In this document: one piece after another, positions 1 through 64,000 of the stretch | Layout of the letters: each line of letters starts with the position of its first letter | Numbering within the stretch: the first letter of the stretch is position 1 | Source of the DNA: Geodermatophilus sp. DSM 44513 | GTDB lineage: Bacteria > Actinomycetota > Actinomycetes > Mycobacteriales > Geodermatophilaceae | Direction: 5' to 3' | Length of the DNA: 64,000 nt | NCBI RefSeq assembly: GCF_032460525.1 | Contig: NZ_CP135963.1 | Span: 744,001-808,000, forward strand | The notes under the pieces: generated by a model | What the model was told of the DNA's origin: nothing | The model's input: only the letters and a program-made list of their open reading frames with translations | Database searches by the model: none | Program-made: the position numbers and the translations under genes

Positions 1-203
1 CGGCCGGGCTGCCCGGCGTCCGGGTGGTGTCCGAGCACGCCGGTGACACCCTGCTCGAGCTCGGCGCCGGCGGGGACGACCAGGCGGTGTTGGCCGCGGC
101 GCTGCGCACCGGCCGGGTCACCCACTTCGCCCGGCGCGAGCCGACGCTGGTCGAGCTGTTCCGCGAGGCCGTCGCCACCCCGGGCCGGGAGGTCGCCACG
201 TGA
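1..203 (+). CDS. ABC transporter ATP-binding protein, C-terminal fragment
   Basis: Only the last 66 codons are in the window; the reading frame enters at base 3 and stops at TGA 201-203. The visible residues form the small C-terminal accessory domain seen after the nucleotide-binding domain in drug- and sodium-exporter ATPases, ending in a typical LVELFREAV helix. Its stop overlaps the GTG start of the following permease, so the two are translationally coupled and probably form one exporter. The Walker motifs lie outside the window, so the assignment rests on the tail and on the neighbour. Confidence 0.75.
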   Translation, partial: AGLPGVRVVSEHAGDTLLELGAGGDDQAVLAAALRTGRVTHFARREPTLVELFREAVATPGREVAT

Positions 204-1390
204 CCGCCCCCCGGCCCGTCGACCCCGGCAGCGCCGCGCTGGTGCGGCTGGTGGCCGCGCGCGAGGTGTCCAGCCGCATCCGCGACCGCAACTTCATCGT
301 CAGCTCCGTCGTGATCGTCGTCCTGCTGCTGGGGCTCATGGCCTTCCAGGTGGCGGTGGACACCGGGTCGGAGACCGCCCGGCTGGCCGTCGTGGCCGAC
401 GACGGGCGGCTCGGGCCGGCCGTGGCGGCCCAGGCCGGCTCGGTCGGCCTGGACGTGGAGCTCGTCGACCTGCCCGACGAGGCGGCGGCGCGGGCCGCGG
501 TGGCGGCCGAGGAGGTCGACGGCGCCCTGCTCGACGGCGCCGGCCCCACCCCGGAGCTGCTGCTCGGCGGCCGGGACGCGACGCTGGAGGCGCTGGTCTC
601 CGGGGCGGTCAGCGCCGTTGCGGTCTCCGACCGGCTGCTGGCGGCCGGGGTGGAGCTGCCGGCCCTGCCCGAGGTGGCGGTGACGACGCTCGACGGGTCG
701 GCCGACGACGGGCAGCAGGTGGTCGTGGCGGTCATCGGCGTCGTCGTGCTCTACGGCCTGCTCATCCTGTTCGCCCAGTTCGTCGCCCAGGGCGTCGTCG
801 AGGAGAAGGCCAGCCGGGTGGTGGAGCTGCTGCTGGCCACCATGCGGCCCTGGCAGCTGCTGGCCGGCAAGGTCCTCGGCCTCGGGCTGCTCGGCCTGGG
901 GCAGATCGTGGTCATCGGCGTGGTGGGCGTGACCGCGGCGCTGGCGCTGGACCTCGTCGACGTCCCCGGGGAGCTGGTCGGCACGGTGGCCACCGTGGTC
1001 GCCTGGTTCGTGCTGGGCTACGCCTTCTACGCCTGCGTCTTCGCCGTCGCCGCCTCGCTGGTCAGCCGGCAGGAGGACCTCGGCAGCGTGCTCACGCCGG
1101 CGTCCATGCTGCTCGTCGGAGGCTTCGTGGTCGCCATCCAGGCGGCCGGGGACCCCGGCGGCACGCTGGCCACGGTCACCTCCTACGTGCCGGGCCTCTC
1201 GCCGCTGGTCATGCCGGTGCGCCAGGCGGCCGGGGAGGCGGCGCCGTGGCAGGTGCTGGTGGCCGTCGTCCTCATGCTCGTGACGATCGTGCTGATCCTC
1301 CGCGTCGGCGGGCGGGTGTACTCCGGGGCGCTGCTGCGCACCAGCGGGCGGACCCGCATCCGCGAGGCCCTGCGCGCCGAACGGGCGTGA
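200..1390 (+). CDS. ABC-2 type transporter permease (NatB-like)
   Basis: This 396-residue integral membrane protein is the permease half of an exporter with the ATPase just upstream. One membrane helix lies near residues 31-52, followed by a long extracytoplasmic region to about residue 170, then five or six helices. The segment after the second helix carries the VEEKASRVVELLL signature of the NatB/ABC-2 family, in which charged residues face the ATPase. The GTG start overlaps the upstream stop. The substrate cannot be read from sequence; sodium, drug or peptide export are the usual options in the family. Confidence 0.85.
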   Translation: MTAPRPVDPGSAALVRLVAAREVSSRIRDRNFIVSSVVIVVLLLGLMAFQVAVDTGSETARLAVVADDGRLGPAVAAQAGSVGLDVELVDLPDEAAARAAVAAEEVDGALLDGAGPTPELLLGGRDATLEALVSGAVSAVAVSDRLLAAGVELPALPEVAVTTLDGSADDGQQVVVAVIGVVVLYGLLILFAQFVAQGVVEEKASRVVELLLATMRPWQLLAGKVLGLGLLGLGQIVVIGVVGVTAALALDLVDVPGELVGTVATVVAWFVLGYAFYACVFAVAASLVSRQEDLGSVLTPASMLLVGGFVVAIQAAGDPGGTLATVTSYVPGLSPLVMPVRQAAGEAAPWQVLVAVVLMLVTIVLILRVGGRVYSGALLRTSGRTRIREALRAERA

Positions 1391-1471
1391 CCCGCGCGGG
1401 CACCGCCTCCGACGGGTGAGAGTCGCCGGTCGGGGGACGACGGCGTCCGCGACCCCGGCGATGATCACGGC

Positions 1472-2329
1472 ATGCGGGAGGACCTCGACGGGCGCCTCCG
1501 GCGGCTGCGCGCCTGCCGGGATGCCGACGCCGTCATCGAGCTGGGCTGCGACCTGGCCGATGCCGGCCGGCACCGCGACGCCGAGCGGTGCTTCCGCCGG
1601 GCGGCCGAGCTGGGGGACGCCCTGGGCTGGTTCAACCTGGGCAACTCGCTGGCCGAACGCGGCCGGGTCGCCGACGCGGTGGACGCCTACGAGCGCGCCC
1701 TGGCCGGGGGTGAGCACGACGCCTGGCTGAACCTGGGCGTGGTGCTCGAGGGGCTCGGCGACCGGGCCGGCGCGATGCGCGCCTACCGCGGGGCCGTCGC
1801 GGCCGGCGACAGCCAGGGCCGGATGCACCTGGCGTTCCTGCTGCACGAGCAGGGCGAGCACGAGCAGGCCCTGGAGGTGGTGGTGGAGCTGGCGGCGACG
1901 GGGGACGACGTCGCGGCCGCCGTGGCCGCCTGCTGGCGGTGGGCCGCCTCGCACGACACCTCGCTGGAGGCCGACCTGCGCGCCGGGGCGCACCGCTACC
2001 CCGGCGCCCGGGTGGCGCTGGCCTCCCTGCTGCGGGTCACCGACCGGGTCGGGGAGGCCCGCGCCACCCTCGAGCGCGGCGCCAAGCTGGGTGAGGCCCA
2101 GGCCTGGCTGCCGCTGGGCAACTTCTACGCCGAGGAGCTGCGCGACGAGGAGGCGGCCGAGGAGGCCTACCGCGCCGGCATCGCCGCCGGCGACGGCTAC
2201 TGCCACCACAACCTGGCCGTGCTGCTGGCCGACCGCGGCGACTACGACGGGGCGGTCGAGCACTTCCGGCTCGGCGCGGCCGACGGCGACGACCTGGCCG
2301 CGGAGGCCCTGCGCGAGCTCGGCGGTTGA
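1472..2329 (+). CDS. Tetratricopeptide/Sel1-like repeat protein
   Basis: A 285-residue soluble protein built almost wholly of helical repeats of about 34-36 residues. Repeated patterns such as GDALGWFNLGNSLAERG and GDGYCHHNLAVLLADRG are typical of TPR/Sel1 scaffolds that bind partner proteins. No signal peptide or membrane helix is visible, so it is probably cytoplasmic. The ATG at 1472 is the first plausible start after the ABC operon. It is convergent with the SMP-30-like gene; a hairpin repeat begins two bases after its stop codon. The partner is unknown. Confidence 0.8.
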   Translation: MREDLDGRLRRLRACRDADAVIELGCDLADAGRHRDAERCFRRAAELGDALGWFNLGNSLAERGRVADAVDAYERALAGGEHDAWLNLGVVLEGLGDRAGAMRAYRGAVAAGDSQGRMHLAFLLHEQGEHEQALEVVVELAATGDDVAAAVAACWRWAASHDTSLEADLRAGAHRYPGARVALASLLRVTDRVGEARATLERGAKLGEAQAWLPLGNFYAEELRDEEAAEEAYRAGIAAGDGYCHHNLAVLLADRGDYDGAVEHFRLGAADGDDLAAEALRELGG

Positions 2330-2330
2330 T

Positions 2331-2441
2331 GGAAGGACCCCCGTCCTCCCCACCCTTCGCACGCTCAGGGCGGGACCCTGGACGGGGGCCGTTCCAGCAC
2401 GTCACCGGGCTCGCGGTGGGGCCCTGCAGGGAGGCCGTTCC
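2331..2441. repeat. Stop-codon-abutting hairpin repeat, copy A (with one extra 3' module)
   Basis: The left arm at 2331-2346 (GGAAGGACCCCCGTCC) pairs with the right arm at 2380-2395 (GGACGGGGGCCGTTCC) over 14 of 16 positions. A second 46-base module at 2396-2441 repeats the right-hand half (AGCACGTCACCGGG... ending GGCCGTTCC) without its own left arm. It fills the gap between two convergent genes and probably acts as a two-way transcription terminator. Related copies lie near 17.5, 23.3, 31.6, 49.9 and 58.1 kb. Confidence 0.85.
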
Positions 2442-2446
2442 ATCCC

Positions 2447-3379
2447 TCAGTGCTGGACGATCTCCGTCAGTGGGCCGCGGTAGGGGCGGGCCGGCGGGCC
2501 GGTCACCCCTGGGCGGGCGGTGAACAGCCGGCCGGCGTCGGGCTGCGCGGCCCGGGCGGCGTCGTCCAGCCCCTCCGCCGAGGTGCTGACCACCAGCAGG
2601 TCGCGGCCCGGCCCGGCGAACGCGCAGCTGGACGTCTGCGTCACCCCGGGCACCTCCACCACGGCGAGCAGCTCGCCGTCGGGTGACCAGCGGCGCACCT
2701 GCCCGCCACCCCACAGCGCCGTCCAGAGGCAGCCCTCGTCGTCGACGGTGAGCCCGTCGGCCACGCCGTCGTCCCCGGCGAACTCCAGCAGCACCCGGCC
2801 GCCGCTGAACGCGCCGGTGTCCGGGTCGTACGCGAACGCGTGCACCACGCCGGGGCCGGAGTCGGCGAGGTAGACGGTGCGCCCGTCCGGTGACCAGTCG
2901 ACGCCGTTGGAGACGGTGAGCCCGTCGAGCACGGTGGTCACGGTGCCGTCGAGGTCCAGCCGGTACAGCGTGCCGGCACCCGGGCGCTCGTCGAAGGCCA
3001 TCGTCCCGGCGAGGAACCGCCCGGCGGGGTCGCAGGCGGCGTCGTTCATCCGCGTCCCGCCGCTGTCCGGGCTGCCGCCCTCCCCGGCCAGGGTGACCAG
3101 CACCCGGGCGGTGCCGTCGGCGGCGAGGTGGGTGAAGCCGCCGTCCGCGGCCAGCAGCCACCCGCCGTCCGCCGCCGGGACGACGGCGCCGACGGTGTCC
3201 CCGCCGCGGTGCACCCCCGTCTCGGTGAGGCCCCCGCCGGCGCCGACCGCGGCCCGCCGGACCTGCCCCGCGGCGATGTCCACCCACAGCAGCTCCGCGC
3301 GCCCGGCGTCCCAGGTCGGGCCCTCGCCGTGCCGGGCGGGCGGCAGGCCGGGCACGGGCGTGGCGCGGAGTCGGTGCAC
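2447..3379 (-). CDS. SMP-30/gluconolactonase-like sugar lactonase
   Basis: About 310 residues with the six-bladed propeller pattern of the SMP-30/gluconolactonase/LRE family: HGEGPTWDAGRAELLWVDI near the N-terminus, RMNDAACDPAGRFLAGTM and SNGVDWSPDGRTVYLADS in the centre, the last two carrying the Asn/Asp residues that bind the catalytic metal. Members hydrolyse sugar lactones in the cytoplasm. I chose the GTG at 3379 because homology starts just after it; longer frames run into the divergent gene. It is transcribed away from the inositol-phosphatase-like gene, 67 bases distant. Confidence 0.85.
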   Translation of the reverse strand: MHRLRATPVPGLPPARHGEGPTWDAGRAELLWVDIAAGQVRRAAVGAGGGLTETGVHRGGDTVGAVVPAADGGWLLAADGGFTHLAADGTARVLVTLAGEGGSPDSGGTRMNDAACDPAGRFLAGTMAFDERPGAGTLYRLDLDGTVTTVLDGLTVSNGVDWSPDGRTVYLADSGPGVVHAFAYDPDTGAFSGGRVLLEFAGDDGVADGLTVDDEGCLWTALWGGGQVRRWSPDGELLAVVEVPGVTQTSSCAFAGPGRDLLVVSTSAEGLDDAARAAQPDAGRLFTARPGVTGPPARPYRGPLTEIVQH

Positions 3380-3446
3380 CCCCGCATCGTCCCGGCGCGC
3401 CCGGCCCGACGCGCGCCGGGCGGGCCCGCACCCGATGCTCGTCCCC

Positions 3447-4529
3447 ATGGGTGTGGAGCCGGACGACCTCCGGGTGGCCCGGGGTTCCGACGACGTGCAG
3501 GCCGCGGCACGGGCGCTCGGCGTCGCGCCGGGCGCGCTGGCCACCACGCTCACCGACCCGGGGCTGCGCCTGCTCGTCGGCGACGGCGGTGGCGTCGCCC
3601 TGCTGCGCCGCGGGTGGGCCGCCGACGGGCACGCCGAGGCGGTGCTGGTCGCGCGGCGCGACGTCCGCACCACGCACCCCGCCGTCACCGCCACCGCGGC
3701 CGGCTGGGGGTGCGAGCGGGTGCGCGACGGCCTGCGCGACGACGTCTCGCCCGTCGCCGCACCGCCGGACGACGCCCCGACGGCCGAGCGCTTCCTGCAC
3801 CTGGCCGCGCTCGCGGCCACCCGGGTCGAGGTGGCCGTCGCGCTGGCCCGCGACACCGGCCGGGACACCACGAAGTCCGACGGCAGCCCGTCGCTGGGCG
3901 CCGACGAGGCCGCGCACCTGGCTGCGGCGCACGCGCTGCGCCCGCTGGGGGTGACCGTGCTCAGCGAGGAGCGCTCCGACCGTCCGGTCTCCGGTGACGA
4001 GCCGTGGGTGGTGCTCGACCCGCTCGACGGCACCGGCAACTTCCGCGCGGGGCTGGCGCCCTGGGCGTTCTCCGCGGCGCTCGTGCAGGGCGGCCGCGCG
4101 GTCGCCGGGCTGGTCGCCGACCTGTCGTCGGGCCGCCGGTGGTCCGGGGCGCTGGGCGTGGGGGCCCGCCGGGACGGGGTGCCGGTCCGGCCGCGGGACG
4201 CCGGCACCGTCGTGGCCCCGACCGCGCCGTCGGGGTCGGCCGTCCAGGTGCCGCGGACCGCGCGCCGGGTGCGGGTGACCGGCTGCACCGCCGTCGACGT
4301 CTGCCTGGTCGCCGACGGCGCCGCCGGTGCCTGGCAGAACCTGGACCGCAGCGGCACCCACGTGCACGACGTCGCCGGCGGGCTGGCCCTGCTGGCTGCC
4401 GCCGGCGGGGTGGCCCTCGACCGGGACGGGCAGCCGCTGGAGCTGAGCCCGGACACCGAGACGCTGATCCGCTTCGTCGCCGCCGGCACCGAGGAACGCG
4501 CCCGGGAACTGCTGCGCGAGCTGGCCTGA
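3447..4529 (+). CDS. Inositol monophosphatase-like protein with an N-terminal YbaK-like domain
   Basis: About 360 residues. The C-terminal half shows the inositol monophosphatase metal-binding signature: SEERSD for the first metal ligand, DPLDGTGNF for the loop with the paired aspartates, and a late HVHDVAGG segment where the family has its final aspartate. The N-terminal ~130 residues (AARALGVAPGALATTLT, followed by a substrate-loop-like stretch) resemble a small separate domain that I cannot name with confidence. Substrates could be inositol phosphate, histidinol phosphate or PAP. ATG 3447 is preferred over ATG 3435. It ends directly against the convergent reductase gene. Confidence 0.7.
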   Translation: MGVEPDDLRVARGSDDVQAAARALGVAPGALATTLTDPGLRLLVGDGGGVALLRRGWAADGHAEAVLVARRDVRTTHPAVTATAAGWGCERVRDGLRDDVSPVAAPPDDAPTAERFLHLAALAATRVEVAVALARDTGRDTTKSDGSPSLGADEAAHLAAAHALRPLGVTVLSEERSDRPVSGDEPWVVLDPLDGTGNFRAGLAPWAFSAALVQGGRAVAGLVADLSSGRRWSGALGVGARRDGVPVRPRDAGTVVAPTAPSGSAVQVPRTARRVRVTGCTAVDVCLVADGAAGAWQNLDRSGTHVHDVAGGLALLAAAGGVALDRDGQPLELSPDTETLIRFVAAGTEERARELLRELA

Positions 4530-5960
4530 TCAGCGGGTGCGGGCGGCGGCCGCCTTCACCGCGGCCAGCAGGGTGTCCCACTCGTGCAGCGTGGTGCGGG
4601 CCCGGCCGCGGGTGGCGCCGAGCGCGGTCTCGGCGGCGTCGATGGCCCGCCAGTCCTCCAGCAGCACCGGGTCGGCGCCGCGGGCGCGCAGGGCGTCCAC
4701 CAGGTCGTCGTCCGGGCTGGCGTCCGCGCTGCCGCGGGGGCGGACCACGCCGGCGGTGACGTCGGCCAGCAGGGTGGTCACCGTCTCCCGGGCGTCGTGC
4801 TTGTTGGTGCCCACGACCCCGGTGGGCCCGCGCTTGATCCACCCGGCCACGTACTCGCCGGGCGCGGGCTGCCCGCCGCGCAGCACCCGGCCGAGGTCGT
4901 TGGGCACCGTGCCGCGGTGCGGGTCCAGCGGCAGCTCGGGCAGCTCCCCGCCCCGGTAGCCGACCGAGCGGACGACCAGGTCGGCCGGCAGCACCGCCGT
5001 CTCCCCGGTGCCGGAGGCGCGGCCGTCGGCGTCGACCGCGGTGCGCTCCACCTCCACGCCGGTCACCCGGTCCTCGCCGAGCAGGCGCACCGGGCGGGTG
5101 AAGAAGCGCAGCGTCAGCGCCGTCCGGCCCGGGCGGGGCCGGTGGCCGGCCCACTCGCGCAGCACCGCCAGATTGCGCGACACCACCCGGTCGGCGGCCG
5201 CCCGCTCCTCGGCGGCGGCGTCCAGCTCGAGGTCGGCCGGGTCGACCAGCACGTCGGCACCGGCCAGCTCGGCCAGCTCGCGCAGCTCCTGGGTGGTGAA
5301 GGTGGCCTGCGCCGGGCCGCGGCGGCCGAGCACGGTGACCGCCTCGACCGGCGCGGCGGCGAGGGCGTCCAGCACGTGCTGGGGCATGTCGGTGGGCTCG
5401 AGCTCCTCCGGCGTGCGGGCGAGCACGCGGGCGACGTCGAGCGCGACGTTGCCGACGCCGACGACGACCACCGACCGGGCCCGGGCCAGCGCCGCCTCGA
5501 CGCCTGCCCGGTCGGCGTCGGGGTGGCCGGTGTACCAGGCGACCAGCTCGGTGGCGGCCAGGCTGCCGGGCAGCTCCTCGCCGGGGACGCCGAGCCGGCG
5601 GTCCAGCGCGGCGCCGTAGGTGTAGACGACGGCGTCGACGGCCGCGTGCAGGTCGCGGCAGGAGATGTCCCGGCCGATCTCGACGTTGCCGACGAAGCGC
5701 ACCGCGGGGTGGTCCAGCGCCCGGTGCAGGGTGTCGCGGATGGCGCGCATCTTCGGGTGGTCGGGGGCGATGCCGTGCCGGACCAGGCCGAACGGGGTGG
5801 GCAGCCGGTCGACCAGGTCGACGGCGACCGGCACCTCCTGCTGGCGGGTCAGCGCCTCGGCGGTGTAGATGCCCGCCGGGCCGGCCCCCACGACGGCCAC
5901 CCGCAGCCGGGCGCCGGGGGGCGGGGGACCGGTCTCGTCGTCGGCCGTCACGCCACGCAT
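4530..5960 (-). CDS. NADPH-ferredoxin/adrenodoxin reductase family flavoprotein (FprA-like)
   Basis: 476 residues from ATG 5960 (GTG 5951 is also possible). The FAD-binding Rossmann motif is VAVVGAGPAGIYTAEAL, and the NADPH-binding motif is VVVVGVGNVALDVARVL near residue 170. The LPTPFGLVRHGIAPDHP segment and AGWIKRGPTGVVGTNK near the C-terminus are signatures of the adrenodoxin-reductase-like FprA group. It passes electrons from NADPH to ferredoxins or P450 partners in the cytoplasm. No ferredoxin gene is adjacent. The stop abuts that of the convergent phosphatase-like gene with no spacer. Confidence 0.9.
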   Translation of the reverse strand: MRGVTADDETGPPPPGARLRVAVVGAGPAGIYTAEALTRQQEVPVAVDLVDRLPTPFGLVRHGIAPDHPKMRAIRDTLHRALDHPAVRFVGNVEIGRDISCRDLHAAVDAVVYTYGAALDRRLGVPGEELPGSLAATELVAWYTGHPDADRAGVEAALARARSVVVVGVGNVALDVARVLARTPEELEPTDMPQHVLDALAAAPVEAVTVLGRRGPAQATFTTQELRELAELAGADVLVDPADLELDAAAEERAAADRVVSRNLAVLREWAGHRPRPGRTALTLRFFTRPVRLLGEDRVTGVEVERTAVDADGRASGTGETAVLPADLVVRSVGYRGGELPELPLDPHRGTVPNDLGRVLRGGQPAPGEYVAGWIKRGPTGVVGTNKHDARETVTTLLADVTAGVVRPRGSADASPDDDLVDALRARGADPVLLEDWRAIDAAETALGATRGRARTTLHEWDTLLAAVKAAAARTR

Positions 5961-6020
5961 CCTGACCCGCGCGGGTGGGCAAGCACCAGGTTCACCGACC
6001 CCGTCCCCAGGAGGCAGCCC

Positions 6021-6329
6021 GTGTCCGTCGTCGTCATCGCCACCATCGCGCCGGAGTCCGAGCACGCCGACGCCGTCCGCGAGGCGCTGCTCGCCTCCGT
6101 CCCGGCCGTCCACGGCGAGCGCGGCTGCCTGCTGTACGCGCTGCACGAGGCCGAGGACGCGCTGGTCGTGGTGGAGCGGTGGGAGGACGCCGCGGCGCGG
6201 CAGGAGCACCTGGAGGGGGACGCCTTCGCCGAGCTGGGCCGGCAGCTGGAGGGGCGGATGACCCGGCCGGCCGAGCTGCGGGTGCTCACCCCCCTCCCGG
6301 CGGGGGAGGACGCGAAGGGCGTCCTGTGA
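6021..6329 (+). CDS. Antibiotic biosynthesis monooxygenase (ABM) domain protein
   Basis: A 102-residue single-domain protein with the ABM ferredoxin-like fold pattern: an early VVIATIAPESEHADAVREALL strand-helix, GCLLYALHEAEDALVVVERWED in the middle, and AAARQEHLEGDAF before the last helix. Members are small cofactor-free oxygenases or quinol-modifying enzymes that act as dimers. GTG 6021 is preceded by a good ribosome binding site (AGGAGGC) near 6009-6015, which decides the start. It is divergent from the reductase gene. The substrate is unknown. Confidence 0.8.
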   Translation: MSVVVIATIAPESEHADAVREALLASVPAVHGERGCLLYALHEAEDALVVVERWEDAAARQEHLEGDAFAELGRQLEGRMTRPAELRVLTPLPAGEDAKGVL

Positions 6330-6330
6330 C

Positions 6331-7140
6331 TCAACCGGCCTGGCAGACCGGGCACCAGAAGAGGTTGCGGGCCACCATCACCTGCGTCTGCACCGGCGTG
6401 CCGCACAGCCGGCAGGGCAGGCCGGTGCGGCGGTACACGTAGTGCGCGTCCTCCCGCCGGACGGCGCCGCCGCGGCGGCCGCGGTGCTCCGGGCGGGTGG
6501 TGACGATGCGGCCCAGCCGGGCGCCGGAGCGCATGAGCACCACCAGGTCGGCCCACATGGCCGCCCACGTGCCGGCGTCCACGTCGCGCCCCGGGCGGAA
6601 CGGCGAGACGCCGTGCCGGAACAGGATCTCGGCGCGGTAGACGTTGCCGACCCCGGCCAGCACCGACTGGTCCATCAGCAGCGCGCCGACCGCGGTGCGG
6701 CTGGCGGCGATCCGCCGGTGGGCCACCGTGCCGTCGGCGCGCGGGCGCAGCGGGTCCGGGCCCAGCCGGTCGAGGATGCGGTCGACCTCCGGGACGGTGA
6801 GCACCTCGCAGGCGGTGGCCCCGCGCAGGTCGGTCCACACGCCCAGGCCGTCGGGACCCGCGCCCTCCCAGCGCATCCGCAGCGCCCCGCGCGGCGGCGG
6901 GGGGTGGCCGGTGCCGGCGGTGTACTTCCCGTAGAGGCCCAGGTGCACGTGCAGGGTGTCGGCGCCGAAGCAGGCGAACAGGTGCTTGCCGTGGGAGGTC
7001 ACCTCCTCGAGCACCCGGCCGTCGAGCAGCGCCGCGCCGGCGGCGAAGCGGCCCTGCGGGCTGGTCACGTGCACCGGGCGGCCGGCGAAGGCCAGCGACT
7101 GGTCCCGGGCCAGCCGGAACAGGGTGTGTCCCTCAGGCAC
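6331..7140 (-). CDS. nei: Fpg/Nei family DNA glycosylase (endonuclease VIII)
   Basis: 269 residues beginning (V/M)PEGHTLFRLAR, where Pro2 and Glu3 form the catalytic end of Fpg/Nei enzymes. The helix-two-turn-helix region includes DQSVLAGVGNVYRAEILF. The C-terminal zinc finger is complete (CRLCG and CPVC near residues 246-266). It excises oxidised bases and nicks abasic sites. The PEGHT start and the SPQGRF segment are closest to the actinobacterial Nei1 group. Its GTG start overlaps the photolyase stop by eight bases, giving a two-gene DNA repair operon. Confidence 0.92.
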   Translation of the reverse strand: MPEGHTLFRLARDQSLAFAGRPVHVTSPQGRFAAGAALLDGRVLEEVTSHGKHLFACFGADTLHVHLGLYGKYTAGTGHPPPPRGALRMRWEGAGPDGLGVWTDLRGATACEVLTVPEVDRILDRLGPDPLRPRADGTVAHRRIAASRTAVGALLMDQSVLAGVGNVYRAEILFRHGVSPFRPGRDVDAGTWAAMWADLVVLMRSGARLGRIVTTRPEHRGRRGGAVRREDAHYVYRRTGLPCRLCGTPVQTQVMVARNLFWCPVCQAG

Positions 7141-8500
7141 GACCGCGGACCTCTTCGTACCGCTCCAGCGCCACCCGGCGCTCCTCGGCGTGGTCGACGA
7201 CCGGCAGCGGGTACCCGTCGGGGACGCCGCCGGGCGCCGTCCACGGCTCGTGCAGGTACCGCGCCGGGACGTCGCGCAGTTCGGGCACCCAGCGGCGCAC
7301 GTAGTCACCGGCCGGGTCGAACTCCTTGCCCTGCCGGGTGGGGTTGAAGACGCGGTAGTAGGGGGAGGCGTCGGTGCCGGTGCCGGCGACCCACTGCCAA
7401 CCGTGGTTGTTGCTGGCCAGGTCGCCGTCGACGAGGTGGGCCATGAAGTGGCGGGCGCCGCGCCGCCAGTCCACGTGCAGGTCCTTGACGAGGAACGAGG
7501 CGACGATCATGCGCACCCGGTTGTGCACGTAGGCCTCGCCGGCCATCTGGCGCATCCCGGCGTCGACGATCGGGTAGCCGGTGCGGCCCTGTGCCCAGGC
7601 GGTGAAGCGCTCGTCGGCCTCCGGGCCGGTGTCGTAGGCCATCGCGTGCATCCGCTGGTCCAGCGGCTCGCGGGCGGACTCCGGGCGGTGCCACAGGACG
7701 TCGGCGTAGAAGTCCCGCCAGGCCAGCTCGTTGCGGAAGCGGTCGGCGGACTCGGAGTCCACGCCGGCCAGGTCGGCCAGCAGCGTGCGCGGGTGCACGC
7801 AGCCGTACTTCAGGTAGGCCGACAGCCGGCTGGTGCCGTCGGTGCCCGGGGTGTTGCGGGTGGTCGTGTACCCCTCCAGCCGCTCGGCGCGGAAGCGCCC
7901 CCAGGCGTCGAGCGCGGCGGCCTCCCCGGCCGGGGGCAGCACGACGCCGTCGAGGCCGGGGACCTCCGGCGGCGCCTCGGAGGGGACGCCGGTGGCCCAC
8001 GGGACCGACGCCGGCCGCGGCGCCGGGTCCCGCCAACCGTGCTGCTGCCAGGCGCGGGCGAAGGGGGAGAAGACGCGGAACGGCGTCCCGTCGGACTTGG
8101 TGACCCGGCCCGGTGTCACCGCGTACGGGGAGCCGGTGCGCACCAGGGGCACGTCGCCGAGGGCCCGCTCGACGGCGGCGTCGCGGTCCCGGCCGTAGAC
8201 GCCGGTGTCGGCCGAGGCGTGCACGCTCACCGCGCCGACCTCCCGGGCGAGGTCGGGCAGCACCCGCACCGGGTCGCCGTGCCGCAGCACCAGGGCGCCG
8301 CCGGCCTGCCCGTCGAGGTCGGCGAGGCAGTCGAGGAGGAACTGGCGCCGCGGCAGGCCGGCGGGACCCCACAGCCGGGGGTCGAAGACGAAGACCGGGA
8401 CGACGGCACCGCCGCGTCCGGCGGCCGCGACCGCCTCCAGCAGGGCGGGGTGGTCGCCCAGCCTCAGGTCGCGACGGAACCAGAGCAGCGCGGTGGGCAC
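7133..8500 (-). CDS. phr: Deoxyribodipyrimidine photolyase
   Basis: 455 residues. The N-terminal antenna-chromophore domain starts TALLWFRRDLRLGDHPAL. The C-terminal FAD domain contains GYPIVDAGMRQM, RMIVASFLVKDLHVDW and NNHGWQWVAGTGTDASPYYR, the flavin- and DNA-binding segments of class I CPD photolyases. It repairs UV pyrimidine dimers with blue light. The start is GTG 8500. It is followed by, and overlaps, the nei glycosylase gene; pairing of light repair and base excision fits a sun-exposed organism, which is inference. Confidence 0.95.
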   Translation of the reverse strand: MPTALLWFRRDLRLGDHPALLEAVAAAGRGGAVVPVFVFDPRLWGPAGLPRRQFLLDCLADLDGQAGGALVLRHGDPVRVLPDLAREVGAVSVHASADTGVYGRDRDAAVERALGDVPLVRTGSPYAVTPGRVTKSDGTPFRVFSPFARAWQQHGWRDPAPRPASVPWATGVPSEAPPEVPGLDGVVLPPAGEAAALDAWGRFRAERLEGYTTTRNTPGTDGTSRLSAYLKYGCVHPRTLLADLAGVDSESADRFRNELAWRDFYADVLWHRPESAREPLDQRMHAMAYDTGPEADERFTAWAQGRTGYPIVDAGMRQMAGEAYVHNRVRMIVASFLVKDLHVDWRRGARHFMAHLVDGDLASNNHGWQWVAGTGTDASPYYRVFNPTRQGKEFDPAGDYVRRWVPELRDVPARYLHEPWTAPGGVPDGYPLPVVDHAEERRVALERYEEVRGRA

Positions 8501-8537
8501 CCCCGCGAGGGTAGGCAGCGCCGCGCGGCCCCGCCCG

Positions 8538-8858
8538 TCAGTGGTCGGCCGTCGCCAGGCCGAACTGCGCCCGGTCGGCCTCGGCCACCAGGTCGAGGAA
8601 CTCGGGGTGCTGCTCGATGTGGTGGCGGACGAAGGAGCAGTAGGGCAGCACGGTCAGCCCCCGCTCGCGGGCGGCGGTGAGCACGCCCGTCACCAGGCGG
8701 GAGCCGTACCCGCGGCCGCCGACGGAGGGGTCGACCTCGGTGTGCGGCAGTGCCATGGTGCCGTCCTGCACGTGGTAGCTGGCCAGGCCCACGACCCGGT
8801 CGCCGAGGCGGATCTCGAAGCGTCCACGTTCTGGGACGTCGACCACGCTCGTGTCCAT
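8538..8858 (-). CDS. GNAT family N-acetyltransferase (YidJ/Atu2258-like small type)
   Basis: 106 residues, the short acetyltransferase type that has only the core fold. It shows the acetyl-CoA loop VGGRGYGSRLVTGVL and the C-terminal LPYCSFVRHHIEQHPEFLDLV, a combination typical of the YjdJ/Gtn10-like subgroup. A strong ribosome binding site (GGAGGGA) precedes ATG 8858. Substrate unknown. It is encoded just upstream of the photolyase on the same strand but across a 37-base gap, so co-transcription is possible. Confidence 0.82.
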   Translation of the reverse strand: MDTSVVDVPERGRFEIRLGDRVVGLASYHVQDGTMALPHTEVDPSVGGRGYGSRLVTGVLTAARERGLTVLPYCSFVRHHIEQHPEFLDLVAEADRAQFGLATADH

Positions 8859-9003
8859 GCTGGGTCCCTCCGCTCGTCCCCGGCGCCGTTGCCGGGCTCG
8901 ACCTGCGTGCTGAGACGGTAACGCCTCGCAGCCCCCGAGTGTGCCGCCGGCGGGGGATGTCGCCCCGCTGAGGGAACCCTGCTCGGCTGGGTAGGAGACG
9001 GGC

Positions 9004-9177
9004 ATGCCCTTCTCCTTCCGCCTCACCAAGCGCCTCGGCCCGCTGCACCTGCACCTCGGCCGCCGCGGCATCTCGCACAGCCTCCACGCCGGTCCGGTGG
9101 GCTACAGCCCCCGCGGGCGCCGCTGGTCGGTCCGGCTGCCCGGCCCGTTCCGCTACGTGTTCTCGCGGCGCCGCTGA
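9004..9177 (+). CDS. Small DUF4236-like protein
   Basis: A 57-residue basic protein starting MPFSFRLTKRLGPLHLHLGRRG and ending in RRR. The layout (short beta-strand, aromatic residues, LHLHLGRRGISHS, then a glycine- and arginine-rich tail) resembles the DUF4236 family, whose members start with a similar KxxxLGPxxxLNxSxxGxxxS pattern. A clear AGGAGA ribosome binding site lies at about 8992-8997, seven bases before ATG 9004, which supports translation. Function unknown. Confidence 0.65.
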   Translation: MPFSFRLTKRLGPLHLHLGRRGISHSLHAGPVGYSPRGRRWSVRLPGPFRYVFSRRR

Positions 9178-9181
9178 CCGG

Positions 9182-9478
9182 TCACGGACGGGGGTTCGTG
9201 CGGGTCCAGCCGCGGTCGTCCCGCCGCCGGCCCAACGCCGCGGCGCAGCGGCGGCACACGTCCTGCACCTCCTCGGCGTGCCGGCCGGACTCCGGCTGCA
9301 CGTCGGCCCAGGAGACGTGCGGGAAGCGGGTCAGCCGCGACCTGTGCAGCGACAGTCCGCACACGGTCTCGTTGCGCCCGCGCTCCCACCCGTGCACCTC
9401 CCCGGCGGGGTAGCGGACGCCGTCCTCGGGATCGACCCACTGCCCGGCGGCCGCGACCGCCGCGTTGCGCACTGCCAT
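9182..9478 (-). CDS. Conserved actinobacterial hypothetical protein
   Basis: 98 residues, no membrane helix or signal peptide. Two cysteine pairs or singles (ETVCGLSL and VQDVCRRC) sit in a layout (HGWERGRNETVCGL...FPHVSWADV) often seen in small uncharacterised actinobacterial proteins and possibly binding a metal. Start ATG 9478. It is convergent with the DUF4236-like gene and divergent from the island that begins near 9.5 kb, so it marks the left edge of the conserved backbone. I do not recognise a function. Confidence 0.6.
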   Translation of the reverse strand: MAVRNAAVAAAGQWVDPEDGVRYPAGEVHGWERGRNETVCGLSLHRSRLTRFPHVSWADVQPESGRHAEEVQDVCRRCAAALGRRRDDRGWTRTNPRP

Positions 9479-9628
9479 GGTCCGCCAGGTACCCGTCCGG
9501 CCTCGGAGTTGCAGCGCGGCGCCGCTCCTGATGCAGCGGGATTGCCCGACACGGCCCGGAACTCTCCGTATCCGTTTGGTTGCTGGTTAGGGTCGCCGGG
9601 ACGACGGGTGGTGCGAGGGGGCGCGAGC

Positions 9629-11047
9629 ATGACCGAGGAGAGCTGGCACGAGGCGCGGTTGATCCCGACATCGGGCATCAGTGGCTCGGAGGAACAAGAA
9701 CGTCGCGCCACTTCTGCGCTGCTCGCCGTGTTGACCGCTGTCCGAGAGTTCGGTCGTGCTGTGACGCAACCTCTCGGGGCGCCAGCCGGGACCGTGCAGG
9801 CGTTCATCGAGGTCCCGTTCACCTTGGGCGACAAGCGCGTGTACCCCGACGGGTTGATCCGGGTGTCGCGGGGGCAGCGGACGTGGACCGCCCTCGTCGA
9901 AGTGAAGACGGGCAACAACGAGCTGAGCGTCGAGCAATTGGAGAACTACCTGGACGTCGCCCGAGATCACGGGTTTGACGCGCTGTTGACGATCAGCAAC
10001 GAGATTCCTCCGGCAGCGGGACAGCATCCGACGAAGGTCGACAAGCGCAAATTGCGCAAGGTCGCACTGCACCATCTGCCGTGGAACCACATCTTGGCGC
10101 AGGCGGTGGTGCAGAAGGAGCACCGAGGAGTCGCTGATCCCGACCAGGCGTGGATCCTGGGCGAGTTGATCCGTTACCTGGAGCACCCGCGATCCGGGGC
10201 CCTCGAGTTCGAGGACATGGGAGGTTCTTGGGTTGCGGTCCGGGATGCCGTCAAGACAGGGACGCTTCGCGCCTCCGACAAGGGGGCGGCCGAGGTCGCT
10301 GCTCGCTTCGACGCCCTGCTTCGTTACGTGTCCCTACGTCTCGGCCGCACGCTTGGCACGGAGGTCGTCCCTGCCGTGACGCGGAAGGAGGTGGCCGAGC
10401 CGGCGTTGCGGACGTCTGCACTGGTGGACGGCCTCACCAAGGAGGGGCGCCTCTCCGGTGCCATCCGCATCCCGAATGCCGTCGCACCCCTCAACATCGA
10501 GCTCGACCTGCGATCCGGCTGCGTGACCTGCCTCGTGGAGATCGACGCGCCGAGGGAAGGACGACCGACCACGAGGATCAACTGGCTGGTGCGTCAGCTG
10601 AAGACCGCACCTGAGTCGTTGAGAGTCGAGGCATTCGCGGCTCATGCGCGTGGGCTGAGCACTGCGAGCCTGCTCAAGGAGGTCCGCGAAGACCCGGCGG
10701 TTCTCGTGCAGGACCCGAAGCGCGACCTGCGAAGCTTCCGCATCGCCGTCACGACTCCACTCGGGCCGAAGAGAGGGCGAGGTCGCGGGGGTGCCATCGA
10801 CTCGGTCATCGACGCGGTCGACACCTTCTACGCGGAAGTGATCCAGCACCTCAAGGCATGGACTGCAGCGCCCCCCAAGATGCGTGAGGTCGCAGGGCTA
10901 CCGGAAGCCGACGCGGCGCTGATCAGTACCGCGCTGTCGTCGCAGGACGGGATCGATGCGGTCGAGAGCCGTGCGGCAGCGGCCGAAGAGGCCTCTGGTC
11001 TGCTGGACGACGTGAACTCGACGATGCCTGAGGCGAGCGAGACGTGA
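9629..11047 (+). CDS. PD-(D/E)XK nuclease-like protein of unknown function
   Basis: 472 residues. The N-terminal part has a good PD-(D/E)XK pattern: YPDGLI with Asp74, then ALVEVKTG with Glu91 and Lys93, followed by a helix (QLENYLDVARDHG). The rest, about residues 200-440, is not recognised; it looks alpha/beta with a small basic patch (GPKRGRGRGG). Base composition is visibly less GC-rich than the flanking genes, suggesting transfer. It lies in the tRNA-Arg-linked island with the Fic gene. A role in genome defence or stress is plausible but is inference from fold and setting. Confidence 0.65.
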   Translation: MTEESWHEARLIPTSGISGSEEQERRATSALLAVLTAVREFGRAVTQPLGAPAGTVQAFIEVPFTLGDKRVYPDGLIRVSRGQRTWTALVEVKTGNNELSVEQLENYLDVARDHGFDALLTISNEIPPAAGQHPTKVDKRKLRKVALHHLPWNHILAQAVVQKEHRGVADPDQAWILGELIRYLEHPRSGALEFEDMGGSWVAVRDAVKTGTLRASDKGAAEVAARFDALLRYVSLRLGRTLGTEVVPAVTRKEVAEPALRTSALVDGLTKEGRLSGAIRIPNAVAPLNIELDLRSGCVTCLVEIDAPREGRPTTRINWLVRQLKTAPESLRVEAFAAHARGLSTASLLKEVREDPAVLVQDPKRDLRSFRIAVTTPLGPKRGRGRGGAIDSVIDAVDTFYAEVIQHLKAWTAAPPKMREVAGLPEADAALISTALSSQDGIDAVESRAAAAEEASGLLDDVNSTMPEASET

Positions 11048-11224
11048 TCGCCACGTGCAGCATCCGCAGGAGGTCGACCGGAGCATCCGGCTGACGGGGA
11101 TGTCGAGCGGACCGGACCGATGTGCCGTGGGAGTCGCAGCAGGAATCAAACCCGTACTCGGTTATGCCGTCCGAGGCTGAACTCCTATGCGACGGCTTTC
11201 CAGAGCTGGTCCTCTGGTGTGGGC

Positions 11225-12442
11225 TCAGCGTGTGATGTCTCCTGTTCGGAGCACCTCACGAGCGGTGAGGACCTCAAGGACGCCGGGCGCTTCGAAGAGG
11301 CGGCCATAGGAGCGACCAGTTCTCTCGCGGAGTATGCCGAGTCTCACCAGACGTGCCACGGCTTTGTTCACTGTCTGGAACGTGCTGTTGAGGCGGGTCG
11401 CCGTCCGGGACACATCGATGTACGGGTAGGCGATCAAGGACTCGGCCAGGTCCCGGATCAGCCCGGATGCGCCAACGTCCCGGAGCCTGTGGGCATAGGC
11501 CTCCTGCACCCGAAGCAGGCGGTCGACTCGAACCGCGGTGTCGAGGGCTGAGAACTCGATGCCCTCGGCAAAAAATCGCACCCATCCGTCCCAGTCACCG
11601 CTGGCGCTGACCTCGAAGAGGCGGTCCTGGTAGTTCCGGCGACGCTGCTCGAACCATGGAGAGATGCTCAACAGCGGGTCCTCGAGCGCACCGTCCTGGA
11701 TGAGCTGTAAGACGACGAGCAGGCGGCCGATGCGGCCGTTGCCGTCATTGAAGGGGTGCAGGGCCTCGAACTGATAGTGGGCCATGGCCGCGGAGACCAC
11801 CGGGTCACGGCGTTCGGTGCGGGAGTTGTTGGTCCAGTCAAGTAGGTCGCGGAGGGACCGTTGCAGCTCCTCTCCAGGCGGAGGCGGGACATAGCGTGCG
11901 CTTTCCAAGCTCGATGAGGTGGTCTCACCGATGGCCACTTGGATGGTGCGGATGTGTCCGGCTTGTTCGGTGTCAGCGTGCGTGCCGCGGGCGAGCCGGC
12001 CCTGCATGTCTTCCACCATGGCGACCCCCAAGGGACGTCCATCTGCGACCTCGGCAAAGCCGTACTCGGCGGTCTGTACGTAGTTGAGGACTTCTGCAAG
12101 CTCAACCGAGAGGGGAATCTCATCAGCTGCATCGGCTGCAAGCACGTCCTCCAGAGGTGCGAAGGTCCCTTCGAGTGCTGAGGTGCTCTGGGCCTCACGT
12201 CGAAGCGTTGGGCGCCGGAGCAGCCCCGGTTGAGGCACCTGCCGTCCGGCTTGCAGGAGGCGCCCAAGCGCGTGGCCGGCACGGCTCACGGCCCGCCATG
12301 TCTGGACAGATAGCGCCGGCTCGTCGTCCAGCGGATCGGGGATGAAGGCGAAGTGGTCGTACTCGCGACCGGTCCGTCCGTCGGTCCCGCGGATCCTCTC
12401 CAAGTGACCGACTGGTGACGCGGCGAAGCGCTCGACCTGCAC
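11225..12442 (-). CDS. Fic family protein with N-terminal inhibitory motif and C-terminal winged helix
   Basis: 405 residues. The catalytic loop HPFNDGNGRIGR (residues 229-240) matches the complete FIC consensus, so AMP-transfer activity is expected. An inhibitory motif TSALEG (87-92) matches (S/T)xxxE(G/N) and lies N-terminal to the FIC core, which places it in the class II, self-inhibited type. Residues about 320-400 form a winged-helix DNA-binding domain (TATRLNSTFQTVNKAVARLVRLGIL). The start is GTG 12442. Inverted repeats just upstream could be its own operator. Lower GC than neighbours and the nearby broken integrase point to acquisition. Confidence 0.92.
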   Translation of the reverse strand: MQVERFAASPVGHLERIRGTDGRTGREYDHFAFIPDPLDDEPALSVQTWRAVSRAGHALGRLLQAGRQVPQPGLLRRPTLRREAQSTSALEGTFAPLEDVLAADAADEIPLSVELAEVLNYVQTAEYGFAEVADGRPLGVAMVEDMQGRLARGTHADTEQAGHIRTIQVAIGETTSSSLESARYVPPPPGEELQRSLRDLLDWTNNSRTERRDPVVSAAMAHYQFEALHPFNDGNGRIGRLLVVLQLIQDGALEDPLLSISPWFEQRRRNYQDRLFEVSASGDWDGWVRFFAEGIEFSALDTAVRVDRLLRVQEAYAHRLRDVGASGLIRDLAESLIAYPYIDVSRTATRLNSTFQTVNKAVARLVRLGILRERTGRSYGRLFEAPGVLEVLTAREVLRTGDITR

Positions 12443-12459
12443 GGATGCCTCCCGTCACT

Positions 12460-12518
12460 TGTCACGCCGACGTGCATGCGTGTGACAGGTTTTCACGTTG
12501 AGCTGGGTTGTGCGTGAA
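12460..12518. promoter_or_regulatory. Two spaced inverted repeats upstream of the Fic gene
   Basis: TGTCAC (12460-12465) and GTGACA (12482-12487) form one dyad, and TTCACG (12492-12497) and CGTGAA (12513-12518) form a second with a similar 15-16 base spacer. Another TTCACG follows at about 12534. They start 18 bases before the Fic start codon on its coding strand. Since the Fic protein has a DNA-binding tail, autoregulation is an attractive reading, but this is inference. Confidence 0.35.
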
Positions 12519-12696
12519 TTCCAGCGGTGTTACTTCACGTCGACCAACACTGGGACCCGGTCGCTGACCAAGACTGGTCCGTCCGAGGCGGAGCACCCCC
12601 AGGCGCTACGCCGTACCAGGGGTCCCGGGACACCCGGCTCTCGAGTGCGAGCACGTCAGCGACGGCCACGTCCATCCATGAGCCATCGGGCCCCAC
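12519..12696. other. Non-coding stretch between Fic operator region and integrase remnant
   Basis: Together with its flanks, 12443-13061 is a stretch of more than 600 bases without an intact gene. This sub-part shows no convincing coding frame, RNA or repeat beyond one further TTCACG word near 12534. It probably represents the decayed 5' part of the integrase gene. Confidence 0.4.
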
Positions 12697-13057
12697 AGAT
12701 CCGGCTGCTGACCGGGCATGTGGCGCGACCCCCTGCGGGTCGGCAACTCCCGGCGGTACTGGTTCCACCGGTCGGCAGTCGCCGCCGGTCTACCGGCCTG
12801 GTATCGCACGAGCTCCGTCACACCGCGGCGTCGCCGCCGTCCCCTTCGGCGCGTCGGTGAAGGGGGTGCAGTCGATGCTGGGCCACGCCTCGGCGCAGAT
12901 GACGCTGGACCGGTACGGCCACCTGTTCCCCGACGAGCTCGACGCGGTCGCAGACCGCTTGGACGCCGCTCGTGCTGACCAGGTGCTGACCGAGCCCCGA
13001 CCTGACGCCCCTGTGGCCCGCATCCGGCGCGCGGACCAGCCGCTGACCAGCACTTCT
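12697..13057 (+). pseudogene. Tyrosine recombinase (phage-type integrase), broken C-terminal remnant
   Basis: Three reading frames together spell a decayed integrase C-terminus. RVGNSRRYWFHRSAVAAGLP lies in one frame, SHELRHTAAS with the H-x-x-R catalytic motif in a second (about 12801-12830), and SVKGVQSMLGHASAQMTLDR plus YGHLFPDELDAVADRL with the catalytic GH and Tyr in a third (about 12852-12965). At least two frameshifts separate them, and no N-terminal domain is recognisable upstream. The remnant lies next to the 3' end of tRNA-Arg, the classic position for an integrase at its attachment site, so it marks the right end of an old integrated element. Confidence 0.85.
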
Positions 13058-13061
13058 GCGG

Positions 13062-13134
13062 TGCCCCCGGCAGGATTCGAACCTGCGACGCACGGTTTAG
13101 GAAACCGATGCTCTATCCCCTGAGCTACGGGGGC
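13062..13134 (-). tRNA. tRNA-Arg (anticodon CCU)
   Basis: The complement folds as a complete 73-base cloverleaf. The acceptor stem is GCCCCCG/CGGGGGC with discriminator A, the D arm is GCTC/GAGC, the anticodon loop TTCCTAA gives anticodon CCU (reads AGG), and the T arm is GCAGG/CCTGC around TTCGAAT. CCA is not encoded. The 3' end faces the broken integrase, so this gene is the probable integration target of the neighbouring island. Confidence 0.95.
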
Positions 13135-13172
13135 TCGCCGGCGCGGGGCCGGCCGGGGCGTACCGGTCGAGG

Positions 13173-14075
13173 TTAGCGGGCCGTCGCCGTCCGCTCCGGA
13201 GGCCGGTGCCGGGCCCGGCCGGCCGCCAGGTCCGCTGCCGTCGCGACGCCCGGCGCCTCGTCCCGGTGCGCGGGTCCGGGCGTCGGCCGGTTGGCCGCAC
13301 GGACCGTCTCCCGCACGAGCCGGGTGATCGTCCGTGGCCGGTCGGACTGCGGGGCGTGCCCGGCCCAGGCCAGCGGCACGAACCGGGACCGCGGCACCAG
13401 CGGCCGGTAGCGCGCCGTCTGGCCCGAGGCGACCCAGTCGGCCACCCCCTGGACCAGGGTGACCGGGCAGTCGATGCGGCGCAGGCCCCTCGGCACGTCC
13501 AGCAGCAACCCCCACAGCAGGGTGCGCCAGAAGGCGCGGGAGTCGGCGAAGCCCTCACGGGCCCCGGCGGCCTCCTCGGCCGACGTGCTCCACGGGCGCG
13601 CCTTGAGCGGCGCCAGCAGCGCGGTGCGCCCGGCCGGGGAGCGGGACAGCCGGGTCACCAGTGGCCTCCCGGCGCGCAGGGCGACCCGCGCCAGCGCCAT
13701 CCCCCCGCCCTGCACCACCCGCTCCCGCGGCAGGTTCAGCCCCGACGGCGCGATCGCGACCACCGACCGCGCCCGCCTGCGCACGGCCAACTCCAGTGCC
13801 ACCCGGGCGCCGAGGGAGTCGCCGAGCACGTGCACCCGGCCGGCGCCCTGCGCGTCGAGGGTCCGCTCGACCGCGTCGGTGATGGCGGCCACCGTGGGCC
13901 GGCCGTCCAGGGCCGGTGAGCCGCCGACGCCGGGCAGGTCGACGTCCAGCACGTCGAAGGTCCCCGCGAGGTCCTCGACGACGGCGGCGAAGTCACGGCG
14001 GGAACTGCCCATGCCGTGGAGCAGCAGCAGGGGCTCCCCGATGCCGGTCCGGGTGAGGGAGAGCGGTGCGGTCAC
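13173..14075 (-). CDS. Alpha/beta hydrolase
   Basis: 300 residues with the alpha/beta hydrolase order: PLLLLHGMGSSRRDF with the oxyanion HG, the nucleophile elbow GDSLGA (Ser near residue 97), a later acidic residue in TLVQGVADWV, and the histidine in AWAGHAPQSDRP. The last ~35 residues are polar, low in complexity and probably disordered. The start is GTG 14075. Substrate unknown; esterase, thioesterase or lactonase are all possible. It lies downstream of tRNA-Arg's 5' side and is not part of the island. Confidence 0.82.
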   Translation of the reverse strand: MTAPLSLTRTGIGEPLLLLHGMGSSRRDFAAVVEDLAGTFDVLDVDLPGVGGSPALDGRPTVAAITDAVERTLDAQGAGRVHVLGDSLGARVALELAVRRRARSVVAIAPSGLNLPRERVVQGGGMALARVALRAGRPLVTRLSRSPAGRTALLAPLKARPWSTSAEEAAGAREGFADSRAFWRTLLWGLLLDVPRGLRRIDCPVTLVQGVADWVASGQTARYRPLVPRSRFVPLAWAGHAPQSDRPRTITRLVRETVRAANRPTPGPAHRDEAPGVATAADLAAGRARHRPPERTATAR

Positions 14076-14138
14076 CCCTGTGCGGTACCCGGGGTCCCTC
14101 CCGGGTGTGGCATGAGTCCGGTCACGGCGGGCCCGCGG

Positions 14139-15431
14139 TCAGCGATCCGCACCCGCCGGGGAGCCGACGCGGGACAGCCCCATCGACAGGCCGATGGCGA
14201 CCACGATGCCGATGACCGGCGGGATGCCGGTGCCGAGCTCGGCGCTGAGCCACGCGAGGGACGCGGCCACCGCGTAGGCCAGCAGGTTGGGCCAGCGCAC
14301 CAGCGGCGGCACGGTGCCGGCCGGCACGCCGCGGCGCCGCCAGCGGGCGAGGAAGTCGCCGATGATCACGCCTCCGAGCGGCGGGATGAACGTCCCGAGC
14401 AGTCCCAGGTACTCGACGAGGTGGTTCTGCACCCCGGTCAGGGCGAGCGCGGTGCCGATCACCGCACCGCCGACCACGAAGGGGCCCTTGCTCGGCCGGT
14501 CGAACAGCTCGGCCCCGGCCACGCCGAAGGCGTAGGCGGTGTCGGCGTTGCTCTTCCACAGGTTCCCGAACAGCAGCACCAGACCCCAGCCGACCAGCCC
14601 GAGCTGGTACAGGACGAGCACGAAGTCGCCCTCGCCGAAGGTCAGCGCCCCGATCGCGCCGAAGAACACCATGAGCCCGTTGCCGACGAGGAAGCCGACG
14701 ACGCAGGCCCACACCGCGTGCGAGCCGCGCCGGGCGAACCGGGTCCAGTTGGGGGCCTGGGTGCCGGCGGACACGAACGTGCCGACGACGGTGGTGATCG
14801 CCACGGCGACGGCCATCGACCCGGTCGGCTGCACCCCGGTCAGCCCCTGCAGGCCGCCGACCTCCTGCAGCGACCGGCCGACCACCCAGAACGCCAGCAC
14901 GAGGATGAGCGGGGTGGAGACCAGCGACACCCAGTACATGCCGCGGTAGCCCCAGTAGGCGGTGAGGCACATCAGCGCGCTGGTGCCGACCATGACCGCG
15001 GCGCGGGCACCGTAGGACCGCCAGTCCAGCGCCTGCGCGGTCAGGTCGCCGATGGTGCCGACGACGACGCCGTACCAGCCGATCTGCGTGCCGCCCAGCA
15101 GGATCGAGGCGAGCTTCGCCCCGCGGGTGCCCAGCGTGTAGCGGGCCATGACCACGGTGGTGAGGCCCGTGCGCGCGCCGATCCAGCCCATCACGGCCAC
15201 GTAGCCGCCGAGGACCAGCGACCCGGCGAGGATGACGAGCACGAGGTCGTCGAAGGCGAACGCCGGCCCCAGCGTGGCACCGGCCAGCATGGTCGGGGTG
15301 AACACGGTGAAGCCGAGGAGCACGACCGCGATCGAGAAGAACGACTTCCGCGCGTGCGCCGGGACCGGCGTGACCGGGTAGTCGGGGTCGACGACGTCGG
15401 CCGGGGACGCCGCGGTCCGGGCGGCGGTCAC
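14139..15431 (-). CDS. codB: Cytosine/purine permease, NCS1 family (CodB-like)
   Basis: 430 residues with about twelve membrane helices. NCS1 features include GATLGPAFAFDDLVLVILAG, GGTQIGWYGVVVGTIGD in the central helices, and QNHLVEYLGLLGTFIPPLGGVIIGDF near the substrate site, as in CodB and its relatives. It imports cytosine or a related nucleobase with sodium or protons. Its GTG start overlaps the stop of the upstream cytosine deaminase gene (GTGA), so import and deamination are translated together. Confidence 0.88.
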   Translation of the reverse strand: MTAARTAASPADVVDPDYPVTPVPAHARKSFFSIAVVLLGFTVFTPTMLAGATLGPAFAFDDLVLVILAGSLVLGGYVAVMGWIGARTGLTTVVMARYTLGTRGAKLASILLGGTQIGWYGVVVGTIGDLTAQALDWRSYGARAAVMVGTSALMCLTAYWGYRGMYWVSLVSTPLILVLAFWVVGRSLQEVGGLQGLTGVQPTGSMAVAVAITTVVGTFVSAGTQAPNWTRFARRGSHAVWACVVGFLVGNGLMVFFGAIGALTFGEGDFVLVLYQLGLVGWGLVLLFGNLWKSNADTAYAFGVAGAELFDRPSKGPFVVGGAVIGTALALTGVQNHLVEYLGLLGTFIPPLGGVIIGDFLARWRRRGVPAGTVPPLVRWPNLLAYAVAASLAWLSAELGTGIPPVIGIVVAIGLSMGLSRVGSPAGADR

Positions 15432-15925
15432 GCCTGCTCGCCGATGTCCTCGGCCCACAGCTCGGGGCGTTCGGTGAGCATCCGCGCCATGAGCGCCCGG
15501 CAGTCCGGGTCGTCGAGGACGTCGACCTGCACGCCGTGCGACCGCAGCAGCTCCTCCGAGACCTGGAAGCTGCGGTTCTCCCCGACGACGACGCGCGGGA
15601 TCTCGTAGAGCAGCGCCGTCCCCGCGCACATGAAGCAGGGCGAGAGGGTCGTGTAGAGGGTGCTGCGGCGGTAGACCCCCGCGGACAGCCGACCCGCCCG
15701 CTCGATGCAGTCGGTCTCCCCGTGCCGGATGGCGCTGCCCATCTGCACGCGGCGGTTGCGGCCCACGGCCAGCACCCGGTCGCCGTCCACCAGGACCGCC
15801 CCGATCGGGACGCCCCCCTCCTCCCAGCCGGTGCGGGCCTGGTCGACGGCCAGGCCGAGGAGGAAGCGGTCGCGCTCCTCCGCGGTCAGGTCGGGCGGGA
15901 CGGTCGGCGGGGCCGGTGTGGTCAC
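15428..15925 (-). CDS. Cytosine deaminase, fungal FCY1-like CDA-fold type
   Basis: 165 residues. Zinc ligands and catalytic Glu are HGE at 68-70 and PCFMC (Cys97, Cys100). The surrounding sequence (LYTTLSPC, IPRVVVGEN, and the ending ERPELWAEDIGEQ) is much closer to the yeast cytosine deaminase type than to bacterial CodA, an amidohydrolase. It converts cytosine to uracil in the cytoplasm for pyrimidine salvage. A strong ribosome binding site (GAGGAGG) precedes GTG 15925. The coupling with the CodB-like permease supports cytosine as substrate. Confidence 0.88.
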   Translation of the reverse strand: MTTPAPPTVPPDLTAEERDRFLLGLAVDQARTGWEEGGVPIGAVLVDGDRVLAVGRNRRVQMGSAIRHGETDCIERAGRLSAGVYRRSTLYTTLSPCFMCAGTALLYEIPRVVVGENRSFQVSEELLRSHGVQVDVLDDPDCRALMARMLTERPELWAEDIGEQA

Positions 15926-16131
15926 GGGTCCTCCTCGGGGGACGGCGGCGCTGCGGATCGTCCAGGCCGCTCCGGCGTGGTGTCCAGCGCCGGCTCGCCA
16001 CCCCGACGCGGGACCGAGGGGGTGGACGGCGGACCTGTGGACGGCCGAGTGCGTGCTCTGCCACGTCGAACGCGTGCTGCGCTGGGGTGCCCTGGCGGCG
16101 CCCGCGCTGGTGACGGCGGCAGGATGGGGGC

Positions 16132-16578
16132 ATGGGTCAGGTCGTCGCCACCGCCGAGCACGTCGTCGCAGCCCCCGTGGACCGGGTGCGTTCCGCTCTC
16201 GCCGACTACGAGGGGGTGCGGCCCCGCGTGCTGCCCGAGCAGTACAGCGCCTACCGGGTGCAGAGCGGCGGGCAGGGCGCGGGCACCCGGGTGGCCTGGC
16301 GGTTCGCCGCCACCTCCAAGCGGGTGCGCGACCAGCTCGTGGAGGTCAGCCAGCCCGACCCGGACACCCTGGTCGAGACCGACACCCGCTCCTCCATGGT
16401 CACCACCTGGACGCTGCACCCCGCCGACGCCGGGGCGACCACCGTCCGGGTGCGCACCACCTGGAACGGCGCCGGCGGCATCGGCGGCTTCTTCGAGCGG
16501 ACCTTCGCCCCCCGCGGGCTGCGCCGGACCCAGGAAGAGCTGCTCACCCGCCTGGACCGCGAGCTCGCCACCCGCTGA
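16132..16578 (+). CDS. SRPBCC (START-like) superfamily protein
   Basis: 148 residues with the polyketide cyclase/START-like layout: VVAAPVDRVRSALADYEGVRPRVLP at the N-terminus, alternating strands through TRVAWRF and LVETDTRSSMVTTWTL, and a long C-terminal helix (GLRRTQEELLTRLDREL). Such proteins bind hydrophobic ligands in a cavity; enzymatic residues cannot be picked out. The ATG at 16132 follows a purine-rich site. The next gene, a sirtuin, is on the same strand 41 bases away. Confidence 0.8.
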   Translation: MGQVVATAEHVVAAPVDRVRSALADYEGVRPRVLPEQYSAYRVQSGGQGAGTRVAWRFAATSKRVRDQLVEVSQPDPDTLVETDTRSSMVTTWTLHPADAGATTVRVRTTWNGAGGIGGFFERTFAPRGLRRTQEELLTRLDRELATR

Positions 16579-16619
16579 GGCCACGGGCGCCGGTGGACGT
16601 CGCGGGGGACCATGGCGGC

Positions 16620-17489
16620 GTGACCGCCGTCCCCACCGCCGTCCACCCGGCCACCGACGATCCCGGCTCCCTGGACGCGCTGGCCGGGCTGGTGGCCGAC
16701 GGCGACGTCGTCGTGCTGACCGGTGCCGGGCTGTCCACCGACTCCGGCATCCCCGACTACCGCGGGGCCACCGGGTCGCTGCGCCGGCACACGCCGATGA
16801 CCTACCAGACGTTCCTGCGCGACCCCCGCGGCCGGCACCGCTACTGGGCCCGCAGCTACGTCGGGTGGCCGCAGATCCGCGAGGCCCGGCCGAACGCGGG
16901 GCACGCGGCGGTCGCCGACCTGCAGCGCGCCGGGCTGGTGGGCGGGCTGATCACGCAGAACGTCGACGGGCTGCACCAGGCTGCCGGCGCGCGCGACGTC
17001 CTCGAGCTGCACGGCGGGCTGGACCGCACGATCTGCCTGGCCTGCGGGGACGTCGCCGACCGCGGCGCGCTGCACGAGCGGCTGCGGGCGGCCAACCCGC
17101 ACTTCGGCCCGCACGCCGACGAGGTCAACCCCGACGGCGACGCCGAGCTGCCCGACGAGGTGCTCGACGGGTTCGTCATGGTCGACTGCACCGCCTGCGG
17201 GCGCGGGCCGCTCAAGCCCGACGTCGTCTTCTTCGGCGAGACGGTGCCGCGCGACCGGGTGGACGCCTGCTTCGCCATGGTGGAGCGGGCCGGCTGTCTG
17301 CTGGTGCTCGGCTCCTCCCTGACCGTGATGAGCGGCTACCGGTTCGTGCTGCGCGCCGAGAAGCTCGGCGTCCCCGTCGGGCTGGTCAACCTCGGCCCCA
17401 CCCGCGGCGACGCGAAGGTCGACGTCCGGGTGGACGCCCCGCTCGGCGCGGTGCTGCCCGACCTGGTGCGCCGCGTCGCCGACGGATGA
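16620..17489 (+). CDS. Sir2 family NAD-dependent protein deacylase
   Basis: 289 residues. NAD-binding motif TGAGLSTDSGIPDYRG (near 39-54), TQNVDGLH with the catalytic-region Asn/Asp, catalytic His in LELHGG, zinc ligands in ICLACGD and DCTACG, then KPDVVFFGE and LGSSLTVMSG. All sirtuin core motifs are intact. It removes acyl groups from lysines using NAD. GTG 16620 is the start; the stop overlaps an ATG at 17486 of the following small frame. Confidence 0.93.
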   Translation: MTAVPTAVHPATDDPGSLDALAGLVADGDVVVLTGAGLSTDSGIPDYRGATGSLRRHTPMTYQTFLRDPRGRHRYWARSYVGWPQIREARPNAGHAAVADLQRAGLVGGLITQNVDGLHQAAGARDVLELHGGLDRTICLACGDVADRGALHERLRAANPHFGPHADEVNPDGDAELPDEVLDGFVMVDCTACGRGPLKPDVVFFGETVPRDRVDACFAMVERAGCLLVLGSSLTVMSGYRFVLRAEKLGVPVGLVNLGPTRGDAKVDVRVDAPLGAVLPDLVRRVADG

Positions 17490-17854
17490 CGCGCGAGCGG
17501 AAGGACCTCCCTGCCCCCCAGCGCTCGCGAGCTCGCGCCGGGCCCCTGCAGGGAGGCCACCTGACCGACGACGGGCGCTGGCTGGTCGTCGACGGCCGGC
17601 GCTGGCGGGCCGCCGACACCGCGCTGCCCGACGACGTCCGCGCCCGGCTGCTGCACCACCTCGGCGTGGCGCGCTCCGCCGTCCGCACGGCCGGCCGGTC
17701 CGGGGACGACGCCGCGCTGGCCGCCGCCCGCGCCCGGGTGCAGCTGGCCAAGACCGGGCTGGGGGAGCGCGGCCCGGCCTGGTGGGAGCAGGACGACGCC
17801 GCCCGCCGCGCCCGCTGGGAGGCCGCGCTCACCGCCCTCGACGACGGGGCCTGA
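17486..17854 (+). CDS. Small conserved hypothetical protein whose N-terminus runs through a hairpin repeat
   Basis: The clear protein body begins at LTDDGRWLVVDGRRWRAADTALP and continues to about 97 residues of helical, Arg/Ala-rich sequence ending ARWEAALTALDDGA, as in small actinobacterial proteins with an RWRAxDP start. The only conventional start in frame is ATG 17486, overlapping the sirtuin stop; it adds 25 residues encoded by a hairpin repeat. The alternative is a CTG start at 17561, six bases after GGGAGG. I annotate the longer frame, with the start uncertain. Confidence 0.6.
   Translation: MTRERKDLPAPQRSRARAGPLQGGHLTDDGRWLVVDGRRWRAADTALPDDVRARLLHHLGVARSAVRTAGRSGDDAALAAARARVQLAKTGLGERGPAWWEQDDAARRARWEAALTALDDGA
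17499..17558. repeat. Hairpin repeat, copy C (overlaps a coding start)
   Basis: The left arm GGAAGGACCTCCCTGC (17499-17514) pairs with the right arm GCAGGGAGGCC (17548-17558); the terminal GTTCC of the other copies is absent. It starts ten bases after the sirtuin stop codon. Its GGGAGG could serve as a ribosome binding site for a CTG start at 17561. Confidence 0.8.
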
Positions 17855-17869
17855 GCGCGTCCGACCGCG

Positions 17870-18742
17870 TCAGGGCAGCGGCAGGCAGCTGGGCCGGTAC
17901 GCCGGGTCGCCGGGGCCCTTCCGCTCCAGGGCGTCGAGCACCAGCTGGTGCACGACCGGGTCGTTGGGGGCCTGGTCGTGCTCGACCGGGTCGGCCGGGC
18001 ACAGGTCCTGGATCGTGGTGTTGGTGACCTGCCGGGCCGGGCCGGCGAGGAACTGGCTGGTGTAGGGGGTGACCACCTCGTCGTACACCGTCGCGATCAC
18101 CGTGTAGTCCGGCCCGCGCACCGTGTCGCCGGAGGCGTCGAGCTCCTGCAGGAACGCCGAGCCGGCCTGCTGGTCCGTGCACGCCTGGCACAGCGGGTTG
18201 TCCGGCCCGGGTGCCGTCGGGCCGAGCGCCTCCGGCGGGGGCACGATCAGCCCCTCGGTGCCGTGGTTGGACGGCGCGATGCCGACGAGGTCGTCCACCT
18301 CGGCCGCGCCGCCGAGCAGGTGCATGTAGTACCGCGGCATCATCCCGCCCTGGCTGTGCCCGACGACGTCGACCTCCCGGGCGCCGGTGGCGGTGCGCAC
18401 CCGGTCGACGAAGACGGCGAGCTCCGCGGCGGAGTCCGCGACCGGCCCGGTGGCCGGCACTCCGTTGGTCTCCCCGTAGTCCAGGGCGAACACGCAGTAC
18501 CCCGCGCCGGCCAGGTACGGCGAGAGGGTCGACCAGTTCTTGGCCATCGACTCGAAGGTGCCCGGGACCAGGACGACCGGCTCGGGGTGGGCCGCCGACG
18601 GCCGGCAGGACCAGTCGTTCGCCCCCGGCGGGGACACCCCAGGCACCGCGGCACCGGCCGGGGGCGCACCGAGGAGGGTCGCGGTGAGGGCGGCCGCGGC
18701 GGCCAGCGCGGTGCGGCGGGACCGGGATCGGGACGGGCGCAC
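17870..18742 (-). CDS. Secreted lipase (class 2-type alpha/beta hydrolase)
   Basis: 290 residues with a signal peptide (Arg-rich start, then about 18 Ala/Leu residues and an AGAAVPG cleavage region near residue 31). The mature enzyme has EPVVLVPGTFESMAKNW for the oxyanion region and nucleophile GHSQGGMMPRYYM (Ser near residue 127). Paired cysteines (CRPS, LCQACTD, CPAD, SCLP) could form disulfides outside the cell. It resembles actinobacterial triacylglycerol lipases. The start is GTG 18742; it is divergent from the glycosylase-like fusion gene. Confidence 0.88.
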   Translation of the reverse strand: MRPSRSRSRRTALAAAAALTATLLGAPPAGAAVPGVSPPGANDWSCRPSAAHPEPVVLVPGTFESMAKNWSTLSPYLAGAGYCVFALDYGETNGVPATGPVADSAAELAVFVDRVRTATGAREVDVVGHSQGGMMPRYYMHLLGGAAEVDDLVGIAPSNHGTEGLIVPPPEALGPTAPGPDNPLCQACTDQQAGSAFLQELDASGDTVRGPDYTVIATVYDEVVTPYTSQFLAGPARQVTNTTIQDLCPADPVEHDQAPNDPVVHQLVLDALERKGPGDPAYRPSCLPLP

Positions 18743-18871
18743 GGGACCACCTCGGGAGGACGTCGGCAGGCCGCCGGGCAGCGGCGGCCGGTGCCGGGAA
18801 CGGTAGGTCGGGCCCGCGGCGGCCGCACGGCGGGCGGTTGACCGTGTGCGGGCACGGGCAGGAAGGTCCCG

Positions 18872-19834
18872 ATGCAGACCTTCCTGCCCGTCCCGGACTT
18901 CACCGACAGCGCCCGGATGCTGGACTCACCCCGGCTGGGCAAGCAGCGGGTCGAGACGCTGCAGGTGCTGCGCGCGCTGGAGCTGCCCGACTACGGCTGG
19001 ACGTCGCACCCCGTCGTCCGCATGTGGCGCGGCCGGACCCCGGCGCTGGTGGCCTACGGGCTGGCGAGCGTCCGGGCCTGGCAGGAGCGCGGCTTCGCCG
19101 ACAGCACGCACACCCTGATCGCGGAGTTCGCCCCCGACGTGGTCGGCGTGGGACAGGAGGAATTGGCCCGCGCCGGGGTGCTGCCGTCCTGGGTGGGCGA
19201 CGAGGCGGTGCACCGGTCGCACCGGTCCAACCTGCTGGCCAAGGACCCGGGGTTCTACCGGCCGCTGTTCGGCCCCCGCTTCGGGCCCGAGCCCGACGAC
19301 CTGCCCTACGTGTGGCCCGAGCCCGACGACCTGCCGCCACCGGCGCCGCCGGAGGGCACGCGGGTGTGGGTGGTGCGGCCCCGGGCGCACAACGAGCTCG
19401 GTGCCTGCCTGGCCGCCGGTGTGGTGGGGGTGGGCACTCAGTCCGGCGTCGACGTCGACGCCACCGGCCTGTCCCCGGTCGAACTGCGCGCGCTGGCCAA
19501 GGAGCTCTCCGGCCGGCGTCCCAGCAAGGACCTGCGCCAGCTCTCGGTCTTCCTCGACGACATCCGCCCCGGCGACCCGGTCGCGCTGCCCATCGAGCAC
19601 GGCGCCGGGCTCCTGCTCGGTGAGGTGCTGGGGGACTACCTGTTCCAGGGGCGGGAGCTGCTGCCGCACCGCCGTCCGGCCCGCTGGGACCGCGTCGTCC
19701 CGCGCGCCGCGGCGCGCCCGCCGGCCACGCTGCAGGACCCCCGGGCGCTGTTCTCCGTCGTCATCGACCCCGACGTCCTCCCCCCGTCGCTGGCCGGGGT
19801 CACCTACCGCGAGCCGGCGCTGCCGCTGGTCTAG
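18872..19834 (+). CDS. MSMEG_6728/pyrimidine-dimer glycosylase-like domain fused to a PUA-like domain
   Basis: 320 residues in two domains. Residues 1-149 match the MSMEG_6728-type family related to small DNA glycosylases: QTFLPVPDFTDSARMLD, RLGKQRVETLQVL, HPVVRMWRG, HRSHRSNLLAKDPGFYRPLF and the terminal YVWP. After a short linker containing an internal duplication (PEPDDLP twice, near 139-154), residues 164-280 look like the PUA/EVE-like module found in front of Mrr-type restriction enzymes (RVWVVRPR, IRPGDPVALP, GEVLGDYLF, HRRPARWDRVVP). Repair or recognition of modified DNA is inferred. The TAG stop lies in the target site of the following IS. Confidence 0.72.
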   Translation: MQTFLPVPDFTDSARMLDSPRLGKQRVETLQVLRALELPDYGWTSHPVVRMWRGRTPALVAYGLASVRAWQERGFADSTHTLIAEFAPDVVGVGQEELARAGVLPSWVGDEAVHRSHRSNLLAKDPGFYRPLFGPRFGPEPDDLPYVWPEPDDLPPPAPPEGTRVWVVRPRAHNELGACLAAGVVGVGTQSGVDVDATGLSPVELRALAKELSGRRPSKDLRQLSVFLDDIRPGDPVALPIEHGAGLLLGEVLGDYLFQGRELLPHRRPARWDRVVPRAAARPPATLQDPRALFSVVIDPDVLPPSLAGVTYREPALPLV

Positions 19835-19835
19835 G

Positions 19836-20954
19836 TGTACTGACCAGAGACGTTGGTCGAGGGCATGTGATCACGGGATCTGACTGACTGATCTTGTGGA
19901 GGGAGGACCTCCGGACGTGGAGTGGAGCTGCTGAAGGCACCCACCCACACAAACCCGGAGGTCCTCGTGGCCCACGCTAATGCCGCTCTGACTCCACGCC
20001 AGCGTCTGCGCCTGGCCCGCGCGGTGGTGGAGGACGACTGGACGGTCTCCTACGCCGCCGCGGTGTTCCAGGTCGCCTATCCGACGGCGAAGCGCTGGGT
20101 GGAGCGCTACCGCCAGGCCGGGCCGGCCGGCATGGCCGACCGCAGCTCCCGCCCGCACCGCAGCCCCCGGCGCACGCCGCGACCGCTGGTCCGGCGGATC
20201 GTGCACCTGCGCTGGCGGCACCGGCTCGGGCCGGTGGAGATCGGCGCCCGGCTGCGGGTACCGGCCTCCACGGTCTACGCGGTGTTGCGCCGCTGCCGGC
20301 TCAACCGCCTGTCCCACATCGACCGGCGCACCGGCGAGCGCGTCCGCCGCTACGAGCACGAGCGGCCCGGCTCGCTACTGCACGTCGACGTCAAGAAGCT
20401 GGGCAACATCCCCGACGGCGGCGGCTGGCGCTACGTCGGCCGCGCCCAGGGCGGCAAGAACCGGGCAGCAACCCCGGGCAAGCCCCGCAGCAAGCGCCGC
20501 GAACCGCTGCTGGGCACCGCGTTCGTGCACACCGTGCTCGACGACCACAGCCGGGTCGCCTACGCCGAGATCCACGACGACGAGACCGCCGCCACCGCCA
20601 TCGGCGTGCTGCGCCGCGCGGTGGCCTGGTTCGCCGCCCGCGCCGTCACCGCCGAGCGGGTGCTGAGCGACAACGGCTCGGCCTACCGCTCCCACGCCTG
20701 GCGCGACGCCTGCCTCGAGCTCGGCATCACGCCCAAGCGGACCCGGCCCTACCGGCCACAGACCAACGGCAAGATCGAACGCTTCCACCGCACCATGGCC
20801 GACGGCTGGGCCTTCCGCCGGATGTTCCTCAGCGAACTCGCCCGCCGCCAGGCCCTGCCCGGCTGGCTGCACGAGTACAACCATCACCGGCCCCACACCG
20901 CGATCGGACGCCGCCCACCGATCACGCGACTGACCAACCTGTCTGGGCAGTACA
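19836..20954 (+). mobile_element. IS481-family insertion sequence, complete
   Basis: Terminal inverted repeats of 23 bases (19836-19858 and 20932-20954) match at 20 positions, starting TGTACTG. They are flanked by a 6-base direct repeat TCTAGG at 19830-19835 and 20955-20960, which fits the NCTAGN target preference known for IS481. The element is 1119 bases and holds one intact transposase gene, so it looks recent. Confidence 0.93.
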
Positions 20955-20959
20955 TCTAG
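19967..20959 (+). CDS. IS481-family transposase
   Basis: 330 residues from GTG 19967, preceded by a GGAGG-type site. An N-terminal helix-turn-helix (LTPRQRLRLARAVV, VAYPTAKRWVERYRQ) is followed by the DDE catalytic core: HVDVKKLG, the second Asp in LSDNGSAY, and the Glu in TNGKIERFHRTM. The gene is intact. Its last codon is completed by, and its TAG stop supplied by, the duplicated target TCTAGG, so the element itself lacks a stop codon. Confidence 0.95.
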   Translation: MAHANAALTPRQRLRLARAVVEDDWTVSYAAAVFQVAYPTAKRWVERYRQAGPAGMADRSSRPHRSPRRTPRPLVRRIVHLRWRHRLGPVEIGARLRVPASTVYAVLRRCRLNRLSHIDRRTGERVRRYEHERPGSLLHVDVKKLGNIPDGGGWRYVGRAQGGKNRAATPGKPRSKRREPLLGTAFVHTVLDDHSRVAYAEIHDDETAATAIGVLRRAVAWFAARAVTAERVLSDNGSAYRSHAWRDACLELGITPKRTRPYRPQTNGKIERFHRTMADGWAFRRMFLSELARRQALPGWLHEYNHHRPHTAIGRRPPITRLTNLSGQYI

Positions 20960-21723
20960 GGGGTCCCGAGGGCCGCGGCGAGCCGCTCGTCCGCCGCCGG
21001 TCGCAGCCGCGGGTGCCCGGCCGCGGCGACCAGCGTCCACGCGGCGGCGTGCAGTTGGCGCAGTTCCAGCCACGGGGTCAGCTCGGCGTCGGAGGGCCCA
21101 CCGATCGCATCCAGGGCGGCCCAGCCGTCGGGCGTGGCCAGCAGGTTGCCCGGGGTCGCGTCGCCGTGCAGCCGGGTGGCCTCACCGGCCAGCCGAGGGC
21201 CCAGCTGGTCCAGCCGGGCGGCGAGCCGGTCGAGCTGCCCGGACGGCGCACTCCAGGCCCGGCCGCTCACGACGAAGCCGGTCAGGTCCTCCAGCGGCGT
21301 GTCCAGGGCCGTTCCGCGCACGGGGAGTCCGGCCAGGTGCCCGTGCAACTCGGCGAGGGCCTCGGCGGCCTGGGCCGGAGTGGGCGCGACCGGCAGCACC
21401 GTGACGTGCCGCCAGAAGGTCAGCTCCAGGCCGGAGTGGCGGTGCGGCCCGGGCGGCAGCGCGTCGCTGGGTGGCACGACCGCGGCCCCTGCCGCCGCGA
21501 GGGCCGCGGCGAGCGCGACCTCCCGGGCCAGGGAGCGCAGGGGTGCCGGCCGCAGCAGCGGCGTCAGGGTGGCCACCCGCGCCACCACCGGTGCCGGTGC
21601 CAGGTGGACGACGACGTTGACCCCGTCGTGCAGCACCCGCGGGTCGGTGGCGTGGACGCCGTGCGCCGCCGCGACCGCCCGGGCGGCGAGCAGCGCCCGC
21701 GCCGCCCGGGCGGAGGGGTTCAC
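20956..21723 (-). CDS. Aminoglycoside phosphotransferase-like (APH) family protein
   Basis: 255 residues. The catalytic loop RLHGDATPGNLL matches the HGDxxxxN pattern of APH/choline kinase-like enzymes. The metal-binding segment that follows (WAALDAIGGPSDAELT) keeps one Asp but is less canonical than the usual DFD/DWE. The N-terminal ATP lobe is short. The start is GTG 21723, overlapping the stop of the thioesterase gene (GTGA). Its TAG stop is in the CTAG target of the adjacent IS. The substrate is unknown; actual drug resistance cannot be inferred. Confidence 0.78.
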   Translation of the reverse strand: MNPSARAARALLAARAVAAAHGVHATDPRVLHDGVNVVVHLAPAPVVARVATLTPLLRPAPLRSLAREVALAAALAAAGAAVVPPSDALPPGPHRHSGLELTFWRHVTVLPVAPTPAQAAEALAELHGHLAGLPVRGTALDTPLEDLTGFVVSGRAWSAPSGQLDRLAARLDQLGPRLAGEATRLHGDATPGNLLATPDGWAALDAIGGPSDAELTPWLELRQLHAAAWTLVAAAGHPRLRPAADERLAAALGTP

Positions 21724-22139
21724 GCGGTGGGCCGCCGGATGTTCTGCAGCCGGACCTGGCCGCGCGCCACCAGCTTCCCGTCATCGGCACGGGTGAGCAG
21801 CACCTGCCACAGCTGCTGGGTGCGGCCCTGCTGCACCGGCTCGGCGACGACCTTCAACCGGCCCTCGGTCATCGAGCGGAGGAAGTCGGTGTTGTTGTTG
21901 ACGCCGACCGCGAACTGGCCGGAGTCGGCCACCGCCACACTGGCCCCGATGCTGGCTGCGGACTCCACGACGGCGCAGTAGAGCCCGCCGTGGACGACGC
22001 CCCACGGGGTGTGCTGGTCCGGCCCGACCTCCACCGTGCCGGTGACCCGGGTGCCACTCGCCTCGCCGACCACCAGACCGGTCGCGGCGACGAACCGGCT
22101 GGCCGACGCCAGGTCCACCCCGGGCAGGTCGCCACTCAC
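21720..22139 (-). CDS. PaaI-type hotdog-fold thioesterase
   Basis: 139 residues with the hotdog signature HTPWGVVHGGLYCAVVESAAS, in which the HGG segment and following acidic residue form the catalytic site, then VGVNNNTDFLRSM and a final QVRLQNI strand. It hydrolyses acyl-CoA thioesters, often aromatic ones. It sits in a coupled minus-strand string: the VOC gene stop overlaps its GTG start at 22137-22139, and its own stop overlaps the APH start. Confidence 0.88.
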   Translation of the reverse strand: MSGDLPGVDLASASRFVAATGLVVGEASGTRVTGTVEVGPDQHTPWGVVHGGLYCAVVESAASIGASVAVADSGQFAVGVNNNTDFLRSMTEGRLKVVAEPVQQGRTQQLWQVLLTRADDGKLVARGQVRLQNIRRPTA

Positions 22140-22498
22140 GCCGCGTCCCGGACCAGGCAGAAGGGGTGGCCCACCGGGTCGGCGTAGACGCGGAAGTCAC
22201 CACCGCCGCCGGGCAGCTTCCGGGCGCCCAGCGCGATCGCCCGGGGCTCGGCCTCCTCGACGTCGGCCACCCGGATGTCGAGGTGGAACTGCTGGGGGTG
22301 CTCGGGGTCGGGCCAGTCGGGGGGCTGCAGGTCCGGCGCCTGCTGGAACGCCAGCCGGTACCCCTGCCCGGTGACGACCACCCAGTCGTCGCCCGGCGCC
22401 CCCCTGCTCACCTCCATCCCCAGCAGGTCGGCGTAGAAGGTCGCGAGCGCGTGCGCGTCGGGCGCGTCGATGACGACGGAGTGCAGCTGGCCGATCAT
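22136..22498 (-). CDS. VOC family (glyoxalase-like) protein
   Basis: 120 residues in two beta-alpha-beta-beta-beta halves: LHSVVIDAPDAHALATFYADLLGM with the first metal histidine, then FHLDIRVADVEEAEPRAIALGA and YADPVGHPFCLV. It is a typical stand-alone vicinal-oxygen-chelate protein, possibly a glyoxalase, dioxygenase or resistance protein. ATG 22498 begins the coupled VOC-thioesterase-APH operon. It is divergent from the YbaK-like gene. Confidence 0.85.
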   Translation of the reverse strand: MIGQLHSVVIDAPDAHALATFYADLLGMEVSRGAPGDDWVVVTGQGYRLAFQQAPDLQPPDWPDPEHPQQFHLDIRVADVEEAEPRAIALGARKLPGGGGDFRVYADPVGHPFCLVRDAA

Positions 22499-22588
22499 GG
22501 GCCCATCCTGCGGGCGGGGGCGGGGCCCGACCAGCGGGCACCCGGCCGCCGTCCGCGGGGATCGGGCCACCGGGGCAGGATCGTCGGT

Positions 22589-23284
22589 GTGGACCCCTCG
22601 ACCGCACCCCGGCTCGGCTCGCTGACCTGGACCCCCGCCGCCGAACGGCCCGAGCTGCTCGCGGCCCCGGTGGCCGCGGCGCTGGGCGCGCTGACCGGGC
22701 CCGCCTGGGTGGCCGAGATCGACGCCGACCTCGCCGACACCGCCGCCTTCACCGAGGCCTACGGCGTACCGCTGGAGGTCTCGGCCAACTGCGTGGTCGT
22801 CGCCGCCCGCCGGGCCGGGCAGACCGAGCTGGCCGCCTGCCTGGTCCCGGCGACCGCGCGCGCCGACGTCAACGGCTTGGTGCGCCGCCGGCTCGGTGCC
22901 CGCAAGGTCTCCTTCGCCCCGCAGGACGTCGCCGTCGCCGAGAGCGGCATGGCCTACGGCGGCATCACCCCCCTCGGCCTGCCGCCGTCCTGGCCGGTGC
23001 TCGTGGACCCCGCCGTCGCCGCCGCCGAGCTGGTGGTCATCGGGTCCGGGACCCGGGGCAGCAAGCTCGCCGTTCCCGGGGCCGCGCTGGCCGCGCTGCC
23101 CGGGGCGGAGGTCGTCGAGGGGCTGGGCCGCCCGGTGGCCGAACCGCCCCCGCCCCGATCGGAGGCCCCGACCGGACGCGCCCCCGACGACCGGGACGTC
23201 GGCTGGGGCGAGCGGCCCGACGAGCCCTCCGCCGACGACCGGCGCTACCAGGAGGACCGCCCGCCGCACTGGGGCACCGACTGA
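22589..23284 (+). CDS. YbaK/aminoacyl-tRNA deacylase family protein with a disordered tail
   Basis: 231 residues. The first ~180 match the YbaK/ProX editing fold: CVVVAARRAGQTELAACLV, the conserved lysine in RRRLGARKVSFA, GMAYGGITPLGLP and GSGTRGSKL. Such enzymes remove wrongly charged amino acids from tRNA. The last ~45 residues are acidic and proline-rich (RSEAPTGRAPDDRD, DDRRYQEDRPPHWG), which is not usual for the core family. GTG 22589 is chosen because it begins the conserved region. A hairpin repeat overlaps its stop. Confidence 0.82.
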   Translation: MDPSTAPRLGSLTWTPAAERPELLAAPVAAALGALTGPAWVAEIDADLADTAAFTEAYGVPLEVSANCVVVAARRAGQTELAACLVPATARADVNGLVRRRLGARKVSFAPQDVAVAESGMAYGGITPLGLPPSWPVLVDPAVAAAELVVIGSGTRGSKLAVPGAALAALPGAEVVEGLGRPVAEPPPPRSEAPTGRAPDDRDVGWGERPDEPSADDRRYQEDRPPHWGTD

Positions 23285-23351
23285 AGGAGGACCACCGTCC
23301 TCTCCACGCCTCGCGAGCGCAGGCGGAGGGCCCCTGGACGGTGGCCGTTCC
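23283..23351. repeat. Hairpin repeat, copy B
   Basis: The left arm, ending CCACCGTCC at 23300, pairs perfectly over nine bases with GGACGGTGG at 23336-23344, followed by the conserved CCGTTCC. It begins inside the TGA stop of the YbaK-like gene and fills the convergent gap before mscL, as a two-way terminator would. Confidence 0.85.
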
Positions 23352-23357
23352 AGCGCA

Positions 23358-23741
23358 TCACCTGGCGCGCAGCAGGTCGCGGATCTCGGTCAGCAGCTCG
23401 GTCTGCGTCGGCTGTGCGGGCCCGGGCTCCTCGCCGCGGGCCCGCCGGTCGACCAGCGCCTTCATCGGCAGCACCACCAGGAGGTAGATGACCGCCGCCG
23501 TCATCACGAAGGTCACGAGCTGGCTGACGAACGCGCCCCAGGCGAACACCTGCCCGTCGACCACGACGGTCCCGCCCAGCTGGCCGCCGCCGCTCACCAG
23601 ACCCACCAGCGGGGTCAGGAAGGCCGCGGCGAAGGTGTTCACGACGGCGGTGAACGCCGTGCCGATGACGACGGCGACCGCGAGCTCGACCACGTTGCCG
23701 CGCAGCAGGAAGTCCTTGAAGCCTCTGAGCACGGGCGTCAT
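23358..23741 (-). CDS. mscL: Large-conductance mechanosensitive channel
   Basis: 127 residues, normal MscL length. The N-terminal amphipathic helix and first pore helix read FKDFLLRGNVVELAVAVVIGTAFTAVVN, with the conserved gate region; the second helix is FVMTAAVIYLLVVLPM, followed by a basic linker and a C-terminal coiled helix (TELLTEIRDLL). It releases solutes on osmotic downshock. Its ATG overlaps the stop of the upstream SAF-domain gene, so they are coupled. Confidence 0.95.
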   Translation of the reverse strand: MTPVLRGFKDFLLRGNVVELAVAVVIGTAFTAVVNTFAAAFLTPLVGLVSGGGQLGGTVVVDGQVFAWGAFVSQLVTFVMTAAVIYLLVVLPMKALVDRRARGEEPGPAQPTQTELLTEIRDLLRAR

Positions 23742-24385
23742 CCACCCACACGCGGGGGAGGCGGTCCAGCACCGACCGCGGGGCGTGGCGGCAGGCTGAG
23801 GGTCAGGGTGTCAGTGGTGGCCGCGGCGGCCAGGCGGGCGGCGGTGTCGGCGTCGACGGCGAGCAGCAGCAGCCCGTCGCCGTCCGGACCCGGGGTGGCG
23901 AGGACCGGCGCCGCGGCGGCCACGGTCTCGGCCCGTGCCGCGCCCGGTGCCGTGGCCAGGACGTCCACCCGGTCACCCGGCCGCACCAGCGCGGTCACCG
24001 CGAGGTCGGCGAGGCGCACCGGCGCGGCCACCTGACCGGCGGCGAGCCGGCTGGTCAGAGCGGTGCCGGCCAGGCCGGCGTCGGTGACCGGCTCGCCGGA
24101 CCGGACCGCCCCGGCGAGCACCTCGCCCACGACCGCCGACGGGGCCTCGGCCGCGCCGGCGGGGCGCAGGGACGGCGGGTACCGGGCGACCGCGAGGTCG
24201 GCGGCGGTGAGGACGGCGCCGGAGGCGAGGTCCGCCGCCGCGACGACGACCGGCACCGTGGCCGGCGGGCCGGCCGGTGCCGGTGCGGGCCGCAGGGCGA
24301 GCACCAGCGCGCCGGTGGCCAGGAGCGCGGCGAGCAGCTGCCGGGCCGCGTGCAGCGGCCGGCGCGGGCGGCGGAGACGGATCAC
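23738..24385 (-). CDS. SAF-domain protein (CpaB/RcpC-like), membrane anchored
   Basis: 215 residues from GTG 24385. One hydrophobic helix near residues 14-34 is followed by an SAF domain (VPVVVAAADLASGAVLTAADLAVARYPP, then SGEPVTDAGLAG and VRPGDRVDVLAT). In tight-adherence pilus systems CpaB/RcpC proteins of this type sit in the periplasm or wall. No other pilus genes are present here; many actinobacteria carry such stand-alone copies upstream of mscL. It overlaps the mscL start by four bases (ATGA). Confidence 0.82.
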   Translation of the reverse strand: MIRLRRPRRPLHAARQLLAALLATGALVLALRPAPAPAGPPATVPVVVAAADLASGAVLTAADLAVARYPPSLRPAGAAEAPSAVVGEVLAGAVRSGEPVTDAGLAGTALTSRLAAGQVAAPVRLADLAVTALVRPGDRVDVLATAPGAARAETVAAAAPVLATPGPDGDGLLLLAVDADTAARLAAAATTDTLTLSLPPRPAVGAGPPPPRVGG

Positions 24386-24471
24386 GGAACCAGGCTGGCC
24401 GCCCCGGACCGGGAGTGGGGCCGTGCGGGCGGGGCTGTGGAGGACGCGGCCGCCTGTGGACCGCGCCGCGG

Positions 24472-24831
24472 TCAGCTGCCGGCCGCGCTGCTGCTCGGGG
24501 AGGAGCTGGTCCCGCCGGTCGAGGAGGTGCTGGCCGCGGCCGGCTTGGTCCCGCCGTCCTTCTTGGCCGCGGCGTCCTTCGTCCCGGCGTCCTTGGTCCC
24601 GCCGTCCTTGCCGTTCGACGACGACCCGGACTCGCTCGAGGACGCCTTGGCGCGGCTGTCGGTGCGGTAGAAGCCGGACCCCTTGAAGACCACGCCGACC
24701 GAGCCGTACACCTTGCGCACCGGGCTGCCGCACTCGGGGCACTCGCTCACCGGGGCGTCGGTGAAGCTCTGCACGACCTCGAACTGGTGCTTGTCGGCCG
24801 GGTTGGTGCAGGCGTACTGGTACGTGGGCAC
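24472..24831 (-). CDS. FmdB-type zinc ribbon protein with Ser/Lys-rich tail
   Basis: 119 residues from GTG 24831. Residues 1-60 are the FmdB zinc ribbon (PTYQYACTNPADKHQFEV, then SECPECGSPVRKVYGSVGVVFKGSGFY). One expected cysteine of the first knuckle is seen as a single Cys, with the second provided later. The remaining half is low in complexity: Ser, Gly, Lys and Thr runs with repeated KDGGTK/KDAGTK units. It is usually encoded between folate and mechanosensitive genes in actinobacteria. Function is regulatory or structural and unproven. Confidence 0.85.
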   Translation of the reverse strand: MPTYQYACTNPADKHQFEVVQSFTDAPVSECPECGSPVRKVYGSVGVVFKGSGFYRTDSRAKASSSESGSSSNGKDGGTKDAGTKDAAAKKDGGTKPAAASTSSTGGTSSSPSSSAAGS

Positions 24832-24988
24832 GGTGCGGGCACTCCTCGTCAGGCGGGCCGGGCTGGCACTCCCACCCGGCGACTGCCAATGATGCGCGCC
24901 GCGGCCGCGTGCGTCCAACGTGCCGGCCGCCACGGCGTGCTCAGTCCAGGTGACGCAGGAAGGACGCCGGGTCGGTGAGGAACTGCCG

Positions 24989-25654
24989 CTAGTTCGCGGT
25001 GAGCTCCAGGTCCGCCCACCGGGCCGGCCGCAGCCCCCACGTCCCCACCTCGAGCAGGTGCGCGCCGGGCAGGGCGGCCAGCACGGGGGAGTGGGTGGCG
25101 ATCAGGACCTGCGCGCCGTCTGCCACCAGCTCGGTCAGCCGCAGGACCAGCGACAGCGTCGCCGTGAACGACAGCGCGGCGTCCGGCTCGTCGAGCAGGT
25201 AGAGGCCGGCTCTGGTGGCCCGGTCCCCGAACAGCGTCAGGAACCCCTCGCCGTGGGACATCTCGTGGAAGCGCGGTTCCGGCCCCCCGGCGTTCTCCTC
25301 CAGGTAGCTGTACAGGCCGTGCAGCGTCTCGTCGCGGAGGAAGTAGGCCCAGCGCGGCGCACCGGGGCCGCGCTCGACGACCAGGTCCAGCGAGCCGGGT
25401 TCACTCCGCCGGGTGGAGTGCCGCGCGCCCGCCGACCCGCCCTCGGCGTTGAGGCCGACCGCCGCGGCCAGCACCTCCAGCACCGTCGACTTCCCCGAGC
25501 CGTTCTCCCCGACCAGCACCGTGGCGCCGGCCGGCAGCTCCAGCCCGTCCCGCAGCACCTGGGCGACGGCCGGCACCGTCAGCGGCCAGACGTCGTCCGG
25601 TGGCCGGGGTGCCCCGGGATCGGGGCGCAGCCGCCGGACGGGTCGTCGGTCCAC
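24989..25654 (-). CDS. AAA-family ATPase (SMC/RecF-like), truncated by an amber codon
   Basis: About 221 residues from GTG 25654 (GTG 25669 is also possible). It has Walker A VGENGSGKSTVLE, signature region HEMSHGEGFL, Walker B LYLLDEPDAALS, and the ATHSPVL switch, a compact ABC-type ATPase like those acting on DNA. The frame stops at TAG 24989-24991, but the next 15 codons continue in frame to TGA 24941-24943 and read RQFLTDPASFLRHLD, the normal family ending. A Trp codon (TGG) has probably become TAG. Confidence 0.82.
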   Translation of the reverse strand: MDRRPVRRLRPDPGAPRPPDDVWPLTVPAVAQVLRDGLELPAGATVLVGENGSGKSTVLEVLAAAVGLNAEGGSAGARHSTRRSEPGSLDLVVERGPGAPRWAYFLRDETLHGLYSYLEENAGGPEPRFHEMSHGEGFLTLFGDRATRAGLYLLDEPDAALSFTATLSLVLRLTELVADGAQVLIATHSPVLAALPGAHLLEVGTWGLRPARWADLELTAN

Positions 25655-25684
25655 GCCGCACCCTGGCACGGCTCGCCCGCCGGC

Positions 25685-25742
25685 CTCACCTCGTGGCGCC
25701 CGACCTCGTGCTGCAGCGTGAGGACGGGCACCCCGAGGTGAG
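25685..25742 (-). terminator. Long hairpin downstream of the CoA-transferase gene
   Basis: CTCACCTCG at 25685-25693 pairs perfectly with CGAGGTGAG at 25734-25742. Inner segments GCCCG/CGGGC and CTC/GAG add two more short stems. It begins 21 bases past the CoA-transferase stop (minus strand) and precedes the ATPase gene. There is no T-run, as is usual in high-GC actinobacteria. Confidence 0.6.
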
Positions 25743-25762
25743 GTCCGCGGTGTCGGCGGTGG

Positions 25763-26974
25763 TCAGCGGCCGGCGCCCAGCCAGGCGCGCACCGCCTCGT
25801 TCGCCGAGCCCAGCACCGGCGGGGCGGCGTGCTCCCGGCGGGTGGTCTCGGTCTCGCCGTCCGGCCCCGCGGCGAAGAAGCGCAGCGGCGGGCCGGGCAG
25901 CGACAGCCGGCCCAGCGTCTCGTGCTCCACGTCGACCACCAGCCCCTGGGACACCGTCTGGTCCCACCCGTAGACCTCGTCGATGGAGCGCACCTTGCCC
26001 GCCGGGACGCCGGCGCCGGCGAGGCGGGCCAGCAGGTCCTCGGGGGAGGTGTCGGCGAAGGACCGTTCCAGCAGCTCGATCACCTGGTCCCGGTTGCCGA
26101 CCCGCTCGCCGTTGGTCGCCATGCCCGGCGCCTCGGGGTCCAGGCCGAACTCCGCGCACAGCCGGCGCCACAGCCCCTCGCTGCCGCAGGACAGCTGCAC
26201 GGTCCCCCCGGCGCAGTGGAACAGCCCGTACGGCGTGATCGAGGGGTGGTGGTTGCCCTGCGCGCGGTTCACCTGGCCGCCGACGGTCCAGGCGGTGCCC
26301 TGGTAGGCGTGCACCCCGACCACCGCCGACAGCAGGGAGGTGCGCACGACCGTCCCGCGGCCGGTGCGCTCCCGCTCGTACAGGGCCGACACGACGCCGT
26401 AGGCGCCGTACATGCCGGCCAGCAGGTCGCTGATCGGGACGCCGACCTTCTGCGGGTCGTCCGGCCCGGAGCCGGTGAGCGACATCAGCCCACCCTCGCC
26501 CTGGGCGATCTGGTCGTAGCCGGCCCGGCCGCCCTCGGGGCCGTCGTGGCCGAAGCCGCTGATCGACAGGGTCACCAGCCGCGGGTTGAGCTCGGCGAGC
26601 GCCTCGGTGCCGAAGCCGAGGCGGGCCAGCGTGCCGGGGCGGAAGTTCTCCAGCAGCACGTCCGCGCGGCGCACCAGCTCGCGCAGCAGCTCGCGGTCGC
26701 CGTCGTCCTTGAGGTCGAGGGTGACCGACTCCTTGTTGCGGTTGGCCGACAGGAAGTAGGTCGACTCCCGGTCCGCAGCGGTGCTGCCACCCGCCCCACC
26801 GCCCCCACCGGGCTGCACGAACGGCGGGCCCCACCCGCGGCTGTCGTCGCCGCTGCCGGGGCTCTCCACCTTGATGACGCGGGCGCCGAGGTCGCCGAGC
26901 ATCATCGCGGCGTGCGGGCCGGCGAGGGCGCGGGTGAGGTCGACGACGAGGATGCCGTCCAGCGGTCCGGACAC
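25763..26974 (-). CDS. Family III CoA-transferase (CaiB/BaiF type)
   Basis: 403 residues from GTG 26974. Family features include LDGILVVDLTRALAGPHAAMMLGDLGARVIKVE at the N-terminus, NRNKESVTLDLK, NFRPGTLARLGFG, SISGFGHDGP and YDQIAQGEGGLMSLTG, then GVPISDLLAGMYGAYGVVSAL. It transfers CoA between carboxylic acids. An unusual glycine run (about residues 55-65) interrupts the N-terminal region. Substrate unknown; no beta-oxidation genes are directly adjacent. Confidence 0.9.
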   Translation of the reverse strand: MSGPLDGILVVDLTRALAGPHAAMMLGDLGARVIKVESPGSGDDSRGWGPPFVQPGGGGGAGGSTAADRESTYFLSANRNKESVTLDLKDDGDRELLRELVRRADVLLENFRPGTLARLGFGTEALAELNPRLVTLSISGFGHDGPEGGRAGYDQIAQGEGGLMSLTGSGPDDPQKVGVPISDLLAGMYGAYGVVSALYERERTGRGTVVRTSLLSAVVGVHAYQGTAWTVGGQVNRAQGNHHPSITPYGLFHCAGGTVQLSCGSEGLWRRLCAEFGLDPEAPGMATNGERVGNRDQVIELLERSFADTSPEDLLARLAGAGVPAGKVRSIDEVYGWDQTVSQGLVVDVEHETLGRLSLPGPPLRFFAAGPDGETETTRREHAAPPVLGSANEAVRAWLGAGR

Positions 26975-27032
26975 GGGGTGCCTCTTCTCTCGGCGGCGGC
27001 GGCGGACGGGAACGCGGAGCCCGACCACTGTG

Positions 27033-27626
27033 TCAGTGACCGGCCGGGAGCGCCTGCCATCCCCCAGCGGGGGTGACCACGTCGGTCACCCGCTGGTCGT
27101 GCGGCTCCACCGGCAGCTCGTCGACCAGCTCGTCGTCGAAGACCAGGGCGACCAGCCTCGCGTCGGGCCGCACGTGCCGCAGCGCGCGGTCGTACCAACC
27201 GCCACCGCGGCCCAGCCGCACCCCGGTCCGGTCCACCGCCACCGCGGGGACGACGACCACCTCGGCGGTGCCGATCGCGGTGGGCCCCAGCCGGGGCCCG
27301 ACCGGCTCCAGCAGCCCGTAGCGGCCGGGGGCCAGCCGGCCGGTGTCGACCGCCCAGGTCAGCTCGGTGCCACCGCTGGGGACGACGGGCAGCAGCACCC
27401 GGGCGCGCAGCTGGGTGAAGGCCGCCGGCAGCCGGCCGGCGCCGGGCTCGGTGGGGTCCGGGACGAAGGCGGCCAGGGTGCGCGTGCCGGCCAGTCCGCG
27501 CAGCAGCGCGGCGGCGACCGAGGCGCCGGCGGCGGCGCGCTCGCCGGCAGGGCGGGCGTCGCGCTGGGCGAGGAACCGGGTGCGGAGGGCGACCTTGGCC
27601 TCGATCACGTCGTCCGCGGGGTCCAC
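27033..27626 (-). CDS. 5-formyltetrahydrofolate cyclo-ligase
   Basis: 197 residues from GTG 27626. It carries the family signature RLGRGGGWYDRAL with the ATP-binding loop, the N-terminal basic helix AKVALRTRFLAQRDARP, and the C-terminal DELPVEPHDQRVTDVVTP. It converts 5-formyl-THF to methenyl-THF with ATP. It is divergent from galU, with 122 bases between the starts that must hold both promoters. This gene next to galU-glp is a common actinobacterial arrangement. Confidence 0.92.
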   Translation of the reverse strand: MDPADDVIEAKVALRTRFLAQRDARPAGERAAAGASVAAALLRGLAGTRTLAAFVPDPTEPGAGRLPAAFTQLRARVLLPVVPSGGTELTWAVDTGRLAPGRYGLLEPVGPRLGPTAIGTAEVVVVPAVAVDRTGVRLGRGGGWYDRALRHVRPDARLVALVFDDELVDELPVEPHDQRVTDVVTPAGGWQALPAGH

Positions 27627-27748
27627 CGGCGCAGGTTAGCCAGCCTCCCTGGGTACCGGCCGATCCCGTTCCCGTCCCTCCCCGGGGTGCACCACCCGGT
27701 CCTGCCACCGTCGGCGCGGGCTCCCGGGCACGCCCTAGGCTCGCGCCC

Positions 27749-28663
27749 ATGCCGACTCCGAGCACCCGCCCGACGCGGAAGGCCGTCATCCCCGTCGCCG
27801 GGATGGGGACCCGTTTCCTGCCGGCCACCAAGGCGGTGCCCAAGGAGCTGCTGCCGGTGGTCGACCGGCCGGCGCTGCAGTACATCGTCGAGGAGGCCGC
27901 CCGCGCCGGCCTCGGCGAGGTGCTCATGGTCACCGGGCGCGGCAAGTCCGCGATCGAGGACTTCTTCGACCGCCAGCCCGAGCTGGAGGCGGCCCTCGAG
28001 AAGAAGGGCGACGCCGCCCGGCTCGCGGCGGTGCACGAGTCGACCGACGTCGCGCAGGTGCACTTCGTCCGCCAGGGCGAGGCCCGCGGGCTGGGCCACG
28101 CGGTGCTGCAGGCGGCCGCCTTCGTCGGCGACGAGCCGTTCGCCGTCCTGCTCGGCGACGACATCATCGACGCCCGCGACCACCTGCTGGAGCAGATGCT
28201 GCAGGTGCAGGCCGAGCACGGCGGCTCGGTGGTGGCGCTGCTGGACGTGGGCCGGGAGAACATCGACAAGTACGGCGCGGTCGCGGTGGAGCAGGCCGGC
28301 GGGGACGTCGTGGCCATCACCGGCCTGGTCGAGAAGCCGCCGGCCGACGAGGCCCCCAGCAGCCTGGCGATCATCGGCCGCTACGTGCTGGCGCCCGAGG
28401 TCTTCGACGTCCTCCGCGACACCGTGCCGGGCCGCGGCGGGGAGATCCAGCTGACCGACGCGCTGGCCACCCTCGTCGAGCGGGGCGAGCCGATGCACGG
28501 GGTGGTCTTCTCCGGGCGCCGCTACGACACCGGCGACCGGCTGGACTACCTCAAGGCCGTCGTCCAGCTGGCCGCCGAGCGCGACGACCTCGGGCCCGGC
28601 TTCCGCGCCTGGCTGGCCGAGTTCGTGGCCGACCTGCCCGCCCCGGGCGCGTCGCAGGCCTGA
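27749..28663 (+). CDS. galU: UTP-glucose-1-phosphate uridylyltransferase
   Basis: 304 residues. The nucleotide-binding start is KAVIPVAGMGTRFLPATKAVPKE; LLPVVDRPALQYIVEEA, FAVLLGDDIID and the GRYVLAPEVF region are all typical of GalU. It makes UDP-glucose for cell-wall polymers and glycolipids. It heads a conserved actinobacterial string galU-glp-rimJ-glpR on the plus strand, and its product could feed the polysaccharide clusters elsewhere in the window. Confidence 0.95.
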   Translation: MPTPSTRPTRKAVIPVAGMGTRFLPATKAVPKELLPVVDRPALQYIVEEAARAGLGEVLMVTGRGKSAIEDFFDRQPELEAALEKKGDAARLAAVHESTDVAQVHFVRQGEARGLGHAVLQAAAFVGDEPFAVLLGDDIIDARDHLLEQMLQVQAEHGGSVVALLDVGRENIDKYGAVAVEQAGGDVVAITGLVEKPPADEAPSSLAIIGRYVLAPEVFDVLRDTVPGRGGEIQLTDALATLVERGEPMHGVVFSGRRYDTGDRLDYLKAVVQLAAERDDLGPGFRAWLAEFVADLPAPGASQA

Positions 28664-28694
28664 GCGCGGCCGCGCAGGGGGAGCATCGACCCCC

Positions 28695-30128
28695 GTGGTG
28701 CGCATGACCGGGATCGGTGGGGACGGAGCGGTCCCGGGACGGCGGGACACCACGGCGCTGGACCTGCGGCGGGGCACCCCCCTGCGCGACGTGCCGGAGC
28801 CCTCGCCGGCCCCCGACAGCGCCCCGCCCGGCCCGGGCGGGCACGAGACGACCGCGATCGACCGCGGCCAGGTGCCCCCACCACCGGCCGCGGCGGTGCC
28901 GGCGCCGCCGCGCGGCGTGGAGCAGCACCTCGACGAGATCCTCTCCGCGGTGCCCGTGCCGGACCCCATCGAGCTGGCCGTCCTCGACGCGCAAGGCCTG
29001 CTGTGCGCCGAGGAGGTGGTCAGCCAGCGCGCGCTGCCGGCCTTCGACCAGGCCGCGCTCGACGGCTACGCCGTCCGGGCGCTCGACGTCGAGGGCGCCA
29101 CCCCCGAGGAGCCGGCCCGGCTGTCGGTGGTGGGGGAGACCGCGGCCGGCCTCAGCGGCCCGGCGTCCATCGGCCCGGGGATGGCGCAGAAGGTCGCCGC
29201 CGGCGCGATGCTGCCGGCCGGCGCGGACGTCGTCGTCCCCGCGGTGTGGACCGACGGCGGCACGGTCGAGGTCGCAGTGCACGCCGGCCCGGAGCCGGGC
29301 AGCTACGTGCGTCGCGCCGGGGACGACGTCGCGCCGGGCACCACCGCGGTACAGGTGGGCACCCCCATCGGCCCCGCGCAGATCAGCCTGCTCGCCGCCG
29401 TCGGCCGCGACCGGGTGCAGGTGCGCCCGCGCCCGCGGGTCGCCGTGCTGTCCGCCGGGGGCGAGCTGGTGGAGATCAGCACGGTTCCCGGCCCCGGGCA
29501 GGTCGTCGACGTGAACAGCTACGCGCTGGCCGCCGCGGCGCGCGACGCCGGGGCCGAGGCCTACCGCTGGGGCATCCTGCCCAGCGAGCGGCGCCGGCTG
29601 TCCGAGGTGCTGGAGAGCCAGCTGCTGCGCAGCGACCTGCTGCTCATCGCCGGCACGCTGGCCACCGACGGCGACCTGGTGGCCGACGTGCTCGCCGAGC
29701 TCGGCCCCACGCAGTTCTCCCAGGTGACCATGCACCCCGGGCCCGTGCAGGCCTTCGGCCGGCTCGGCCGGGACGGCGTGCCGGTCATCTGCGTGCCCGG
29801 CGAACCGGTCGCGGCGCTGGTCGCCTTCGAGGTGTTCGTGCGCCCGGCGATCCGGGTGATGCTCGGCAAGCGCCAGCTGTTCCGCCGCACCGTGCAGGCG
29901 ATCGCCGCCGAGCAGCTGCTGTCCCCGCTGGGCTACCGGCAGTACCTCTACGGCCAGGTCATGCGCCACCCCGACGGCGGCTACGTCGTCGAGCCCCTCG
30001 GGGACGGCGGCGAGGCGATGCTGGCCCGGATGGCGCGGGCCAACTGCCTGATCGTGGTCGACGAGGACGTCACCGAGGTGGCCGCCGGCGGGCTGGTCAC
30101 CGTCATGCCCCTGCTGCTGGGCGGCTGA
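28695..30128 (+). CDS. glp: Gephyrin-like molybdotransferase Glp (MoeA family)
   Basis: 477 residues from GTG 28695 (ATG 28704 is also possible). After a disordered, acidic/proline-rich N-terminus of ~70 residues comes a complete MoeA fold: AFDQAALDGYAVRALD, GAMLPAGADVVVP, VAVLSAGGELVE, and CVPGEPVAALVAFEVFV. Its place before rimJ and a two-part membrane protein matches the Glp-GlpR cell-division pair described in Corynebacteriales, where Glp binds FtsZ and its receptor. Whether it keeps molybdenum cofactor activity cannot be told from sequence. Confidence 0.88.
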   Translation: MVRMTGIGGDGAVPGRRDTTALDLRRGTPLRDVPEPSPAPDSAPPGPGGHETTAIDRGQVPPPPAAAVPAPPRGVEQHLDEILSAVPVPDPIELAVLDAQGLLCAEEVVSQRALPAFDQAALDGYAVRALDVEGATPEEPARLSVVGETAAGLSGPASIGPGMAQKVAAGAMLPAGADVVVPAVWTDGGTVEVAVHAGPEPGSYVRRAGDDVAPGTTAVQVGTPIGPAQISLLAAVGRDRVQVRPRPRVAVLSAGGELVEISTVPGPGQVVDVNSYALAAAARDAGAEAYRWGILPSERRRLSEVLESQLLRSDLLLIAGTLATDGDLVADVLAELGPTQFSQVTMHPGPVQAFGRLGRDGVPVICVPGEPVAALVAFEVFVRPAIRVMLGKRQLFRRTVQAIAAEQLLSPLGYRQYLYGQVMRHPDGGYVVEPLGDGGEAMLARMARANCLIVVDEDVTEVAAGGLVTVMPLLLGG

Positions 30129-30136
30129 GCGGCACG

Positions 30137-30757
30137 GTGGTCGACCCCTCGCTGCGGCCGGGCTGGCCGGCGCACCTGACCTGGGGCCCGGTCGAGCTGC
30201 ACCCGCCGCGGTGGCGGGACGCCGAGGAGTGGAGCCGGGTCCGGACCGCCAACGAGGCGTGGCTGGCGCCCTGGGAACCCACCGCCCCCGGCCCGTGGGC
30301 CGCGCGGCACACCCCCAGCACGTACCGGGCGATGCGCCGGGCGGTGCTGCGCCGGGCCGCGGCGGGGGCCTCGCTGCCCTTCGTCGTCCGGGTCGAGGGC
30401 CGGCTGGCCGGGCAGGTGACCATCGACAACGTCGTCCGCGGCGCGCTGCGCTCGGGCAACCTCGGCTACTGGGTCGACCGGTCGGTGGCCGGCCGCGGGC
30501 TGGCCTCGCTGGCCGTGGCGCTGGTCTGCGACCACGCGTTCGGCCCGGGTCGGCTGCACCGGCTGCAGGCCGACGTGCGGCCGGAGAACGCGCGCAGCCG
30601 GCGGCTGGTGGAACGGCTCGGCTTCCGTCACGAGGGCGTGGCGCGCCGGTACCTGGACATCGACGGCGACTGGCGCGACCACGACACCTTCGCGCTGCTG
30701 GCCGAGGACGTGCCCGGCGGCGTGCTCGCCCGGTGGCGGGCCCGCGTACCACGCTGA
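30137..30757 (+). CDS. rimJ: Ribosomal-protein-alanine N-acetyltransferase-like (RimJ type GNAT)
   Basis: 206 residues from GTG 30137. GNAT features: LHPPRWRDAEEWSRVR start, NLGYWVDRSVAGRGLASLAVAL for acetyl-CoA binding, and VRPENARSRRLVERLGFRHEG. This matches the RimJ/RimL group that acetylates ribosomal or other protein N-termini. It follows glp by eight bases, so they are co-transcribed, as in the same string in mycobacteria. Confidence 0.85.
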   Translation: MVDPSLRPGWPAHLTWGPVELHPPRWRDAEEWSRVRTANEAWLAPWEPTAPGPWAARHTPSTYRAMRRAVLRRAAAGASLPFVVRVEGRLAGQVTIDNVVRGALRSGNLGYWVDRSVAGRGLASLAVALVCDHAFGPGRLHRLQADVRPENARSRRLVERLGFRHEGVARRYLDIDGDWRDHDTFALLAEDVPGGVLARWRARVPR

Positions 30758-30912
30758 GCACCGCGCCGGCGGGGTCGCCGTGCCGACACGCCGCCGTCCC
30801 GGCACTCCCGTCACACCACGACCAGGACACGCCGCGCGCCTCCCTGGACCCGGCCGGTGCAGGCCGTAACTTCCCCCGTCAGGTGACTCGTGTGACGGGT
30901 GGTGTTTCTCAG

Positions 30913-31617
30913 ATGGGTTCGGGTGTGCTGCTGGCCGCTCTGGTCGTGCTGTGGTTCGTGGTGCTGGTGCCCATGGTGGTGACCCGCGGCGACGCGCAGG
31001 GGACCGGCGCCCCGGGGGCCGACTCCGGCCGGACGCTGCAGCGTCGGCGGACGGTGGACCCCACGGTCCACGCCGCGACCGAGCGGGTCTCGGTCGACCG
31101 CGCCGCGCTGCGCGACAGCGGCGAGCTGCGGGTCGACGTGCACGCCGCCCGCCGCCGCACGCTGGCCGTGCTGGTGACCCTGGTGCTGGTGGCGCTGGTC
31201 GGCGCGCTGGTCTGGAGCCCCTGGCTGTGGATCGCCCAGGGTCTGTTCGACGTCGCCCTGGTCGCCTACCTGGTGGTGCTGCGCGGCGTGGCCCGCCGGG
31301 AGCGGCTGGCCGCCCGCCGCGCCGCCCGCGCCGCCGCCCGCACCGCCCGCCGGCCGGCCGCCCGTCCGGTCCCCGCACCGCGCCCGGCGCCCCTGGTCGC
31401 GGAGCCGGCCGTCGCCGAGCACCGCCCCACCGTCGGCCCGGTGCACCCCAGCCTGCCGCTGGCGCCGGTGCACCCGCTGCGCCCCGGCCGCGTCGTGGCC
31501 GCCCGCGCCGCCGCCCCGGCCGGGTGGCAGGACAGTGCGGTCGTCGGCCTGGACGACGACGACATCGGGTTCGCCGACATCGACGTCTACCAGCCGCGCC
31601 GGGTGGCCAACGGTTGA
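30913..31617 (+). CDS. glpR: Membrane protein GlpR-like (Glp receptor)
   Basis: 234 residues. One membrane helix lies at residues 4-22, and two helices at about 82-105 and 107-122, with a cytoplasmic linker between. The second half is an Arg/Ala/Pro-rich disordered stretch (about 125-175) and a short conserved tail (DDDDIGFADIDVY). Position after galU-glp-rimJ and this topology match the GlpR receptor that tethers the gephyrin-like Glp at the division site in corynebacteria; the sequence similarity itself could not be tested. A hairpin repeat starts two bases after its stop. Confidence 0.72.
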   Translation: MGSGVLLAALVVLWFVVLVPMVVTRGDAQGTGAPGADSGRTLQRRRTVDPTVHAATERVSVDRAALRDSGELRVDVHAARRRTLAVLVTLVLVALVGALVWSPWLWIAQGLFDVALVAYLVVLRGVARRERLAARRAARAAARTARRPAARPVPAPRPAPLVAEPAVAEHRPTVGPVHPSLPLAPVHPLRPGRVVAARAAAPAGWQDSAVVGLDDDDIGFADIDVYQPRRVANG

Positions 31618-31618
31618 T

Positions 31619-31774
31619 GAAGGACCTCCCTGCCCCCCGCGCCTCGCTCCGCTCGCCGCGGGACCCTGCAGGGAGGCCGTTCCAGTACGTCACCGGCTCG
31701 TCGCGGGCCCCTGCACAGGGGCCGGTTCCAGCACCTCACCGGGCTCGGCGCGGGCCCCTGCAGGGAGGCCGTCG
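31619..31774. repeat. Hairpin repeat, copy D with two extra 3' modules
   Basis: The left arm GAAGGACCTCCCTGC (31619-31633) pairs with GCAGGGAGGCCGTTCC (31668-31683). Two further modules of ~46 bases follow (31684-31729 and 31730-31774), each repeating the A-G-(T/C)-A-C ... CACCGG ... GGGCCCCTG right-hand half. The middle module forms its own small hairpin (GGCCCCTG/CAGGGGCC). The array lies between glpR and tRNA-Ala. Confidence 0.85.
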
Positions 31775-31802
31775 GGAGGGACGGTAAGCTCGTCTCCCGT
31801 CA

Positions 31803-31876
31803 GGGGCTGTGGCGCAGTCCGGTAGCGCACCTCGTTCGCATCGAGGGGGTCAGGGGTTCGAATCCCCTCAGCTCCA
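31803..31876 (+). tRNA. tRNA-Ala (anticodon CGC)
   Basis: A complete 74-base cloverleaf. The acceptor stem GGGGCTG/CAGCTCC contains the G3:U70 wobble pair that defines alanine tRNAs, with discriminator A. The anticodon stem is CCTCG/CGAGG and the loop TTCGCAT gives anticodon CGC, reading GCG. The T arm is AGGGG/CCCCT around TTCGAAT. No CCA is encoded. Confidence 0.95.
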
Positions 31877-31937
31877 CTCCGACACCGCACGGCCCCGCTC
31901 CGGTCCCGGAGGGGGGCCGTCGCCGTCCGAGGGACCC

Positions 31938-33896
31938 TCAGGCCATCGCAGGCCGCGGCCGACTCGACGACGTGGCGTCGGACAACGCGTCGGCCAGGTC
32001 GTCGGCGGTCACGTACCCCTCGACGACGGCCAGGTCGCCCAGACGCATCCAGGCCTCCTCCCGGGTCGCCTGGAGGTCCAGCAGCTGCTGGAGCTGGCGC
32101 GGACTCAGCGCGCCCCGAGCCACCAGGACGTCCCCGACGCGGCGGTTGCCCAGGACCGAACGCGCCCGGGCCAGCTGCACCGGTAGCACCTCGGCGACCC
32201 GGCTGGACCACACGTGCACCAGGGGTGCCGCGCAGACCAGAGCGGTGAGGCCGGCCCAGAGGTACAGCGTCGGGTAGTCGTGGCCCAGGCCCAGCCCGCC
32301 GAGGACACAGGCGACGGCGACGCCGAGCCACAGCAGGTGGGGACGGAAGGTCCGCCACGTGTCGCCGGTCGCGGCGCTGCCCTTGGCGGTCACCACGTAC
32401 ACCAGCGGGCGGCCGGCCAGCTGAGCGGCGGCCGCGGCGACGTACACCGGAGCCGTGACCAGGTCCAGCACCAGGCCCCGGATCCCCCAGGAACGGCGCT
32501 CGTGCTCCACCAGGTTGAAGCGGCGCATGCAGAAGGCGAACACCAGGCCCAGGCCCAGGTTGGCGCCGAAGAGCAGCCCCCACTGGGTCAGCGGCAGGTG
32601 GGTGACCGTGACGCCGCCCAGCAGGTAGGTGGCCGACAGGACGACGCCGCCGACCCAGGCCATCGCCGTGGTCGGGTAGTGGGTCTGCAGGGCGAAGAAG
32701 GACAGCCGCTGCCACACGCCCATCGCCGGGAAGAGCCCGGGGGAGTGCCGGCGGGCGATCTCCCAGATGCCGTACGCCCAGCGCTTCTGCTGGCTGAAGA
32801 AGTCCGAGTAGGTCGCCGGTCCCTCGCCGACGGCCAGGACGTCGGGCGTGTAGACCCCCTTCCACCGCCGTCCGGTCACCTCGTTGACCGATGCGTAGAC
32901 CACCATGGCGGTCAGGTGGTCCTCGATGATGCAGTCCTGGTAGCCGCCGATCTGGGCGAAGGCGGCCGGTCGGTACAGGTGGTTGGTGCCGATCAGCAGC
33001 GGGGCCTCGTGGCCGTTGCCGCCCCGCTGGATGATCCCGTGGAACAGGTAGGCCAGTTCCGCCGCGCCGCGGGCGACGAAGGACTCCTCCAGGTTGCCGT
33101 AGACCTGGGGCGCCACGACGAACGCGACGTCCGGGTCGCTGAAGTAGCCCAGCGTCCGTTCGAGGAAGTTGGGGAACGGCACGTGGTCGGGGTCCATCTG
33201 GGCGACGACGTCGTAGTGGCGCTCGTGACCGGCTCGCCAGCTGTTGTGGTTGCCGTGCTTGGTCCGCGCCCGGAAGGGACCATGGGGCTGGTTCCACTCG
33301 GGGTGCCCCTTGCGGCTGAAGTGCGCCACGCCGATCTCCGCGCAGCGCCGCCGCACCTCCGGGTCGTCGCCCTCGTCCAGCAACCACACGTCCAGCACGC
33401 CGTCGTGCCGGATGCGCTTCATCGCCCGCAGGGTGGCCATGACCAGCTCGACCGGCTCCTTGCCCGGCACGATGGTCGTCAGGACGGCGACCCGCAGGCC
33501 GGGCTGGGCCCGCATGGCGACCGGGTCCCGGGCCTGCCCCGCGTGGTAGGTGACGGTCCAGGTGCGCAGGCCGGCGATGAGTTGCAGCAGCACCATCACG
33601 ACGAGTCCGCCGACGGCGAGCGCGTTGACCGCCGGCTCGGGCGTCATCCGCGGGAGGTTGGCCGGCAGCAGCAGGAAGACGGCCAGCGCCAGCGCGGCCG
33701 CGACGTGCGACCAGCCCAGCGCCAGCACGCTCCACCGCTGCCCACGACTCAGCGCGTCGCGGTACCGAACCCGCTCCGTGGGGTCCGCCATGACCCCGGT
33801 CACCTCGGTGGCCGCGCGTCCGTACAGCCGCGTGCTCTGCCGCCGCTCGGGCAGCCCACCGTGCCGCGCGGTCGGAGTGGATCGGTCGTTGGCCAT
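31938..33896 (-). CDS. Processive family 2 glycosyltransferase with C-terminal MshEN-like (c-di-GMP-binding) domain
   Basis: 652 residues from ATG 33896. Two N-terminal helices (about 57-77, 89-110) precede a cellulose-synthase-like GT2 domain: DEGDD (174-178), MDPDHVP (235-237 DPD), EDH (325-327) and QQKRW (369-373). Several helices follow. The final 68 residues hold two tandem motifs, RVGDVLVARGALSPRQLQQL and RLGDLAVVEGYVTADDLADA, as in MshEN/GspE-N domains that bind c-di-GMP; no PilZ domain is seen. It probably makes and exports a polysaccharide under c-di-GMP control. A GH26 glycosidase is divergent. Confidence 0.85.
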   Translation of the reverse strand: MANDRSTPTARHGGLPERRQSTRLYGRAATEVTGVMADPTERVRYRDALSRGQRWSVLALGWSHVAAALALAVFLLLPANLPRMTPEPAVNALAVGGLVVMVLLQLIAGLRTWTVTYHAGQARDPVAMRAQPGLRVAVLTTIVPGKEPVELVMATLRAMKRIRHDGVLDVWLLDEGDDPEVRRRCAEIGVAHFSRKGHPEWNQPHGPFRARTKHGNHNSWRAGHERHYDVVAQMDPDHVPFPNFLERTLGYFSDPDVAFVVAPQVYGNLEESFVARGAAELAYLFHGIIQRGGNGHEAPLLIGTNHLYRPAAFAQIGGYQDCIIEDHLTAMVVYASVNEVTGRRWKGVYTPDVLAVGEGPATYSDFFSQQKRWAYGIWEIARRHSPGLFPAMGVWQRLSFFALQTHYPTTAMAWVGGVVLSATYLLGGVTVTHLPLTQWGLLFGANLGLGLVFAFCMRRFNLVEHERRSWGIRGLVLDLVTAPVYVAAAAAQLAGRPLVYVVTAKGSAATGDTWRTFRPHLLWLGVAVACVLGGLGLGHDYPTLYLWAGLTALVCAAPLVHVWSSRVAEVLPVQLARARSVLGNRRVGDVLVARGALSPRQLQQLLDLQATREEAWMRLGDLAVVEGYVTADDLADALSDATSSSRPRPAMA

Positions 33897-34027
33897 CACG
33901 CCTGGGAGGTCGGGCCGCCACCGGCGGTGGTGGAGCCGAGGGGCCCGGGTCTCACCACTTGGGGTCGGGGCTGCCGGCCGGTCGACGGTGGGCTTGAGTC
34001 GAGCGGCGGACGTGCCGATGGGCCAGC

Positions 34028-35101
34028 GTGCACACCCCCACGGACGCGCCGTCCCGGCCACGGCCGCGCTCGGGGCGGCGCCTCCCGGTCGTGGCGGTGC
34101 TGCTCGTCGCCGGTCTGGTCACCTACGTCGTGCTCGCGGCCGACTCCACCGGACCACCGGCGCCCGCGGCTGCGCCGTCCCCGGCGGTCGACGCCCTCCC
34201 GCCGTCCGCCGCCCCCGTCCCTCCGGCGGTGCCGGCCGGCGACCCGGTGATGGGCATCTCGGCCCCGACGCTGGCCGACCTCGACCGCTTCACCCGGGCC
34301 ACCGGCACCCGCCCGGAGGTCTTCGACACCTTCGAGGCGTGGTCACGGGACCGCCCCCTGGACCGGGAGCTGGCCGACGGGGTGGCCCTGCGGGGGGCGC
34401 GGCTGTCGGTGACCTGGGAGCCGTGGGCCAGCGACGGCCCGCGGGACCGGCAACCGGACTACACGCTCGCCTCGATCGCCGACGGCCGGCACGACGCCTA
34501 CATCGACCTGTTCGCCGCGTCCGTCCGGGACCACGGGCACCCCGTGACCATCCGCCTGATGCACGAGATGAACGGCGACTGGTACCCCTGGGGCGCGACG
34601 GCGAACGGCAACCGCCCGGAGGACTTCGTCGCTGCCTGGCGCCACGTGCACGACCGGTTCACGGCGCTGGGCGCCACCGAGGTCGCGTGGCTGTGGGCCC
34701 CGAACGCGGTCTATCCCGGCAGCGCGCCGCTGGCGCCGCTCTACCCGGGCGACGAGTACGTGGACCTGGTCGGCGTCAGCAACTACAACTGGGGTGAGCG
34801 GTCCCACGACGGGTTCGCCACGCGGTGGCGCAGCTTCGGGTCGCTGTTCGACGAGAGCATCGCCGAGCTGGCCGCCCTCACCGACCGTCCCATCTGGATC
34901 ACCGAGATCGGCAGCTCCGACCTCGGCGGCAGCAAGGGCGAGTGGCTGGCGCAGACGGCGGCGGAGGTCGTCCGCCGGCAGGAGATCGCCGGCCTGGTGT
35001 GGTTCGACCACCTGGACACCCGGCACGGTGTGGACTGGCGCATCGAGCACGACGAGCGGGCCACCGCGGCGTGGCGGGCCGCCTTCACCGCCCGTCGGTA
35101 G
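34028..35101 (+). CDS. Membrane-anchored GH26 glycoside hydrolase (mannanase/endoglucanase-like)
   Basis: 357 residues from GTG 34028. A signal-anchor helix (19-37) is followed by a Pro/Ala linker to residue ~70, then the GH26 barrel. The acid/base is Glu180 in LMHEMNGDWYPWG, and the nucleophile is Glu293 in IWITEIGSS. GH26 enzymes cut beta-mannan or beta-1,3/1,4-glucans. It is divergent from the GT2-MshEN synthase, with 131 bases between starts, so it likely trims or releases that polymer, as periplasmic glucanases do in cellulose and mixed-linkage glucan systems. The link is inferred from position. Confidence 0.88.
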   Translation: MHTPTDAPSRPRPRSGRRLPVVAVLLVAGLVTYVVLAADSTGPPAPAAAPSPAVDALPPSAAPVPPAVPAGDPVMGISAPTLADLDRFTRATGTRPEVFDTFEAWSRDRPLDRELADGVALRGARLSVTWEPWASDGPRDRQPDYTLASIADGRHDAYIDLFAASVRDHGHPVTIRLMHEMNGDWYPWGATANGNRPEDFVAAWRHVHDRFTALGATEVAWLWAPNAVYPGSAPLAPLYPGDEYVDLVGVSNYNWGERSHDGFATRWRSFGSLFDESIAELAALTDRPIWITEIGSSDLGGSKGEWLAQTAAEVVRRQEIAGLVWFDHLDTRHGVDWRIEHDERATAAWRAAFTARR

Positions 35102-35110
35102 CGGGCCGGT

Positions 35111-35893
35111 TCAGCGCGCCGCGCGGAAGTCCGGCGGCCGCTTCTCGACGAACGCCCGCACGCCCTCCCGCCCCTCGGCGTCCGCGGCGGACTCCGCGAT
35201 CAGCCCCGCCTCGTGGTCCAGCTGCTCCTCCGGCGTGCGGACGGCGGCGCCGCGGACCAGGGCGCGGGTGCGCACCAGCGCCCGCACCGGCCCGGCGGCC
35301 AGCGTGTGCGCCAGCGCGACCGCGGCCTCGCGCAGCTCGTCGTCGGCGACCACCCGGGCGACCAGGCCGCACGCCTGCGCCGCCGCGGTGTCCAGCGTGC
35401 CGTCGGTCAGCACCAGGTCCAGCGCGCGGGCCGGGCCGAGGGCGTGCGCCAGGGTCCAGGAGGTGCCGCCGTCCGGGGAGAAGCCGATCGCCGCGTAGGC
35501 GGGCCGGATCCTCGTGGAGCGGGCGCAGACGACGACGTCCACCGCCCCGAGCAGGCCGACGCCGGCACCGGCCACGGCGCCGTGCACGCCGGCGACGACC
35601 GGCACCGGGGCGGCCAGCAGCGCGCGCACCACCTCGTGCCAGTCGGCGGCCAGCCGGCCCACCTCGGCGCCGGGGTCCTCCGCCGCCGCGAAGCCGCGCA
35701 CGTCGCCGCCGACGCAGAACCGCGGGCCGTCGGCGAGCAGCAGCACCGCCCGGGCGGCCGGGGGCCGGAGCCGGAGTGCCTCGGCCAGCGCCGTGGCCAT
35801 CGCGGGGTCGACGGCGTTGCCGGTGTCCGGCGAGGCCAGGGTCACCCGCCACACGTCGCCGTCGAGGTCGCTGTGCACCGGCCGGTCGCTCAT
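35111..35893 (-). CDS. Enoyl-CoA hydratase/isomerase family protein
   Basis: 260 residues from ATG 35893. Crotonase motifs: RFCVGGDVRGFA, HGAVAGAGVGLLGAVDVVVCA for the oxyanion hole, and IGFSPDGGTSWTLAHALG, where the position of the second catalytic glutamate holds a residue typical of the hydratase/isomerase branch that lacks it. The exact reaction is uncertain. It is convergent with the GH26 gene, nine bases from its stop, and just downstream of the mannosyltransferase gene. Confidence 0.85.
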   Translation of the reverse strand: MSDRPVHSDLDGDVWRVTLASPDTGNAVDPAMATALAEALRLRPPAARAVLLLADGPRFCVGGDVRGFAAAEDPGAEVGRLAADWHEVVRALLAAPVPVVAGVHGAVAGAGVGLLGAVDVVVCARSTRIRPAYAAIGFSPDGGTSWTLAHALGPARALDLVLTDGTLDTAAAQACGLVARVVADDELREAAVALAHTLAAGPVRALVRTRALVRGAAVRTPEEQLDHEAGLIAESAADAEGREGVRAFVEKRPPDFRAAR

Positions 35894-35921
35894 CGTCGTC
35901 CTCCGCGTGGTCGGGGTCGGG

Positions 35922-37433
35922 TCAGAACCAGGACGGGAACCACATCCGGTCCAGCCACTCCGCACGCGACAGCGGCTGCCCGGTGAGGACGGGGAGGAAG
36001 AACACGAACGTCGCCGCGACCACCCCGACGTAGAGGGCGACCACGCCCAGGCCCACCTGCCGGCGCGACCGGGAGGCGCCCGGGGGGCCCAGCACGTCCT
36101 GGAGCACCAGGACGACGGCGAGCACGAAGAACGGCAGCACCGGAGCGGTGTAGAAGGCGAACATCGTGCGCTCGGGGTTGAGCAGCCAGGTGCCCCAGCC
36201 GGCGACCACCGCGACGGCGACGGTCAGCGCGGCCGGGTCCCGGCGGGCGGCCACCCGCCAGGCCAGCCACACCAGCGCCGGCGCGAAGGCTGACCAGAGG
36301 GTCGGCGTCCCCACCATGAGGGTGTAGCGGACCACCTGCTCCCCGGCGGCGTCGGTGAGCCCCTGCGGGTTCCACAGCAGGATCGGCCGGCCGTTGACCA
36401 GCCAGCTCCACGGCCCGGACTCCCACGGGTGCGGCGTGGACAGCCCGGTGTGGAACTCCAGCCACTCGGCGTGCTGGTGCCACAGCGAGCGCAGCGCGTC
36501 GGGCACCCAGGGGAACGCCGTCTCCGGGTTCTGCTGCGCCCACGCCTTGCCCTGCGAGGTCTCGCCGAGGAACCAGCCGGTGAAGCTGGCCAGGTAGGTC
36601 AGCACCGGGACGGCGGCCAGCGCCCAGACCGCCCCCGGCAGGCCGCGGCGGGCCGTGACCAGCGTCGGGCGGGGTGCGCCGGCGTCCCGCCAGGCGGCGC
36701 GGTCCCAGAACAGGCTCAGCAGCGCGAAGGCGGCGAGGAACCACACCCCGCTCCACTTCACCGCGCACGCGCAGCCGAAGAGCAACCCGGCCGCCAGCCG
36801 CCACCCCCGCGGGCCGAGCGGCCCGGTCACCCCGTCCCGGATCCGCGCGCGCACCCGGTCCCGGTCGACCACCAGGCAGGCCACCGCGGACAGCACGAAG
36901 ACCTGCAGGAAGACGTCGAGCAGCCCGATGCGCGACAGGGTGAAGGCCAGGCCGTCCAGCGCCAGCAGCAGCCCGGCGACCAGGCCGAGCAGCGTGGAGC
37001 CGGTCAGCCGCCGGGCCAGCCGGGTGAGGACGACGACGGCGATCGTCCCGGCGACCGCACTCGGCAGGCGCCAGCCGAAGGAGTCGTAGCCGAACAGCCC
37101 GATGCCGGCGGCGATCAGCCACTTGCCCAGCGGCGGGTGGACGATGAACGTGTAGCCGCGGTTGTACTCGTGGCCCCACTCGAGCAGCTCGCGCGCCTCG
37201 GGCGGGTAGTACGCCTCGTCGAAGAGCAGCTCCGGCGGGTAGCCGAGGTCCCACACCCGCACGGCGAAGGCGCCCAGGCCCAGCAGGGCGGTGAGCAGCC
37301 AGGCGGTGCGCTCGTCGGCGGGCAGTGGCGGGGTGGTGTCGCGACGCGGCCGGGGGAACGGGAGGCGGCGGGTGCGGGCGGGGCCGGGCCTCCCGGGCTC
37401 CCGCTCCGTGCGCTCGGGAGCCAGCACCGCCAT
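35922..37433 (-). CDS. pmt: Dolichyl-phosphate-mannose-protein mannosyltransferase (GT39)
   Basis: 503 residues from ATG 37433, with about ten membrane helices. The catalytic acidic motif is FDEAYYPPEARELLEWG in the first extracytoplasmic loop, then HPPLGKWLIAAGIGLFG, DGLAFTLSRIGLLDVFL and the late WLLNPERTMFAFYTAPVLPF. It transfers mannose from polyprenyl-phosphate-mannose to secreted proteins, as in mycobacteria. It is divergent from rsmI, which starts 52 bases away, a pairing conserved in actinobacteria. Confidence 0.92.
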   Translation of the reverse strand: MAVLAPERTEREPGRPGPARTRRLPFPRPRRDTTPPLPADERTAWLLTALLGLGAFAVRVWDLGYPPELLFDEAYYPPEARELLEWGHEYNRGYTFIVHPPLGKWLIAAGIGLFGYDSFGWRLPSAVAGTIAVVVLTRLARRLTGSTLLGLVAGLLLALDGLAFTLSRIGLLDVFLQVFVLSAVACLVVDRDRVRARIRDGVTGPLGPRGWRLAAGLLFGCACAVKWSGVWFLAAFALLSLFWDRAAWRDAGAPRPTLVTARRGLPGAVWALAAVPVLTYLASFTGWFLGETSQGKAWAQQNPETAFPWVPDALRSLWHQHAEWLEFHTGLSTPHPWESGPWSWLVNGRPILLWNPQGLTDAAGEQVVRYTLMVGTPTLWSAFAPALVWLAWRVAARRDPAALTVAVAVVAGWGTWLLNPERTMFAFYTAPVLPFFVLAVVLVLQDVLGPPGASRSRRQVGLGVVALYVGVVAATFVFFLPVLTGQPLSRAEWLDRMWFPSWF

Positions 37434-37485
37434 GCGGCCAGGGTATGTGCGCGTGGCGGGCCGGCCGCCGTGACAGGCTCCCGGG

Positions 37486-38325
37486 GTGGTCGGACGGCTC
37501 GTGCTGGGTGGGGCGCCGCTGGGACAGCCCGGTGACGTCGGCCCGCGGCTGCGCGCGGCGATGGCGACCGCCGACGTCCTGGCGGTCGAGGACACCCGTC
37601 GGCTGCACCGGCTGGCCGCCGACCTGGAGGTCCGCCCGGCCGGGAAGGTGGTGACCTTCCACGAGTCCGTCGAGCGCGCCCGGCTGCCCGGGCTGCTGGC
37701 CGCCCTCGCCGAGGGGCGCACCGTGCTGCTGCTGACCGACGCCGGGATGCCCTCGGTGTCCGACCCCGGGTACACGCTGGTGCGCGCGGCGATCGACGCC
37801 GGGGTCGAGGTGACCTCCGTGCCCGGCCCGTCGGCGGTGACCACCGCCCTGGCGGTCTCGGGCCTGCCGGTCGACCGGTTCTGCTTCGAGGGCTTCCTGC
37901 CGCGCAAGCCCGGCGAGCGCCGGTCCCGGCTGTCCGGGCTGGCCGGCGAGCGCCGCACGATGGTCTTCTTCGAGTCGCCGCACCGGCTGGCCGACGCGCT
38001 GACCGACGCGGCGGCGGCGATGGGGGAGGACCGGCCGGCCGCGGTGTGCCGGGAGCTGACCAAGACGCACGAGGAGGTGCGGCGCGGGGGCCTCGCGGAG
38101 CTGGCCGCCTGGGCCGCCGACGGGGTGCGCGGGGAGATCACCCTGGTGGTCGGCGGGGCGCCGGTCGAGCCGGTGGCGCTGTCACCGGCCGAGCTGGCCG
38201 CGCTCGTGGCCGGCGAGGAGGCCGCGGGTGCCACCCGCAAGGACGCCATCCGCGCCGTCGTCGTCCGCACCGGGCTGCCCCGCCGGACCGTCTACGACGC
38301 CGTCGTCGCCGCGAAGGGCGACTGA
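37486..38325 (+). CDS. rsmI: 16S rRNA (cytidine(1402)-2'-O)-methyltransferase
   Basis: 279 residues. It shows the tetrapyrrole methylase-like fold of RsmI: GRLVLGGAPLGQPGDVGPR, VEDTRRLHRLAADL, VLLLTDAGMPSVSDPGY, VPGPSAVTTALAVSGLP and FFESPHRL, and ends in an ATRKDAIRAVVVRTGLPRRTVYDA helix pair. It 2'-O-methylates C1402 in the ribosomal decoding centre. The start is GTG 37486. Confidence 0.94.
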   Translation: MVGRLVLGGAPLGQPGDVGPRLRAAMATADVLAVEDTRRLHRLAADLEVRPAGKVVTFHESVERARLPGLLAALAEGRTVLLLTDAGMPSVSDPGYTLVRAAIDAGVEVTSVPGPSAVTTALAVSGLPVDRFCFEGFLPRKPGERRSRLSGLAGERRTMVFFESPHRLADALTDAAAAMGEDRPAAVCRELTKTHEEVRRGGLAELAAWAADGVRGEITLVVGGAPVEPVALSPAELAALVAGEEAAGATRKDAIRAVVVRTGLPRRTVYDAVVAAKGD

Positions 38326-38335
38326 CCCGGCCCCG

Positions 38336-38386
38336 GTGTGCACGTCCGGTGGTCTCGCGACAGCCGGAGGGCACCATCGGTGCACA
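38336..38386. repeat. 51-base palindrome, upstream partner
   Basis: Imperfect inverted repeat bounded by GTGTGCAC and GGTGCACA. Its reverse complement matches the palindrome at 39318-39368 over about 34 of 51 positions with no gaps. The two bracket the DUF559-like gene. It starts 10 bases after the rsmI stop and could act as its terminator. Confidence 0.55.
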
Positions 38387-38445
38387 GCGGTGGCCCTGTG
38401 GACGACGATCCGCGGCCCCGCCGTCCCGTGCGGCACGGTTCGCCG

Positions 38446-39327
38446 GTGCCCGTGCCGCCCTCCGTGCCCGACGTGCTCCGGGGCCGCGTCTTCCGTGGCT
38501 CCGTGGTCGTCAGCCGCGGCCTGTTGACCCGCAACCAGCTGCGCGGCCCGACGTGGCGGAGGCTGTGGCCGGATCTGTACGTGCACCGCGACGTCCCGGT
38601 CACGCACGCTCTCCGCGCCCGTACGGCCGGCCCGCTCCTCGTTCCGGGGGCCGTGGTGACCGGCTGCAGCGCTGCGGTGCTGTGGGGTCTGGAACTGGCC
38701 GGCCGGGATGACGACGTCGAGCTCACCGTGCCGCCGGGGCACCACCCGGTGCGTGTCCCCGGGTTGCGCGTGCGCCGGAGTCGGCTGCCCGACGGGTGGG
38801 TGGCCCGCCGGCACCGGGTGGCCGTGACGACGCCCGAGGCGACAGCGGTCCGGGTCGCCGCTGCTCTGCCAGGGGACGACGCGGTCGTGGCGGTCGACCG
38901 GATCGTCACGTCCGGCCTCACCGACCTGGCGTCGGTGCGCGCGCTGGCGACGACCGGGTGCGGACCCGGCGCGGCACGGGCGCGTCAGGCCTGCCGGCTG
39001 GCCGACGGGCTCGCCGGGTCGCCGCAGGAGACGCGGCTGCGGCTGCTGATGGGGCGGGGTGGCCTCCCGGTGCCGGTGGCCCAGCACGTCGTCCGGGATC
39101 CGCGTGGCTTCGTGGCGCGGGTGGACTTCGCCTGGCCCGGGCTCCGGGTCGCGGTCGAGTACGACGGGGCGTGGCACGCCGAGCCCGGGCAGTTCGCTCG
39201 CGACCGTCAGCGGCTCAACCGCCTGCAGGCGGCGGGGTGGCGAGTGGTGTTCGTGACGGCCGCGGACCTGCACCGGGCCGACGAGTTGGTGAGGCGCATC
39301 GCCGCCGCCCTGGCGGGTGTGCGCTGA
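38446..39327 (+). CDS. AbiEi-like N-terminal domain plus DUF559 (Vsr-like nuclease fold) protein
   Basis: 293 residues from GTG 38446. The N-terminus (VFRGSVVVSRGLLTRNQLRG, then WPDLYVHRDVPVT) resembles the winged-helix AbiEi/type IV antitoxin-like domain. The C-terminus is a DUF559/Vsr-like PD-(D/E)XK fold: RVDFAWPGLRVAVEYDGAWH, a catalytic-looking Asp and Glu, then FARDRQRLNRLQAAGWRVVFVTAADL. This architecture is frequent in actinobacteria; its function is not established, and it has been linked with toxin-antitoxin or mobile DNA only by similarity. Related palindromes flank the gene on both sides. Confidence 0.8.
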   Translation: MPVPPSVPDVLRGRVFRGSVVVSRGLLTRNQLRGPTWRRLWPDLYVHRDVPVTHALRARTAGPLLVPGAVVTGCSAAVLWGLELAGRDDDVELTVPPGHHPVRVPGLRVRRSRLPDGWVARRHRVAVTTPEATAVRVAAALPGDDAVVAVDRIVTSGLTDLASVRALATTGCGPGAARARQACRLADGLAGSPQETRLRLLMGRGGLPVPVAQHVVRDPRGFVARVDFAWPGLRVAVEYDGAWHAEPGQFARDRQRLNRLQAAGWRVVFVTAADLHRADELVRRIAAALAGVR

Positions 39328-39368
39328 GTGTCGTCTCCGGTCGGCGGGAGACCACACCCAGCGCACAC
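39317..39368. terminator. Long hairpin between the DUF559 gene and corA
   Basis: The perfect outer stem GTGTGCGCTG (39317-39326) / CAGCGCACAC (39359-39368) continues into GTGTCGTCTCC (39328-39338) / GGAGACCACAC (39347-39357) with one mismatch, giving about 20 base pairs. It overlaps the 3' end of the DUF559 gene and lies between convergent genes, so it probably terminates both. It is related to the palindrome at 38336-38386. Confidence 0.75.
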
Positions 39369-39378
39369 CGGGCGGGCC

Positions 39379-40485
39379 TCAGAGCCAGCCGTTGCGCTTG
39401 AAGCCGCGGTAGAGCAGCGAGCAGACGGTCACGATCACCAGCAGCACCGTGAAGTAGCCGTAGCGCCAGGTCAGCTCGGGCATGAACTCGAAGTTCATCC
39501 CGTAGATCCCGGCGATGGCCGTGGGGACGGCGATGATGCCGGCGTAGGCGCTGATCTTGCGCATGTCCTGGTTGTCGGCCTGGGTGGCTCGCGCCAGCGA
39601 CGCCTGCAGGATGGAGCTCAGCAGCTCGTCGAGGCCGGCGACCTGCTCGCGCACCCGGATGGCGTGGTCCTCGACGTCCCGGAAGTAGGAGCGCATCGCC
39701 TCCGGGACGGGGTCGATCTGCCGCTCGGCCAGCTTCTGCAGCGGCACCTCCAGCGGGGACACCGCCCGCCGCAGCGACAGCAGCTCCCGCTTGAGCTGGT
39801 AGAGCCGGCCGATGTCGTCGGTGCGCTCCGGGCTGAACACCGAGGCCTCCAGCTCCTCGACGTCCTCCTCGACGGCGGCGGCGACGTCGACGAAGTCGTC
39901 GACCACGTGGTCGGCCACCGCGTAGAGCACCGCGGCCGGGCCCAGGCACAGCAGGTCCGTCTGCTCCTCCAGGCCCTGCCGCAGGTCGGCCAGCGCCCCG
40001 TGCTCGCCGTGCCGCACGGTGATCACGTAGTTCGGGCCGACGAAGACCATGACCTCCCCGGTGTCCACGACCTCGCTGGTCGCGGTGAGCCTGTCGTGCC
40101 TCACGTACCGCGCGGTGGTCAGGACCATGAACAGCGCGTCGCCGTAGCGCTCGAGCTTGGGCCGCTGGTGGGCGTAGACGGCGTCCTCGACGGCCAGCGG
40201 GTGCAGCCCGTAGTGCCCCGCGATGGTGCCCAGCTCCTCCTCGGTCGGCGCGTAGAGCCCGAGCCAGACGAAGCCGCCGCGGGACACCGCCGCCTGCAGC
40301 GCCTCGTGCGGCTCGACCGGGGGCTCGCGGCGCCCGTCGACGTAGACGGCGCAGTCCACGATCGGCCCGACGCCCTCGGGCCGGGACGGCGTCGTGCGCG
40401 GGCGGCCCTCGGGCCGGGGGCGGGTCGACGGGAGTTCCGCCGGGAGCCCGCGTGACCCCCTGCGGGGGACCTCCGTGCCGGGCAT
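39379..40485 (-). CDS. corA: Magnesium/cobalt transport protein CorA
   Basis: 368 residues from ATG 40485. A long cytoplasmic domain with helices (DHVVDDFVDVAAAVEEDVEELEASVF) leads to the stalk and two C-terminal helices, with the selectivity signature YGMNF at the end of the first helix and a basic C-terminus (KRNGWL). It imports Mg2+ as a pentamer. The N-terminal ~40 residues are basic and proline-rich. It is divergent from the amino-acid permease. Confidence 0.93.
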   Translation of the reverse strand: MPGTEVPRRGSRGLPAELPSTRPRPEGRPRTTPSRPEGVGPIVDCAVYVDGRREPPVEPHEALQAAVSRGGFVWLGLYAPTEEELGTIAGHYGLHPLAVEDAVYAHQRPKLERYGDALFMVLTTARYVRHDRLTATSEVVDTGEVMVFVGPNYVITVRHGEHGALADLRQGLEEQTDLLCLGPAAVLYAVADHVVDDFVDVAAAVEEDVEELEASVFSPERTDDIGRLYQLKRELLSLRRAVSPLEVPLQKLAERQIDPVPEAMRSYFRDVEDHAIRVREQVAGLDELLSSILQASLARATQADNQDMRKISAYAGIIAVPTAIAGIYGMNFEFMPELTWRYGYFTVLLVIVTVCSLLYRGFKRNGWL

Positions 40486-40590
40486 CTGCACTCCTCTCCC
40501 GAACGACTCGACGCGACAGCGTAGGCGTGCGGTGCGAGCGGTCCCGTGCCACGCTGCCCGGGTCCGGACCCTGCCGACAGCGAGGACGTC

Positions 40591-42075
40591 GTGGCCGCCA
40601 ACACCCGCCGGGTGAAGTCCGTCGAGGACTCCATTCGCGACACCGACGAACCGGAGCACCGGCTCAAGAAGAACCTGTCCGGCCTGGACCTCACGGTGTT
40701 CGGCGTCGGCGTGATCATCGGCACCGGGATCTTCGTGCTGACCGGCGTGGTGGCGCGCAACCAGGCCGGGCCGGCGGTGGCGCTGTCTTTCGTGGTCGCC
40801 GGCGTGGTCTGCGGGCTGGCCGCGCTCTGCTACGCCGAGTTCGCCTCGACCGTGCCGGTCGCCGGGTCGGCGTACACGTTCTCCTACGCGACCTTCGGCG
40901 AGTTCGTCGCCTGGATCATCGGCTGGGACCTCGTCCTGGAGCTGGCGCTCGGCGCGGCCACGGTGTCGGTCGGCTGGTCGGGCTACCTCAACCAGCTGCT
41001 GGACGACGTCGGCTTGGCGCTGCCGACGTCCATCGCGGGGGAGACTGCGAGGTTCAACATCCCGGCGGTGCTGATCGCGCTGGCGATGACCGCCGTGCTG
41101 GTTCTGGGCATCAAGCTGTCCTCGCGGGTCACCGCGGTCATCGTGGCGATCAAGCTGGCCGTCGTCGCGCTCGTCATCGTGGTCGGCCTGTTCTACGTTG
41201 CCGCGGAGAACTACTCGCCGTTCGTTCCGCCGGCCGAGCCCCCGGCCGAGGGCGAGGGCGGCTGGCTGGACACCCCGCTGATCTCGCTGCTCACCGGATT
41301 CAGCCCCGGCACCTTCGGCTGGGGCGGGGTCCTCGCCGGCGCCGCCGTCGTGTTCTTCGCCTTCATCGGCTTCGACATCGTGGCCACCGCCGCGGAGGAG
41401 ACCCGCAACCCGGCCCGCGACCTGCCGCGCGGCATCATCGGCTCGCTGGTCATCTGCACCGGGCTCTACGTCGCCGTCTCGCTGGTCGTCGTCGGCATGC
41501 AGCCCTACACCGAGCTCAGCGAGAGCGCCCCGCTGGCCGGGGCCTTCGCCGCCAACGGGCTGACCTTCTTCTCCACCGTCATCTCCCTCGGCGCGCTGGC
41601 CGGGCTCACCTCGGTGGTGATGATCCTGATGCTCGGCCAGTCCCGGGTGCTGTTCGCGATGAGCCGCGACCACCTGCTGCCCCCGGCCCTGGCCAAGGTG
41701 CACCCCCGCTACGGCACGCCCTACCGGATCACCATCGGCACCGGCGTCTTCGTCGCGTTCCTCGCCGCCGTCGTGCCGCTGGAGGAGCTGGCCGTGCTGG
41801 TCAACATCGGCACGCTGTTCGCCTTCTTCCTCGTGTCGATCGGCGTCTGGTGGCTGCGGCGCACCCGTCCGGACCTGCAGCGGTCCTTCCGGGTGCCGTT
41901 CATCAACGTGCTGCCGTGGGTGTCCGCGGCGGCCTGCCTGTGGCTGATGGCCAACCTGCCCACCGAGGCCTGGCTCCGCTTCGGCCTCTGGATGGCGCTC
42001 GGTGTGGGCCTGTACTTCGTCTACAGCCACCGGCACAGCCGGATGGCCACCGGGGAGCGCCGTCCCGCCGGCTGA
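40591..42075 (+). CDS. APC family amino acid permease
   Basis: 494 residues from GTG 40591, about twelve helices. The APC start GLDLTVFGVGVIIGTGIFVLTG contains the substrate-binding GxGIFV loop; ALCYAEFASTVPVAGSAYTFSYA and FFAFIGFDIVATAAEETRNPARDLP follow, as in the cationic amino acid transporter-like branch (YfnA/CAT type). It imports amino acids with protons. A double hairpin follows its stop. Confidence 0.9.
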   Translation: MAANTRRVKSVEDSIRDTDEPEHRLKKNLSGLDLTVFGVGVIIGTGIFVLTGVVARNQAGPAVALSFVVAGVVCGLAALCYAEFASTVPVAGSAYTFSYATFGEFVAWIIGWDLVLELALGAATVSVGWSGYLNQLLDDVGLALPTSIAGETARFNIPAVLIALAMTAVLVLGIKLSSRVTAVIVAIKLAVVALVIVVGLFYVAAENYSPFVPPAEPPAEGEGGWLDTPLISLLTGFSPGTFGWGGVLAGAAVVFFAFIGFDIVATAAEETRNPARDLPRGIIGSLVICTGLYVAVSLVVVGMQPYTELSESAPLAGAFAANGLTFFSTVISLGALAGLTSVVMILMLGQSRVLFAMSRDHLLPPALAKVHPRYGTPYRITIGTGVFVAFLAAVVPLEELAVLVNIGTLFAFFLVSIGVWWLRRTRPDLQRSFRVPFINVLPWVSAAACLWLMANLPTEAWLRFGLWMALGVGLYFVYSHRHSRMATGERRPAG

Positions 42076-42089
42076 CCCCTCGCAGGGGT

Positions 42090-42109
42090 GAGGCCGCACC
42101 CGCGGCCTC
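42090..42109 (+). terminator. Terminator-like hairpin after the amino-acid permease
   Basis: GAGGCCGC (42090-42097) and GCGGCCTC (42102-42109) form an 8-bp perfect stem with loop ACCC, 15 bases after the permease stop. A smaller CCCCT/AGGGG hairpin (42077-42089) precedes it. There is no T-tract. Confidence 0.55.
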
Positions 42110-42176
42110 TCCAGGCGCCCGCTGCCCCCGCCGACCCGACCGGTGACCGTCGTCCCCGGTCAGGGAGAGCAGCACC

Positions 42177-42809
42177 GTGGCGAGCACCGTCCTCGACGCC
42201 CCCGTGGCCGCGCGTCCGGCGTCCCCGCCACGGCGCGTCCCGCCGGCCGCCGTGCTGGCCGCCGCGGGCACCGGCGTCCTCCAGGCCGTGGCACTGCTGG
42301 CCGGCGGGCTGACCGGACTGGACGGCCTGCTGCTGTCGCCGCTGCGCCCGGCCGGCCCGGTCGTGGCCGGCCTGCTGCTGCTCCTCGCCGGCTGGGTGGT
42401 GCTCTGCGCCGGTGGCGGGGTCGCGCTGCTGGACCGGTCGGGACGGCGCCTCTACACCGCCGTGGCCACCGCCGAGGTCGCCCTCGTCGGGGCACTGTTC
42501 GCGGTGGCGCTGACCTCCCCGCTGGTCGACGCGCTGCCGGTCGGCCTGCCGCTGCCGGCCCTGGCGCTGCTGGTGCTCGGCTTGCCCGTGGGCAAGCTGC
42601 TGCTGGTCGGCGCGCCGTCCGTCCTGGCCTGGGTCGCCCAGGGGCCGCGCACGCCGCAGCGCCGTCCGCAGCCGGCCGCGGCCGGCCCGTGGACCCGCGC
42701 GGCCACCCTCGCCGTCATCGGGCTGGCCCTGGTCGCCGTCGCGCTGGCCGTCCCGGCACCCGGCGCGGCCCCCGACGTCCCGGCCACGGCGGGCACCGGC
42801 CAGCACTGA
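42177..42809 (+). CDS. Hypothetical four-helix membrane protein
   Basis: 210 residues from GTG 42177. Four hydrophobic helices are visible (about 24-45, 62-84, 94-116, 122-150), with a proline/arginine-rich loop (GPRTPQRRPQPAAAG) and a final helix near 175-195. No recognisable family motif. The codon pattern is normal for the genome. It precedes metG on the same strand by 32 bases and may be co-transcribed. Function unknown. Confidence 0.65.
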   Translation: MASTVLDAPVAARPASPPRRVPPAAVLAAAGTGVLQAVALLAGGLTGLDGLLLSPLRPAGPVVAGLLLLLAGWVVLCAGGGVALLDRSGRRLYTAVATAEVALVGALFAVALTSPLVDALPVGLPLPALALLVLGLPVGKLLLVGAPSVLAWVAQGPRTPQRRPQPAAAGPWTRAATLAVIGLALVAVALAVPAPGAAPDVPATAGTGQH

Positions 42810-42841
42810 ACCCGCTGGACGGCGCTCCGTAGGGTGAGCCC

Positions 42842-44638
42842 GTGACTGACCGGCACATCCTGACCGCCGTGGCCTGGCCCTACGCCAACGGCCCGCGGCA
42901 CATCGGCCACGTCTCCGGCTTCGGCGTCCCCTCCGACGTCTTCAGCCGCTACCACCGCATGGTGGGCGACCGGGTGCTGATGGTCAGCGGCACCGACGAG
43001 CACGGGACGCCGATCACCGTCGCCGCCGACGCCGAGGGCGTCAGCCCGCGGGAGATCGCCGACCGCAACAACCGCGTCATCGTCGGCGACCTGCAGTCCC
43101 TCGGGCTGTCCTACGACCTGTTCACCCGCACCACGACGGCCAACCACGCGGCGGTCAGCCAGGAGATCTTCCTGGGCCTGCTGAAGAACGGCTACGTGTT
43201 CCCGAAGACGACGCTCGGCGCGATCAGCCCGTCGACCGGGCGCACGCTGCCCGACCGCTACATCGAGGGCACCTGCCCGATCTGCGGCTACGACGGCGCC
43301 CGCGGCGACCAGTGCGACAACTGCGGCAACCAGCTCGACCCGGTCGACCTGATCGGCCCGCGGAGCCGGATCAACGGCGAGACCCCGAAGTTCGTCGAGG
43401 AGGAGCACTACTTCCTCGACCTGCCGGCGTTCACCCGGGCCCTCGGCGACTGGCTGGCCACGCGCAACGGCTGGCGCCCCAACGTGCTGAACTTCGCCCG
43501 GAACCTGCTCACCGACCTCAAGCCGCGCAGCTACACCCGCGACATCGACTGGGGCGTGCCGGTGCCGCTGGACGGCTGGCGGGACCGCCCCGACAAGCGC
43601 ATCTACGTGTGGTTCGACGCCGTCGTGGGCTACCTGTCCGCGTCCATCGAGTGGGCCCGCCGCAGCGGCGACCCCGAGGCCTGGCGGCAGTGGTGGCAGA
43701 CGCCGGACTCCGAGGCCTACTACTTCATGGGCAAGGACAACATCGTCTTCCACGCCGAGATCTGGCCGGCCCAGCTGCTCGGCTACGACGGCGAGGGCGA
43801 CAAGGGGGGGACGCCGGGGTCGCTGGGCCGGCTCAACCTGCCCACCGAGGTGGTCTCGAGCGAGTTCCTCACCATGGAGGGGCGCAAGTTCTCCTCCTCC
43901 CGCCAGGTGGTCATCTACGTGCGCGACTTCCTGGCCCGCTACGACGCCGACGCGCTGCGCTACTTCATCGCCGCGGCCGGCCCGGAGAGCCAGGACACCG
44001 ACTTCACCTGGGCGGAGTTCCTGCGCCGCAACAACGACGAGCTGGTCGCCGGCTGGGGCAACCTGGTCAACCGCACGGTGTCGATGGCGGCCAAGAACGT
44101 CGGCGCCGTCCCGACGCCCGGGCAGCTGACCGACGCCGACCGGGCGCTGCTGGGGACGACGGGCGGCGCGTTCGCCCCCGTCGGGGAGCTGCTGGCCCGC
44201 AACCGGCAGAAGGCCGCGGCCGCGGAGGCGATGCGGGTGGTGGGCGAGGCGAACAAGTACCTGTCCGACCAGGCGCCGTGGAAGCTCAAGGAGGACCCGG
44301 CCCGCCGGGACACCGTGCTGCACACCGCGCTGCAGGCGGTCAGCGACTGCAACGCGCTGCTCACCCCGTTCCTCCCGCACTCCGCGCAGAAGGTGCACGA
44401 GCTGCTCGGCGGCACCGGGGTGTGGTCACCGGCGCCGCGGATCGAGGAGGTCACCGACCTCGACGACGGCTCGCCCTACCCGATCATCACCGGCGACCAC
44501 GGCGACGGGCAGGCGGTGTGGGCCTCCCGCCCCCTGCCGCCGGGGACGCCGCTGGCACCGCCCACCCCGGTGTTCCGCAAGCTCGACGAGTCGATCGTCG
44601 CCGAGGAGCTGGCCCGGCTCGAGGACGGCGCCCCGTGA
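42842..44638 (+). CDS. metG: Methionyl-tRNA synthetase
   Basis: 598 residues. Class I motifs are present: [10 protein letters not shown] for HIGH and a KMSKS-like KFSSSR. A zinc-binding knuckle [18 protein letters not shown] lies in the connective domain, and [14 protein letters not shown] and the anticodon-binding helical domain ([13 protein letters not shown]) follow. It charges tRNA-Met. There is no C-terminal tRNA-binding EMAP domain, as in other actinobacteria. GTG 42842 is the start. TatD is encoded 37 bases downstream. Confidence 0.95.
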
Positions 44639-44675
44639 CCGCCGATACCGCGATATTGGCGGGACGGGGCGGCGC

Positions 44676-45563
44676 GTGAGCCGGTCGGCCGCCTCGCGCG
44701 CCAACCGGAGGGGGGAGCCGCCGCCGTCCCCGGAGCCGCTGCCGTCGCCCGCGGTCGACAGCCACACCCACCTGGACATCACCCTCGACGGGGACCGCCG
44801 GCCGGACGACGCGGCCGTGGACGACGAGGTCGCGGCCGCCGTCGCCGTCGGCGTGACCCGGCTGGTGCAGGTGGGCGTCGACGTGCCTTCCTCGCGGTGG
44901 TCGGCGGAGCTCGCGGCCCGGCACCCGCGCGTGCTGGCCGCCGTCGCCGTACACCCCAACGAGGCCGGCGCCGGCGCGGCGACGGACGACGCCCTGGCCG
45001 AGATCGACCGGCTGGCCGCCCTGCCGCGGGTGCGGGCGGTGGGGGAGACCGGCCTGGACCGCTACCGCACCGGCCCCGACGGCTGGGCGGCGCAGGAGGC
45101 GTCCTTCCGGGCACACGCCCGCATCGCGGCCGAGCACAGGGTGGCGCTGGTCGTCCACGACCGCGACGCGCACGCCGAGGTGCTCCGGGTGCTCGACGAC
45201 GAGGGCGCCCCCGAGCACGTGGTGATGCACTGCTTCTCCGGCGACGCCGCGTTCGCCCGGGCCTGCGTCGAGCGGGGCTGGGTGCTGTCCTTCGCCGGCA
45301 CGCTCACCTTCGCCAACGCCGGCTACCTGCGCGAGGCCGCCGCGCTGACCCCGGTCGACCAGCTGCTGGTGGAGACCGACGCGCCGTTCCTCACCCCCGT
45401 CCCGCACCGCGGCCGGCCCAACGGCTCCCGGCTGGTGCCGCACACGGTGCGTGCGCTGGCCGAGGTCACCGGCGTGCCGCTCGCCGAGCTCGGCGCCCAC
45501 CTCACCGCCACCGCCGAGCGCGTCTTCGGCCCCTGGGACGCGCCCCCTCCTCCGCGATCATGA
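44676..45563 (+). CDS. tatD: TatD family 3'-5' deoxyribonuclease
   Basis: 295 residues from GTG 44676. The metal-binding start is AVDSHTHLDI, then VAVHPNEA, AVGETGLDRYR with the catalytic Glu, LVVHDRDAHAEVL, VMHCFSGD, and LLVETDAPFLTPVPHRG. A ~25-residue Ser/Pro-rich N-terminal extension precedes the TIM barrel. It is part of the conserved metG-tatD-rpfB-rsmA-ispE order. Confidence 0.93.
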   Translation: MSRSAASRANRRGEPPPSPEPLPSPAVDSHTHLDITLDGDRRPDDAAVDDEVAAAVAVGVTRLVQVGVDVPSSRWSAELAARHPRVLAAVAVHPNEAGAGAATDDALAEIDRLAALPRVRAVGETGLDRYRTGPDGWAAQEASFRAHARIAAEHRVALVVHDRDAHAEVLRVLDDEGAPEHVVMHCFSGDAAFARACVERGWVLSFAGTLTFANAGYLREAAALTPVDQLLVETDAPFLTPVPHRGRPNGSRLVPHTVRALAEVTGVPLAELGAHLTATAERVFGPWDAPPPPRS

Positions 45564-45680
45564 CGTCCGGGGAGCGACGCGCCGACGGGCCGCGGCGTGT
45601 CGGTCCCCGGATCGCGTGATCGTCGCGGACGGGCTGGACCGGCCGCCCCTCCGCGCGGGATTCCGGGGGACACTGGCCGC

Positions 45681-46520
45681 GTGGGCCGCCTCATCGCCGT
45701 CGTCCTGTTCATCGCCGTCCTGGTCCCCGGTGTCCTGCTCGCCCGCGCGTGGGCCCTGGCCGCGGGCCGCCGCGCCGTCGCCGCCGCGGCCGTCGGCTTC
45801 ACCACCCCCACCCCCGAGGGGCTCGCCGTGCTGCGCCGGCAGGCCCAGCACGGACGGCGCGTCCGGCAGCTGGGCTTCCTGCTCGGCGTGGTCGCCATCG
45901 CCGTCAGCATCGCGGTGTTCGCCGAGGCGTCGGTGTTCCTCTGGCTGCCGGCCCTGGTCATCGGGCTGCTGCTGGGGATCGTGCTCGCCGAGGCGACCCG
46001 CCCGCGGCCGCGCTGGCGCACCAGCTCCCCGGCCCGCCGGCCCCGGCAGTCGGAGCTGATCTCCCTCGGGCTGCTGTGGGCCACCCGCGCCGTCGTCGCC
46101 GCCGAGCTGCTCACCGCCGTCCTCATGTGGCGGCGCGGCGAGCTGCCCGACAGCGTCGGCGCCGTCGCCCTCGCCGTCCCGCTGCTCGCCTGGGTGCTCG
46201 CCGAGGCCGCGCTGCTGCGCGCGCTGCTGCGCCCGCTGCCCGCCGAGGGCGCCGACGTGCCGGTCGACGAGGCGCTGCGCACCTGGACGGCGCACCTCGT
46301 CGCCGCCGCGGTGAGCGTGCTCGCCCTGCTGCCGCTGGGAGCGCTGCTGCTGACCGCCGGCATCGACCTCGGCGGCCGCGTCACCGACGGGATCGACCTG
46401 CTGCCGGTGGCCCTGGTCGCCGGTGGCTTCGCCGGGCTGGCCGCGGGGCTGGCCCTCGCCGTCTTCCTGGTCACCTGGCTGCGGCCAGTCCGGGTCGACG
46501 ACCGTGCGCTGACGGTGTGA
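45681..46520 (+). CDS. Hypothetical multi-helix membrane protein
   Basis: 279 residues from GTG 45681. About six membrane helices (starting LIAVVLFIAVLVPGVLLARAW, then around 70-112, 143-190, 223-275). Between the first pair is a basic loop containing PTPEGLAVLRRQAQHGRR. No known family is recognised. It is inserted between tatD and rpfB, which are usually adjacent in actinobacteria, so it may be a lineage-specific addition. Confidence 0.7.
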   Translation: MGRLIAVVLFIAVLVPGVLLARAWALAAGRRAVAAAAVGFTTPTPEGLAVLRRQAQHGRRVRQLGFLLGVVAIAVSIAVFAEASVFLWLPALVIGLLLGIVLAEATRPRPRWRTSSPARRPRQSELISLGLLWATRAVVAAELLTAVLMWRRGELPDSVGAVALAVPLLAWVLAEAALLRALLRPLPAEGADVPVDEALRTWTAHLVAAAVSVLALLPLGALLLTAGIDLGGRVTDGIDLLPVALVAGGFAGLAAGLALAVFLVTWLRPVRVDDRALTV

Positions 46521-46987
46521 TCCAGGACATCGCGGTCCTCCGGACCGCACCGCGACCAGGCGCCGTACCCGGCGGGCGCTGAGCCCCACCCGGCCACTCG
46601 TCGGGGACCCTCCCGGTCCCGCTCCTCGCGACCGCCTCGCGGGGCGGCTCGCCTGGGCGCGGGGCCGTGGTCTTGATCACCCCACCGAGCTCACGCTGCG
46701 CACCCGTCACACCCGTCCCGCCCGGCGCGTCGCTCACTCACCGTGTCGGCGCGTCCACAGGTCGACACGTCGCCCCGCTGGTCTACTCGACGCGCACCGT
46801 TGCCAGACGCACCGTCCTCGTTATCGTGTCGTGACCAGCCGGGGTGGGGACCGACCCGGACGGCACCGCGACCAGGGGCTCCGCCTCCCCGTCGCCTGCC
46901 GTCCGAGCCGGGTCGCGCTCGGTACCCGCCCTGCCGGCGAGTGCCCGCGCGCGCCTCCACCCGGGATCTCCTCACTCTGGAAGAGCC
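46521..46987. other. Long intergenic leader upstream of rpfB
   Basis: 467 bases without a convincing gene. It contains a candidate promoter near 46800 and, beyond that, a roughly 160-base untranslated leader to the rpfB GTG. I looked for a ydaO-type c-di-AMP riboswitch, known upstream of some rpf genes, but could not identify its conserved core by eye. Confidence 0.5.
46800..46827 (+). promoter_or_regulatory. Candidate sigma-A type promoter for rpfB
   Basis: TTGCCA (46800-46805) and TATCGT (46822-46827) are separated by 16 bases, close to the vegetative consensus spacing. It is the only good match seen in the 467-base gap before rpfB. A long structured leader would result. Confidence 0.4.
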
Positions 46988-48085
46988 GTGCCCCGACCGC
47001 TGAAGTCCGTCCTCCTCGCCCTCGTCCTGATCGGACTCGTGGGCGGCTCCCTGGCCTTCTTCGTCGCGCAGAAGTCCGTGACGCTGACCGTCGACGGGCA
47101 GGCCCGCGAGCTGCGCACCTACGCCGACACCGTCGGCGAGGTGCTCGAGGGGGAGGGTCTGCGGCCGCAGTCGCACGACGTCGTCCTCCCGGACGCCGCC
47201 GCCCCGGTCGCCGACGGCGACACCGTGGTGCTCAACCGGGCGCGCCCGCTCACCCTCACCGTGGACGGCGTGAGCAGCGAGGTGTACGTGACCGCGCTGT
47301 CGGTCGACGAGGCACTGGCCCAGCTCGGGTACCGCGCCGAGGACCTCGTCGTCTCCGCCAGCCGCAGCGAGCGCCTCCCGCTGGACGGCATGGCGCTGTC
47401 GATCAGCACGCCCAAGGACGTCACCCTCGTCGTCGACGGGCAGCAGCGCGTGGTCACCACCACCGCGGCCACCGCGAGTGACCTCCTGGCCGAGCAGGGC
47501 GTCGCGCTCGGCCCGGCCGACCGCACCAGCCTCTACCCCGACCAGGCGCTGCTGTCGCAGATGCGGCTGCAGGTCTTCCGCGTGCAGGTCAGCGAGGTGC
47601 CCGTCGCCTCGCCGCTGGAGCACGGGACCGTCGAGACCGGGGACCCCACCGCCTTCGCGGGCGACGACACCGTCACCCAGGAGGGCGTCGTGGGTGAGCA
47701 GGTGACCACCTTCCGCGTCACCGTCACCGACGGCGTGGAGACCGGCCGCGAGCAGCTGGCCACCACCGTCACCCGGGCGCCGGTCGACGAGCTGGTCACC
47801 GTCGGCACCAAGCCCCGCCCGGCCGCCTCGAGCGCCGTCCCCGCCACGGCCGACGGGCTGGACTGGGCCGCGCTGGCCAGGTGCGAGTCGGGTGGCCGAC
47901 CCGACGCGGTGAGCGGCACCGGCAAGTACCGGGGCATGTACCAGTTCTCCCAGTCGACCTGGAACGCTGTCGGTGGCAGCGGCGACCCGGCCGCCGCCTC
48001 GGCCGAGGAGCAGACCAAGCGGGCGCAGATGCTCTACGCCCGCTCCGGTGCCGGCCAGTGGCCGCACTGCGGCAAGCTCCTCTGA
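46988..48085 (+). CDS. rpfB: Resuscitation-promoting factor RpfB
   Basis: 365 residues from GTG 46988. A signal-anchor helix (about 6-24) leads into three DUF348 repeats (each starting VTLTVDG or similar, near 27, 83 and 140), a G5 domain (about 198-275), and a C-terminal Rpf lysozyme-like domain: [18 protein letters not shown] with the catalytic Glu, [15 protein letters not shown], and the terminal CGKLL with a disulfide pair. It cleaves peptidoglycan to wake dormant cells. Confidence 0.95.
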
Positions 48086-48095
48086 ACGGAGCCCC

Positions 48096-48959
48096 CTGAG
48101 CACCCCACCCGGACAGACCGACGGGCTGCTGGGCCCGGCCGCCATCCGCGACCTGGCCCGGCAGCTCGGGCTGCGCCCGACCAAGAGCCTCGGGCAGAAC
48201 TTCCTGCACGACGCCAACACCATCCGGCGGATCGTGCGCACCGCCGAGCTGGACCCCGACGACGTCGTCCTGGAGGTGGGGCCCGGGCTCGGCTCGCTCA
48301 CCCTCGGGCTGCTCCCGGTCGCCGCGCACGTCACCGCCGTCGAGATCGACCCCCGGCTGGCCGAGCTGCTGCCCCGCACGGTGGCCGGGCGCGCGCCCGG
48401 CCTCGCCGGCCGGCTCACCGTGGTCGAGGCCGACGCGCTCCGGGTGCGCGAGCTGCCCGGGCCGGCCCCCACGGCGCTGGTGGCCAACCTGCCGTACAAC
48501 GTGGCGGTGCCCGTCCTGCTGCACCTGCTGGAGCTGCTGCCGACCCTGCGCCGCGGGCTGGTCCTCGTGCAGGCCGAGGTCGCCGAGCGGCTGGCCGCCG
48601 CCCCGGGCGCGCCGGCCTACGGCGTCCCGTCGGTCAAGGCCGCCTGGTACGGCGAGGTCCGCCGGTCCGGCAGCATCGGCCGCCGGGTGTTCTGGCCCGA
48701 GCCCAACGTGGACTCCGGCCTGGTCGCCCTCGACCGCCGTCCCCCGCCGCCGGGCGACCGCGCCGCCACCTTCGCCGTCGTGGACGCCGCCTTCGCCACC
48801 CGCCGCAAGGGGCTGCGGGCCGCGCTGGCCCGGTGGGCCGGCGGCCCGGCCGCCGCGGAGGCCCGGCTGCGGGACGCGGGCATCGACCCGGCCACCCGCG
48901 GCGAGCAGCTCTCGGTCGCCGACTTCGCCCGGCTGGCGGCGACGGAGCCCCGGCCGTGA
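48096..48959 (+). CDS. rsmA: 16S rRNA dimethyladenosine transferase (KsgA)
   Basis: About 287 residues. It has the motifs [35 protein letters not shown] for [20 protein letters not shown] for the NLPY target site, and [14 protein letters not shown]. The start is uncertain: the family body begins just after CTG 48096 (LSTPPG...), preceded at four bases by CGGAG, while the only standard start upstream in frame is GTG 48048, inside rpfB. I annotate from the CTG. The stop overlaps ispE. Confidence 0.9.
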
Positions 48960-49921
48960 GCTGGGCCTCCTCCGGCGGGCCCGGCCGGCTGGCAGGGGGC
49001 GGCGCGGTCGTGGCCCGGGCCCCCGCCAAGGTCAACCTGCACCTCGCCGTCGGGCCGCTGCGCCCGGACGGGTACCACGAGCTGCGCACCGTCTACCTGG
49101 CCGTGTCGCTGTTCGACACGGTCACGGTGCGCCCGGGCACCGGGCTGACCCTCACCGTGACCGGCGAGGGGACGACGGGCAGCGGGCCCGACGCCGTCCC
49201 GACCGACCGGCGCAACCTGGTGTGGCAGGCCGCCGAGCTGCTGGCCGAGCGGGCCCGGGTGCCCGCCGACGCCGCCATCACCATCGACAAGTCGATCCCC
49301 GCGGCGGCGGGGCTGGCCGGGGGCAGCGCGGACGCCGCGGCCGCGCTGGTCGCCCTCGACGCGTTGTGGGGCACCCACGCCACCCGGGGCGAGCTCACCG
49401 CACTCGCCGCCCGGCTGGGCAGCGACGTCCCGTTCAGCCTGGTGGGCGGGGTGGCCCTGGGCTCCGGCCGCGGCGAGCAGCTGTCCCCGGTGCTGGCCCG
49501 CCGCCGCTGGGACTGGGTGCTCGGCATCGCCGGCGAGGGGTTGTCCACCCCCGCCGTCTACGCCGAGCTGGACCGGCTGCGGGCCGAGGGCCGGGTGCCC
49601 AACGGCGAGGTGCACGCCTCGTCGGACCCGGTGATCGCGGCGCTGCGCAGCGGGCCGGTGCCGGCACTGGCCACCGCGCTGGCCAACGACCTGCAGCCAC
49701 CGGCGCTGTCCCTGCGGCCCGACCTGCGCCGCGCGCTGCGGGCCGCGAGGGGTGCCGGGGCCGCCGCAGCGATCGTCAGCGGCTCCGGCCCGACGGTGGC
49801 CGCGCTCGCCACGGACGAGGACGCGGCGGTGCGGATGGCCGCGACGCTGGCCGGGGAGGGCGTCTACCGCACCGTCCGCGCCGTGCACGGCCCGGTCCCC
49901 GGCGCCCGCCTGGTCGGCTGA
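48956..49921 (+). CDS. ispE: 4-diphosphocytidyl-2-C-methyl-D-erythritol kinase
   Basis: 321 residues from GTG 48956, overlapping the rsmA stop. GHMP kinase features: [23 protein letters not shown] with the substrate Lys, the ATP loop [18 protein letters not shown], and [10 protein letters not shown] near the C-terminus. It phosphorylates CDP-ME in the MEP isoprenoid pathway. A hairpin repeat overlaps its stop codon. Confidence 0.94.
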
Positions 49922-49924
49922 AAG

Positions 49925-49981
49925 AGGACCCCCTCGCCCCCCACCGCTCGCAAGCTCGCGGCGGGACCCTGCGAGGGGCCT
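49925..49981. repeat. Hairpin repeat, copy E
   Basis: The left arm AGGACCCCCTCGC (49925-49937) pairs with GCGAGGGG (49971-49978), followed by CCT. It starts four bases after the ispE stop. The end of its right arm supplies part of the TAG stop codon of the convergent desaturase gene, so the element spans the entire gap. Confidence 0.82.
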
Positions 49982-50966
49982 AGACAGCAGTGGCCGGTGG
50001 GCGGCGCTTGGCGGCCAGCCGCACGGGGTCCGGCCACTTCACCGAGTGCGCCCAGCCCAGCTTCTCGAACACCCAGATCACCCGGGCGCTGATGTCGACC
50101 TGCCCGCGCAGCACGCCGTGCCGGGCGCAGGTCGGGTCGGCGTGGTGCAGGTTGTGCCACGACTCCCCGGCGCTCAGGATCGCCAGCGGCCAGAAGTTGG
50201 TGGCGCGGTCCCGGGAGACGAAGGGCCGGTCGCCCACGACGTGGCACACAGAGTTGATCGACCAGGTCACGTGGTGCAGCAGGGCTACCCGCACCAGCCC
50301 GGCCCAGAAGAACGCCGTCCAGGCGCCGACCCAGCTGCCCGTCACCAGGCCGCCCACGACTGCCGGAAGGGCGAGGCTGAGGAAGGCCCAGACCACGAAC
50401 AGCCGGCTGGTGCGCCGCAGCGTGGCGTCCTTGAGCAGGTCGGGGGCGTACCGCTCGGCGTTGGTCTGCCGCCGGTCGAACAACCAGCCCAGGTGCGCGT
50501 GCCACATCCCCCGGAGCAGCGCGCGGGCATCGGTGCCGTAGCGCCACGGCGAGTGCGGGTCGCCCTCGCGGTCGGAGAACGCGTGGTGCCGGCGGTGGTC
50601 GGCCACCCACTGCACCACCGGCCCCTGGACGGCCATGCAGCCGACCACGGCCAACGCGATGCGCAGCGGGCGGGCGGCCTTGAACGAGCCGTGCGTGAAG
50701 TGCCGGTGGTAGCCGACGGTGATGCCCAGCAGCGTGAGGGAGTAGAGGCCGACCGCCAGCCCGACGTCGAGCCAGGACAGCCCCCACCCCCACACGGCGG
50801 GGACGACGGCGGCGAGGGCCAGGAAGGGCACGACGACGAAGACGTAGAGCGTGACCTGCTCGACCAGCCCCTTCTCCTTGCCGAAGGCGGTGGGCGGGAG
50901 CCCGGCGTCCGGGTCGGCCGGCCGGGGGGCCGGGGCCGTGGGGCGCGTCGGGGCGGGAGCGGACAA
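49980..50966 (-). CDS. Fatty acid desaturase (acyl-CoA/stearoyl type)
   Basis: 328 residues from TTG 50966, chosen because a GGAGG site lies four bases upstream. Membrane helices flank the three histidine boxes: HRHFTH, HRRHH and HNLHH, which bind the di-iron centre. It introduces a cis double bond, most likely delta-9, into fatty acyl chains and adjusts membrane fluidity. Longer GTG starts exist upstream, so the exact start is uncertain. The stop lies in the hairpin repeat. Confidence 0.9.
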   Translation of the reverse strand: MSAPAPTRPTAPAPRPADPDAGLPPTAFGKEKGLVEQVTLYVFVVVPFLALAAVVPAVWGWGLSWLDVGLAVGLYSLTLLGITVGYHRHFTHGSFKAARPLRIALAVVGCMAVQGPVVQWVADHRRHHAFSDREGDPHSPWRYGTDARALLRGMWHAHLGWLFDRRQTNAERYAPDLLKDATLRRTSRLFVVWAFLSLALPAVVGGLVTGSWVGAWTAFFWAGLVRVALLHHVTWSINSVCHVVGDRPFVSRDRATNFWPLAILSAGESWHNLHHADPTCARHGVLRGQVDISARVIWVFEKLGWAHSVKWPDPVRLAAKRRPPATAV

Positions 50967-51164
50967 GCGGCCTCCAGGGCGCTCCGTGGGGCGCGGTGCG
51001 GTCCGGTCTGACCGCCGCACCCCTACGGGTCCGTAAGCTACGTCACCGCGCAGGGCACCGCCCGACGGGTCCTGGGGCGGCACCGCGGCACCGGCCGGGC
51101 GGGCGCCTAGGCTGCCGGGGGACGTCCGCGCGGCGTCCGCGCCGTCCTCCGGCGGCGCCCGCAG

Positions 51165-51237
51165 TGGGGGATGGGGTAATCGGCAGCCCGCCGGCCTTTG
51201 GAGCCGGGAAGTCTCGGTTCGAGTCCGAGTCCCCCAG
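51165..51237 (+). tRNA. tRNA-Gln (anticodon UUG)
   Basis: A complete 73-base cloverleaf. Acceptor TGGGGGA/TCCCCCA with discriminator G, anticodon stem CCGGC/GCCGG with loop CTTTGGA giving UUG, and T arm CTCGG/CCGAG around TTCGAGT. tRNA-Gln directly upstream of glmU is a common actinobacterial arrangement. Its 3' end is repeated in tandem just downstream. Confidence 0.93.
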
Positions 51238-51280
51238 CAGCCGTTGTCCCCAGCAGCCGTTGTCCCCCAGCAGGCCGTTG
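51231..51280 (+). repeat. Three tandem copies of the tRNA-Gln 3' end sequence
   Basis: CCCCCAGCAGCCGTTGT (51231-51247) is followed by CCCCAGCAGCCGTTGT (51248-51263) and CCCCCAGCAGGCCGTTG (51264-51280). The first copy includes the acceptor end of tRNA-Gln. The array sits between the tRNA and the glmU ribosome binding site. Confidence 0.8.
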
Positions 51281-51301
51281 CCGCCGAGGTCGAGGAGACC
51301 C

Positions 51302-52798
51302 GTGTCCGAACCGCGCCAGCCCGGTGCCGTCCCCGAGGGCGGGGTCGCCGCCGTCGTCGTCCTCGCCGCCGGCCAGGGCACCCGCATGAGGTCCGCGCTG
51401 CCCAAGGTGCTGCACCCCCTCGGCGGGCGCAGCATGCTCGGCCACGTCCTGGCCGCGGCCGACCCGCTGGCCGCGCGGCACACCCTCGTGGTCGTCGGCG
51501 CGGGCCGGGAGGCCGTCGAGGAGCACCTGGCCCGGGAGGCCCCGGGCGCGCGGCCGGTGCTGCAGGCCGAGCAGCGCGGCTCCGGGCACGCGGCGGCGGT
51601 CGCGCTGGCCGCCGTCCCCGACCTCGACGGCCCGGTGCTGGTCGTCAACGGCGACGCCCCGCTGCTGACCGCCGGCACGCTGGCCGCGCTCGTCGACGGC
51701 CACCGCGAGGCGGGCAGCGTGTTCACCGTCCTCACCTCCGAGGTGCAGGACCCGACGGGGCTCGGGCGGATCGTCCGCGGCGCCGGCGGCGAGGTGCGCG
51801 CCATCGTCGAGGAGCGGGACGCCACCGACCAGCAGCGGGCGATCCGCGAGGTCAACGCCGGGGTCTACGTGGCGCACGCCGCCACCTTGCGCCGGGTGCT
51901 GGGCGGCCTGGCGACCGACAACGCCCAGGGCGAGCAGTACCTGACCGACGCCCTCGCCCCGCTGGCCGAGGGCGGGGCGCCGGTCGCCGCCGTCCGGGCC
52001 GGGGACCCCGACGACGTCCTGGGCTGCAACGACCGCCGGGAGCTCGCCGCTCGCCGGCGCACGCTCAACGACCGGGTGCTCGACGACCTCATGCGCGCCG
52101 GCGTCACCGTCGTGGACCCGGCCACCACCTGGGTCGACGTGACCGTCACCGTCGCGGCCGACGCGCTGCTCGAGCCCGGCGTGCACCTGCGGGGGACGAC
52201 GTCGGTGGCCACCGGCGCCGTCGTCGGCCCGGACACCACCCTGGTCGACACCGCGGTGGGGGAGGGCGCCAGCGTGCTGCGCTCGCACGTCCTCGGCGCC
52301 GACGTCGGCCCGCGCGCCACCGTCGGCCCGTTCAGCTACCTGCGGCCGGGCACCCGACTGGCCGCCGGCGCCAAGGTCGGCGCCTTCGTCGAGACCAAGA
52401 ACGTGCAGGTCGGCGAGGACTCCAAGGTGCCGCACCTGTCCTACGTCGGCGACGCCACCATCGGCCGCGGCTCCAACGTCGGGGCGGCCACGGTGTTCGT
52501 GAACTACGACGGGGTCCAGAAGCACCACACCGAGGTCGGTGACCACGTGCGGATCGGCTCGGACACCATGCTGGTGGCCCCGGTCACCGTCGGGGACGGC
52601 GCCTACACCGCGGCCGGCTCGGTCATCACCACCGACGTCCCCCCGGGGGCGATGGCCGTCGCGCGGGCCCGCCAGCGCAATGTGGCAGGCTGGGTGCGGC
52701 GCCGCCGTCCCGGGACGGCCGCCGCGCAGGCCGCCGAGGCGGCCGGGGATCCAGGGGCCGAGTCGGCGGCCGACACCCGCCCGGAGGCTTCCGGGTAG
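51302..52798 (+). CDS. glmU: Bifunctional GlmU: N-acetylglucosamine-1-phosphate uridyltransferase/glucosamine-1-phosphate acetyltransferase
   Basis: 498 residues from GTG 51302 with a GAGGAG site just upstream. The N-terminal uridyltransferase begins VVLAAGQGTRMRSALPKVLHPL, with VLQAEQRGSGHAAAVALA and VNGDAPLL following. The C-terminal left-handed beta-helix acetyltransferase contains repeated hexapeptides, FSYLRPGTRLAAGAKVGAFVE and VFVNYDGVQKHHTEVGD. It makes UDP-GlcNAc for peptidoglycan. The tail after residue ~455 is Ala/Pro-rich, as in actinobacteria. Confidence 0.96.
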   Translation: MSEPRQPGAVPEGGVAAVVVLAAGQGTRMRSALPKVLHPLGGRSMLGHVLAAADPLAARHTLVVVGAGREAVEEHLAREAPGARPVLQAEQRGSGHAAAVALAAVPDLDGPVLVVNGDAPLLTAGTLAALVDGHREAGSVFTVLTSEVQDPTGLGRIVRGAGGEVRAIVEERDATDQQRAIREVNAGVYVAHAATLRRVLGGLATDNAQGEQYLTDALAPLAEGGAPVAAVRAGDPDDVLGCNDRRELAARRRTLNDRVLDDLMRAGVTVVDPATTWVDVTVTVAADALLEPGVHLRGTTSVATGAVVGPDTTLVDTAVGEGASVLRSHVLGADVGPRATVGPFSYLRPGTRLAAGAKVGAFVETKNVQVGEDSKVPHLSYVGDATIGRGSNVGAATVFVNYDGVQKHHTEVGDHVRIGSDTMLVAPVTVGDGAYTAAGSVITTDVPPGAMAVARARQRNVAGWVRRRRPGTAAAQAAEAAGDPGAESAADTRPEASG

Positions 52799-52844
52799 GC
52801 GGTGAGTCGGCCCGACGACGCGAGGACCAGGGGTTGACCAGCCG

Positions 52845-53825
52845 ATGAGCGCCATCCGGCAGACACCGAGCAAGAGCCTGATGCTGTTCTCCGGCCGGGC
52901 CTTCCCGGAGCTCACCGACGAGATCGCCGGGCACCTCGGGGTCACCCCGACGCCGACGGCGGCCTACGAGTTCGCCAACGGCGAGCTGTTCGTCCGCTTC
53001 GAGGAGTCCGTCCGCGGCTGCGACGCCTTCGTGGTGCAGAGCCACACCGCGCCGCTGAACACCTGGCTCATGGAGCAGCTGATCATGGTGGACGCGCTCA
53101 AGCGGGCGTCGGCCAAGCGGATCACCGTGGTCGCCCCGTTCTTCCCCTACGCCCGGCAGGACAAGAAGCACCGCGGCCGCGAGCCCATCTCCGCCCGCCT
53201 GGTCGCCGACCTGTTCAAGACCGCCGGCGCCAACCGGCTGATGACCGTCGACCTGCACACCGCGCAGATCCAGGGCTTCTTCGACGGCCCGGTCGACCAC
53301 CTCTTCGCCCTCGACCTGCTCGTGGCGCACGTCTGCGAGCGGTGGGGCGACCGGGACATCACCGTCGTGTCGCCGGACTCCGGCCGGGTGCGGGTCGCCG
53401 AGCGGTGGACCGACAAGCTCGGCGGCACCCCGCTGGCCTTCATCCACAAGACCCGCGACCCCCTGCGGCCCAACGAGGTCGTCGCCAACGCCGTCGTCGG
53501 CGAGGTCGAGGGGCGGACCTGCATCCTCGTCGACGACATGATCGACACCGGCGGGACGATCGTGAAGGCCACCGAGACGCTGTTCGAGGCCGGCGCGGCC
53601 GACGTCATCGTCTGCGCCACCCACGCCGTCCTCTCCGGCCCCGCGGTCGACCGGCTGAAGAACAGCCGGGTCAGCGAGGTCATCGTCACCAACACGCTGC
53701 CCATCGAGCCGGCCCGCCGGTTCGACAAGCTGACCGTGCTCTCCATCGCCCCGCTGCTCGCCCGGGCGATCAAGGAGGTCTTCGAGGACGGCTCGGTGAC
53801 CAGCCTGTTCGACGGGGCCTCCTGA
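52845..53825 (+). CDS. prs: Ribose-phosphate pyrophosphokinase
   Basis: 326 residues. ATP/ribose-phosphate motifs: LMLFSGRAFPELTDEIAGHLG, FANGELFVRFEESVRG, FFPYARQDKKHRGREPIS, VDLHTAQIQGFF, and the PRPP-binding loop CILVDDMIDTGGTIVKA. It makes PRPP for nucleotide, histidine and decaprenyl-arabinose synthesis. It follows glmU by 46 bases, the order seen in most actinobacteria. Confidence 0.96.
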   Translation: MSAIRQTPSKSLMLFSGRAFPELTDEIAGHLGVTPTPTAAYEFANGELFVRFEESVRGCDAFVVQSHTAPLNTWLMEQLIMVDALKRASAKRITVVAPFFPYARQDKKHRGREPISARLVADLFKTAGANRLMTVDLHTAQIQGFFDGPVDHLFALDLLVAHVCERWGDRDITVVSPDSGRVRVAERWTDKLGGTPLAFIHKTRDPLRPNEVVANAVVGEVEGRTCILVDDMIDTGGTIVKATETLFEAGAADVIVCATHAVLSGPAVDRLKNSRVSEVIVTNTLPIEPARRFDKLTVLSIAPLLARAIKEVFEDGSVTSLFDGAS

Positions 53826-53829
53826 CCGG

Positions 53830-54882
53830 GTGGCCGCCCGCACCCGACTGACCGACGCCCAGGTCGCCGCCCTGGCCCGCCACCGGTTCGGACTGGGTGC
53901 CGTCCCCGACCTCCCGCCGGCCGAGGGGTTCGAGGACGCCCAGGGGGTCCTCGTGGCGGTGCGCGAGGCCGAGGGGCTCCGGGTGGTCGAGGTCCCACGC
54001 TGGCGCCCGCCGGCCGACGTGGCCCGCCGGCTGCGGGAGCGCGGGTGGTCCGACCCCGCCGCCTGGGTGGGGTGGCCGCCGGCCGCGGTCGAGGACCTGC
54101 CGCCGCGGGTCCTCGTGCTCCTGCCCGTGGCCGGGGCGCCCGTCGACGCGGCGGTGGTCTCCTCCGCCGCGGCCGCGTGGGCCGGCGTCCGGTCCGGCGG
54201 CCGCGAGGTGGAGCTGGTGTGCGTCCCGGTGACCGCGGCCGCGCCGGAGGTGGGCTGGCCGCGGCTGGCGGCCGTCTACGGCGCGACCCTGGCCGGCAGC
54301 CGCGTCGACCCGGGGACGGCGCGCACCGGCGGGCGGGTGCTGTTCTTCACCGGGCTGTCCGGCGCCGGCAAGTCGACCATCGCCGCCCGGGTCGTCGAGC
54401 TGCTGCTGGAGACCGGCCGCAGCGTGACCCTGCTCGACGGCGACGAGGTCCGCTCCCACCTGTCCGCCGGGCTGGGCTTCTCCCGGGCCGACCGGGACAC
54501 CAACGTCCGCCGGATCGGCTGGGTCGCCGCGCAGATCGCCAAGCACGGCGGCACCGCCGTGTGCGCACCCATCGCCCCCTACGCCGCCGTCCGCGCCGAC
54601 GTGCGCCGGGAGGCCGAGGAGCAGGCGGGGCCCGGTGGCTTCGTGCTGGTGCACGTGGCCACCCCGCTCGCCGAGTGCGAGGCCCGTGACCGCAAGGGGC
54701 TGTACGCGCGGGCCCGGCGGGGCGAGATCCCGGCGTTCACCGGGATCAGCGACCCCTACGAGGTCCCCACCGACGCCGAGGTCCGCGTCGACACGACGGG
54801 CAGGGACGTCGACGCGTGCGCCCGCCTGGTGCTCGACGCCGTCCTCGCCGCCCCGGGGCCGGCCGGCGCGGGACCCGCGTAG
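53830..54882 (+). CDS. cysC: Adenylyl-sulfate kinase fused to an N-terminal domain
   Basis: 350 residues from GTG 53830. Residues 168-340 form a complete APS kinase: P-loop GLSGAGKS (175-182), LLDGDEVRSHL, GFSRADRDTNVRRIGWVA, APIAPYAAVRADVR and DRKGLYARARRGEIPAFTGI. Residues 1-165 form an extra alpha/beta domain that I do not recognise, possibly a diverged ATP-sulfurylase or PUA-like module. No cysD/cysN/sat genes are near. It lies between prs and rplY four bases after prs, an odd place for sulfate activation. Confidence 0.88.
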   Translation: MAARTRLTDAQVAALARHRFGLGAVPDLPPAEGFEDAQGVLVAVREAEGLRVVEVPRWRPPADVARRLRERGWSDPAAWVGWPPAAVEDLPPRVLVLLPVAGAPVDAAVVSSAAAAWAGVRSGGREVELVCVPVTAAAPEVGWPRLAAVYGATLAGSRVDPGTARTGGRVLFFTGLSGAGKSTIAARVVELLLETGRSVTLLDGDEVRSHLSAGLGFSRADRDTNVRRIGWVAAQIAKHGGTAVCAPIAPYAAVRADVRREAEEQAGPGGFVLVHVATPLAECEARDRKGLYARARRGEIPAFTGISDPYEVPTDAEVRVDTTGRDVDACARLVLDAVLAAPGPAGAGPA

Positions 54883-55097
54883 GACGCCGTCGGCGTGCCG
54901 GGGGCACGGCCCCGGCCCGGCGGGGGAGCCGTCCCGGGCACCGGGTATCCTCGAGGAGTTGCCCGGCGAGGGAGACGGCCCGCCCGTACTCCGTGATCGA
55001 CGTGCTGCGCTCCTCGCGGGGGTCTGCCCCCCCGGCCGGGCGTGCCGCGCCGTCCGCCGGCCACCGACCCGATCCACCTGCTGAGGAGCACACCACC

Positions 55098-55802
55098 GTG
55101 GCCGACTTCCGCCTCGCCGCCGAGACCCGCACCGAGTTCGGCAAGGGCAGCGCCCGCCGCACCCGCCGGGCCGGCCGCGTCCCCGCCGTCCTCTACGGGC
55201 ACGGCCAGGACGTCGTGCACCTGTCGCTGCCGGCCCGCGAGTTCGCCGCGGCGCTGCGCAACGGCGGCAGCACCGTGCTGCTCACCGTCGTCCTGGACGG
55301 CCGGGAGCAGCTCGCCCTCACCAAGGCGGTGCAGCGCGACCCGCTGACCCGCGCCCACGAGCACGTCGACCTGCTCGTCGTGCGCCGTGGCGAGCGGACG
55401 ACGGTGGAGATCCCGGTCCTCGTCGTCGGTGAGCCGGGCATCGACTCGATCCCGAACCACCAGCTGAACACCCTGTCCATCGAGGCCGACGCCACGAACC
55501 TGCCCGAGACCATCGAGGTCGACGTGACCGGCCGCACGGCCGGCCAGGGCATCAACGCCGGCGACATCACCCTGCCGGCCGGCGCCGTGCTGGTCACCGA
55601 CCCCGAGGCGCTCGTCATCGGCTTCATCGGGGCCCCGACCGCCGAGGCGCTGGAGGCCGAGCTCGCCGAGGCCGAGGCCGAGGCCGGCATCGAGCGCGAG
55701 GAGTCCGCAGCCGCCGAGGAGGGCGTCGGCCAGGGCGACGTCGTCTCCGAGCCGCAGGACCAGGGCAGCGGCGAGTCGATGGACTCCGCCGAGAAGGGCT
55801 GA
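55098..55802 (+). CDS. rplY: 50S ribosomal protein L25/general stress protein Ctc
   Basis: 234 residues from GTG 55098 with GAGGAG just upstream. The N-terminal L25 domain ([32 protein letters not shown]) binds 5S rRNA; the CTC/TL5 domain follows ([37 protein letters not shown]). The last ~40 residues are strongly acidic ([16 protein letters not shown]) as in long actinobacterial forms. A strong hairpin separates it from pth. Confidence 0.95.
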
Positions 55803-55824
55803 GCGTCCTGACCCAGGGCTCGAC

Positions 55825-55859
55825 CCGCGGGGGCGCCGACGACGTCGGCGCCCCCGCGG
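55825..55859 (+). terminator. Perfect 16-bp hairpin between rplY and pth
   Basis: CCGCGGGGGCGCCGAC (55825-55840) and GTCGGCGCCCCCGCGG (55844-55859) are exact complements around a GAC loop. It starts 23 bases after the rplY stop and ends two bases before the pth GTG, so it could terminate rplY or hide the pth ribosome binding region. Confidence 0.75.
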
Positions 55860-55861
55860 CC

Positions 55862-56449
55862 GTGTCCGAGGGGCCCTTCCTGGTGGTCGGGCTGGGCAAC
55901 CCCGGTCCCTCCTACGCCGGCAACCGGCACAACGTCGGCGTGGTGGTGCTCGACGAGCTCGCCGCCCGGGCCGGCACCCGGCTCTCCCCGGGCAAGGGCA
56001 AGCGGGCCCGCACGCAGGTCGGCGAGGGCCGGCTGGCCGGCCGCCGCGTCGTGCTGGCCCGGCCCACCACCTACATGAACGAGTCCGGCGGCCCGGTCCG
56101 CGGCCTGCTGGACTACCACTCCATCCCGGCCACCGACCTGGTGGTGCTGCACGACGAGCTCGACGTCCCCTTCGGCACGGTGCGGCTCAAGCGCGGCGGC
56201 GGGGAGGGCGGGCACAACGGCCTGCGGTCGATCTCCCGGTCCACCGGGACGAGGGACTACCTGCGGGTGCGCGTCGGCATCGGCCGCCCGCCGGGCCGCC
56301 AGGACCCGGCCGACTTCGTGCTCCGGGACTTCTCGGCCACCGAGCGCAAGGAGCTCGACCTGCTCGTCGCCGAGGCCGCCGACGCCGCCGAGGAGCTGCT
56401 CGCCCGCGGGCTCGAGGCCGCGCAGAACGTGGTCCACCCCCGAACCTGA
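55862..56449 (+). CDS. pth: Peptidyl-tRNA hydrolase
   Basis: 195 residues from GTG 55862. The catalytic motif is [20 protein letters not shown] with the conserved His, then [40 protein letters not shown] and [15 protein letters not shown]. It releases peptides from stalled peptidyl-tRNA. There is no usual ribosome binding site because the hairpin above occupies the region before the start codon; coupling with rplY is likely. Confidence 0.95.
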
Positions 56450-56646
56450 CGGGCGTCCCCGGGTGGGTGAGTCGCCGTCACCAACGGGTGAAGGGGCCCG
56501 CCGCGCGTTGACCCGCCCGTGACGCAGTGTGATGGTCGTCCGACGTCGGACACCGTGCCCGGACGAACGCCCTGCTCACAGGCGAACAGTCGTCCCGTGC
56601 ACGCGTGGTGCCGACCACACGTCGTCACGTGCGTCCGGGGGAAACC

Positions 56647-58134
56647 GTGCTGCTCGACCACTCCACCGCCCGTCTCGGGACGGCGTCCCGCGCGCTCCGG
56701 GGGACGCCGAGCGTGCAGCGCCGGCCCCGCCCGCGGGCCGGGCGGGCGCCCTGGGTGGCCCGGTACTCCCGCACGCTCACCGGCTTCGAGCTCACGGCCG
56801 CCACGGTGGCCGCGGTGGCCGTGCTGGGCACGCACCCCGGCGCCTCGCCGGGCACCTCGCTGTTCTGGGCCAGCGTCGCCCTCGTCGTCGTCTGGCCGGT
56901 GCTGCTGCACGCCACCGGCGCCCACGCCGAGCGGGTCTTCGGCTCCGGCAGCGACGAGTACCGCGCGGTGGGCAGGGCCGGGTTCGGGCTGCTCGCCGTC
57001 GCCGGGTTCGTCTCCTACGCCGCCGAGCTGGACCTGAGCCGGGCGCTGGTGGTCGGCGCCGTCCCGGCGCTGACGCTGGGCACCCTGCTGGGGCGCTTCG
57101 CCGCCCGCTGCGCGCTGCGCCGGCTGCGCGCGCAGGGCCACTGCGCCAAGCGGGTCGTCGTCGTGGGCCGGGGGACCGCGGTCCTCGAGCTGGTCGACCG
57201 GCTGCGCCGGGAGCGGTTCGCCGGGCTGGAGGTCGTCGCCGCCTGCGTGACCTCCGCCGACCGCGACCGGGTGACCCGGGTGGCCGGCGTCCCCGTCGGC
57301 GGGCTGGACGACGTGCTGTCGCTGGTCGGCACGCTCGGCGCGGACACCATCGCGGTGACGTCGGCCAGCGAGACCGCGGCGCAGTACCTGCGCTCGCTGT
57401 CCTGGCAGCTGGAGGGCACCGGCATCGAGCTGCTCGTGGCCCCCGGTCTGGTCGAGGTGGCCGGCCCACGGCTGCACATCCGCCCGTTCGAGGGGCTGCC
57501 GCTGCTGTCGGTGGAGCAGCCGCGCTTCGAGGGCTGGCAGCGCGTCGTCAAGGGCGGCCTGGACCGCGCCGTCGCCGCGCTGGCCCTGCTCGTGCTCGCC
57601 CCGGCGCTGCTGGCCATCGCCGTCACCGTGAAGGTCACCAGCCCCGGCCCGGTGCTCTACCGCCAGGAGCGGGTCGGGCTGAACGGTCAGGCCTTCACCA
57701 TGCTCAAGTTCCGCAGCATGGTGATGGACGCCGAGCGCCAGCTCGACGCCCTGCGCGCGCAGAGCACGGCCGACGGGCTGCTGTTCAAGATGCGGGTCGA
57801 CCCGCGGGTCACCCCGGTCGGCCGGGTGATGCGCCGGCTGTCGCTGGACGAGCTGCCGCAGCTGCTCAACGTCCTCGGCGGCTCGATGTCGCTGGTCGGT
57901 CCGCGCCCGCCGCTGCCCGGTGAGGTCGCCCGCTACGACACCTCGGTCAGCCGCCGGCTGCTGGTCAAGCCCGGGCTGACCGGCCTGTGGCAGATCTCCG
58001 GCCGCAGCGACCTGCCGTGGGAGGAGGCCGTGCGCCTAGACCTGCGCTACGTCGAGAACTGGTCGCTCGCGCTGGACGCGCTGATCCTCGCCAAGACGGT
58101 GCGCGCCGTGCTCACCAGCTCCGGGGCGTACTGA
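56647..58134 (+). CDS. Exopolysaccharide polyprenyl glycosylphosphotransferase (initiating sugar transferase)
   Basis: 495 residues from GTG 56647, preceded by GGGGGA (GTG 56605 is also possible). Four N-terminal helices and a Rossmann-like central domain (VVVVGRGTAVLELVDRL) are followed by the catalytic PglC/WbaP-type domain: MLKFRSMVMDAERQLD, LFKMRVDPRVTPVGRVMRRLSLDELPQL, VGPRPPLPGEV and KPGLTGLWQISGRSDLPWEEAV. It loads the first sugar phosphate on undecaprenyl phosphate. It opens the polysaccharide cluster. Confidence 0.93.
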   Translation: MLLDHSTARLGTASRALRGTPSVQRRPRPRAGRAPWVARYSRTLTGFELTAATVAAVAVLGTHPGASPGTSLFWASVALVVVWPVLLHATGAHAERVFGSGSDEYRAVGRAGFGLLAVAGFVSYAAELDLSRALVVGAVPALTLGTLLGRFAARCALRRLRAQGHCAKRVVVVGRGTAVLELVDRLRRERFAGLEVVAACVTSADRDRVTRVAGVPVGGLDDVLSLVGTLGADTIAVTSASETAAQYLRSLSWQLEGTGIELLVAPGLVEVAGPRLHIRPFEGLPLLSVEQPRFEGWQRVVKGGLDRAVAALALLVLAPALLAIAVTVKVTSPGPVLYRQERVGLNGQAFTMLKFRSMVMDAERQLDALRAQSTADGLLFKMRVDPRVTPVGRVMRRLSLDELPQLLNVLGGSMSLVGPRPPLPGEVARYDTSVSRRLLVKPGLTGLWQISGRSDLPWEEAVRLDLRYVENWSLALDALILAKTVRAVLTSSGAY

Positions 58135-58136
58135 GC

Positions 58137-58255
58137 AAGGACCACCCCTCCCCCCACGCCTCGCAGGCTCGGCGCGGGCTCCTGAGGGGTGGCCGTTCCA
58201 GCACGTCACCGGGCTCGGCGCGGGACCCGGGACGGGGCCGTTCCAGCACCTCACC
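58137..58255. repeat. Hairpin repeat, copy F with one full and one partial extra 3' module
   Basis: The left arm AAGGACCACCCCTC (58137-58150) pairs with GAGGGGTGG (58184-58192), followed by CCGTTCC. A second right-hand module occupies 58200-58244, and a partial third starts at 58245 (AGCACCTCACC). The array begins three bases after the upstream stop and separates the initiating transferase from the next glycosyltransferase. Confidence 0.85.
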
Positions 58256-58403
58256 AGTGCGCCGGTGCCCCGTGCGGGTGACGTCGCCCGCGCAGACCTC
58301 CCCTGTCGGGCCCCGGCCGTTCGAAGCTCACCCGGGGCGACGAGACACGTACGTCCGGTACGGACACCTCGTCCGCCTGTTCGGACGCGAGACGGAGGCC
58401 CCG

Positions 58404-59645
58404 ATGGACCGCTTGAGCATCGCGATGGTCGGCACGCGCGGCGTGCCGGCCCGGTACGGCGGCTTCGAGACCGCCGTCGAGGAGATCGGGCGCCGGCTGG
58501 CCGACGCCGGACACCGGGTCGTCGTCTACTGCCGCACCGTGCCGGGGACCGTCGAGGAGCCGCCGGCCACGCACCTGGGCATGGAGCTGGTGCACCTGCC
58601 GGCCACCCGTCGGCGGTCGCTGGAGACGCTGAGCCACACCGCCCTGTCGTTCGGGCACCTGCTGACCCACCGCACCGACGTGGCGATGGTGTTCAACGCG
58701 GCCAACGCGCCGCTGCTCCCGGCACTGCGCGCCGCCCGCATCCCCGTCGCCACCCACGTGGACGGGCTGGAGTGGAAGCGTGCCAAGTGGGGCGGCACGG
58801 GCCGGCGCTACTACCGCGCGGCCGAGGCGCTGGCCGTGCGCTGGTCCGACGTGCTCATCGCCGACGCGCAGGGCATCGCCGACTACTACCGCGACGCCTT
58901 CGCCGCCCCGACCACGCTGCTCACCTACGGCGCCCCGCTCATCCGGCCCGGGACCGACCGCCTCGCGGAGCTCGGCCTGGAGCCGCGCGGCTACCACCTG
59001 GTCGTGGCCCGCTTCGAGCCGGAGAACCACGTCGACGTGATCGTCGAGGGCTACGCGGCCAGCACCGCCGCCCAGCCGCTGGTCGTCGTCGGCTCGGCGC
59101 CCTACGCCGACGAGTACACCGCCCGGGTGCACGCGCTGGCCGACGACCGGGTGCGCTTCCTGGGCGGGGTCTGGGACCAGGAGCTGCTCGACCAGCTCTA
59201 CGCCAACTGCACGACCTACCTGCACGGGCACTCCGTGGGCGGCACCAACCCCTCGCTGCTGCGCGCCATCGGTGCCGGCGCGGCGGTCACCGCCTTCGAC
59301 GTCGACTTCAACCGCGAGGTCGTCGCCGACGCCGGCCGGTTCTTCCGCACCCCCGCCGACGTGGCTCGCGAGGTCGCCGCCGTGGAGGCCGACCCGGACT
59401 GGGTCACCCGCGCCGGAGCGCGTGCCCGGGAGCGGGCCGGCGGCTACGACTGGGACGCCGTTGCGGCCGGGTACGAGGAGCTCGCGCGCGTGCTCGCCGG
59501 GCGCCGCTTCGCCCCCCGCCGGCCCTCGGGACGGCGCCGGCCGACCGCGGCCGACGGCCCTCCGCTCGCGCCCCGACCGGCCGTCCCGGTGCCCGCCCCC
59601 GCGGCGGTCCCCGCGGAGGAGCGACTCCGGGCGGTCCAGCAGTGA
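58404..59645 (+). CDS. Glycosyltransferase with DUF1972-type N-terminus (GT4, rhamnosyltransferase-like)
   Basis: 413 residues from ATG 58404 with ACGGAGG upstream. N-terminal MVGTRGVPARYGGFETAVEEIG is the DUF1972 signature; THVDGLEWKRAKWGG and ARFEPENHVDVIVEGY with the GT-B nucleotide-sugar site, and HGHSVGGTNPSLLRAIGAG with the ExxE-like region follow. It probably adds the second sugar of the polymer, often a deoxyhexose. The last ~50 residues are Pro/Ala-rich. Its stop overlaps the next gene. Confidence 0.9.
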   Translation: MDRLSIAMVGTRGVPARYGGFETAVEEIGRRLADAGHRVVVYCRTVPGTVEEPPATHLGMELVHLPATRRRSLETLSHTALSFGHLLTHRTDVAMVFNAANAPLLPALRAARIPVATHVDGLEWKRAKWGGTGRRYYRAAEALAVRWSDVLIADAQGIADYYRDAFAAPTTLLTYGAPLIRPGTDRLAELGLEPRGYHLVVARFEPENHVDVIVEGYAASTAAQPLVVVGSAPYADEYTARVHALADDRVRFLGGVWDQELLDQLYANCTTYLHGHSVGGTNPSLLRAIGAGAAVTAFDVDFNREVVADAGRFFRTPADVAREVAAVEADPDWVTRAGARARERAGGYDWDAVAAGYEELARVLAGRRFAPRRPSGRRRPTAADGPPLAPRPAVPVPAPAAVPAEERLRAVQQ

Positions 59646-60391
59646 CCGCGACCGTGGAGCGCCCGCCCGTGGAGGACCTGCGGACGACGCTGCGCCGGCT
59701 GGCCGTCGCCCAGAAGGGGTCCACCGGCGCGCCGGCGTACTCCCGGTTCGTCAACCGGCCCCTGGGTCGGCTGTTCGCCGCGCTGGCCTTCCACGCCGGC
59801 CTGACCCCGAACGCGGTCACCGCGACCAGCGCGGTGTTCACCACCACCGGGATCGCGCTGCTCGCCCTCGTCCCGCCGTCGGTGCCGATGGGCCTGGCCG
59901 TCGCCGGCTGCCTGCTGCTCGGCTACGGCCTGGACGCCGCCGACGGGCAGCTGGCCCGGCTGCGCGGCGGCGGGTCCCCGGCCGGGGAGTGGCTGGACCA
60001 CATGGTGGACGCCGCCAAGGCCTCCGGCCTGCACCTGGCCGTGCTGGTCGGCTGGTACCGGTTCGACGTGGTCCAGGACGCCTGGCTGCTGGTGCCGATC
60101 GGCTACTGCCTCGTCGACGCCGTCACCTACTTCGGCACGATGCTCAACGAGGCGCTGCGGGCCCAGCACGGCGTCCCCACCCGGTCCCAGCCCACCGCCC
60201 GGCCCCCCGGCGTGGGGCGCTCGGTGCTCACCCTCCCCACCGACTACGGCCTGCTGGCCTGCGTCTTCGTCCTCGTCGGGGCGCCCGCGCTGTTCGTCCC
60301 GACCTACACCGTCCTCTTCCTGGCGGCGGCGGCCTTCCTCGCCATCGCCTCGATCAAGTGGTATCGAGAGATCGGCAGGCTGCCCCGATGA
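59642..60391 (+). CDS. CDP-alcohol phosphatidyltransferase family protein
   Basis: 249 residues from GTG 59642, overlapping the upstream stop (GTGA). About six membrane helices. The metal/CDP-binding motif is complete: Asp101-Gly102, Ala105-Arg106, Gly115, Asp119 and Asp123 in the DGx2ARx8Gx3Dx3D spacing. It transfers a phospho-alcohol from CDP-alcohol to an acceptor. Inside a polysaccharide operon it could add a phospholipid-like or polyol-phosphate decoration rather than make a membrane lipid; that is inference. Confidence 0.88.
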   Translation: MTATVERPPVEDLRTTLRRLAVAQKGSTGAPAYSRFVNRPLGRLFAALAFHAGLTPNAVTATSAVFTTTGIALLALVPPSVPMGLAVAGCLLLGYGLDAADGQLARLRGGGSPAGEWLDHMVDAAKASGLHLAVLVGWYRFDVVQDAWLLVPIGYCLVDAVTYFGTMLNEALRAQHGVPTRSQPTARPPGVGRSVLTLPTDYGLLACVFVLVGAPALFVPTYTVLFLAAAAFLAIASIKWYREIGRLPR

Positions 60392-61122
60392 CGACCGACG
60401 ACACCGACACCCGGCGACCGGCCGGGGGTGCCGACGACGGCGCCCCCACCGCCCGCCGCCGGACCCTGCTGGCCGCCGTCGCGGGCCTCGTGGTCGCCGG
60501 CGTCGTGGCGCTGGTGCTGCTGCTGGGCGACGACGCGGACGGCGGCACCGCCCCCGCGGCCGCGCCGTCGACCCCGGCGGAGGCCACCGACGCGGGCGGC
60601 ACGGCCGATCCCACCACCCCGACCGGCGAGCCGTCGGCGGCACCGGCACCGGCACCGGCAGCCGTCGAGTCGGCGCCCGCCCCGGTCCCGGGGGAGGGGA
60701 CGCCGGTCTCCGCCGACCTGCCGCCGGCGTTGCCGGAGGTGCCGCTGGACGCCCCCGTCACGGTCGAGGACGGACTGGTCGTCGAGCTGTCCCGCATCGA
60801 GGCGATCGAGGGGACGGGCCAGGGCCCCGGCAACGTGTCCGGTCCCGCCCTGCGGGTGACCGTCCGGATCCAGAACACCTCGCCGGCGCCGCTGCCGCTG
60901 GACGGCGTCACCGTGAACGCCTACCACGGGGGCGAGCTCACCCCCGCCTCGCCGTTGGAGGACCCGTCCCGGCAGCCCCTCGTCGGCGAGCTGCCCGAGG
61001 GCGAGGCGGCCGAGGGCGTGTACGTGTTCAGCGTCCCGCGCGAGGCGATGGGTGCGGTGACGGTGGAGCTCGCCGCACGGGCGGACGCGCCGCGGGTGCT
61101 GTTCTCCGGCCCGGTCGACTGA
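60388..61122 (+). CDS. Membrane-anchored protein with extracellular DUF4352-like domain
   Basis: 244 residues from ATG 60388, overlapping the upstream stop (ATGA). A cytoplasmic acidic start is followed by one helix (about 27-47), a long Ala/Pro/Thr linker (50-105), and an immunoglobulin-like domain (VTVEDGLVVELSRIEAI, ALRVTVRIQNTSPAPLPLDGVTVNAYHGG, VYVFSVPREAMGAVTVEL). Such domains are common in secreted actinobacterial proteins that bind other wall components. Its operon position suggests a role in polymer export or attachment. Confidence 0.78.
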   Translation: MTTDDTDTRRPAGGADDGAPTARRRTLLAAVAGLVVAGVVALVLLLGDDADGGTAPAAAPSTPAEATDAGGTADPTTPTGEPSAAPAPAPAAVESAPAPVPGEGTPVSADLPPALPEVPLDAPVTVEDGLVVELSRIEAIEGTGQGPGNVSGPALRVTVRIQNTSPAPLPLDGVTVNAYHGGELTPASPLEDPSRQPLVGELPEGEAAEGVYVFSVPREAMGAVTVELAARADAPRVLFSGPVD

Positions 61123-61127
61123 CCGCC

Positions 61128-62378
61128 GTGACCGTCTCCCCACCCCGCGGCTCCGCCGGCGCGGCCGAGCGGCACGCCCACCCCGGACCGCGGCCCGCCG
61201 TCCTGGTCGTCCACCCGGGGGCCGAGCTCTACGGCGCCGACCGGGTGCTCCTGGAGTCCGTGACGGCGCTGGCCGGGTCCCACGACGTCACGGTCGCCGT
61301 CCCCGGACCGGGTCCGCTGGTCACCGAGTTGGAGCGGCTCGGTGTCCGGGTCCGGTCCTGCCCGATGCCGGTGCTGCGCAACTCCGCGCTGCGTCCACGC
61401 GGGGCGCTGCGGCTGGTCGGTGACGCGGTGCGCGGCGTGCTGCCGGCGCTGCGGCTCCTGCGCCGGCACGCGACGGCCGGCGTCTACGTCAACACCCTCA
61501 CCCTCCCGTCCTGGCCGCTGCTCGCGCGCGTGGCCGGCCGCCGGTCGCTGTGCCACGTGCACGAGGCCGAGCAGTCCGCACCCCGGCTGCTGCGCCTCGG
61601 GATGGCGCTGTGTCCGGCCCTCAGCGACCGCGTGGTGGCCAACAGCCGGTTCACCCTCGAGGTCCTGACCGAGGTGGCACCCCGGGTGCGCCGCCGCGCC
61701 GCGGTGGTGCACAACGCCGTCCGCGGCCCGGCCGAGGCCGTGCCCGCCCGTGCCCGGCTGCACGGGCCGCTGCGGCTGCTCTACGTCGGCCGTCTCTCGC
61801 CCCGGAAGGGGCCCCAGGTCGCCGTGGCCACGCTGGCGGGGCTGGTCGCCCGGGGGGTGGACGCCCGGCTGACCGTCGCCGGGTCGGTGTTCCCCGGGTA
61901 CGAGTGGTTCGAGGCCGAGCTGCGCGAGCAGGTGACGGCCGCCGGACTGGACGACCGGGTGCGTCTGGTGGGCTTCCAGGCCGACGTGTGGCCCCTGCTG
62001 GCCGACGCCGACGTCGTGCTGGTCCCCTCCGTGGGCGAGGAGTCCTTCGGCAACACCGCGGTCGAGGCGGTGCTCGGTGCCCGGCCCGTGGTGGCCAGCG
62101 CGACCAGCGGCCTGCTGGAGGCCGTCGAGGGGTACTCCAGCGCCCAGGTCGCCGACCCGCGGCGACCGGCCGACTGGGTGGACGCGGTGCAGCGGGTCCG
62201 CGCGGACTGGCCGACCTTCCGCGGCGCCGCGCTCGAGGACGCGGCCGAGGCCCGGCGGCGGCACGCGCCCGAGCGGTTCCGCGACCGGCTCGTGGCCGAG
62301 GTGGCGACCCTCGGCGCGGGCCCGTCGGCCAGCGGCCGGACCGGGGCACCGGTCGCGCAGGGGGTGGGCGCCCGGTGA
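61128..62378 (+). CDS. Glycosyltransferase family 4 protein
   Basis: 416 residues from GTG 61128. N-terminal GT-B half: VLVVHPGAELYGADRVLLESVTALA with the acceptor loop. C-terminal half: LLYVGRLSPRKGPQVAVATLAG, VGFQADVWPLLADADVVLVPSVGEESFGNTAVEAVLGARPVVAS, where EESFGNTAVEA is the EX7E donor motif. A retaining enzyme, it adds a sugar to the growing repeat. It lies five bases after the anchored protein gene and overlaps the deacetylase start. Confidence 0.9.
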   Translation: MTVSPPRGSAGAAERHAHPGPRPAVLVVHPGAELYGADRVLLESVTALAGSHDVTVAVPGPGPLVTELERLGVRVRSCPMPVLRNSALRPRGALRLVGDAVRGVLPALRLLRRHATAGVYVNTLTLPSWPLLARVAGRRSLCHVHEAEQSAPRLLRLGMALCPALSDRVVANSRFTLEVLTEVAPRVRRRAAVVHNAVRGPAEAVPARARLHGPLRLLYVGRLSPRKGPQVAVATLAGLVARGVDARLTVAGSVFPGYEWFEAELREQVTAAGLDDRVRLVGFQADVWPLLADADVVLVPSVGEESFGNTAVEAVLGARPVVASATSGLLEAVEGYSSAQVADPRRPADWVDAVQRVRADWPTFRGAALEDAAEARRRHAPERFRDRLVAEVATLGAGPSASGRTGAPVAQGVGAR

Positions 62379-63115
62379 CCGCCGTGGAGACCGACCGGCC
62401 ACGGGTGCTGCTCCCGCCGGTCCTCATGTACCACTCGATCAGCCCCTCGACGGTGCCCGACCCGCACCGGCTGCGGGTGCACCCGCGGCGGTTGGCGCAG
62501 CACCTGCAGCTGCTCCGCCGGCTGGGTCTGCGGGGCGTGTCGCTCGGGGAGCTGGTCCGCGCCCACGACCGGGGGCAGGACGCCGGCCTGGTCGGGCTCA
62601 CCTTCGACGACGGCTACACCGACTTCCTCGAGCACGCCGTCCCGGTGCTCCAGCGGCACGGCATGACCGGCACGGTCTACGTGGTGGCCGGTCGGCTGGG
62701 CGGCCAGAACGAGTGGGACACCGGGCCCCGCTTCGACATCCTGGACGCCGACCAGGTCCGTGCCGTGGCGGCCACCGGCCAGGAGGTCGGCAGCCACACG
62801 GTGACCCATGCCCGCCTGGCCGGCGCCGACGCGTCCGTGCTCGCCACCGAGGTGCGCGACAGCCGGCAGGTCCTCGAGGAGGTGCTCCAGGAGGAGGTCC
62901 GCGGCTTCTGCTACCCGTACGGCAGCTTCGACCGCGCGGCGGCCGACGCGGTCCGCGCGGCGGGGTACGACCACGCCTGCGTGACCGGTGACTACGACCC
63001 GGGGGACCGCTTCACCCTGCCGCGCTGCTACGTGGCCCCCCGTGACGGGTGGGCGCACGTGGTGGCCCGCCTGACCCGCCACCACGTCCGCGTGCGTCGT
63101 CGCGCGCGCGGCTGA
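62375..63115 (+). CDS. Polysaccharide deacetylase (NodB homology, CE4-like)
   Basis: 246 residues from GTG 62375, overlapping the previous stop (GTGA). NodB motifs: LMYHSI start, LTFDDGYTDF (catalytic and metal Asp), SHTVTHARL (metal His pair), and FCYPYGSFDRAAADAV. No signal peptide or membrane helix is evident, so it may act in the cytoplasm or on lipid-linked units. It would N- or O-deacetylate the polymer made by this cluster. A hairpin follows. Confidence 0.9.
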   Translation: MTAVETDRPRVLLPPVLMYHSISPSTVPDPHRLRVHPRRLAQHLQLLRRLGLRGVSLGELVRAHDRGQDAGLVGLTFDDGYTDFLEHAVPVLQRHGMTGTVYVVAGRLGGQNEWDTGPRFDILDADQVRAVAATGQEVGSHTVTHARLAGADASVLATEVRDSRQVLEEVLQEEVRGFCYPYGSFDRAAADAVRAAGYDHACVTGDYDPGDRFTLPRCYVAPRDGWAHVVARLTRHHVRVRRRARG

Positions 63116-63135
63116 CACGACCGCTCGTCCACGGG

Positions 63136-63158
63136 GCAGCTCCGGTGACCGGAGTTGC
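63136..63158 (+). terminator. Terminator-like hairpin ending the polysaccharide operon
   Basis: GCAGCTCCGG (63136-63145) and CCGGAGTTGC (63149-63158) pair at 9 of 10 positions (plus a G-T pair) around TGA, 20 bases after the deacetylase stop. The following CTCGTCTCGTT is mildly T-rich. Confidence 0.6.
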
Positions 63159-63258
63159 CTCGTCTCGTTGCACAGAGTGATCGATCGACTCCGTGGGGGC
63201 ACTTTGCCTACGGTGGGTCACCGGATCAGGGGATGCCCCGGGCGTCGTCGTCACGCTT

Positions 63259-63296
63259 AGTGTTTGCGGCCGGTCCGACGTGCGGACCGGTGCACT
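63259..63296 (+). promoter_or_regulatory. Structured 5' leader of the secreted beta-propeller-like gene
   Basis: CCGGTCCG (63270-63277) and CGGACCGG (63283-63290) form a perfect 8-bp stem around ACGTG, with AGTG/CACT (63259-63262, 63293-63296) flanking. It ends 18 bases before the ATG and just before a GGGGGAAC ribosome-binding region. No riboswitch class could be assigned. Confidence 0.4.
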
Positions 63297-63314
63297 CACC
63301 ACGGGGGAACGAAC

Positions 63315-64000
63315 ATGGTTGCACGCAAGGCCGCCGTCCGCGCGGTCGTGGCTGGGCTGTTGAGCCCGCTGATGGTCGCCGGCGCCTGCGGCGGTTTGCT
63401 GGTCGGGACCGCGCAGGCCGACGCCGCACCGCTGGACCCGGCCAACCCGGCGACGCCGGCCACCGTCACCGCCGACGCCCTGCCGACCGTGCAGATCGAC
63501 GGCGTCGTCTGGTCGCAGGTGGTCGTGGGCAACACGGTGTACGTCGCCGGCAAGTTCACCCGGGCGCGTCCGGCCGGCGCGGCCGCCGGCACCCAGGAGA
63601 CCGTGCGGAACAACCTGCTCGCCTACGACATCCGGACCGGCGCGCTGATCACCTCGTTCGCGCCCGACCTGAACGCCCAGGCGCTGGTCGTGACCGCGTC
63701 CCCGGACGGCTCCCGGGTCTACGTCGGCGGTGACTTCACCCGGGCGGACGGCCAGACCCGCAACCGGATCGCGGCCTACAGCACGGCGACGGGACAGCTC
63801 CTCGCCGACTTCCGGCCCAACGTGACCAGCTCGGTGCGGGCCATCGCCGCCACCGACAGCACCGTCTACCTCGGCGGCGCCTTCACCTCCGTCGGCTCGC
63901 AGAGCCGGCACCGCCTGGCCGCGGTGTCCGCGTCGAACGGCGCGCTGCTGCCGTGGAACCCGGTCCCCGGCACCGGCCCCCTGCTCAACCGCAACGGCAG
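63315..64000 (+). CDS. Secreted repeat (delta-60/beta-propeller-like) protein, 5' part
   Basis: The first 228 residues are in the window; the gene runs off the right edge. A signal peptide (RKAAVRAVVAGLLSPLMVAGACGG, cleavage near AQADA) leads into repeats of about 45 residues with the pattern VVVGNTVYVAGKFT, VYVGGDFTRADGQTRNRIAAYS and VYLGGAFTSVGSQSRHRLAAVS. These resemble delta-60-repeat or quinoprotein-like propellers found in large secreted actinobacterial proteins, often with PKD or malectin domains later. ATG 63315 is supported by GGGGGAAC upstream. It may be the surface partner of the polymer cluster. Confidence 0.82.
   Translation, partial: MVARKAAVRAVVAGLLSPLMVAGACGGLLVGTAQADAAPLDPANPATPATVTADALPTVQIDGVVWSQVVVGNTVYVAGKFTRARPAGAAAGTQETVRNNLLAYDIRTGALITSFAPDLNAQALVVTASPDGSRVYVGGDFTRADGQTRNRIAAYSTATGQLLADFRPNVTSSVRAIAATDSTVYLGGAFTSVGSQSRHRLAAVSASNGALLPWNPVPGTGPLLNRNG

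What the first reader, a model, noticed from the sequence alone, without database searches (positions are those of the whole stretch)
2331..58255. Dispersed hairpin repeats abutting stop codons, with stem cores that covary
Six loci (2331, 17499, 23283, 31619, 49925, 58137) share an outer AAGGACC on the left and usually GGCCGTTCC on the right. The core between differs in five ways (CCCCGTCC, CCACCGTCC, CCTCCCTGC, CCCCCTCGC, CCACCCCTC), yet each left core is matched by its exact complement on the right arm. That is covariation, so structure is conserved over sequence. In five of six copies the element begins 0-4 bases from a TGA stop (ten in the sixth), and three sit between convergent genes. 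This is seen directly. I infer either a spreading terminator family or a small mobile palindrome that targets gene ends; I know of no name for it.
Basis: partly seen in the sequence, partly recalled or inferred. Interest (0 to 1): 0.78.

Follow-up and report, generated by a model that had tools for sequence, protein, structure and literature searches.

The report
Mobile hairpin family hugging stop codons
A family of short DNA hairpins, roughly 300 in this genome, sits just behind the stop codons of genes in one family of actinobacteria and comes and goes between related species; it behaves like a known class of bacterial repeats, but that class's known mobilising enzyme was not found.

Summary
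A covariance model of 48 copies gives 151 hits in this genome (scoring cap reached) and 60 in an 800 kb systematic sample, so roughly 300 copies. The unit is [stop codon], 0-4 nt, AAGGACC, a 7-9 bp hypervariable but complementary core, conserved inner stem and loop, complementary core, GGCC, sometimes GTTCCAGCACNTCACC. Core pairs covary strongly. Of 55 sampled copies, 34 start within 6 nt of a same-strand stop, against 1.6% of intergenic positions. Against a sister species (median 93% protein identity), gene ends show filled and empty sites with the stop kept, and sites filled by different cores; native terminator-like hairpins lie beyond some inserts. Copies also nest in each other's loops, in both orientations. 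Hits: 34 of 37 genomes of the family examined, 0 of 24 others of the order, 0 of 196 others drawn from the class. Y1/RAYT transposase: 0 of those 37. Best reading: a REP-like, non-autonomous mobile palindrome with an unidentified mobiliser that docks at gene ends and sometimes supplies stop codons. A terminator role is possible but not supported by the tests made. New variant of a known kind.

The parts
2331..2406 (+). Full element (core CCCCGTCC type) with GTTCCAGCACGTCACC tail, 1 nt after TGA of the TPR-protein gene 1472-2329; next gene convergent
   Evidence: the sister species lacks it at the same gene end
2407..2441 (+). Tandem right half (loop tip to GTTCC) with another core and no left partner
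17499..17566 (+). Element (core CTCCCTGC), about 10 nt after TGA of the SIR2-domain gene 16593-17489, inside the 5' end of predicted ORF 17486-17854
   Evidence: same core in G006 and G007, one left-arm change each in G009 and G019; absent in G008, G013, G002
23285..23362 (+). Element (core CACCGTCC) directly after TGA of the tRNA_edit-domain gene 22589-23284; the tail TCA is the stop of the convergent gene 23358-23732
   Evidence: the sister species has the same core here
31618..31694 (+). Element (core CTCCCTGC) directly after TGA of gene 30913-31617
   Evidence: comparison in 20 congeners
31695..31771 (+). Two tandem right halves, before a tRNA gene (31803-31876)
49922..49980 (+). Tailless element (core CCCCTCGC) directly after TGA of the GHMP-kinase gene 48956-49921; its last base is shared with the stop (CTA) of the convergent gene 49980-50966
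   Evidence: elements at this gene end in five of seven congeners compared, unlike in core in G008 and G009, related and partly decayed in G003, G013, G015
58135..58210 (+). Element (core ACCCCTC) directly after TGA of the sugar-transferase gene 56755-58134; next gene codirectional, about 190 nt on
58211..58255 (+). Tandem right half with core GGGACGGGG and its own tail

Best explanation
It is a REP-like, non-autonomous mobile palindrome family of an actinobacterial family, by the record names Geodermatophilaceae. A hairpin unit of about 60 nt (NGAAGGACC - variable core - conserved inner stem and loop - complementary core - GGCC, sometimes with GTTCCAGCACNTCACC) reaches new sites, most probably as a folded single strand handled by a mobiliser acting in trans. 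It joins immediately 3' of stop codons at ends of transcription units, and also enters the loops of older copies. Copies are then inherited, decay, or are built over by further copies, so gene ends turn over between species. Shown here: the family, its structure, covariation, docking at stops, presence/absence between relatives, nesting. Inferred: the single-stranded intermediate, the trans-acting enzyme, and that docking reflects target choice together with purging of copies elsewhere. Some copies supply the stop codon of the facing gene.
For: Copy number: 151 hits with 150 candidates scored; 60 hits at E<=0.01 in 40 x 20 kb. Covariation: 11 of 17 pairs changed on both sides, score 0.432 against 0.144 shuffled and at most 0.096 slid. 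Docking: 34 of 55 sample copies and 104 of 133 own copies start <=6 nt after a same-strand stop; 83 of the 104 fall in four spacing classes (TGA at 3 in 52, at 0 in 16; TAG at 1 in 8, at 4 in 7); 1.6% of intergenic positions expected. Named records of the family: 57 of 81. Sister G008: of 14 gene ends with a true element in either genome, 7 own-only (one unclear), 5 with a different or decayed core, 2 with the same core; stop kept at L313:7003-, L316:17190-, L315:3933+, window 2329. At the 31617 gene end 13 of 20 congeners carry an element or remnant, 6 are empty, 1 not readable. Nesting: by eye 13 of the 22 rows (9 direct, 4 inverted), one three deep. Tight codirectional junctions avoided: 8 of 102 against 217 of 741.
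Against: No mobiliser was found: Y1_Tnp 0 of 37 family genomes; reverse transcriptase patchy and without a match in the sister genome; no composite copy carrying a mobiliser in the DNA held, a limited search. No target-site duplication was seen by eye, and some empty sites differ by several nt or may be decayed copies (L315, L312, the groEL-like end). The sister species differ by about 7% at protein level, so no insertion was caught within a species. Part of the pattern is vertical: related cores at one gene end in several congeners, so not every core difference is a new insertion. The kept mismatches in outer and inner stem are not explained by simple self-copying. Stop-like triplets at non-stop copies (28 of 62, against 7 and 4 in control windows) are no more than the column composition gives (25.9 in a column shuffle), so a target triplet is not proved.
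Confidence: 0.7

Rival explanations
1. A family of intrinsic transcription terminators (or 3' mRNA stabilisers), kept by selection for RNA structure and spread by recombination between gene ends.
For: Sense orientation directly behind stops, tight codirectional junctions avoided, strong folding (-32.4 to -39 kcal/mol; z -0.95 to -2.70), compensatory pairs, related cores at one gene end in several congeners. In convergent pairs a second hairpin (stem >=9) is rarer behind the element (2 of 15) than behind element-free stops (34 of 113), but p = 0.23.
Against: Native terminator-like hairpins lie beyond some inserts. In codirectional pairs second hairpins are not rarer (9 of 43 against 23 of 191). 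No U-tract in the copies read; the tail lies outside the stem. G-U 21 against A-C 46 among flanked core positions. Nested and inverted copies do not fit a terminator origin.
Confidence: 0.15
2. A true GTAG-type REP mobilised by a RAYT (TnpA-REP).
For: REPs sit near 3' ends, GTAG termini often provide a TAG stop, E. coli REPs keep conserved stem mismatches (passages of PMC3733652 and PMC8266576). Some nested copies read GTAGAAGGACC.
Against: PF01797 found in 0 of 37 genomes of the family, while the same search rang in 5 of 14 control genomes and in 3 of 24 other genomes of the order. GTAG is not conserved at the left end.
Confidence: 0.05
3. Enzyme-free spread: palindromes excised or copied by replication and repair (hairpin-loop breakage, template switching), with complementarity renewed by intra-strand correction.
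For: Tandem right halves start at the loop tip; nested copies replace part of the outer loop; a congener keeps a shrunken copy with the core but without the loop (G015 behind the ortholog of window gene 44676-45563).
Against: Does not explain docking at stops or new locations. The copy in the ORF beside SIR2 kept its core, or all but one base of it, in own and four congeners, so cores are not inherently fast-changing; coding constraint there is not excluded.
Confidence: 0.1

Closest known systems
REP elements (GTAG superfamily, RAYT/TnpA-REP)
   Same: Short high-copy extragenic palindromes, conserved stem mismatches (E. coli), near 3' ends, termini can supply stop codons (passages of PMC3733652 and PMC8266576).
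   Different: About 60-76 nt instead of 20-40, freely covarying core, no GTAG head as a rule, no Y1 transposase match in the 37 family genomes searched, nested in each other's loops.
CGTC-tagged REPs
   Same: Palindromes without a dedicated transposase, next to 3' ends of genes (passages of PMC3733652); the tail here reads CACGTCACC in 21 of 29 exact tails.
   Different: The CGTC lies in an optional tail 4 nt beyond the stem, is C[G/C]TC, and only 82 of 267 scanned copies have GTTCC after GGCC.
Rickettsia palindromic elements (in-gene insertion recalled; RPEs named in the PMC3733652 passages)
   Same: Palindromes that can lie in frame inside genes, as the 17499 copy seems to.
   Different: Here in-gene copies are the exception (1 of 55 sample copies called inside a gene).
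Intrinsic terminators (recalled)
   Same: GC-rich hairpin directly after the stop codon.
   Different: A sequence family with an optional tail, no U-tract in the copies read, and placed ahead of native terminator-like hairpins at some ends.
Integron attC sites (recalled)
   Same: Hairpins after stop codons with fixed ends and variable, complementary stems.
   Different: Dispersed among ordinary genes; integrase and attC motifs were not searched for.

Membership tests
REP, GTAG superfamily | Short palindrome in high copy number, mostly extragenic | tested here: met
   60 hits in 800 kb; 34 of 55 sample copies directly behind stops, 1 called inside a gene
REP, GTAG superfamily | GTAG tetranucleotide at the foot of the hairpin | tested here: not met
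   at stops the left end is TGA/TAG/TAA plus 0-4 variable bases; GTAG only in some non-stop copies
REP, GTAG superfamily | RAYT (Y1 HUH) transposase in the lineage | tested here: not met
   PF01797 in 0 of 37 family genomes
REP, CGTC superfamily | CGTC tag at one end of the hairpin | tested here: inconclusive
   CGTC in 21 of 29 exact tails, but the tail is optional and not next to the stem
MITE | Target-site duplication | tested here: inconclusive
   none seen by eye at the filled/empty pairs, but the flanks have diverged
MITE | A related autonomous element | tested here: inconclusive
   no composite with a mobiliser in the DNA held; whole genomes were not searched for one
Intrinsic terminator | Hairpin followed by a U-run | tested here: not met
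   no U-run in the sequences read
Intrinsic terminator | Ends transcripts | not testable with these tools
   needs term-seq or a reporter
Rfam structured RNA families | Match at gathering score | tested here: not met
   only three tRNAs in the window
Integron attC | Cassette array with integrase and R-box motifs | not tested
   dispersed copies speak against it; integrase not searched

The most novel reading that the evidence does not exclude
A third class of REP-like mobile hairpins that uses the stop codon as its docking site: a folded single-strand element, moved by an unknown non-RAYT enzyme, that joins right behind translation stops without harming the gene, can carry stop codons for both strands, and keeps changing its stem core so that copies stay foldable yet distinct.
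Probability: 0.35. Interest if true: 0.8.

Novelty: new variant of a known kind. Interest (0 to 1): 0.62.

Why it matters
It adds an abundant palindrome family, not found in the literature searches made, in a lineage where the known REP transposase was not detected, with an unusually exact placement rule (0-4 nt behind stops, a few preferred spacings). It offers natural empty/filled pairs for asking how non-autonomous hairpins move without RAYTs, why gene ends are their niche, and whether such inserts act as terminators. It is also a caution: strong covariation at 3' ends need not mean a functional RNA.

Tried and rejected
Searched Y1/RAYT transposase in the own genome and 60 relatives: none in the family, 3 of 24 other genomes of the order have one. 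Searched reverse transcriptase as a mobiliser: patchy, no match in the sister genome, rejected. Looked for gene-bearing composites with the arms 160-4500 nt apart in the loci held: 6 rows; four look like chance matches in coding sequence, two (L200, L273) are two separate elements around ordinary genes whose predicted proteins, read by eye and recall, include no transposase. Tested whether the palindrome extends into the flanks: no excess over permuted pairs. Tested a second terminator-like hairpin behind the element: mixed, not significant at stem >=9; at stem >=8 the fractions are 0.33 against 0.18 (codirectional) and 0.13 against 0.42 (convergent), not tested. Tested a linked stop triplet at non-stop copies: above control windows, but explained by column composition. 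Pattern with a fixed CCC: 0. Viral contigs: no match. Replication-strand bias: 99 of 150 hits along the presumed leading strand, assuming the origin at the contig start; not followed further. Four literature searches aimed at this family or its placement listed no paper on it; searches aimed at REP-like repeats.

Rows dropped before counts: searches used 55 of the 60 sample hits (the five with E 0.002-0.01 left out); one search used 82 of the 92 rows (duplicates, partial and overlapping rows left out); 133 remained after removing copies seen twice, 9 of them without a readable anchor. 34 of 42 leaves out 8 unanchored and 5 nested sample copies; one search used 41 for this set by mistake, so I rely on its 34-of-55 test (p about 6e-47). 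One search used 80 of the 119 loci and left out copies near locus ends; by genus it gave 22 of 31 Geodermatophilus, 13 of 24 Blastococcus, 18 of 21 Modestobacter. In one search the script flagged 21 of 155 gene pairs; by eye 7 are chance matches, which leaves 14. In that comparison one search has 32 own hits in 253 kb and 8 G008 hits in 244 kb (lengths), so many own hits, and three G008 hits (two in L305, one in L306), fall outside the 155 pairs. One search scored at most about 79 candidates per genome and 150. In one search, 22 rows were read by eye: 13 nested, the rest chance, tandem or unclear.
Full report
What is there. The six loci are real and belong to a family spread over the genome. 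The 3' tail GGCCGTTCCAGCACNTCACC has 85 matches with up to two mismatches in the 4.63 Mb genome against 1 for the reversed control (tandem tails counted singly). From 48 copies a covariance model was built. It reports 151 hits in the genome, a floor because only 150 candidates were scored. In a systematic sample of 40 x 20 kb it finds 60 hits at E<=0.01, which scales to roughly 300-350 copies.

Anatomy (read). Reading outwards from the loop: loop CTCGC-NN-GCTCG; an inner stem of the type CCCACCG/CGGCGGG, usually with an A-C mismatch; a C-rich internal loop; the variable core of 7-9 bp; CC/GG; and an outer foot GGAAGGA/CCGTTCC with G-G and A-C mismatches. The core is the striking part: among 53 scanned copies of the sample and window there are 34 different 7-mers, yet 29 of the 53 have all nine positions paired. 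On the alignment 11 of 17 pairs show changes on both sides, with 126 such cells against 37.6 in shuffles and at most 24 in slid versions. 82 of 267 scanned copies have GTTCC right after GGCC. Variants include tandem right halves that begin at the loop tip (window 2407, 31695, 58211), 22-nt repeats of the tail (L048, L057), an array of five hairpins (L136:11446-11758) and nested copies.

Placement. Of the 55 sample hits used, 34 start within 6 nt behind a same-strand stop codon; 1.6% of intergenic positions do so (34 of 55: p about 6e-47). Among stop-like triplets followed by an intergenic base only 593 of 3898 are real stops. Of 133 non-redundant own copies, 104 are at stops; 83 of these fall in four spacing classes from stop to AGGACC: TGA at 3 (52) or 0 (16), TAG at 1 (8) or 4 (7). 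The other 29 comprise nested copies, copies whose right end abuts the stop of a facing gene, unanchored pieces, one called inside a gene, and some with no evident rule. Among 59 facing (convergent) neighbours, the tail's TCA at 11 nt behind GGCC is itself the facing gene's stop in 9. With the element's length taken out, tight codirectional junctions (<30 nt) are rare: 8 of 102 against 217 of 741 gene ends. In named records 57 of 81 copies obey the rule.

Distribution. Hits occur in all 26 genomes of the genus examined (this one included), in 8 of 11 others of the family and in 0 of 24 genomes of other families of the order, and in 0 of 196 other genomes drawn from the class, a few of them shared with the order set (stricter filters, E<=1e-4). 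No viral contig matches.

Mobility. At the stop of window gene 30913-31617, 13 of 20 congeners carry an element or a remnant, six are empty and one could not be read. Cores differ widely, though some congeners share or nearly share one (CTCCTGC type in G016 and G022, with a remnant in G014), so part of this is vertical. In five of the six empty genomes a clear native terminator-like hairpin follows the stop; in G002 and G007 the element lies between the stop and that hairpin, and in G004 before an imperfect one. At the 49921 gene end, G008 and G009 carry cores unlike own, while G003, G013 and G015 carry related, partly decayed outer copies, two of them with an inverted copy in the loop. Against the closest relative G008 (median 93.3% protein identity over 155 reciprocal pairs), 14 gene ends truly carry an element in either genome: 7 own-only (L314 unclear), 2 with the same core, 5 with a different or decayed core (own element of the L311 end read in L034). 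The clearest empty sites are L313:7003-, L316:17190- and L315:3933+, where the stop is kept and, at L315, the downstream hairpin is identical. At the end of gene 17241-18870 of L106 (GroEL-like C terminus by recall) G008 keeps only a tail-like remnant, and at L312:5433 it may keep a decayed copy, so not every empty site is pristine. Own has more hits here (32 in 253 kb) than G008 (8 in 244 kb). Nested copies, direct and inverted, sit in the outer loop; G016 has three in one. The 17499 copy, in a predicted coding region, has the same core in own, G006 and G007, one changed base in G009 and G019, and is missing in G008, G013 and G002.

Is it an RNA signal? If the sense RNA hairpin were under selection, G-U departures should outnumber A-C ones, since both come from the same kind of mutation on the two arms. 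Among flanked core positions of 304 scanned copies G-U is 21 and A-C 46 (two-sided p 0.003). This does not support a constrained sense RNA and fits DNA hairpins that are perfect when young and then decay, although strand-biased mutation could contribute. Second terminator-like hairpins behind the element are neither clearly depleted nor enriched.

Mechanism. I favour a non-autonomous palindrome moved as a folded strand by a trans-acting enzyme, by analogy with REP/TnpA-REP, where single-stranded REPs with conserved stem mismatches are cut and joined (PMC8266576, passages seen). The enzyme is not identified: Y1_Tnp has no match in 37 family genomes and reverse transcriptase does not track the family. 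Why stops? Either the mobiliser prefers stop-like triplets and selection purges copies elsewhere, or movement is tied to gene ends. Non-stop copies show stop-like triplets at the left end in 28 of 62, against 7 and 4 in control windows, but a column shuffle gives 25.9, so this is a loose left-end composition rather than a proven target.

Known relatives. [quoted passage not shown] The present family shares this behaviour but fails the GTAG and RAYT tests; the CGTC test is inconclusive. I therefore file it as REP-like in action, not as a member. In the Geodermatophilus obscurus genome paper, searched only for the words repetitive, repeat, transpos and intergenic, the passages shown do not mention it.

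Noticed in passing
window 9473-13172: My gene caller leaves a 3.7 kb stretch without a confident gene although long ORFs exist (9278-11047 +, 11225-12442 -); possibly an unusual or acquired region.
   Followed up: no
L136:11446-11758: Array of five hairpins of the family in tandem with alternating cores behind one stop codon.
   Followed up: partly
L058 (own genome 3817500-3824500): Cluster of several copies within about 3 kb, including a larger form with an inverted copy inside.
   Followed up: no
G020, G028, G036: A same-genus genome with only 21 hits where most others reach the scoring cap, and family genomes with 5 and 26. Useful for finding the mobiliser by gene content.
   Followed up: no
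window 17486-17854: A copy contributes about 20 codons near the N terminus of a predicted protein in several congeners, while others lack it.
   Followed up: partly
L170, near 14019 in one strand: DNA that reads as collagen-like Gly-X-Y repeats (seen in a row).
   Followed up: no
L197: A record labelled Bacillus sp. AZ43 (flagged unverified) carries the element; probably a mislabelled Geodermatophilaceae genome.
   Followed up: no
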